Positions 1-21,575 are shown, counted from the stretch's first letter. The stretch is DNA of 21,575 bases from a virus (IMGVR_UViG_3300045999_009541:1-21575), one strand, 5' to 3'. A program made the numbers and translations. The notes: a model not told the origin generated them from the letters alone.

Positions 1-2
1 GA

Positions 3-1601
3 GAGAACCAAGCTTCTTATCTCATTAACGAATCTACTGATGCTACATCTTCAGGTTCTTTTGAGACAGTTGCGTTCCCAATCATCAGACGTGTTTTCCA
101 AAAATTGCTTGCAAATGAAATCGTATCAGTTCAGGCTATGAACATGCCAATTGGTCGTTTGTATTTCATTAACCCTAAAATTTCAAAAAGAGTTGGTGCT
201 GGAAGTGCTAGCGCACACACTGTATTTGATGGTGTTTATTCTAACGCTGCCACTACTGCTGCTGCTAACAAGACTCAATACCAAACTACATCTCTTTATG
301 ATTCTTTCTATAACACAGGAAGTTCTTTAGATGATGATGGTGGTCTCTTTGATAGAACTAAAGGTAGATTTACTAACAATACTACTTCACTATTAGTTAT
401 GGCAGGTACTCCTAATTCAGGTGCTACAGGTCTTTCTTCTAGAATTGTTGTAAGACTTACTGGATTTAGCCAAACAAGTGAAGGCAAACTAATTGGACCA
501 GCAGGTATTCCAATGGATACTGAATCTTTCTTAATGAGTTTAAAAATATCTTCTAGTGTTGGTTTAGTAGCAAAAATTGGTGATAGTTCTTATGATATTA
601 ATGCAGGTGCTTCAATTCCATTTAGAGTGCCGATGCAAGCTTATGGTAAAGAACTTGTTCAAAAGAATACTGATTACATTACACTTGAGCTTTTATTAGA
701 TGGTGCTAATTATAATGGTGTTTATGGTCTTAATCCTGGAACAGGTACTACCGCAGGTTACTCTGCTGCAACAGGTGCTGCTCTTGTAGTTCCATTTAGT
801 GCTAGCTACAGAACTTATAGTTCATTAGAAGAAGATGCTGAGATTCCTCAAGTAACTTTCACTTTCGACTTTATCGATGTGTCTGTTGAAAAGAGAATGT
901 TAGGTGCTACCTTCACTCCTGAACTTCAGCAAGACGTTAATGCCTTCCATTCAATTGATGTTGAGGCTGAATTAACTGCTCTTCTTTCTGAAGTTGTATC
1001 AGGTGAAATTGACCGTGAAATCCTTCGTGACCTTCGTAAATCTGCTTCACATGTTGAATTTTGGGATTACCAAGGATATGATAGAAGAGTTGCTACAGCA
1101 GGTCTTGCACTTACTCGCAAAGACTACAACCAAGATTTAATCACTAAGATTAATCAAATCTCTGCTAAAATCATGAAATTCACTCTTCGTGGTGGTGCAA
1201 ACTGGGTTGTATGTTCTCCTGAAATTGCTGCTGTTTTTAATGACCTTGAGTACTTCCATGCTTCTGATGCTTCTGCTGAAGAAACTAAGTTCTCTTTAGG
1301 TATTGAGAAAGTTGGTTCTGTAGCTAACAGATATACAGTATATGTTGATGCTTATTCACCATCAGGTGTTGTTCTTGTAGGTCACAAAGGAGATTCAATC
1401 TTCCATGCAGGTTACATCTACGCTCCATATGTACCGTTGATGCTTATGCCTAAAACCATTAACCCTGCTGATTTCAAGCCTGTAATGGGTATCATGACTC
1501 GCTATGCGAAGAAAGTGGTTAACAACAGGTTCTATGGTAAGGTATTGGTACAAGGTTTACCAACCGCTTCTCCTTCTGAATTCATGTTAGATACAATCTA
1601 A
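3..1601 (+). CDS. 23: T4 gp23-like major capsid protein (5' partial)
   Basis: Main shell protein of the phage head, assembling as hexamers in T4-type capsids. The frame is open from the first complete codon at position 3, so the true start lies upstream; the TTG at 105 is internal. About 532 residues are visible, against 521 for T4 gp23. Family landmarks seen are the segment R-R-V-F-Q-K-L-L-A-N-E-I-V-S-V-Q near the N-terminal side, the ISVEKR-like strand followed by a helix rich in acidic residues (DVEAELTALLSEV), and the C-terminal G-Y-I-Y-A-P-Y-V-P with F-K-P-V-M-G-I-M-T-R-Y-A. Arg is often CGT here, whereas the other genes use AGA almost exclusively; this suggests selection for very high expression. 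A strong hairpin terminator follows 21 bases after the stop. The family assignment is secure; N-terminal processing cannot be judged because that end is missing. Confidence 0.95.
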   Translation, partial: ENQASYLINESTDATSSGSFETVAFPIIRRVFQKLLANEIVSVQAMNMPIGRLYFINPKISKRVGAGSASAHTVFDGVYSNAATTAAANKTQYQTTSLYDSFYNTGSSLDDDGGLFDRTKGRFTNNTTSLLVMAGTPNSGATGLSSRIVVRLTGFSQTSEGKLIGPAGIPMDTESFLMSLKISSSVGLVAKIGDSSYDINAGASIPFRVPMQAYGKELVQKNTDYITLELLLDGANYNGVYGLNPGTGTTAGYSAATGAALVVPFSASYRTYSSLEEDAEIPQVTFTFDFIDVSVEKRMLGATFTPELQQDVNAFHSIDVEAELTALLSEVVSGEIDREILRDLRKSASHVEFWDYQGYDRRVATAGLALTRKDYNQDLITKINQISAKIMKFTLRGGANWVVCSPEIAAVFNDLEYFHASDASAEETKFSLGIEKVGSVANRYTVYVDAYSPSGVVLVGHKGDSIFHAGYIYAPYVPLMLMPKTINPADFKPVMGIMTRYAKKVVNNRFYGKVLVQGLPTASPSEFMLDTI

Positions 1602-1622
1602 TCTAATTTAGAATAAAAAATT

Positions 1623-1651
1623 AAGGGGTAGATTTTTCTACCCCTTTTTTT
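1623..1651 (+). terminator. Rho-independent terminator after the capsid gene
   Basis: A perfect 10-bp stem, AAGGGGTAGA pairing with TCTACCCCTT, has a TTTT loop and is followed by a run of T. It begins 21 bases after the capsid stop codon and stands out as a GC-rich island in an AT-rich background. It should separate the abundant capsid transcript from the peptidase gene that follows. Confidence 0.93.
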
Positions 1652-1655
1652 ATTT

Positions 1656-1670
1656 ACTATTTATAATAAA
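1656..1670 (+). promoter_or_regulatory. Late-promoter-like element, copy 1
   Basis: Exact ACTATTTATAATAAA, lying right after the capsid terminator and ending immediately before the ATG of the peptidase gene at 1671. The core TATAATAA resembles the T4 late -10 box (TATAAATA). With zero spacing the transcript would be leaderless if this is a -10 box, so a leader or translation role is the alternative. Confidence 0.6.
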
Positions 1671-2069
1671 ATGATTAAGGTTTCTTATTCTAAAAAAATA
1701 GATAATTTAAATCCTGCAAAATTTAAACATTTAACTATGTTTTTAAAATTTTGTAGAGATGAATTGAACATTACAAATGATATAAGAGTTTTTTTATTAA
1801 AAAAAGATAATAAATTAAATATCACCACAGGTGGTTATAACCCATCAGATAAATGTGTCTATACAATTGCTGAAGGCAGACAGATTGCCGATATACTCAG
1901 AACTTTAGCACATGAACTTGTACATCAAAAACAAGATTTACAAGGTAAAATAAAAGGTAATATACCTGATATTGGTGGTGTAATAGAAGATACAGCCAAT
2001 GCTATAGCAGGTAGACTTGTAAAGATGTATGTAAAAAAATACGATTCTAAAGAGATTTATTCTCTTTAG
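1671..2069 (+). CDS. Small HExxH zinc metallopeptidase-like protein
   Basis: A 132-residue protein with the zinc-peptidase motif H-E-L-V-H at residues 81-85, inside a helix (TLAHELVHQKQDLQG). E106 or D107 in the following helix (G-V-I-E-D-T-A-N-A) could be the third zinc ligand, which would give the gluzincin arrangement. No signal peptide or membrane segment is seen, so it should act in the cytoplasm or in the virion. It has its own upstream element (copy 1 of the repeated motif) and sits between the capsid gene and the inverted neck and tail block, so late expression is likely. The substrate is unknown. It is not a T4 gp21-type prohead protease, which is a serine enzyme. Its last 23 bases overlap the convergent gene on the other strand. 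The motif call is firm; catalytic activity is inferred. Confidence 0.75.
   Translation: MIKVSYSKKIDNLNPAKFKHLTMFLKFCRDELNITNDIRVFLLKKDNKLNITTGGYNPSDKCVYTIAEGRQIADILRTLAHELVHQKQDLQGKIKGNIPDIGGVIEDTANAIAGRLVKMYVKKYDSKEIYSL
2047..2069. repeat. Perfect hairpin filling a convergent gene overlap
   Basis: Inverted repeat with arms CTAAAGAGA and TCTCTTTAG separated by TTTAT. Its outer ends are the stop codons of the plus-strand peptidase gene (2067-2069) and the minus-strand membrane-protein gene (2047-2049). Because the palindrome is in register with both frames, the two proteins end in K-E-I-Y-S-L and K-E-N-K-S-L. There is no adjoining T-run in the plus direction; on the minus strand a T-run begins about six bases further on. 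It may be a bidirectional terminator or an mRNA 3'-end stabiliser. Confidence 0.75.
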
Positions 2070-2355
2070 TTATAAAGAAATAGCTAATTCCTTGTGATAT
2101 AAATAAAAAATACCAAGGTATACTATTTGCGATTGCAAAAGCTAAGAAAATTATAAAACATACCCAAACTGAAAAACAATTAATACATGTTCCGAGAGGT
2201 TTTGCTAATTTTTTAGAAATTGGTTCTACACGTTCTATTAAAAACATATAATACCAATCAAGCACATTTCCTTCATTAAAGGAAAAATCTAATAACTTGG
2301 TTAATTGTGCTGAACAAAAACCGATAAAAATTGAAAAAGCTAAATATTCCATCAT
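2047..2355 (-). CDS. Small membrane protein, function unknown
   Basis: A 102-residue hydrophobic protein. Likely membrane segments are at about residues 4-20 (LAFSIFIGFCSAQL), 60-80 (CFSVWVCFIIFLAFAIA) and 82-96. Between the first two is a polar stretch ending in the motif C-I-N-C-F-S-V-W-V. A C-x-x-C followed by an aromatic-rich membrane helix is seen in small uncharacterised membrane families such as DUF1360, but I cannot assign it. It is the last gene of the minus-strand block. Its start (two consecutive ATG codons, 2350-2355) overlaps the stop of the 23-residue micro-ORF, so translational coupling is likely. No function can be claimed. Confidence 0.7.
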   Translation of the reverse strand: MMEYLAFSIFIGFCSAQLTKLLDFSFNEGNVLDWYYMFLIERVEPISKKLAKPLGTCINCFSVWVCFIIFLAFAIANSIPWYFLFISQGISYFFITKENKSL

Positions 2356-2423
2356 CTTCTAGGTCTTCTAATTACTGTTGTTGGTTTTTTAGTTGAACCA
2401 CAACCACATCCTTTATTTTCCAT
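2352..2423 (-). CDS. 23-residue Cys/Gly micro-ORF
   Basis: A very short reading frame that exactly fills the gap between two genes. Its ATG at 2423 lies one base after the stop of the 164-residue gene, and its TGA (2352-2354) overlaps the ATG of the membrane-protein gene. The peptide begins M-E-N-K-G-C-G-C-G-S-T-K-K-P and ends in a basic tail, I-R-R-P-R-R. The C-G-C-G knot could bind metal or a thiol partner, and the tail could bind nucleic acid; both ideas are inference. The precise fit with stop/start overlaps on both sides argues that it is translated. I do not recognise the family. Confidence 0.6.
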   Translation of the reverse strand: MENKGCGCGSTKKPTTVIRRPRR

Positions 2424-2424
2424 A

Positions 2425-2919
2425 CTATATTAAATTTTTAAGATTTTCAGGTAATCTATAATCCTTAACATAAGTTGATGTTATCTCCTTAAAGAAAGGT
2501 TTATAATTATACATTTGATTATTGGTAGTTATATTTGTTATTGTATTTATTTCAAAAAATCTTTTTGTATTATTATCATCATATAAAATAAAATCACCCT
2601 TTTTAGGGTCAACATTTGATGCTTCTATATCATCTAAATATATACCAAATTTAACAGTTTCAATATTCTCATTAACAAGCATTGTATTTCCTATTTTGCT
2701 TATTTCTGATTTACTTAAAGAAATAAATGCACTTAGTTTAATAGGTTCTGCAAATTCTTTTTCTGATGGCATACTTTCGCCATAGATATCTTTTTTAGAT
2801 GCTGTAATATTAATCGGAAATAAATATATAAAAAGACCCATATCCTCATTGATATAATCTTTTGACATTCTTAAGTCAACTTCGTAGTCTTTTTGATTAT
2901 AATATATTGTTCTACTCAT
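2425..2919 (-). CDS. Possible neck protein, gp14-like
   Basis: A 164-residue soluble protein without membrane segments. Its C-terminal part, G-D-F-I-L-Y, then R-F-F-E-I-N-T-I, then Y-N-Y-K-P-F-F-K-E-I-T-S-T-Y, follows the pattern of T4-type gp14 neck proteins (a G-D-L-I-Y-F strand, an F-E-I-K-F-V strand, and a Y-K-L-x-C-E-L-F strand). T4 gp14 is longer at 256 residues. The start codon directly abuts the stop of the gp13-like gene upstream, and genes 13 and 14 are also adjacent in T4. The assignment rests on a weak pattern plus gene order; another head-to-tail connector or a virion protein of another kind is possible. Confidence 0.5.
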   Translation of the reverse strand: MSRTIYYNQKDYEVDLRMSKDYINEDMGLFIYLFPINITASKKDIYGESMPSEKEFAEPIKLSAFISLSKSEISKIGNTMLVNENIETVKFGIYLDDIEASNVDPKKGDFILYDDNNTKRFFEINTITNITTNNQMYNYKPFFKEITSTYVKDYRLPENLKNLI

Positions 2920-4044
2920 TTATTTCCAAATTATTTGAGTTTGCGCTGGAGCGTATGATAATACTTTATTTAAACTTTCACCAATTGATGCCTTTTTCTC
3001 CATAATTTTTTGATAAGTAAATTCAGCTAAATCCTCTTGTAGTTCTTTAAATATAGCATCTTTTTCTTTATCATAATCTTCGGCAAAATATTTATAATCA
3101 ATTTCAATTACTTCGTCTCTTTGTGGTAATTTTACTTTACCTGAAGTTTTTGCCCAAATAGTTGCAAGAAATTTCTTTACATATGCTGATGCCAATCTTC
3201 TTACTTTATTTTTAGAAGGTGCATTTAAATTATCCCATTTTTTAACTCTAATAGGTACATCAGATGGTAGTTTAACAATATCTTCATTTTCTTCTAAACA
3301 TTTATCTCTTTGATTATTATCAAGGGTATCATAATAAAAATACCAAACTTTAGCACCAGTTTCTGTTTTACCAAATTTACCAACAATTTCTTCTCTAGTA
3401 CCAGGTATTGGGTATAAAAAAAGTTTTTTTGTTTTATTTGGTCCGGGTGCTATTCGATATGTTAATTCACTTTGAATAATCTTTTTCTTTTGTAATCTAT
3501 CCATGGTGGATAGAATTAATGAAAATGATGGTAACATAGCTTGTGCAGGTACATTAGCATAATACCATCCTGTTGGTGCGCCAAACCATCCACCACCCAT
3601 ACCAATTGGGTCAAGAATATTTGTTGCAATTTGTGGTGGTGTATACCAAAGAACTTCATTAATTTCTCTTCCTGATGGAATAGTATAAATTTGTGTGTCA
3701 GCAGAAATAGTTACATAATCACTTTTAAGTTCCCATTCGCCCAATGTAGAAATACCTGTTTGTTTACCATACGCAATAGCAAATGATTTTTCAAAATCAA
3801 GTGTTTTAGTTGTAAACGCTTCAACAAAATTAGCTGAACTAATACTAAGACCTTCTAGTGATGACCATTGTTGTTCAATTAACCAATTATCTAAATAAGA
3901 TATATAATCTTCTATAGCCATTTCGACATTAGTTTCAATTACATCATCAGTTACCCAATCACCATAATCACGGACAGGTTCACCTATTGAAACTCTAATT
4001 TGTCTGTAAAGTTTTTGTTGTTCTTCTGAATTTTTAAAAATCAT
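2920..4044 (-). CDS. Probable neck protein, gp13-like
   Basis: A 374-residue protein, against 309 for T4 gp13, which with gp14 forms the neck that closes the filled head. The architecture matches: an N-terminal helix with R-V-S-I-G-E-P-V, an acidic 'I-E-T-N-V-E-M-A-I-E-D-Y' helix, a strand reading I-Y-T-I-P-S-G, then a C-terminal W-x(13)-R-R-L-A-S-A-Y-V-K-K-F-L-A-T-I-W helix. A K-L-P segment and a final long acidic helix that begins after Y-F-A-E-D-Y follow. This order resembles the C-terminal half of gp13 proteins in T4-like cyanophages. It is preceded by an exact copy of the repeated promoter-like element with a 9-base spacer, so it probably starts its own transcript inside the minus block. 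The assignment is by pattern only. Confidence 0.65.
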   Translation of the reverse strand: MIFKNSEEQQKLYRQIRVSIGEPVRDYGDWVTDDVIETNVEMAIEDYISYLDNWLIEQQWSSLEGLSISSANFVEAFTTKTLDFEKSFAIAYGKQTGISTLGEWELKSDYVTISADTQIYTIPSGREINEVLWYTPPQIATNILDPIGMGGGWFGAPTGWYYANVPAQAMLPSFSLILSTMDRLQKKKIIQSELTYRIAPGPNKTKKLFLYPIPGTREEIVGKFGKTETGAKVWYFYYDTLDNNQRDKCLEENEDIVKLPSDVPIRVKKWDNLNAPSKNKVRRLASAYVKKFLATIWAKTSGKVKLPQRDEVIEIDYKYFAEDYDKEKDAIFKELQEDLAEFTYQKIMEKKASIGESLNKVLSYAPAQTQIIWK

Positions 4045-4050
4045 TATGAC

Positions 4051-4518
4051 TTATTTATTATAAATAGTCATGATATCATCTATATTTTTTAATTCATTAA
4101 CTTCTTCAATCTTTTCAATTATTTCGTTTTTAGGTTTTTTAGGTGATTGAATGCCACGAAGTGAATTAATTTTTTTGTTTATATTCTCTTCAAGTTGTTG
4201 TTTTTCTTGTTCAAGTTTTTGATTTAGTTCGTACAACATTTTTTCTCTCTCTAAAAAGGTATTCTTTATTTGAACAAGTATATTAAACAAGTCATCAGTA
4301 TTGTCTACTGATTTTAAAATAAATTGATATATATTATATATTCTACCATCATTCTCAAATGTCTTTTTAGGATTTTCTAAGATGTAAACTTCGTTTTCAT
4401 CAAAAAATGGTGTCATATCCCAATCGGATGGGAATGACATGTAAATATCAACAAAATCGTCAAAATTAATTTGAACAATATAGTCTTTCAGTTCTTCAAT
4501 TATTTTTTTAAACTTCAT
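4051..4518 (-). CDS. Coiled-coil protein, function unknown
   Basis: A 155-residue acidic protein. Residues about 1-85 are a compact globular part with many aromatic residues (I-Y-M-S-F-P-S-D-W-D-M-T-P-F-F). About 88-120 form a charged helix (LEREKMLYELNQKLEQEKQQ) typical of a coiled coil, followed by a Pro-Lys linker (S-P-K-K-P-K) and a short acidic helix. The ATG overlaps the stop of the upstream 68-residue gene (ATGA), indicating translational coupling. The position inside the neck/tail block suggests a virion or assembly role, perhaps a chaperone or scaffold; that is inference only. Confidence 0.65.
   Translation of the reverse strand: MKFKKIIEELKDYIVQINFDDFVDIYMSFPSDWDMTPFFDENEVYILENPKKTFENDGRIYNIYQFILKSVDNTDDLFNILVQIKNTFLEREKMLYELNQKLEQEKQQLEENINKKINSLRGIQSPKKPKNEIIEKIEEVNELKNIDDIMTIYNK
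4054..4068 (-). promoter_or_regulatory. Late-promoter-like element, copy 2
   Basis: Exact ACTATTTATAATAAA on the minus strand, nine bases before the ATG of the gp13-like gene. It lies wholly inside the end of the upstream gene, where it encodes the last five residues, T-I-Y-N-K, just before that gene's stop. A TCATA follows, as in copies 4 and 5. Confidence 0.65.
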
Positions 4519-4721
4519 AGTAAAATATAAGTAAATATATATGTTATTGCTAAATAAAAATATTGTTTTTCTCTTTTAGAGAGAGATTCTGATAATTTTT
4601 CTTGTTTTCTCATACATCTTAAAAATACATAAGAAATGTATACAATAAAAATTATAGACCCCAAAAATAAAAATAATGGGAGGAATTTTGAAAAAAAGTA
4701 TAATATTAATTCTGTTATCAT
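4515..4721 (-). CDS. Small two-segment membrane protein
   Basis: A 68-residue protein with a strongly hydrophobic N-terminal helix (residues about 3-34, including F-L-P-L-F-L-F-L-G-S-I-I-F-I-V), a charged middle (R-C-M-R-K-Q-E-K-L-S-E-S-L-S-K-R-E-K) and a second hydrophobic segment at the C-terminus. The start overlaps the upstream stop (ATGA at 4718-4721), and its own stop overlaps the next start in the same way, which supports a real gene. A two-pass protein with a short basic loop in a late block could be holin-like, but no endolysin is visible nearby, so I leave it unassigned. Confidence 0.6.
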   Translation of the reverse strand: MITELILYFFSKFLPLFLFLGSIIFIVYISYVFLRCMRKQEKLSESLSKREKQYFYLAITYIFTYILL

Positions 4722-5497
4722 ATAAATTTACCCTTACTTGTAATAATTTTTTCCGTTTTTACGATTGGTCTAATTTTGCTAGTGATATTAGTATTTGCTT
4801 CTTCTATTTCTTTTAATGGCTCAACCACTTCAGTTATTTTATAAACATTAGGATTTAAAGATAAGACATCTCCACCAATAATTTGATAAGTTAAGTTAGT
4901 TTTATCAAGGAGAATTTTTAAATAATTCTTAGAATTATCTAATTGTTTATTTGGGTCGTCTTTGCATCGAAAATATCTCAGTTTTCCATTTACTGAATTA
5001 AAAAACTGAATTTTCATATAACATGTATCACTACTATATGTAAAATACGTTGGAATATAAATATTTACAAATTCTTTAGCTATTTTTTTTGTTTCAAAGA
5101 GTATATCAGTTTCTCTTTTCTTAATAATTTTTGTTCCTTTTATAAAATTTTTTGATAATAAAACTTGATTATTATCTGAATAGCTATCATATATATCAAA
5201 TAAATAAAAAGATTCTTCAATATATAATGTATTTGATGTTATAAAATAATCACTAAATCCTGCACCGTTGTAAGTTGTTAAACCACTAAAATAGGGTCGT
5301 ATAATAAAATTAGAAGCAGGTTTAAAAGATAACATTTCAACATCTTTATCCGCTTGCAAAGATTCATACAAAACTCTATCAATTTCAGAATCAATATATT
5401 TTTTTATTGATTCACTTTTGGGTGTAAAATCGTGTGTATGTTCTAAATTAACATCGACTTCATAACCATAATCAATATCTTTTAATATTCTTATCAT
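4718..5497 (-). CDS. Unrecognised probable virion protein
   Basis: A 259-residue soluble protein, rich in beta-type sequence and aromatic residues (S-F-Y-L-F-D-I-Y-D-S-Y-S, Y-I-P-T-Y-F-T-Y-S). I place the start at the ATG at 5497, one base after the upstream stop, giving the junction TAATATG that also occurs before the OB-fold hub gene. A GTG at 5506 would add three residues (M-N-N) and overlap the upstream gene, and is less likely. The C-terminal 40 residues are basic and Ile/Thr-rich. Context among neck and tail genes suggests a structural or tail-completion role. It does not resemble T4 gp15 as I recall it. The family is unknown to me. Confidence 0.65.
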   Translation of the reverse strand: MIRILKDIDYGYEVDVNLEHTHDFTPKSESIKKYIDSEIDRVLYESLQADKDVEMLSFKPASNFIIRPYFSGLTTYNGAGFSDYFITSNTLYIEESFYLFDIYDSYSDNNQVLLSKNFIKGTKIIKKRETDILFETKKIAKEFVNIYIPTYFTYSSDTCYMKIQFFNSVNGKLRYFRCKDDPNKQLDNSKNYLKILLDKTNLTYQIIGGDVLSLNPNVYKITEVVEPLKEIEEANTNITSKIRPIVKTEKIITSKGKFI

Positions 5498-5498
5498 A

Positions 5499-6929
5499 TT
5501 ATTCACAAAGACCTGGTTTTACTTCAGGTGTTATTTTTATATTAGACTTTTTAAAGTTATATCTATCATTGGCAAAATTTAATGTAAAATCATTAAATAA
5601 AATACCAGTGTTTCTATCACTTAAATCAGGTTTAAGCATAAATACAATATCATTGTAAAAATAATGTACATTATTTATAAATGGATTATCATAATTTTCT
5701 GGGTCACCATATTCCATTAAATCTCTCCAAATTGCTGTATTACCACTAATAACAGCATTATCAGGTAGTAATGGTTTTATTGTTAAATCAGTAAAAACAT
5801 CTTCTGCAACTGTTTCATATCTTTTTAACTCAATTGGGTAAAATGGATTAAATTTAAATCTAAAAGAAATTTCTACTGTTTGTGCTTGTGTTGTAATATC
5901 TTTTGTATATGCTGAATAATTAGCATCAACATAATCATTAAAATCAGATGCAAATCCTTGAAAAGTGTCTGTAAGTTTTATTCCTATAATATATTCTTTT
6001 TTAAGTCTCTCATTAAATAAATAATTTTCTTTATCAAATTCAATAAAATTACCTTCTAGTGTTGATTTTGTAACATCGAGTGGTGCTGAATTTGAATTAT
6101 CATGATTACCGATTTGAAGATAATTTCTAATAAATCTAATATTTAGATTTATGTTTTGTAGTGTAAGTTTTAAATTATATAATTTTAAAAAAGATTTTGA
6201 CTTATCTAAAAAATAATTTTTAAAATCAACTAAATCATATTTTGTGAATTTAATAATTTCCAATATTATGTTATCAGTTAAATCATCCTCTGAATAACCA
6301 AATTCTGTTAATGGGTTAAGATAGTCAACATACTCATCAAACTGATAAAGATTTTCATATAAAACTAAATTATTTTTTGGTATAAAACCCAAATAAACTT
6401 TATTATCATAAACATTGTCATTATCTATTTTAAAAATATCTTTTGGATTAATATTAATAGTGTTAAACATAAAACTATAATTTTTTTCATTAAAAATATT
6501 TTTTGAAAATCCATAATAATTAATTTTATAGTTAACGTCATTTGTTATTGCTGTTAATTTTTCAGAATAATGATGTGTTGTATTACTAAAATATGTTTGT
6601 TGTGGTATTTGTCTGTATAATCTTAAATCAAAATAATCTTCAAGATTAAAAACATTAGATGTGCTATCATCATTAAAAAGGTCATTCAATGTTTTAGTTG
6701 TTGTATTTTTATTTCTCAAAAATGATAAATAGTTTATTACACCATATATTCTATATTTTGTCGATTCATTTCTTTCTTTAGTAAATAATTCAGATAAAGA
6801 TATTATTCTAGTATTATTAAACTCGTTTAAATCATTAACATTAGTTTTTAAACTTATGTTTAAACCTAAATCTTCTTCTTGAGCTAGAAGATATCTTTTA
6901 TCGGGTTTTATATGTTCAATAAATTCCAT
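5499..6929 (-). CDS. Unrecognised large probable virion protein
   Basis: A 476-residue protein rich in Asn, Asp, Phe and Tyr with no membrane segments. The N-terminal third contains Y-G-V-I-N-Y-L-S-F-L-R-N. The C-terminal third contains beta-rich segments (T-V-E-I-S-F-R-F-K-F-N-P-F-Y-P-I-E-L) and a conserved-looking W-R-D-L-M-E-Y-G-D-P-E-N-Y followed by Y-F-Y-N-D-I-V-F-M-L-K. Its ATG shares one base with the stop of the 172-residue gene (TAATG), so the two are probably translated together. Both proteins also carry a short shared string, N-H-D-(N)-S-N-S-A. The likely role is a tail, baseplate or fibre component, inferred from composition and position. Confidence 0.65.
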   Translation of the reverse strand: MEFIEHIKPDKRYLLAQEEDLGLNISLKTNVNDLNEFNNTRIISLSELFTKERNESTKYRIYGVINYLSFLRNKNTTTKTLNDLFNDDSTSNVFNLEDYFDLRLYRQIPQQTYFSNTTHHYSEKLTAITNDVNYKINYYGFSKNIFNEKNYSFMFNTININPKDIFKIDNDNVYDNKVYLGFIPKNNLVLYENLYQFDEYVDYLNPLTEFGYSEDDLTDNIILEIIKFTKYDLVDFKNYFLDKSKSFLKLYNLKLTLQNINLNIRFIRNYLQIGNHDNSNSAPLDVTKSTLEGNFIEFDKENYLFNERLKKEYIIGIKLTDTFQGFASDFNDYVDANYSAYTKDITTQAQTVEISFRFKFNPFYPIELKRYETVAEDVFTDLTIKPLLPDNAVISGNTAIWRDLMEYGDPENYDNPFINNVHYFYNDIVFMLKPDLSDRNTGILFNDFTLNFANDRYNFKKSNIKITPEVKPGLCE

Positions 6930-7447
6930 TATATAATATTAGATTCAACTAAATATTTGAATATATCATTATCGTTTGTACCTTTTAAGAAATAGTGAGA
7001 TTTACCATCATTCCATTTGTTTGAGTCTAATGGGTCTCTTTCTTGATTAGTTCTGTTAGTTGCTGAGTTTGAATCGTGATTTTCTGCTCTCATATAATTA
7101 CCTTGAAATTCTGTTTTTTCAAGTCTAAAACCAAGTTGCTCAACATCATTAAATGGTGATTGTAAATTAGGATTTTTATAATCATAAAACTTAATAAAAT
7201 CATTTTTATTTACTTCTATAAATGCTGTTTTTGTATAATCACCATGTGCTAACCAAATATTATTTTTTTGTTTACCACCTATTGGATTATCATTACCTTG
7301 TAATCTATATTTATTTGTAATAAATTTACAAACTTTATTCCTAAAAGATTTATTTTTAGTTTTATACATAAAGTTTGTAAAGTATAAACTAAAATTTATC
7401 CATTGGTCTTTTATTGCATATGCATGAAAAAATTGTGGTACTGCCAT
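6929..7447 (-). CDS. Unrecognised probable virion protein
   Basis: A 172-residue basic and aromatic protein beginning M-A-V-P-Q-F-F-H-A-Y-A-I-K-D-Q-W-I-N-F-S-L-Y-F-T-N-F. Lys/Asn-rich patches follow (Y-K-T-K-N-K-S-F-R-N-K-V). No signal peptide or membrane helix is evident. It starts four bases after the stop of the 956-residue virion protein and overlaps the following gene by one base, so it is the second gene of the minus-strand unit. It may be an accessory or partner of the two large proteins flanking it. No family is recognised. Confidence 0.6.
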   Translation of the reverse strand: MAVPQFFHAYAIKDQWINFSLYFTNFMYKTKNKSFRNKVCKFITNKYRLQGNDNPIGGKQKNNIWLAHGDYTKTAFIEVNKNDFIKFYDYKNPNLQSPFNDVEQLGFRLEKTEFQGNYMRAENHDSNSATNRTNQERDPLDSNKWNDGKSHYFLKGTNDNDIFKYLVESNII

Positions 7448-7451
7448 ATTA

Positions 7452-10322
7452 TTAAGTGGTTACTATTGCATCTTTAATTAGTTGTACAGTCAGTGTACTA
7501 TCAGGAAGCTCTAAAATACTATTTTTAAAAGTAATTTCGGCACTTATTTGTGTATTAAGTATAGCATTATATCTACTAGTACCAGGATAAGATGTTGCTC
7601 TACTTAATACCTTTAAATCATTAACATCATAATAAGAATCTATATTAAAATTGTAGATTGAAAGGATAGCATTTTTAATATCATCGTAAGTCCATTTTAA
7701 TCGGAAAACAACTGAGCTGGTTGCATTATCAAAAGATATAATATCACCTTGTGTTTGAAGGGTTAAAAGATTACCCTCTTTAAGAAGGTATAGATTATTA
7801 TATAAAGTTGTTGAGTTGGGTGGTGAAAATGTTCCTCTTTTGATATAAATTTTATACTTTAATTCAGATAAATTTTCTTCTATTGTTCCCAAATTATTGC
7901 TTGCTAAGTTATAAATAACAACCCTAATATTAGTATAATTTTCTATATATTTTGCTTCATCATATTCAATACCATCAATAGGTGTTAATGATGCAGTAGA
8001 GAATTGTGAAGATGCGGTATAATTCTCTTTAACATATCTTTGATGATATATGGTACTTGGATATTTTTGCGCTCCTGGTTGTGTACCAAAGAAATTATTT
8101 TCTTCCTTTTTAAAATTGTCTTGACCATGGGCAAGAGAAGGTGGCGGTGGGGGAAGGGGTGGTTGTGGTTCATTTGCTTGTCCAGTAACATCTGTATTTA
8201 GCGGTGATGGGTCAGGGTCTCTACCAGGTATAGTAATATGATTATACATATCTGAATATTTTAACATCTCATTCATGTGTCTTTGATATGCTACATTATC
8301 TAAATATGTATTATCAGTTAAAGGACCTGTTTCATCTCTATCTTTTGCTCCAAAATATAAAATATTTGTTTGTTCTTCAAACCCATTTGTAGCATTTTGG
8401 CCGTATTCATTATCCCAACTGTTTGACCATGTATCAGGGTCAAAAACATTGAACATTGTATCTGTATCTTCTTTTTGTTCATCTACAGTTTTCATTTTTG
8501 ACCTTCTTACATATATATATTGAGCAACGCTATATATTTTACCTGCTTCAAAACTATGATGTTTCCAAATCCATTTAGCTTGGTTTGGATATTGTAATGA
8601 GGTTCCTGCTTGACTTCGTGTTTGGTATAGTGGACCATAATCGTAAGATTGTGGTATTTTTAATGCTATTTTACCTGTTCTATTTCTAGATGGGGGGTTA
8701 TCAATTATTTCATCATTTGTCAAATAAAAATATCCCCTAAAACCAATAAATACACCTGTTGGATTATTATTATTAACAGATACCAAATCTCCGTTTTCAT
8801 TTGTAACAACTTTATTTCTATTACAATTTAATAATGCAATAAAACTACCATTATTTTGATAAAAAACATAATTTTTTGGTTCTATAAATCCAATATCTTC
8901 ATCGTAAGAATATTGACTATAAATACCATCTGTGCTTGGTGTACTATCATTATTTAATATATCTGCTGTTAAATCATCTACTGTATTTTTTATAGTAAAA
9001 ACTTTAGGTACTAAATTACCCTTTTTATGTGATTGTATAAATAAATCATCAGGTATACTTTCTAAATAATTATCTTCAGTAAAGTTACATGCATTTTTTT
9101 TACCATAATATATAAATTGAAATGCATCATAATCATTTCTACCACCATTTAAAGTACAATATAAATCTTGAAACAATCTAAATCTTATATAAGGTACAAC
9201 ATTTTTAATTTGGAAACAAAAAACTAGATTATTACAATTAAGACCTGGTAGTGGTGCATTCATATTTCTATTATATGAAAAAGTTCTAGATGCACCTAAT
9301 AAACAAACTCTTCCAGCGGCATATAAAGCCCACCATCCATTAGAACCTATACTTGATTGTTCACATCCAACACATAAATTTAACCAAGCAAAATAAAGTC
9401 TAAATATAATTCTATCACCCCACCAAGTACGATTGCCAGGTGTAAAATAATTACCAAATACAGTTACAAATGGTTTAATTTGTTTGTTAAGTTTAAAATC
9501 CAATCTATTAATGCCAACATTTGTATTTGTTTCATCTTGACTCCATAATGGTTTAACATATTGTGTGATATTTTGTATGTCAATATTTGGTAATGTTTCT
9601 AATCGAAGTTGGTCATTAATTTTAGTATTTTCATCAACAAAAAAACTATCAGGATATCCTTCTAATTTTAGTAAAGCAGGTGTTGTTGAAAATTTACCAA
9701 TATCTGTTATATCTGCACACATAGTTACTGTGTATGTTCTATTGGCAGGTACTGTTAAAATATAATCACCACTTTCATTTGTGACTGTGGTAAATTTTAA
9801 ATACTTATCATAAACATATGCAAGTGTTTCATTTGTTAAAATTTCTTCTTTTTCAGGAAATGTACCGACAGGTGTTTTTGGTGTAGCACCTATACCAAAT
9901 TCATTATCAGGAAAATCATTAAAATTTCTATTTCTTGAATATTTAGGTAAGAGATTATAAACTTTATTATTGTCATCTGTATCAAATGTGGTTTGATAAG
10001 GATACATAGAAAGTGCTTCTATTTTTTTAATATCATCTAAAGTTATTGGACTACTAACTTCTGTTTCATCAATTGGAATAAATATAGAGACACGACAATT
10101 TGGTAAACCAACACCACTACCTGTAACTCTACCGACAATAATACCATAATCTGAATCAAATAATCTATATAAATCCTTTTGAAAGATTCTCAATGATAAG
10201 ATGTCAAGAGATTCGTAGGTTTGTCCAAGTTCTACATTTATGTATTTATCACCTATGTTTGTTTTGACTCTTAATGACTTATGCTTATCGTTATTACTTT
10301 TTAAAAAATTAAAAATTCTCAT
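7452..10322 (-). CDS. Large virion protein with a carboxypeptidase-regulatory-like domain
   Basis: A 956-residue protein and the first gene of the minus block, four bases downstream of its own late-promoter-like element. Residues about 59-82 (Y-G-I-I-V-G-R-V-T-G, then L-P-N-C-R-V-S-I-F-I-P) and 181-205 (T-N-E-S-G-D-Y-I-L-T-V-P-A-N-R-T-Y-T-V) form the two halves of a transthyretin-like/CarboxypepD_reg beta-sandwich, split by a roughly 95-residue insertion. Residues 317-412 hold seven Cys (317, 320, 340, 363, 369, 389, 412). A proline tract (Q-P-P-L-P-P-P-P-P-S) lies near 718-728, followed by a beta-rich C-terminal region. This domain type is often found in adhesins and appendage proteins. The most likely role is a large baseplate or fibre component contacting the host surface; that is inference, and no catalytic motif is seen. 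Confidence 0.65.
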   Translation of the reverse strand: MRIFNFLKSNNDKHKSLRVKTNIGDKYINVELGQTYESLDILSLRIFQKDLYRLFDSDYGIIVGRVTGSGVGLPNCRVSIFIPIDETEVSSPITLDDIKKIEALSMYPYQTTFDTDDNNKVYNLLPKYSRNRNFNDFPDNEFGIGATPKTPVGTFPEKEEILTNETLAYVYDKYLKFTTVTNESGDYILTVPANRTYTVTMCADITDIGKFSTTPALLKLEGYPDSFFVDENTKINDQLRLETLPNIDIQNITQYVKPLWSQDETNTNVGINRLDFKLNKQIKPFVTVFGNYFTPGNRTWWGDRIIFRLYFAWLNLCVGCEQSSIGSNGWWALYAAGRVCLLGASRTFSYNRNMNAPLPGLNCNNLVFCFQIKNVVPYIRFRLFQDLYCTLNGGRNDYDAFQFIYYGKKNACNFTEDNYLESIPDDLFIQSHKKGNLVPKVFTIKNTVDDLTADILNNDSTPSTDGIYSQYSYDEDIGFIEPKNYVFYQNNGSFIALLNCNRNKVVTNENGDLVSVNNNNPTGVFIGFRGYFYLTNDEIIDNPPSRNRTGKIALKIPQSYDYGPLYQTRSQAGTSLQYPNQAKWIWKHHSFEAGKIYSVAQYIYVRRSKMKTVDEQKEDTDTMFNVFDPDTWSNSWDNEYGQNATNGFEEQTNILYFGAKDRDETGPLTDNTYLDNVAYQRHMNEMLKYSDMYNHITIPGRDPDPSPLNTDVTGQANEPQPPLPPPPPSLAHGQDNFKKEENNFFGTQPGAQKYPSTIYHQRYVKENYTASSQFSTASLTPIDGIEYDEAKYIENYTNIRVVIYNLASNNLGTIEENLSELKYKIYIKRGTFSPPNSTTLYNNLYLLKEGNLLTLQTQGDIISFDNATSSVVFRLKWTYDDIKNAILSIYNFNIDSYYDVNDLKVLSRATSYPGTSRYNAILNTQISAEITFKNSILELPDSTLTVQLIKDAIVTT
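8140..8168 (+). other. G-rich island with possible quadruplex potential
   Basis: This stretch has repeated GG, GGGGG and GGGG runs in an otherwise AT-rich genome. On the minus strand it encodes the proline tract of the 956-residue virion protein. Its runs allow a two-tetrad G-quadruplex in the plus strand. The base composition may simply reflect Pro codons (CCN). Confidence 0.35.
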
Positions 10323-10326
10323 GATA

Positions 10327-10341
10327 TTTTTTATAAATAGT
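10327..10341 (-). promoter_or_regulatory. Late-promoter-like element, copy 3
   Basis: ACTATTTATAAAAAA on the minus strand, one mismatch from the exact motif, four bases before the ATG of the 956-residue gene at 10322. It is back to back with copy 4. Confidence 0.6.
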
Positions 10342-10356
10342 TATAACTATTTATAA
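10331..10356. repeat. Perfect 26-bp palindrome in a divergent promoter region
   Basis: Half-site TTATAAATAGTTA followed directly by its exact reverse complement. It lies in the 47-base interval between the two largest, divergently read structural genes and contains the core of promoter-like copies 3 and 4, one per strand. It could be an operator-like dyad or just the consequence of two facing copies of the same motif. Confidence 0.8.
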
Positions 10357-10360
10357 TAAA
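10346..10360 (+). promoter_or_regulatory. Late-promoter-like element, copy 4
   Basis: Exact ACTATTTATAATAAA, nine bases before the GTG start at 10370 of the baseplate wedge gene. TCATA follows shortly after, as in copies 2 and 5. Confidence 0.65.
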
Positions 10361-10369
10361 TTATCATAA

Positions 10370-13300
10370 GTGGCTAAAAAGATTAAATTTATTGGTGGTT
10401 CGGCAGTTAATAAAGATAACTTACCATCTTTTTCGGTATTTAATAATTCCTTTCAAACAACTGTATTTAACGGTGATATAGAATTATCTAGTAAGTTTAG
10501 CACAAATTTAAGTATTAATACTTCTAATAATATTATAACAACTCAAAGAGATGTTACACTTAGTGACTTAAAAATTACAGACTTGGATGGTTTGAATAAT
10601 TTTATAAAAATCACAAGTAAATTAAAGTTAAATGTAGATAGAGAAAACCTTTCAACTTATGCAGTTTATGGTTCACTAAAAGAAAAATTTAGGATAGGTA
10701 TTAATAATATAATTAATAAGTTTCCAGGCGGTTTATTTATTGATTTTGACCTTAATGGTATTACATATTCAAATATATTAGACTATACTTATGATGAATT
10801 AACAGATACTTCAACTTTTAGAGTACCAACTATACTAATTAATAATCCATTTTTAATTAATTTTAAAGTTGGTGATGTATTAGATTCAAAAAATCTTGAT
10901 AATTTAGTTCAAAGATACGAAGATTATGTTCTAAACTATGATAGTATAAATTATAGTATAAATGGTTTTACAGGTATTAGTAGTTCAAATACGGCTTACT
11001 TGTATTTTAATGTTTCTAATAATCCATTTTCGGGAACATCAACACCACAAAATTTTAGTGATGTTTATTTGATAAAACCAAATGATATTGAGTTTAATAA
11101 ATTTTATGATTCGTTAAATGAACTTGAAAGATATTTCTTAAATAAGAATTCAACACCAAAATATTCATTTACTTTTAAAATACCTGAAATTGATGAAGAT
11201 AACAATTTATCATATAAATCATATTCATTAAATTTTCCTTTAGAATCTGATGGTTACAATTTGGATACAGAATCATCTGTTTACATAACTTTCTTGGATA
11301 CTTTATTTGAGATTGCTGATTTATATGATGATTATAAATCAAATCTTATTATTAGAAAATTTATACCCGAATCTATATTAGATTTTGATAATACTTCAGA
11401 TTTTAAAACAGAATCCATAGTAAAAATTTATGGTAAAGAAATTGATGAAATTAAAATGTTCATTGATTCCTTAATGAACATTAATTCCACTTCTTATGAT
11501 AAAATAAATAATATACCCGATGTTTTAATTAAAAATCTTGCAAGAACTTTAGGTTGGAAAGCAAGAAATATAATTAATGATAAAGATTTAATATCAGCGG
11601 TATTTGCAAATAATAGTAGTGGTGATACTGATGTTGAGGCTTCTTTGGCTGAAGTAGACATTGAGCTTTGGAGAAGACTTGTTATCAATACTGCTTGGTT
11701 TATGAAAAGCAAGGGTACTAGAAAGGCACTTGAGACAATATTTAATTTTTTAGGTGCGCCACAATGTTTAATTAGTTTAGATGAATATGTATATGTTGTT
11801 GATAAACCAATTAATACAAATCTTGTAAATGTAGATGTTTTAATAGACCCAGCAATAGATGGTTTAGTACCTACTCCAATACCTTTTGATAACGATGGAT
11901 ATCCTATCGCACCTTTTACAGACCAATACACATATTTTCAAATGGATGGTAATGAGGACAATGGTAGAAAATACATTGACTTATACAGAAAATTAGGATA
12001 TGATGTTGTAAAAACTATTGATAATAAAAAATCTTGGATTTATTATGAAAGTGCTAATACACATTCATCAAGTGCTAGAAGCACAAACTATCAAGTAAAT
12101 GATTCAAGATTAATAATCAATACTAAAGAAGTTACTATTGGTATTGATGTAGCAAGAGCAATAGAATGTGATGTTTATGAGTTTAATAAAGAAAATGATT
12201 ATCCTGTAACAAGCACAGGAAGAACATCACCATATCCACAAAGAGAGTCGAATAAATTTGATGCAAATTCTTTAACATTTGCAGAATACATTAATAAAAT
12301 ATATTCAACATTCATAAATGCACAAAATAGAAAAGTTAGTGATTCTGCAATTGGTTCACATTATCCTTCTTTAACAAATTTATATTATGATTATTTAGAT
12401 AATTCATTTGCTGATATTGGTGTTGTATCAAACAAAAGAAAATTCAAAGAATTATTAGAATATGTTGATAATTTAGATAATATTTTTGATGATTTTATAA
12501 AACAATTTATACCTGCGACTACAATATTTGGTGAAAGTACCACAAATATTAGAAATACAGTATTTACACCTCAAAAATATGTTTATAAACAAGGTATAGA
12601 TGATGGTTCAGAGTTTCAGAGTAATGTTAACGAATTAGCAAGTCAACAAGATAATCCTTTTGAGGATAGACAGGATTTGGTTAGAGTAGAGTCAGTATTT
12701 TTTGATGATTATAATGATACAATATCAATTGCAACAATATCACAAAGTGTAGAATCAAGTGATAGTGGTAATATAGATACACCAACATTTACTAGAGTTT
12801 ATACACCCAAATTTGTTGCACCTGTTTGGGATGGTAAAATTTGTGAATTTACAAAACCTAGTTTTGAATTAACTGGTGCAACTAAAATAGAATTATCTAG
12901 TTTAACTAACAATTCAATTGTTAATAAAACAGATGAATCAGGTAAAACTATAACATTTAATTTCACATCGGGAACAGAAGTTTTAAGTGCTTCTACTACT
13001 GAGTTTTATTATAGTATACATAAATATAATAAATCAATAAATGTTCAAGGATTTAATGATACACCAATTTATACATTCAGCGGTTCTTATACATCATTTG
13101 CAACATCAAATACAATTTCTGATTATATAATAACTTCATCATTTACTTGTGATTCGGAATATATAATTAAACCATATTATGTATTTACTTCTTGTGTGAA
13201 TACAGGGAGTACTATTACTGCAAATTCTCCTTATACATATTATGAAGCGTTAATTTTAACAGGCTATAATTCACAATATACAAGTAGTCCAAGATTTTTA

Positions 13301-14323
13301 AATTTAACAGGTAGAACTTTTACAGGTGAAAATTTTACAACATTAATACCTAAAACAGCATATACACCATCATTTAGAAATTATAATACTTTAGATGATT
13401 ATTATTTTGTTACAGTTTGTGAACCGGATGAACCTATATTGAGATTATCATTAGGTGCTACCGAAACAGATGGTTTATTTGTTGAAACAATACCTGTTAA
13501 TACGGCAGTATTTACTGCATTTACTTTACAGTATGAACCTGTTGGTCATATTATTGTTAGTGTTAATGGTGTTACTTTACAAAGAATAGCAGAATATAAT
13601 GATGATATTTATACACCAAATTTACCTGCAAATATTAGAAGACGTTCATTTGTTTTAAATCAAAGGTTAACAAATGCACATGGTGATGTATTAACAGTTG
13701 CATATTATAAAAATCCTAATAATATACAAAAATTAGTTAAAGAAGATTTCTTATTTACAGGTTCAACAAGCATAGAACTTGATGCTACATTGAATAAATA
13801 TGTAATAACTCTTGGTAATGTCAGAGTTAGTAATACTGAAGCTGTTGTTTATTCGGATGGTGTTTTATTAGAAGATGGAACGGAATACTATGGATTTTCT
13901 CCAAATTATCCAAACAAAATAATATTGGATATACTACCTCCTGACCCACCATCAACAATTTCGGTTGTATATTTTACATATCCAAATTCTGGTGGTCAAA
14001 CAATTAATGCAGGGAATCCGTTTACAATTAGTTGGGGTATACCTAGACAAATAGATAATAATGTTACAGGAGAGTTTATACATCAATTTTATGATTTGGC
14101 TGATACAGGATTTACAGGTACAACATTATATACAACTTCAACTCCTTACGATTATTTAAATGTTGATTATAGTCAAGCATTTGATTGGAATCAAACAACA
14201 TTAACAGGTTTAACAACTTATAATTATAGATTAGCATCAACAAAAACATTTAAAACTATTAATAATATAAATTTAAGTGCAGTAACATATAGTGATACAA
14301 TTAAAATAAAAATACCAGCATAA
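10370..14323 (+). CDS. Large baseplate wedge protein, P2 gpI/T4 gp7-like
   Basis: A 1317-residue protein with a GTG start; no ATG is available nearby. Residues about 385-475 carry the tail-protein-I signature: L-A-R-T-L-G-W, then L-W-R-R-L-V-I-N-T-A-W-F-M-K-S-K-G-T-R-K-A-L-E-T-I-F-N-F-L-G-A-P. That signature marks P2 gpI and its T4 counterpart gp7, a wedge protein that trimerises with gp6 around the hub. About 715-745 (I-K-Q-F-I-P-A-T-T-I-F-G, then N-T-V-F-T-P-Q-K-Y-V-Y) looks conserved. The C-terminal third holds two related beta modules near 1055-1205 (S-V-N-G-V-T-L-Q with L-T-V-A-Y-Y; Y-S-D-G-V-L-L-E with I-S-V-V-Y-F) and a final fibronectin-III-like segment. T4 gp7 has 1032 residues, so this protein looks like a wedge subunit with appended fibre-like domains. 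The next gene follows after one base. Confidence 0.7.
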   Translation: MAKKIKFIGGSAVNKDNLPSFSVFNNSFQTTVFNGDIELSSKFSTNLSINTSNNIITTQRDVTLSDLKITDLDGLNNFIKITSKLKLNVDRENLSTYAVYGSLKEKFRIGINNIINKFPGGLFIDFDLNGITYSNILDYTYDELTDTSTFRVPTILINNPFLINFKVGDVLDSKNLDNLVQRYEDYVLNYDSINYSINGFTGISSSNTAYLYFNVSNNPFSGTSTPQNFSDVYLIKPNDIEFNKFYDSLNELERYFLNKNSTPKYSFTFKIPEIDEDNNLSYKSYSLNFPLESDGYNLDTESSVYITFLDTLFEIADLYDDYKSNLIIRKFIPESILDFDNTSDFKTESIVKIYGKEIDEIKMFIDSLMNINSTSYDKINNIPDVLIKNLARTLGWKARNIINDKDLISAVFANNSSGDTDVEASLAEVDIELWRRLVINTAWFMKSKGTRKALETIFNFLGAPQCLISLDEYVYVVDKPINTNLVNVDVLIDPAIDGLVPTPIPFDNDGYPIAPFTDQYTYFQMDGNEDNGRKYIDLYRKLGYDVVKTIDNKKSWIYYESANTHSSSARSTNYQVNDSRLIINTKEVTIGIDVARAIECDVYEFNKENDYPVTSTGRTSPYPQRESNKFDANSLTFAEYINKIYSTFINAQNRKVSDSAIGSHYPSLTNLYYDYLDNSFADIGVVSNKRKFKELLEYVDNLDNIFDDFIKQFIPATTIFGESTTNIRNTVFTPQKYVYKQGIDDGSEFQSNVNELASQQDNPFEDRQDLVRVESVFFDDYNDTISIATISQSVESSDSGNIDTPTFTRVYTPKFVAPVWDGKICEFTKPSFELTGATKIELSSLTNNSIVNKTDESGKTITFNFTSGTEVLSASTTEFYYSIHKYNKSINVQGFNDTPIYTFSGSYTSFATSNTISDYIITSSFTCDSEYIIKPYYVFTSCVNTGSTITANSPYTYYEALILTGYNSQYTSSPRFLNLTGRTFTGENFTTLIPKTAYTPSFRNYNTLDDYYFVTVCEPDEPILRLSLGATETDGLFVETIPVNTAVFTAFTLQYEPVGHIIVSVNGVTLQRIAEYNDDIYTPNLPANIRRRSFVLNQRLTNAHGDVLTVAYYKNPNNIQKLVKEDFLFTGSTSIELDATLNKYVITLGNVRVSNTEAVVYSDGVLLEDGTEYYGFSPNYPNKIILDILPPDPPSTISVVYFTYPNSGGQTINAGNPFTISWGIPRQIDNNVTGEFIHQFYDLADTGFTGTTLYTTSTPYDYLNVDYSQAFDWNQTTLTGLTTYNYRLASTKTFKTINNINLSAVTYSDTIKIKIPA

Positions 14324-14324
14324 T

Positions 14325-15290
14325 ATGTCAGAATTAGTATACGGTAAAGAATTTAATAGAGGTAATATTAACGTAGCAAAAGCTACTGTTAGTCCTAAAA
14401 ATATCTACATGGCAAAAGTCATTAGTATTGATGACCCAAATAATGTTGGCAGAATAAAGGTTTTTATTGATGGTATTGACCAAACTAGTACAGCTGATGA
14501 AAGTCTTCCATATGCATATCCTGCAATGTCTAGAATTATTCATGTAATGCCGAGAGTTGGTGAAGCTGTATTAGTTTTTATAGCAGATAAAACTAAAGAT
14601 TCGCAATTATATGGTAATAGATTTTGGATTGGTCCAATAATAACTAACTATAAAAATGTTAAAGATGATAATCAAGATACATTTGGTAGTTTGGGTTCTT
14701 CATCAAGTTTTTTATTAACTAAAAATGTTAATTTTGACCCATTAGAAACTAAATCAGAAAATAATAAAAATGATGAAGCTAATATATTCCCTATAGATTC
14801 TAGTTTACCACCTTTAAATGTTAATAATTCAGCTGATGTAACTATCATAGGTAGAGATAATACTGACATAATACAATCTGAAAATAAAGTTACATTAAGA
14901 GCTGGTAAACACAAGAAAAATTTACCTTTAGACCCCAATAATCAAAATCCGACTTATTCTGTATTGGAGTTTATTGATGATAACACATCGTATTCATTAA
15001 CAGCAGGTGATGAAATTTATTTAGTAAGCCATAAAGGTAGATTTAAATTTAAAAAAATATTAACCAAAGAGGATATTACTGATTTAAAAGAGAATTCACA
15101 ATCAATGTTATATGGTGAATTGACTGTTCAATATTTAAGAACTTTAACAGAAGTTTTTTTAAATCATATACATTCACATCCAAGTAAGCCACCAACTTAT
15201 GGTGCAAAATCAAAATATAAAATTGAAGACTTAAGAAAAGAATTACAAAACATTGAACAATTATTAGCCAAAAACATCAAAATTAATTAA
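14325..15290 (+). CDS. Baseplate hub/spike protein with gp5-type OB-fold
   Basis: A 321-residue protein. Residues about 27-105 form the OB-fold of T4 gp5 and P2 gpV: Y-M-A-K-V-I-S-I-D-D-P-N-N-V-G-R-I-K-V-F, then A-Y-P-A-M-S, then P-R-V-G-E-A-V-L-V-F, then R-F-W-I-G-P-I-I. A Ser/Asn-rich linker follows, then a beta-rich part (T-L-R-A-G-K-H, Y-L-V-S-H-K-G-R-F-K-F). After it comes H-I-H-S-H-P at 281-286, resembling the His-rich end of many spike proteins where metal is bound, and a C-terminal coiled helix. The lysozyme domain found in T4 gp5 is absent. The start follows the upstream stop with the junction TAATATG, so the two are co-translated. It probably sits at the centre of the baseplate, joining tube and spike. 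Confidence 0.8.
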   Translation: MSELVYGKEFNRGNINVAKATVSPKNIYMAKVISIDDPNNVGRIKVFIDGIDQTSTADESLPYAYPAMSRIIHVMPRVGEAVLVFIADKTKDSQLYGNRFWIGPIITNYKNVKDDNQDTFGSLGSSSSFLLTKNVNFDPLETKSENNKNDEANIFPIDSSLPPLNVNNSADVTIIGRDNTDIIQSENKVTLRAGKHKKNLPLDPNNQNPTYSVLEFIDDNTSYSLTAGDEIYLVSHKGRFKFKKILTKEDITDLKENSQSMLYGELTVQYLRTLTEVFLNHIHSHPSKPPTYGAKSKYKIEDLRKELQNIEQLLAKNIKIN

Positions 15291-15306
15291 AGTTTTACTT
15301 TTGTAA

Positions 15307-15321
15307 ACTATTTATAATAAA
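15307..15321 (+). promoter_or_regulatory. Late-promoter-like element, copy 5
   Basis: Exact ACTATTTATAATAAA, 14 bases before the ATG of the tail sheath gene. TCATA follows one base later. The short intergenic region contains no terminator, so the sheath may be read both from here and from upstream. Confidence 0.65.
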
Positions 15322-15335
15322 TCATATTATAAAAA

Positions 15336-18053
15336 ATGGCAAATTTTAATTTTAAATCACCAAGCGTTAAATTTCAAGAAATTGACAGAAGTTTCGCTTC
15401 AACCCCATCGTTGGGTATAACATCAGTTGGTATGGTTGGAGAAACCTTAAAAGGGCCAGCTTTTTCACCTATCCTAGTAACAGACAAATCTGAATTTAGA
15501 AGATATTTTGGAGGTACATCTGCCGAAAAATATCCTGATGGTTCTGGTAAAATGAAATACTTAGGACCAACATATGCAAATTCTTTCTTAGAAGAAGGAA
15601 ACCAACTTTATTTTACAAGAATTCTTGGAAAATCAGGTTATGATGCAGGTAGAGGTTGGGCAATTACAGTTGGCGGTGGTGCTTCCGGTGCAACTAGTGC
15701 ATTAACAAATACACTTACAGGTACTAATGTGTTTTTCTCATCAAGTACGTTTTCAGGTATTTCAATTAGTTCGGCAGGACAAGTAGCAGATAATATATCT
15801 ACTTCAAGTTTTCAAAAACTTTCAAACGTATTCACATTAACTAGCACTAGAATAAGTTCAATAACTTATAGTACTACAGATACTAGTGGATTCACATTAT
15901 ACACTTCATTTACATATACTGCTGAAACAAATGCAACTTATAATAATATGGTTGTTGCATTACTAAGAAGTAGAGGTAGTGGTTTGCAATCTGATGCAAC
16001 ATTTAATGTTACAGCAGTAACAGGAACATTTTATCAAACCACAGGTAGTCCTTTAAGTAACATTACAATTACAGGTATTGGTCAAACCGTAACTGAAGCA
16101 TTACAATTTAATTTAGATGTAACATCTTCAAATTATATTGCAAAAGCGATGGGATTCAAAAATTCAGATACTAAATCAAATATGTGGGTTGAAGCAATAT
16201 ATCCTGATTTGATTAGAAAAGGTGTTGTTGATGGTGAGATATATGAAGTTAAAAATATCATCCCTTTAACGACTACTACATTTTCAGATTATAAAGCAAC
16301 ATATACAAACCCTGAAACACCTTGGATTGTTTCAGAATTGAATGGTAATAAAATTTCTAGATTATTTAAATTTATTTCTTATTCTGATGGTGATTCTGCG
16401 AACAAAGAAGTAAAAATTGCGATTGAAAATATAAACCCAACAACAAAAGAATTTGATGTAGTAGTTAGAGATTACAATGATACAGATGCTAATCCTTCAA
16501 TTCTTGAAAGATTTGGTAGATGTGTATTAGACCCTCAAAGTAATAATTTTATTATGAGAAAAATTGGTGGGGTTTATAGTGATGCTGAAAGTAATTTCTT
16601 AGAGGATGCAAGGTCAGCATACATTTATGTTAATGTGAATGTTACTGCACCAATAAATTCAATACCTTGTGGTTTTGAGGGTTATTTCTTTAGAAATTAT
16701 GATAATCCAAACGCTAAAACTCCAAAGATGGTTTATAAAACTACTTATTCATCAACTGATAAAGTTTTAAAAACATATTTGGGTATTTCTGAGAAAGCTT
16801 TTGATACATCATCAACTAAAGGATTATCAGTAAATGATGATTTGTTCAAATATTTGGGTTCTAACACTGCTGCTTCTAGTCTCTATAAGACAAAAGGTTT
16901 TCACTTAGATTCAGGTGCTACTGGTAATTACACTTCTTCAACAGGTAGTAATCCTGTAATTGGTGAATTTGAAGTTGGTGCAGGTGCTATTTCTAATACT
17001 GCAAGTGTAGCAACAGGTGTTTACCAAGATACAAACAAGCGTAAATTTGTTGTTGTTCCGGCAGGTGGTTTTGATGGTTGGGATATTAACTATGAAAACT
17101 TCAGAGGAAGAATGATTACAAGCACATTTGCACAAGGTGGCGCAGCTGCATTTCCTGAATCAGATTACAATGCTTATAAAGAAGCATATCAAATTTATGA
17201 AGATACTGAAAGAACACCAATTAACTTATTTACAACTCCTGGTCTAAATTGGTCTGATAATACAAATCTAGTTGAAGATGTATTAGAAATTATTGAAGAA
17301 GTTCGTCAAGATGCTCTTTATATAATCGATGCTCCTGATGCCGATTTAAATTCTACACCAACTGTTGTAGCAGGTAGTTATGCTGATGATTTAGATAATG
17401 CAGGTTTAGATTCTTCTTATGCTGCTACTTATGTACCTTGGATTAAAAGAAAAGACCCTGATTCAAATACAAACATTTATATTCCACCAACAGGTGAAGT
17501 ATTAAAAGCAATGGCTTTAGCTGATAGAACATCATTTATTTGGTTTGCAACAGCAGGTTTAAATAGAGGTGGTCTTCCAAATGCTAGAGATGTAAGAAAA
17601 ACTTTTAAAGAGTCTGATAGAGATATCTTATATCTTTCAAGATTAAATCCAATTGTTAAATTCTCAAATAATACTCCTGGAATATTTATCTACGGTCAAA
17701 AAACTCTACAAGTTGCTGATTCTAAACTTGATAGAATTGATGTAAGAAGACTTCTTCTTTATGCAAAACAAATCATTTCTTCTCAAGCTAGATTGTATTT
17801 ATTTGAACCAAATGATGAAACATTGGCAAGTAGCTTTATTTCAGAATCTAATAAGAAACTTAAAGTTATTCAAGATAACAGAGGTTTACAAACTTTCAGA
17901 GTTAGATTAGATAATACATTAAACACAGCTGAAAGTAGAGATAGAAACGAACTTTACTTTGTGATTGAATTGTTACCGATAGGTGCAGTAGAGTTTATTG
18001 GTCTAACATTTGTAGTAAATAAATCAACAAGTGCAATTCAATTTAATGGATAA
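15336..18053 (+). CDS. 18: Contractile tail sheath protein, gp18-like
   Basis: Forms the outer contractile cylinder of the tail. The N-terminus is diagnostic: S-P-S-V-K-F-Q-E-I-D-R-S, then G-I-T-S-V-G-M-V-G-E-T-L-K-G-P-A-F-S-P-I-L-V-T, then E-F-R-R-Y-F-G. The C-terminal domain has R-R-L-L-L-Y-A-K-Q-I-I-S-S-Q-A-R-L-Y-L-F-E-P-N-D, then R-N-E-L-Y-F-V-I-E-L-L-P-I-G-A-V-E-F-I, as in gp18. At 905 residues it is about 245 longer than T4 gp18 (659). Much of the excess may be a Ser/Thr-rich beta region at about 115-270, inserted before the I-A-K-A-M-G-F-K-N segment and probably exposed on the outside. It has its own promoter-like element, and the tube gene follows 37 bases later. Confidence 0.95.
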   Translation: MANFNFKSPSVKFQEIDRSFASTPSLGITSVGMVGETLKGPAFSPILVTDKSEFRRYFGGTSAEKYPDGSGKMKYLGPTYANSFLEEGNQLYFTRILGKSGYDAGRGWAITVGGGASGATSALTNTLTGTNVFFSSSTFSGISISSAGQVADNISTSSFQKLSNVFTLTSTRISSITYSTTDTSGFTLYTSFTYTAETNATYNNMVVALLRSRGSGLQSDATFNVTAVTGTFYQTTGSPLSNITITGIGQTVTEALQFNLDVTSSNYIAKAMGFKNSDTKSNMWVEAIYPDLIRKGVVDGEIYEVKNIIPLTTTTFSDYKATYTNPETPWIVSELNGNKISRLFKFISYSDGDSANKEVKIAIENINPTTKEFDVVVRDYNDTDANPSILERFGRCVLDPQSNNFIMRKIGGVYSDAESNFLEDARSAYIYVNVNVTAPINSIPCGFEGYFFRNYDNPNAKTPKMVYKTTYSSTDKVLKTYLGISEKAFDTSSTKGLSVNDDLFKYLGSNTAASSLYKTKGFHLDSGATGNYTSSTGSNPVIGEFEVGAGAISNTASVATGVYQDTNKRKFVVVPAGGFDGWDINYENFRGRMITSTFAQGGAAAFPESDYNAYKEAYQIYEDTERTPINLFTTPGLNWSDNTNLVEDVLEIIEEVRQDALYIIDAPDADLNSTPTVVAGSYADDLDNAGLDSSYAATYVPWIKRKDPDSNTNIYIPPTGEVLKAMALADRTSFIWFATAGLNRGGLPNARDVRKTFKESDRDILYLSRLNPIVKFSNNTPGIFIYGQKTLQVADSKLDRIDVRRLLLYAKQIISSQARLYLFEPNDETLASSFISESNKKLKVIQDNRGLQTFRVRLDNTLNTAESRDRNELYFVIELLPIGAVEFIGLTFVVNKSTSAIQFNG

Positions 18054-18066
18054 ACAATAAAAAGAT

Positions 18067-18081
18067 ACTATTTAAAATAAA
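18067..18081 (+). promoter_or_regulatory. Late-promoter-like element, copy 6 (one mismatch)
   Basis: ACTATTTAAAATAAA, differing from the exact motif by one base, nine bases before the ATG of the tail tube gene. The spacing equals that of copies 2 and 4. Confidence 0.5.
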
Positions 18082-18090
18082 GATAATAAT

Positions 18091-18594
18091 ATGCCACTAA
18101 CTTCGGGATTTAGAAACGTACCTAATCAATATGAGCCTTTGAGACCTAACAGATTTGAAGTTAGGTTTCCTGCTCAAGATATAGAATTACACAAATATAC
18201 ATGGATTGTAAATGCAATCGATAGACCTAAAATGAAAGTCAATTCAGTTCCAATTAAATATTTGAACTATGAACAAAAGGTTGCAGGTCATGTTACCTTT
18301 GATGATATAACATTAGAGTTTATTGACCTACAAGGACCATCTTCAGCACAATTACTGTTGGAGTGGTATAGATTGTGTGCTGAAAACTTAACAGGAAGAA
18401 TGGGTTATGCTTCAGGTTACAAAAAAGATTTACAGTTAATCGCTTTAGACCCAACATTAGTAGGTGTTCAACAGTTTACAATCTTTGGTGCTTTCATTAG
18501 CAACATTGATTTTGGTAAAAATGAATATACTTCTGATGAAGTACAAAAGATTACTGTAACATTAAGTTACGACTTAGCTGAAAATAATTACTAA
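18091..18594 (+). CDS. 19: Tail tube protein, gp19-like
   Basis: A 167-residue protein, close to the 163 of T4 gp19, which stacks as hexameric rings to form the inner tail tube. Seen are R-P-N-R-F-E-V-R-F-P near the start, the strand pair Y-E-Q-K-V-A-G-H-V-T-F-D-D-I-T-L-E-F with L-L-L-E-W-Y in between, and the closing strand V-Q-K-I-T-V-T-L-S-Y-D-L-A. The last strand and the V-T-F-D-D-I-T-L segment are typical of the fold shared by tube proteins and Hcp. It sits directly after the sheath gene, the order found in T4, and is followed by a strong terminator that ends the plus-strand tail unit. Confidence 0.95.
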   Translation: MPLTSGFRNVPNQYEPLRPNRFEVRFPAQDIELHKYTWIVNAIDRPKMKVNSVPIKYLNYEQKVAGHVTFDDITLEFIDLQGPSSAQLLLEWYRLCAENLTGRMGYASGYKKDLQLIALDPTLVGVQQFTIFGAFISNIDFGKNEYTSDEVQKITVTLSYDLAENNY

Positions 18595-18617
18595 TAATTT
18601 AGTTAATTTAAAACTTG

Positions 18618-18650
18618 AAAATCCCATTGGTTTCCGATGGGATTTTTTTT
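18618..18650 (+). terminator. Rho-independent terminator after the tail tube gene
   Basis: A 13-bp stem, AAAATCCCATTGG with CCGATGGGATTTT (one T-G wobble), has a three-base loop TTT and is followed by a T-run. It begins 24 bases after the tube stop codon and isolates the tail unit from hsp20. Confidence 0.93.
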
Positions 18651-18690
18651 GGTATAAAAGTTGTATATTTATTATTAAAACAATTAAAAT

Positions 18691-19071
18691 ATGATAAAAT
18701 ATAATTTAGAAAAACACTTAAAAGATAATTGGTGGAACACTAGTGATACATTTTCATTAGTTGAGAAATGGTTTGATGATAAAAAATTCATCAATAATGA
18801 AAATCTTTATATGTATAAAGATTTTAAAAAACAATTACAATTTGCAGGATATGATAAAGAAGAAGTTTCAATATCATATGAAAATGACTATTTGACAGTA
18901 GAAGGTAAATCAAGTATGTTAAATAGTCAGTATACTAAAAAATATTATCTACCAACAAAGTATTATGATGTGGATAATATTGAAGTAAAATTTGAAAAAT
19001 GTATTCTTACTATTGATTGCAAATTGAAAGAAGAAAGAGAATCAAAAGTGATGAGGATTATAATTAAATAA
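18691..19071 (+). CDS. hsp20: Small heat-shock protein, Hsp20/alpha-crystallin family
   Basis: A 126-residue protein whose C-terminal two thirds is an alpha-crystallin domain: F-A-G-Y-D-K-E-E-V-S-I-S-Y-E-N-D-Y-L-T-V-E-G-K-S, then K-K-Y-Y-L-P, then V-K-F-E-K-C-I-L-T-I-D. In that last motif the usual Gly of A-x-x-x-x-G-V-L is replaced by Cys. The C-terminal R-I-I-I-K can serve as the I-x-I tail that links dimers. These are ATP-independent holdases; T4-like cyanophages carry related genes. It lacks the repeated late element, is bounded by the tube terminator upstream, and its last 8 bases overlap the convergent minus-strand gene. A loose A/T-rich motif at 18664-18679 may be its promoter, but I cannot support that firmly. 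Confidence 0.88.
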   Translation: MIKYNLEKHLKDNWWNTSDTFSLVEKWFDDKKFINNENLYMYKDFKKQLQFAGYDKEEVSISYENDYLTVEGKSSMLNSQYTKKYYLPTKYYDVDNIEVKFEKCILTIDCKLKEERESKVMRIIIK

Positions 19072-19471
19072 ATTTAATCTTAATAACTTTTTCTAATCTT
19101 TCTACGGAGGGATTGAATTGTTTAATATATAGTTGTTTGCTAGTTCTACTAATAACTTTTACATTAAACTTTAATTTCCCTCCTTTTTCTTTCAATTGTT
19201 TTAATTGTATTATTTTTTTTTCAAAGACAATACCATCATCTCCCATATAATAGTCATCTTCATGACATAATACATTATATGTTTTTTCTTTATTTAAATC
19301 TTCTATTTGAATCTTTTCAAGCACATCAACCATTCTAAGATTGTGTATTTCAATTTTAATAAAATTATATAATGAAATATTAGGTTTACCTATTTTCTGA
19401 CTATAACAATCAAAAATAAAAAATCCCCAAATTATGGGGATTAATTTTATTATCCTTCGCACATTACACAT
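19064..19471 (-). CDS. Small possibly exported protein, unknown function
   Basis: A 135-residue protein if read from the ATG at 19471, which lies inside the last codons of nrdA (22-base overlap). From that start the N-terminus looks like a signal peptide: R-R-I-I-K followed by L-I-P-I-I-W-G-F-F-I-F and D-C-Y-S-Q-K. A cleavage site before or after S-Q is typical of flavobacterial exported proteins. The rest is basic and beta/helix-mixed (V-L-E-K-I-Q-I-E-D-L, I-I-Q-L-K-Q-L-K-E-K-G-G-K-L-K-F-N-V-K-V). The nrdA terminator hairpin lies within codons 10-20, so expression would need read-through or an unseen promoter. An alternative start at Met47 (19333) would give 89 residues without the signal. 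The start is uncertain and no family is recognised. Confidence 0.5.
   Translation of the reverse strand: MCNVRRIIKLIPIIWGFFIFDCYSQKIGKPNISLYNFIKIEIHNLRMVDVLEKIQIEDLNKEKTYNVLCHEDDYYMGDDGIVFEKKIIQLKQLKEKGGKLKFNVKVISRTSKQLYIKQFNPSVERLEKVIKIKFI
19412..19442 (-). terminator. Rho-independent terminator after nrdA
   Basis: Read on the minus strand, stem AATCCCCA pairs with TGGGGATT around a five-base loop, followed by TTTTATTTTT. It begins eight bases after the nrdA stop codon. The hairpin is also inside the coding region of the small protein at 19064-19471. Confidence 0.85.
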
Positions 19472-21186
19472 TCTGAATATAAATCTCTTTGTTGTTTTGT
19501 GTCTGCTCTCAATACAGATTCAGACCTCAAATAATAAAGTGATTTTAAACCTACTTTCCATGCTTCAATATGTACTTGATTTATAAATTTAGCAGGTGCA
19601 TCACTAAAGAACGCAAGATTTAATGATTGACCTTGGTCAATATATTTTTGGCGAACCCCTGCTTGTCTAACTATTTCAAGTTGATTAATTTCTTTAAATG
19701 TTTTAAATACTGCTTTCTCTTCAGCACTCATACATCTAACATTAATTACAGAACCTTTGTCTTCAGAAATAGCATCCCAAACTTGGGGTACATTTTTACC
19801 TTTGGATTCTAATAATTGCTCTAAGAATGGATTTCTTCTAATATGTAAACCTTTTGCATCATCATCCATATAAAGATTTGCTGCAATTGGTTCAATGCCT
19901 TGTGAATATCCACCTGCAAGTTTTGATGAAGACCTATTTGGTGCGATTGCAAGAAGAGTTAGGTTTCTTCTTCCTGTTCCTTTACACCATTCAGGTTCAC
20001 CATATTCTTTTGCCATATCCATTGTTGCCCTTTCTGACTCATCTTTAATATGTTTAAAGATTATATTTGTCCAAGCATTTGATTCAATCGATACAAATGG
20101 AATCATTTTACTTTGAAGGAAACTATGCCATCCTAAAGCACCTAAACCTAATGCTCTTGACTTAGTAGCAAAGCGCACAGCATCCTCAATTCCTTTATAA
20201 GTATCTGATGTACCTTTTTTAATAAAGTCTTCCATTACAGCATCTAAAAAGATTGTAGAAAGATATACGGTATCAGTATCTTTCCATTCATCAAATTTAA
20301 CAATATTTAAAGAAGAAAGACAACATACCAATGTATGTGTTTCATCAGTTGGTAAAAAGATTTCAGAACAAAGATTTGAGTGTCTAATCTTTAAATCATT
20401 TTGTTTCCACCACTCAGGTACTACATTATTAGCATTATCAATAAACATGGTATAAGGTTCACCTGTCTTTACTCTTTTCTTTAAAGTTTCAAGCCAAATT
20501 TCTCTTTCTTTACCATTTTTTTCAATGACTTTATTCATAAATTCATCAGTAAAGATTGCTCCTTGATGAATATTATGTGATTGACGATTTACATCACCCT
20601 TTGGTTCTCTAACCTCAAGAAATTCTTTGAATTCCCCATGTTCAGCATTTAAATAAATAGCAACTGCGCCTCTCCTTGTCTTTCCTTGCTTTGATGCTAA
20701 TATAGTTGAGTCAAATGATTTAATAAATGGAATGATTCCATCTGAAGTACCACCTCTTCCATCTCTAATTTTAGTTCCTATTGCCCTAATAGCAGAAAAA
20801 TCATAAGCAGTACCACCACCGTATTTTGATAGCATTGCCATTTCAAGATTTTTACGATATATTTCATACATAGAATCACCGACATGGGAAGAAAAACAAC
20901 TAATTGGTAATGCCACGTCTGTTCCGAGATTTGCCATTACAGGAGTTGATGGAATTAACCATCCTTTCCAAAGAATATCAAAGAATCTTTCTTGTAATTC
21001 GGGTTTATTAATTAATTCTGCTGCTTTTGATGATACTCTTGTATAACCATCTTTTGGTGTTTCACCATCAAGAAGATAGCCACCTCTAATTGTAGTTAAA
21101 TAAAGCGCATTGTTACCCCATTCAGGAAAGTCGATACCAACTTTCCATCCCATATTTTTTGCTATGTCGTGTGTTTCTATTTTCAT
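19450..21186 (-). CDS. nrdA: Class I ribonucleotide reductase large (alpha) subunit
   Basis: A 578-residue catalytic subunit reducing ribonucleotides to deoxyribonucleotides for phage DNA synthesis. Catalytic residues visible are Cys97 in P-I-S-C-F-S-S, the N271-L-C273-S-E275 triad with the thiyl radical Cys, a Cys at 288 or 289 as disulfide partner, the paired tyrosines Y551-Y552 of the radical pathway, and the C-terminal C573-V-M-C576 shuttle pair. The protein starts almost directly with the alpha-barrel region and lacks an N-terminal ATP-cone, so it is much shorter than E. coli NrdA (761). It follows nrdB after eight bases and ends in its own terminator. The subclass cannot be fixed from this subunit alone. 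Confidence 0.96.
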   Translation of the reverse strand: MKIETHDIAKNMGWKVGIDFPEWGNNALYLTTIRGGYLLDGETPKDGYTRVSSKAAELINKPELQERFFDILWKGWLIPSTPVMANLGTDVALPISCFSSHVGDSMYEIYRKNLEMAMLSKYGGGTAYDFSAIRAIGTKIRDGRGGTSDGIIPFIKSFDSTILASKQGKTRRGAVAIYLNAEHGEFKEFLEVREPKGDVNRQSHNIHQGAIFTDEFMNKVIEKNGKEREIWLETLKKRVKTGEPYTMFIDNANNVVPEWWKQNDLKIRHSNLCSEIFLPTDETHTLVCCLSSLNIVKFDEWKDTDTVYLSTIFLDAVMEDFIKKGTSDTYKGIEDAVRFATKSRALGLGALGWHSFLQSKMIPFVSIESNAWTNIIFKHIKDESERATMDMAKEYGEPEWCKGTGRRNLTLLAIAPNRSSSKLAGGYSQGIEPIAANLYMDDDAKGLHIRRNPFLEQLLESKGKNVPQVWDAISEDKGSVINVRCMSAEEKAVFKTFKEINQLEIVRQAGVRQKYIDQGQSLNLAFFSDAPAKFINQVHIEAWKVGLKSLYYLRSESVLRADTKQQRDLYSECVMCEG

Positions 21187-21194
21187 TTTTTTAT

Positions 21195-21575
21195 TTAAAA
21201 TAAGTCATCTACAAAATTCCAATCCTCATTTGGTTTAGAGTATGAGGTTTCTCTATTAGCAAAAAAATCAGTTTGCTGTTCACCTGATGTTGCAATGTAA
21301 AACCACTCCATGTCCATGAGCATATCATCATCAACTTGATAAACAGGTGTCAACATTAACTCTTTAAGTTTTCTATTTGCCCTGTCATACATGAAGTTTT
21401 TAAGTGTCTTCTTTTTAATAGTTTCTAAATCACCAAGTTCAAAAATTTTATCAATATAATTAAACTCATTCATCAAAGCTAAATCAACACCTTGATAAAT
21501 ATTGTGTTTTAATTCATCGGTCCAAATGTAAGGATTTTCTTCAACAAGTGTTCTAAACAATTTGCACCCTGATTT
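21195..21575 (-). CDS. nrdB: Ribonucleotide reductase small (beta) subunit, N-terminal part outside the window
   Basis: The frame is open to the window edge (K-S-G-C-K-L-F-R-T-L at the edge), so the 127 residues seen are the C-terminal part only; the TTG at 21560 is internal. Seen are a helical region (Y-Q-G-V-D-L-A-L-M-N-E-F-N-Y-I-D) and an R-A-N-R-K-L-K segment. A disordered tail, N-E-D-W-N-F-V-D-D-L-F, is of the acidic/aromatic type that docks into the large subunit. The metal ligands and the radical Tyr lie outside the window, so the cofactor type is unknown. Order nrdB then nrdA with 8 bases between indicates one transcript. Confidence 0.85.
   Translation of the reverse strand, partial: KSGCKLFRTLVEENPYIWTDELKHNIYQGVDLALMNEFNYIDKIFELGDLETIKKKTLKNFMYDRANRKLKELMLTPVYQVDDDMLMDMEWFYIATSGEQQTDFFANRETSYSKPNEDWNFVDDLF

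Follow-up and report, generated by a model that had tools for sequence, protein, structure and literature searches.

A short element, first noted as a 15-mer and here refined to CTATTTA-N4-AAA, heads virion genes in a T4-like phage, of which a 21.6 kb fragment (with gp23 capsid, sheath, and tube genes) was analyzed, and in the relatives of this phage. The element is conserved, and its placement, orientation, and register recur from phage to phage; judged by its sequence context, it is very probably a promoter of late genes. The fragment, at whose end the record also ends, is the whole stretch of DNA analyzed and is referred to here as the window.

Copies of the element in the window

Six copies had been reported in a first-pass annotation, and their coordinates and strands are all correct; the number is well above chance. 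An exact copy at 1656-1670 (plus strand; predicted transcription start site 1670, 1 base before the ATG at 1671) heads a 132-codon gene with an HExxH motif, and it occupies the same place in relatives, where the gap to the ATG is 0, 1, or 2 bases. The exact copy at 4054-4068 (minus strand; predicted start site 4054) is conserved in relatives, precedes a 374-codon gene (2920-4044), and overlaps the 3′ end of the preceding gene. Two copies stand back to back: the one at 10327-10341 (minus strand; predicted start site 10327), which has one mismatch to the 15-mer and matches CTATTTAN4AAA in full, precedes a 956-codon gene (7452-10322), while the exact copy at 10346-10360 (plus strand; predicted start site 10360) precedes a 1317-codon gene (10370-14323) with a GTG start. 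The two remaining copies, both on the plus strand, precede the tail sheath gene (15336-18053, plus strand; phrog_23, E 1.6e-55) and the tail tube gene (18091-18594, plus strand; phrog_4542, E 8e-26). The former, at 15307-15321, is exact, with a predicted start site at 15321; the latter, at 18067-18081, matches CTATTTAN4AAA, with a predicted start site at 18081, and its counterparts before the tube genes of relatives keep CTATTTAAAATAAA. The gaps from element to start codon of 0, 9, 9, 14, 4, and 9 bases (starts at 1671, 4044, 10370, 15336, 10322, and 18091, respectively) are as first reported, as is the lack of the element before hsp20 and nrdA.

The first pass overlooked a further one-mismatch copy, the seventh, which is ACTATTGATAATAAA at 12014 (plus strand). 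It lies inside the 1317-codon gene, its mismatch hits a core position that is invariant elsewhere, and the stretch is kept in the orthologous gene of relatives. We therefore regard it as a coding match and rule it out as a promoter. A scan that tolerates up to three mismatches finds 24 matches in the window, where 12.8 would be expected. The refined pattern CTATTTANNNNAAA (that is, CTATTTA-N4-AAA) matches the six reported sites exactly and nothing else; 0.56 matches would be expected, and in no case did any of 100 shuffles reach six. TCATA does follow three of the copies, as had been pointed out, at offsets of 4, 3, and 0 bases, and given this variation it is no part of the element. Of the names first given to the downstream genes, sheath and tube are confirmed by profiles, and the same holds for the gp23 capsid gene, which lies at the window's left edge; the libraries searched gave no family match for "gp13-like," "wedge," or "956-residue virion protein," and the basis for calling the 132-codon gene a metallopeptidase is the visible HExxH motif.

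Conservation in relatives and a refined consensus

A search with the sheath gene yielded 18 close relatives, whose best segments are 58-81% identical, including records of 170 kb (G001), 129 kb (G002), and 75 kb (G003). The element is present upstream of the sheath gene in all 18, either exactly or with one or two mismatches, and the surrounding bases differ. Searching viral contigs for the exact 15-mer gave nearly all single copies among the matches listed, which is uninformative. Scans of whole records tie the element to gene starts: copies with at most one mismatch nearly all lie 0-19 bases upstream of a start codon, and 34 of the 38 copies in G001 and 25 of the 28 in G002 fall between -3 and 30 bases before a start, as against a mean of 0.4 and a maximum of 3 for permuted motifs. 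A blind ranking of 8-mers in gene-upstream regions places ACTATTTA first in both G001 and G002, with CTATTTAT also at the top. The genes headed by the element include those for sheath, tube, capsid, portal, and baseplate wedge.

The consensus was derived from 99 gene-linked sites in six phages, selected as CTATTTA-N4-AA within 45 bases of a start codon. Although this selection required only two A residues, the third A is invariant at all 99 sites, and the element is accordingly redefined as CTATTTA-N4-AAA. In the alignment, the N4 positions show loose preferences only, A is preferred before the C, and upstream of that base there is no strongly conserved column and hence no -35 box. The N4 bases vary between genes and are kept among orthologues (AAAT for the tube gene and AATT for the capsid gene). 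The gap between AAA and the start codon ranges from 0 to 29 bases, whereas the AAA is fixed relative to CTATTTA.

Promoter or translation leader

Where the element is found, and where it is not, bears on its function. In the structural half of G001, it occurs at 10 of 12 divergent gene starts, versus 2 of 32 tandem starts with gaps of at most 20 bases, and most genes are without it. In the intergenic gaps between tandem genes, 54 of 56 copies point to the downstream gene. The orientation also disposes of an antisense reading, in which the box would be TATAAATA on the opposite strand, since it is the sense strand that points downstream at these copies. Moreover, terminators adjoin seven copies, and where they lie directly upstream this also fits the lack of a -35 box. 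In the window, an intrinsic terminator (a hairpin with a T tail at 1623-1646, plus strand) ends the capsid gene unit and adjoins the element at 1656; it is kept at the same place in five relatives, and another gene of G001 has a similar arrangement. A gene with a terminator directly upstream needs its own transcription start within a few bases.

The first-pass annotation had offered a translation leader without a Shine-Dalgarno (SD) sequence as a serious alternative; the element would then be an SD-free initiation signal recognized on the RNA. Its proximity to start codons fits this notion, as do the absence of SD sequences from these phages and the preference of Flavobacterium ribosomes for A-rich upstream bases without an SD sequence (PMC6847099). 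However, the AAA keeps its distance to CTATTTA and not to the start codon; most genes are without the element, tight cistrons nearly always; and copies sit directly after terminators. In the phage Mel-JY01, in addition, the core lies 30-45 bases upstream of the genes, which have a separate SD sequence (see below). A translation leader is thus very unlikely and already largely refuted, even though the premise behind it, that the messages are nearly leaderless, seems right. Placement, orientation, terminators, the variable gap to the start codon, and absence from most genes favor a promoter instead. The original proposal of a phage-specific late promoter is in this way upheld by placement across genomes, a bias toward operon heads, orientation, adjoining terminators, and the relatives with longer leaders.

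Start site and comparison with T4 late promoters

In the Flavobacterium host box, TA occupies positions -12/-11 (PMC6847099). If the TA of CTATTTA is set at these positions, transcription would start at the last A of the 15-mer; we infer this start site, and likewise the late timing. Two checks speak for this register. Every start codon of the window clade is at or downstream of the predicted start base. At 59 loci of more distant relatives there are 122 start codons, of which 45 occupy positions -2 to 0, counted from the predicted start, and not one lies farther upstream. In the group of Flavobacterium phage immuto, eight start codons are situated 2-5 bases upstream of the predicted start, which counts against the register; several of these eight sites are TATTTAAAA sequences and may perhaps not be promoters. 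The register predicts that leaders would be about 1-20 bases long and that some messages would be leaderless. The majority of F. johnsoniae messages carry leaders longer than 10 bases (PMC6847099).

T4 late promoters lack an upstream element, and their start site lies about one helical turn below the box (PMC2988020). The core TATAATAA had been likened to the T4 late -10 box, and if TATAATAA were equivalent to TATAAATA, the element would be a late promoter in the T4 register. Some immuto sites read TATTTATAAATAA and so contain TATAAATA in the sense direction. Nevertheless, the likeness does not survive the alignment, in which TATAATAA falls mostly within the variable N4 and the conserved box is CTATTTA plus AAA. 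In the T4 register, furthermore, transcription would start only after the ATG at 17 of the 99 window-clade sites and at many sites of relatives, so that the element cannot sit in this register. We consider a T4-register promoter highly improbable.

The architecture is T4-like in other respects: as in T4 (Straboviridae; PMC2988020), there is a single A/T-rich -10-type box, no -35 (upstream) element, virion units headed on either strand, and a gp55-like sigma factor. It differs in the box itself (CTATTTA-N4-AAA in place of the 8-base T4 TATAAATA at about -13 to -6, which the element does not contain) and in its register to the start site, and these two differences keep the element out of the strict T4 class. 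No gp45-type clamp was found, the leaders are predicted to be very short or absent, and the candidate sigma factor is longer than T4 gp55 and only remotely similar to it. Taken together, the sequence comparisons suggest that the element is likely a variant gp55-type late promoter of T4-like architecture that gives very short or leaderless messages.

Host-type promoters and other boxes

Bacteroidota primary-sigma promoters consist of TTTG and TAnnTTTG (PMC6847099, PMC9723704). The TA at -12/-11, in the register adopted here, is common to the element and the Bacteroidota box TAHHTTTG (PMC6847099), which might suggest that an unmodified host sigma factor uses the element as a host promoter. Against this stands the absence from the element of TTTG at -8 to -5, within the TAnnTTTG box, and of the TTTG box near -33; the element instead has C at -13 and AAA at -2 to +1. 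Host-type boxes are, moreover, found on other genes of these phages. Use by the host sigma factor alone is therefore extremely improbable. Another box, TTTGTAAGATT-N-TTTGATATATTAAGG, is found in 19 strict bipartite copies on one strand in the stretch of small genes at 13.7-36 kb in G001; this early-region box resembles host-type promoters. The gene for a 280-residue sigma-70-like protein of G001 has the host-type box TTTG-N20-TATATTTG. In the window, hsp20 is preceded by a different upstream box, TATATTTA (18664-18671, plus strand), located after a hairpin and T run, with GTATATTTA kept in the relatives compared. A canonical TTTG/TAnnTTTG promoter does not fit hsp20 well: only the TATATTTA part is there, and the TTTG is 12 bases away versus about 19.

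The lack of SD sequences and the presence of host-type boxes both fit a Bacteroidota host. The relatives of the window nrdA include proteins in assemblies of Flavobacteriaceae and other Bacteroidota at ~50% identity and also contigs of an Aliivibrio assembly. These features of the sequence are no more than suggestive of a Bacteroidota host for the window phage.

A candidate gp55-like sigma factor

That a gp55 sigma factor reads the element, as first suggested, finds no backing from standard profiles: the known gp55 profiles phrog_234 and phrog_12791 find T4 but give no match in the window clade. A diverged gp55-like protein nonetheless exists, and a remote family of this kind was found through profile comparison and modeling. 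The gp118 protein of immuto matches a gp55 profile weakly (E 0.008). Its homologues, of the type annotated as conserved "hypothetical protein," are a 265-codon gene of G001 (164497-165294) and genes in G002, LR756508, and Mel-JY01; the family has at least 587 relatives in viral contigs. Compared with a profile of eight gp55 proteins, the candidate scores P 2.8e-6 and 2.1e-5 with a collinear alignment across region 2, and in a local profile comparison of 149 G001 protein families with gp55 it ranks first, followed by the 280-residue sigma-70-like protein. A sub-cut-off match to Pfam region 2 is seen for the candidate gene in two further records.

A first AlphaFold model, built from seven near-identical sequences, had a mean pLDDT of 55 and no significant fold match, and a better family model reached 79. 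Foldseek with the latter gave no match below E 0.001, and gp55 was not among the rows. In a second-look alignment, the majority of the listed rows are sigma factors, and the experimental structure that aligns best is that of T4 gp55 within the open promoter complex (7d7c_F; 3.7 Å over 110 residues), with Z 9.5, values near 9 being modest for helical proteins. In the model, the C-terminal helices might be a region 4, and no C-terminal clamp-binding epitope is apparent in the family alignment. The gp45 clamp profiles, which find T4 as a control, give no match in these phages, whose records are not shown to be complete. By profile comparison and in the predicted structure, then, the candidate has a sigma-2 fold and affinity to gp55: known gp55 profiles do not recognize it in the window clade, and a gp55-type sigma region 2 is supported by both approaches. 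The homology is remote, and we therefore call the protein gp55-like and not a certain member of the gp55 family.

A pair of sigma-70-like proteins, 280 and 173 residues long in G001, is found in G001, G002, G003, and G007, and one of the pair might read the late promoter instead. Both are true sigma relatives found in the larger relatives of the window, the 280-residue protein comes second against the gp55 profile, and the host-type box of its gene fits a switch made early. But the 280-residue protein has a region 4, with which a -35 box would be expected, and no such box is conserved. In addition, the TATTTAT core and the candidate protein occur together in three phages with no detectable sigma-70 domain: immuto, Mel-JY01, and the phage of a 162 kb immuto-like record. 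Overall, a sigma-70-like reader appears unlikely, while it is probable that the gp55-like protein reads the element.

Immuto and other relatives

In immuto, a cultured Flavobacterium phage, TATTTATAATAAA or close forms of it precede the terminase, portal, sheath, tube, hub, and tape measure genes; in most cases the ATG is 10-20 bases away. Immuto has the same sigma family as the window clade and a similar box upstream of virion genes; it differs in that C at -13 is not fixed and in the usual ATG gap. These late-type boxes carry no annotation in the immuto record. In immuto, a search for motifs by expectation maximization (EM) settled on base composition. In Mel-JY01, which is listed on Microcystis, ATATTTAT lies 30-45 bases before several structural genes and is followed by a GGAG-type SD sequence; 21 core copies are near starts versus a mean of 7.5 for permuted controls. 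Here the core is thus set apart from translation. In the uncultured LR756508, TATTTAT is not enriched in the 50 kb tested, though the sigma candidate is present, which counts against the model proposed below.

Model and implications

We propose that each copy of the element would be the core of a phage late promoter, in which CTATTTA forms a -10-type box with C at -13 and TA at -12/-11, N4 the discriminator, and AAA positions -2 to +1; transcription would begin at the last A of the 15-mer or 1-2 bases off. The host RNA polymerase would be directed to the element by the phage-encoded, strongly diverged gp55-type sigma factor (the product of 164497-165294 in G001; gp118 in immuto), and the sigma factor and the element together would switch on the virion genes late in infection, on messages whose leaders are 1 to about 20 bases long and sometimes missing. 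We regard this explanation as a whole as likely.

Late transcription is well understood in T4, and it is undescribed in the abundant T4-like phages of Flavobacteriia, according to the papers searched, in which no report of the motif was found. Environmental records of this phage group number in the hundreds, and its one cultured model is immuto, on Flavobacterium sp. LMO8. It is conceivable, at somewhat short of an even chance in our estimation, that in a widespread lineage of T4-like phages of Bacteroidota the late promoter moved to (C/A)TATTTA-N4-AAA, with a highly diverged gp55 reader, no gp45-type clamp, and late messages that have little or no leader, in hosts that themselves make mostly leadered messages. 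The finding prompts the question of how hosts that do without SD sequences translate late messages lacking a leader. What is gained is a promoter consensus precise enough to test, a base at which transcription is predicted to start, and a specific protein as candidate sigma factor, with which the late units of these phages would become annotatable by sequence alone.

Divergent late elements and other upstream motifs

The gap between the divergent 956-codon (-) and 1317-codon (+) genes (window 10323-10369) carries one late element (CTATTTA-N4-AAA, the proposed late promoter core) for each gene, and together the two copies form the palindrome TTATAAATAGTTATAACTATTTATAA. Their predicted start sites, placed at the last A of each element, are 33 bases apart, a spacing that would probably prevent two polymerases from binding simultaneously. 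Comparable back-to-back pairs are also present in two relatives, G001 (170 kb) and G002 (129 kb).

Upstream of hsp20 (window 18631-18690), a hairpin with a T run is accompanied by a conserved TTGTATATTTA box, which differs from the late element of the virion genes. In G001, CGTATTTT or its complement recurs adjoining late elements or upstream of genes (54533, 67251, 70399, 74824, 122278, and 166090) and might constitute an additional promoter class. A second recurring upstream element, TTTGTAAGATT-N8 to 12-TTTGATATATTAAGGTRTAACAAA, precedes approximately 27 small genes in the G001 early region (13.7-36 kb; loci L087 and L088), some of them leaderless with the ATG immediately 3' of AGGT; among the relatives compared, it was seen in G001 only.

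Sigma-70-like genes and candidate packaged proteins

In G001, two phage sigma-70-like genes (103736-104578 and 102236-102757; locus L092) flank a primase gene; TTTG-N20-TATATTTG, a canonical promoter of Bacteroidota, precedes the longer one. The pair might serve the middle genes. The record of another relative, G006 (loci L110 and L111), appears to be riddled with frameshifts, its sheath and sigma genes being split into short frames; these are probably sequencing errors.

Eleven otherwise dissimilar G001 proteins (genes at 9080, 10701, 12406, 20959, 21440, 40526, 48638, 49691, 50043, 50730, and 54533) share an N-terminus similar to MKKVRITESQLRGLVRRMIKEE, and several of their genes carry the late element. 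Because this N-terminus resembles a tag for capsid targeting that includes an (I/L)xE cleavage site of the gp21 type, these proteins may be packaged internal proteins.
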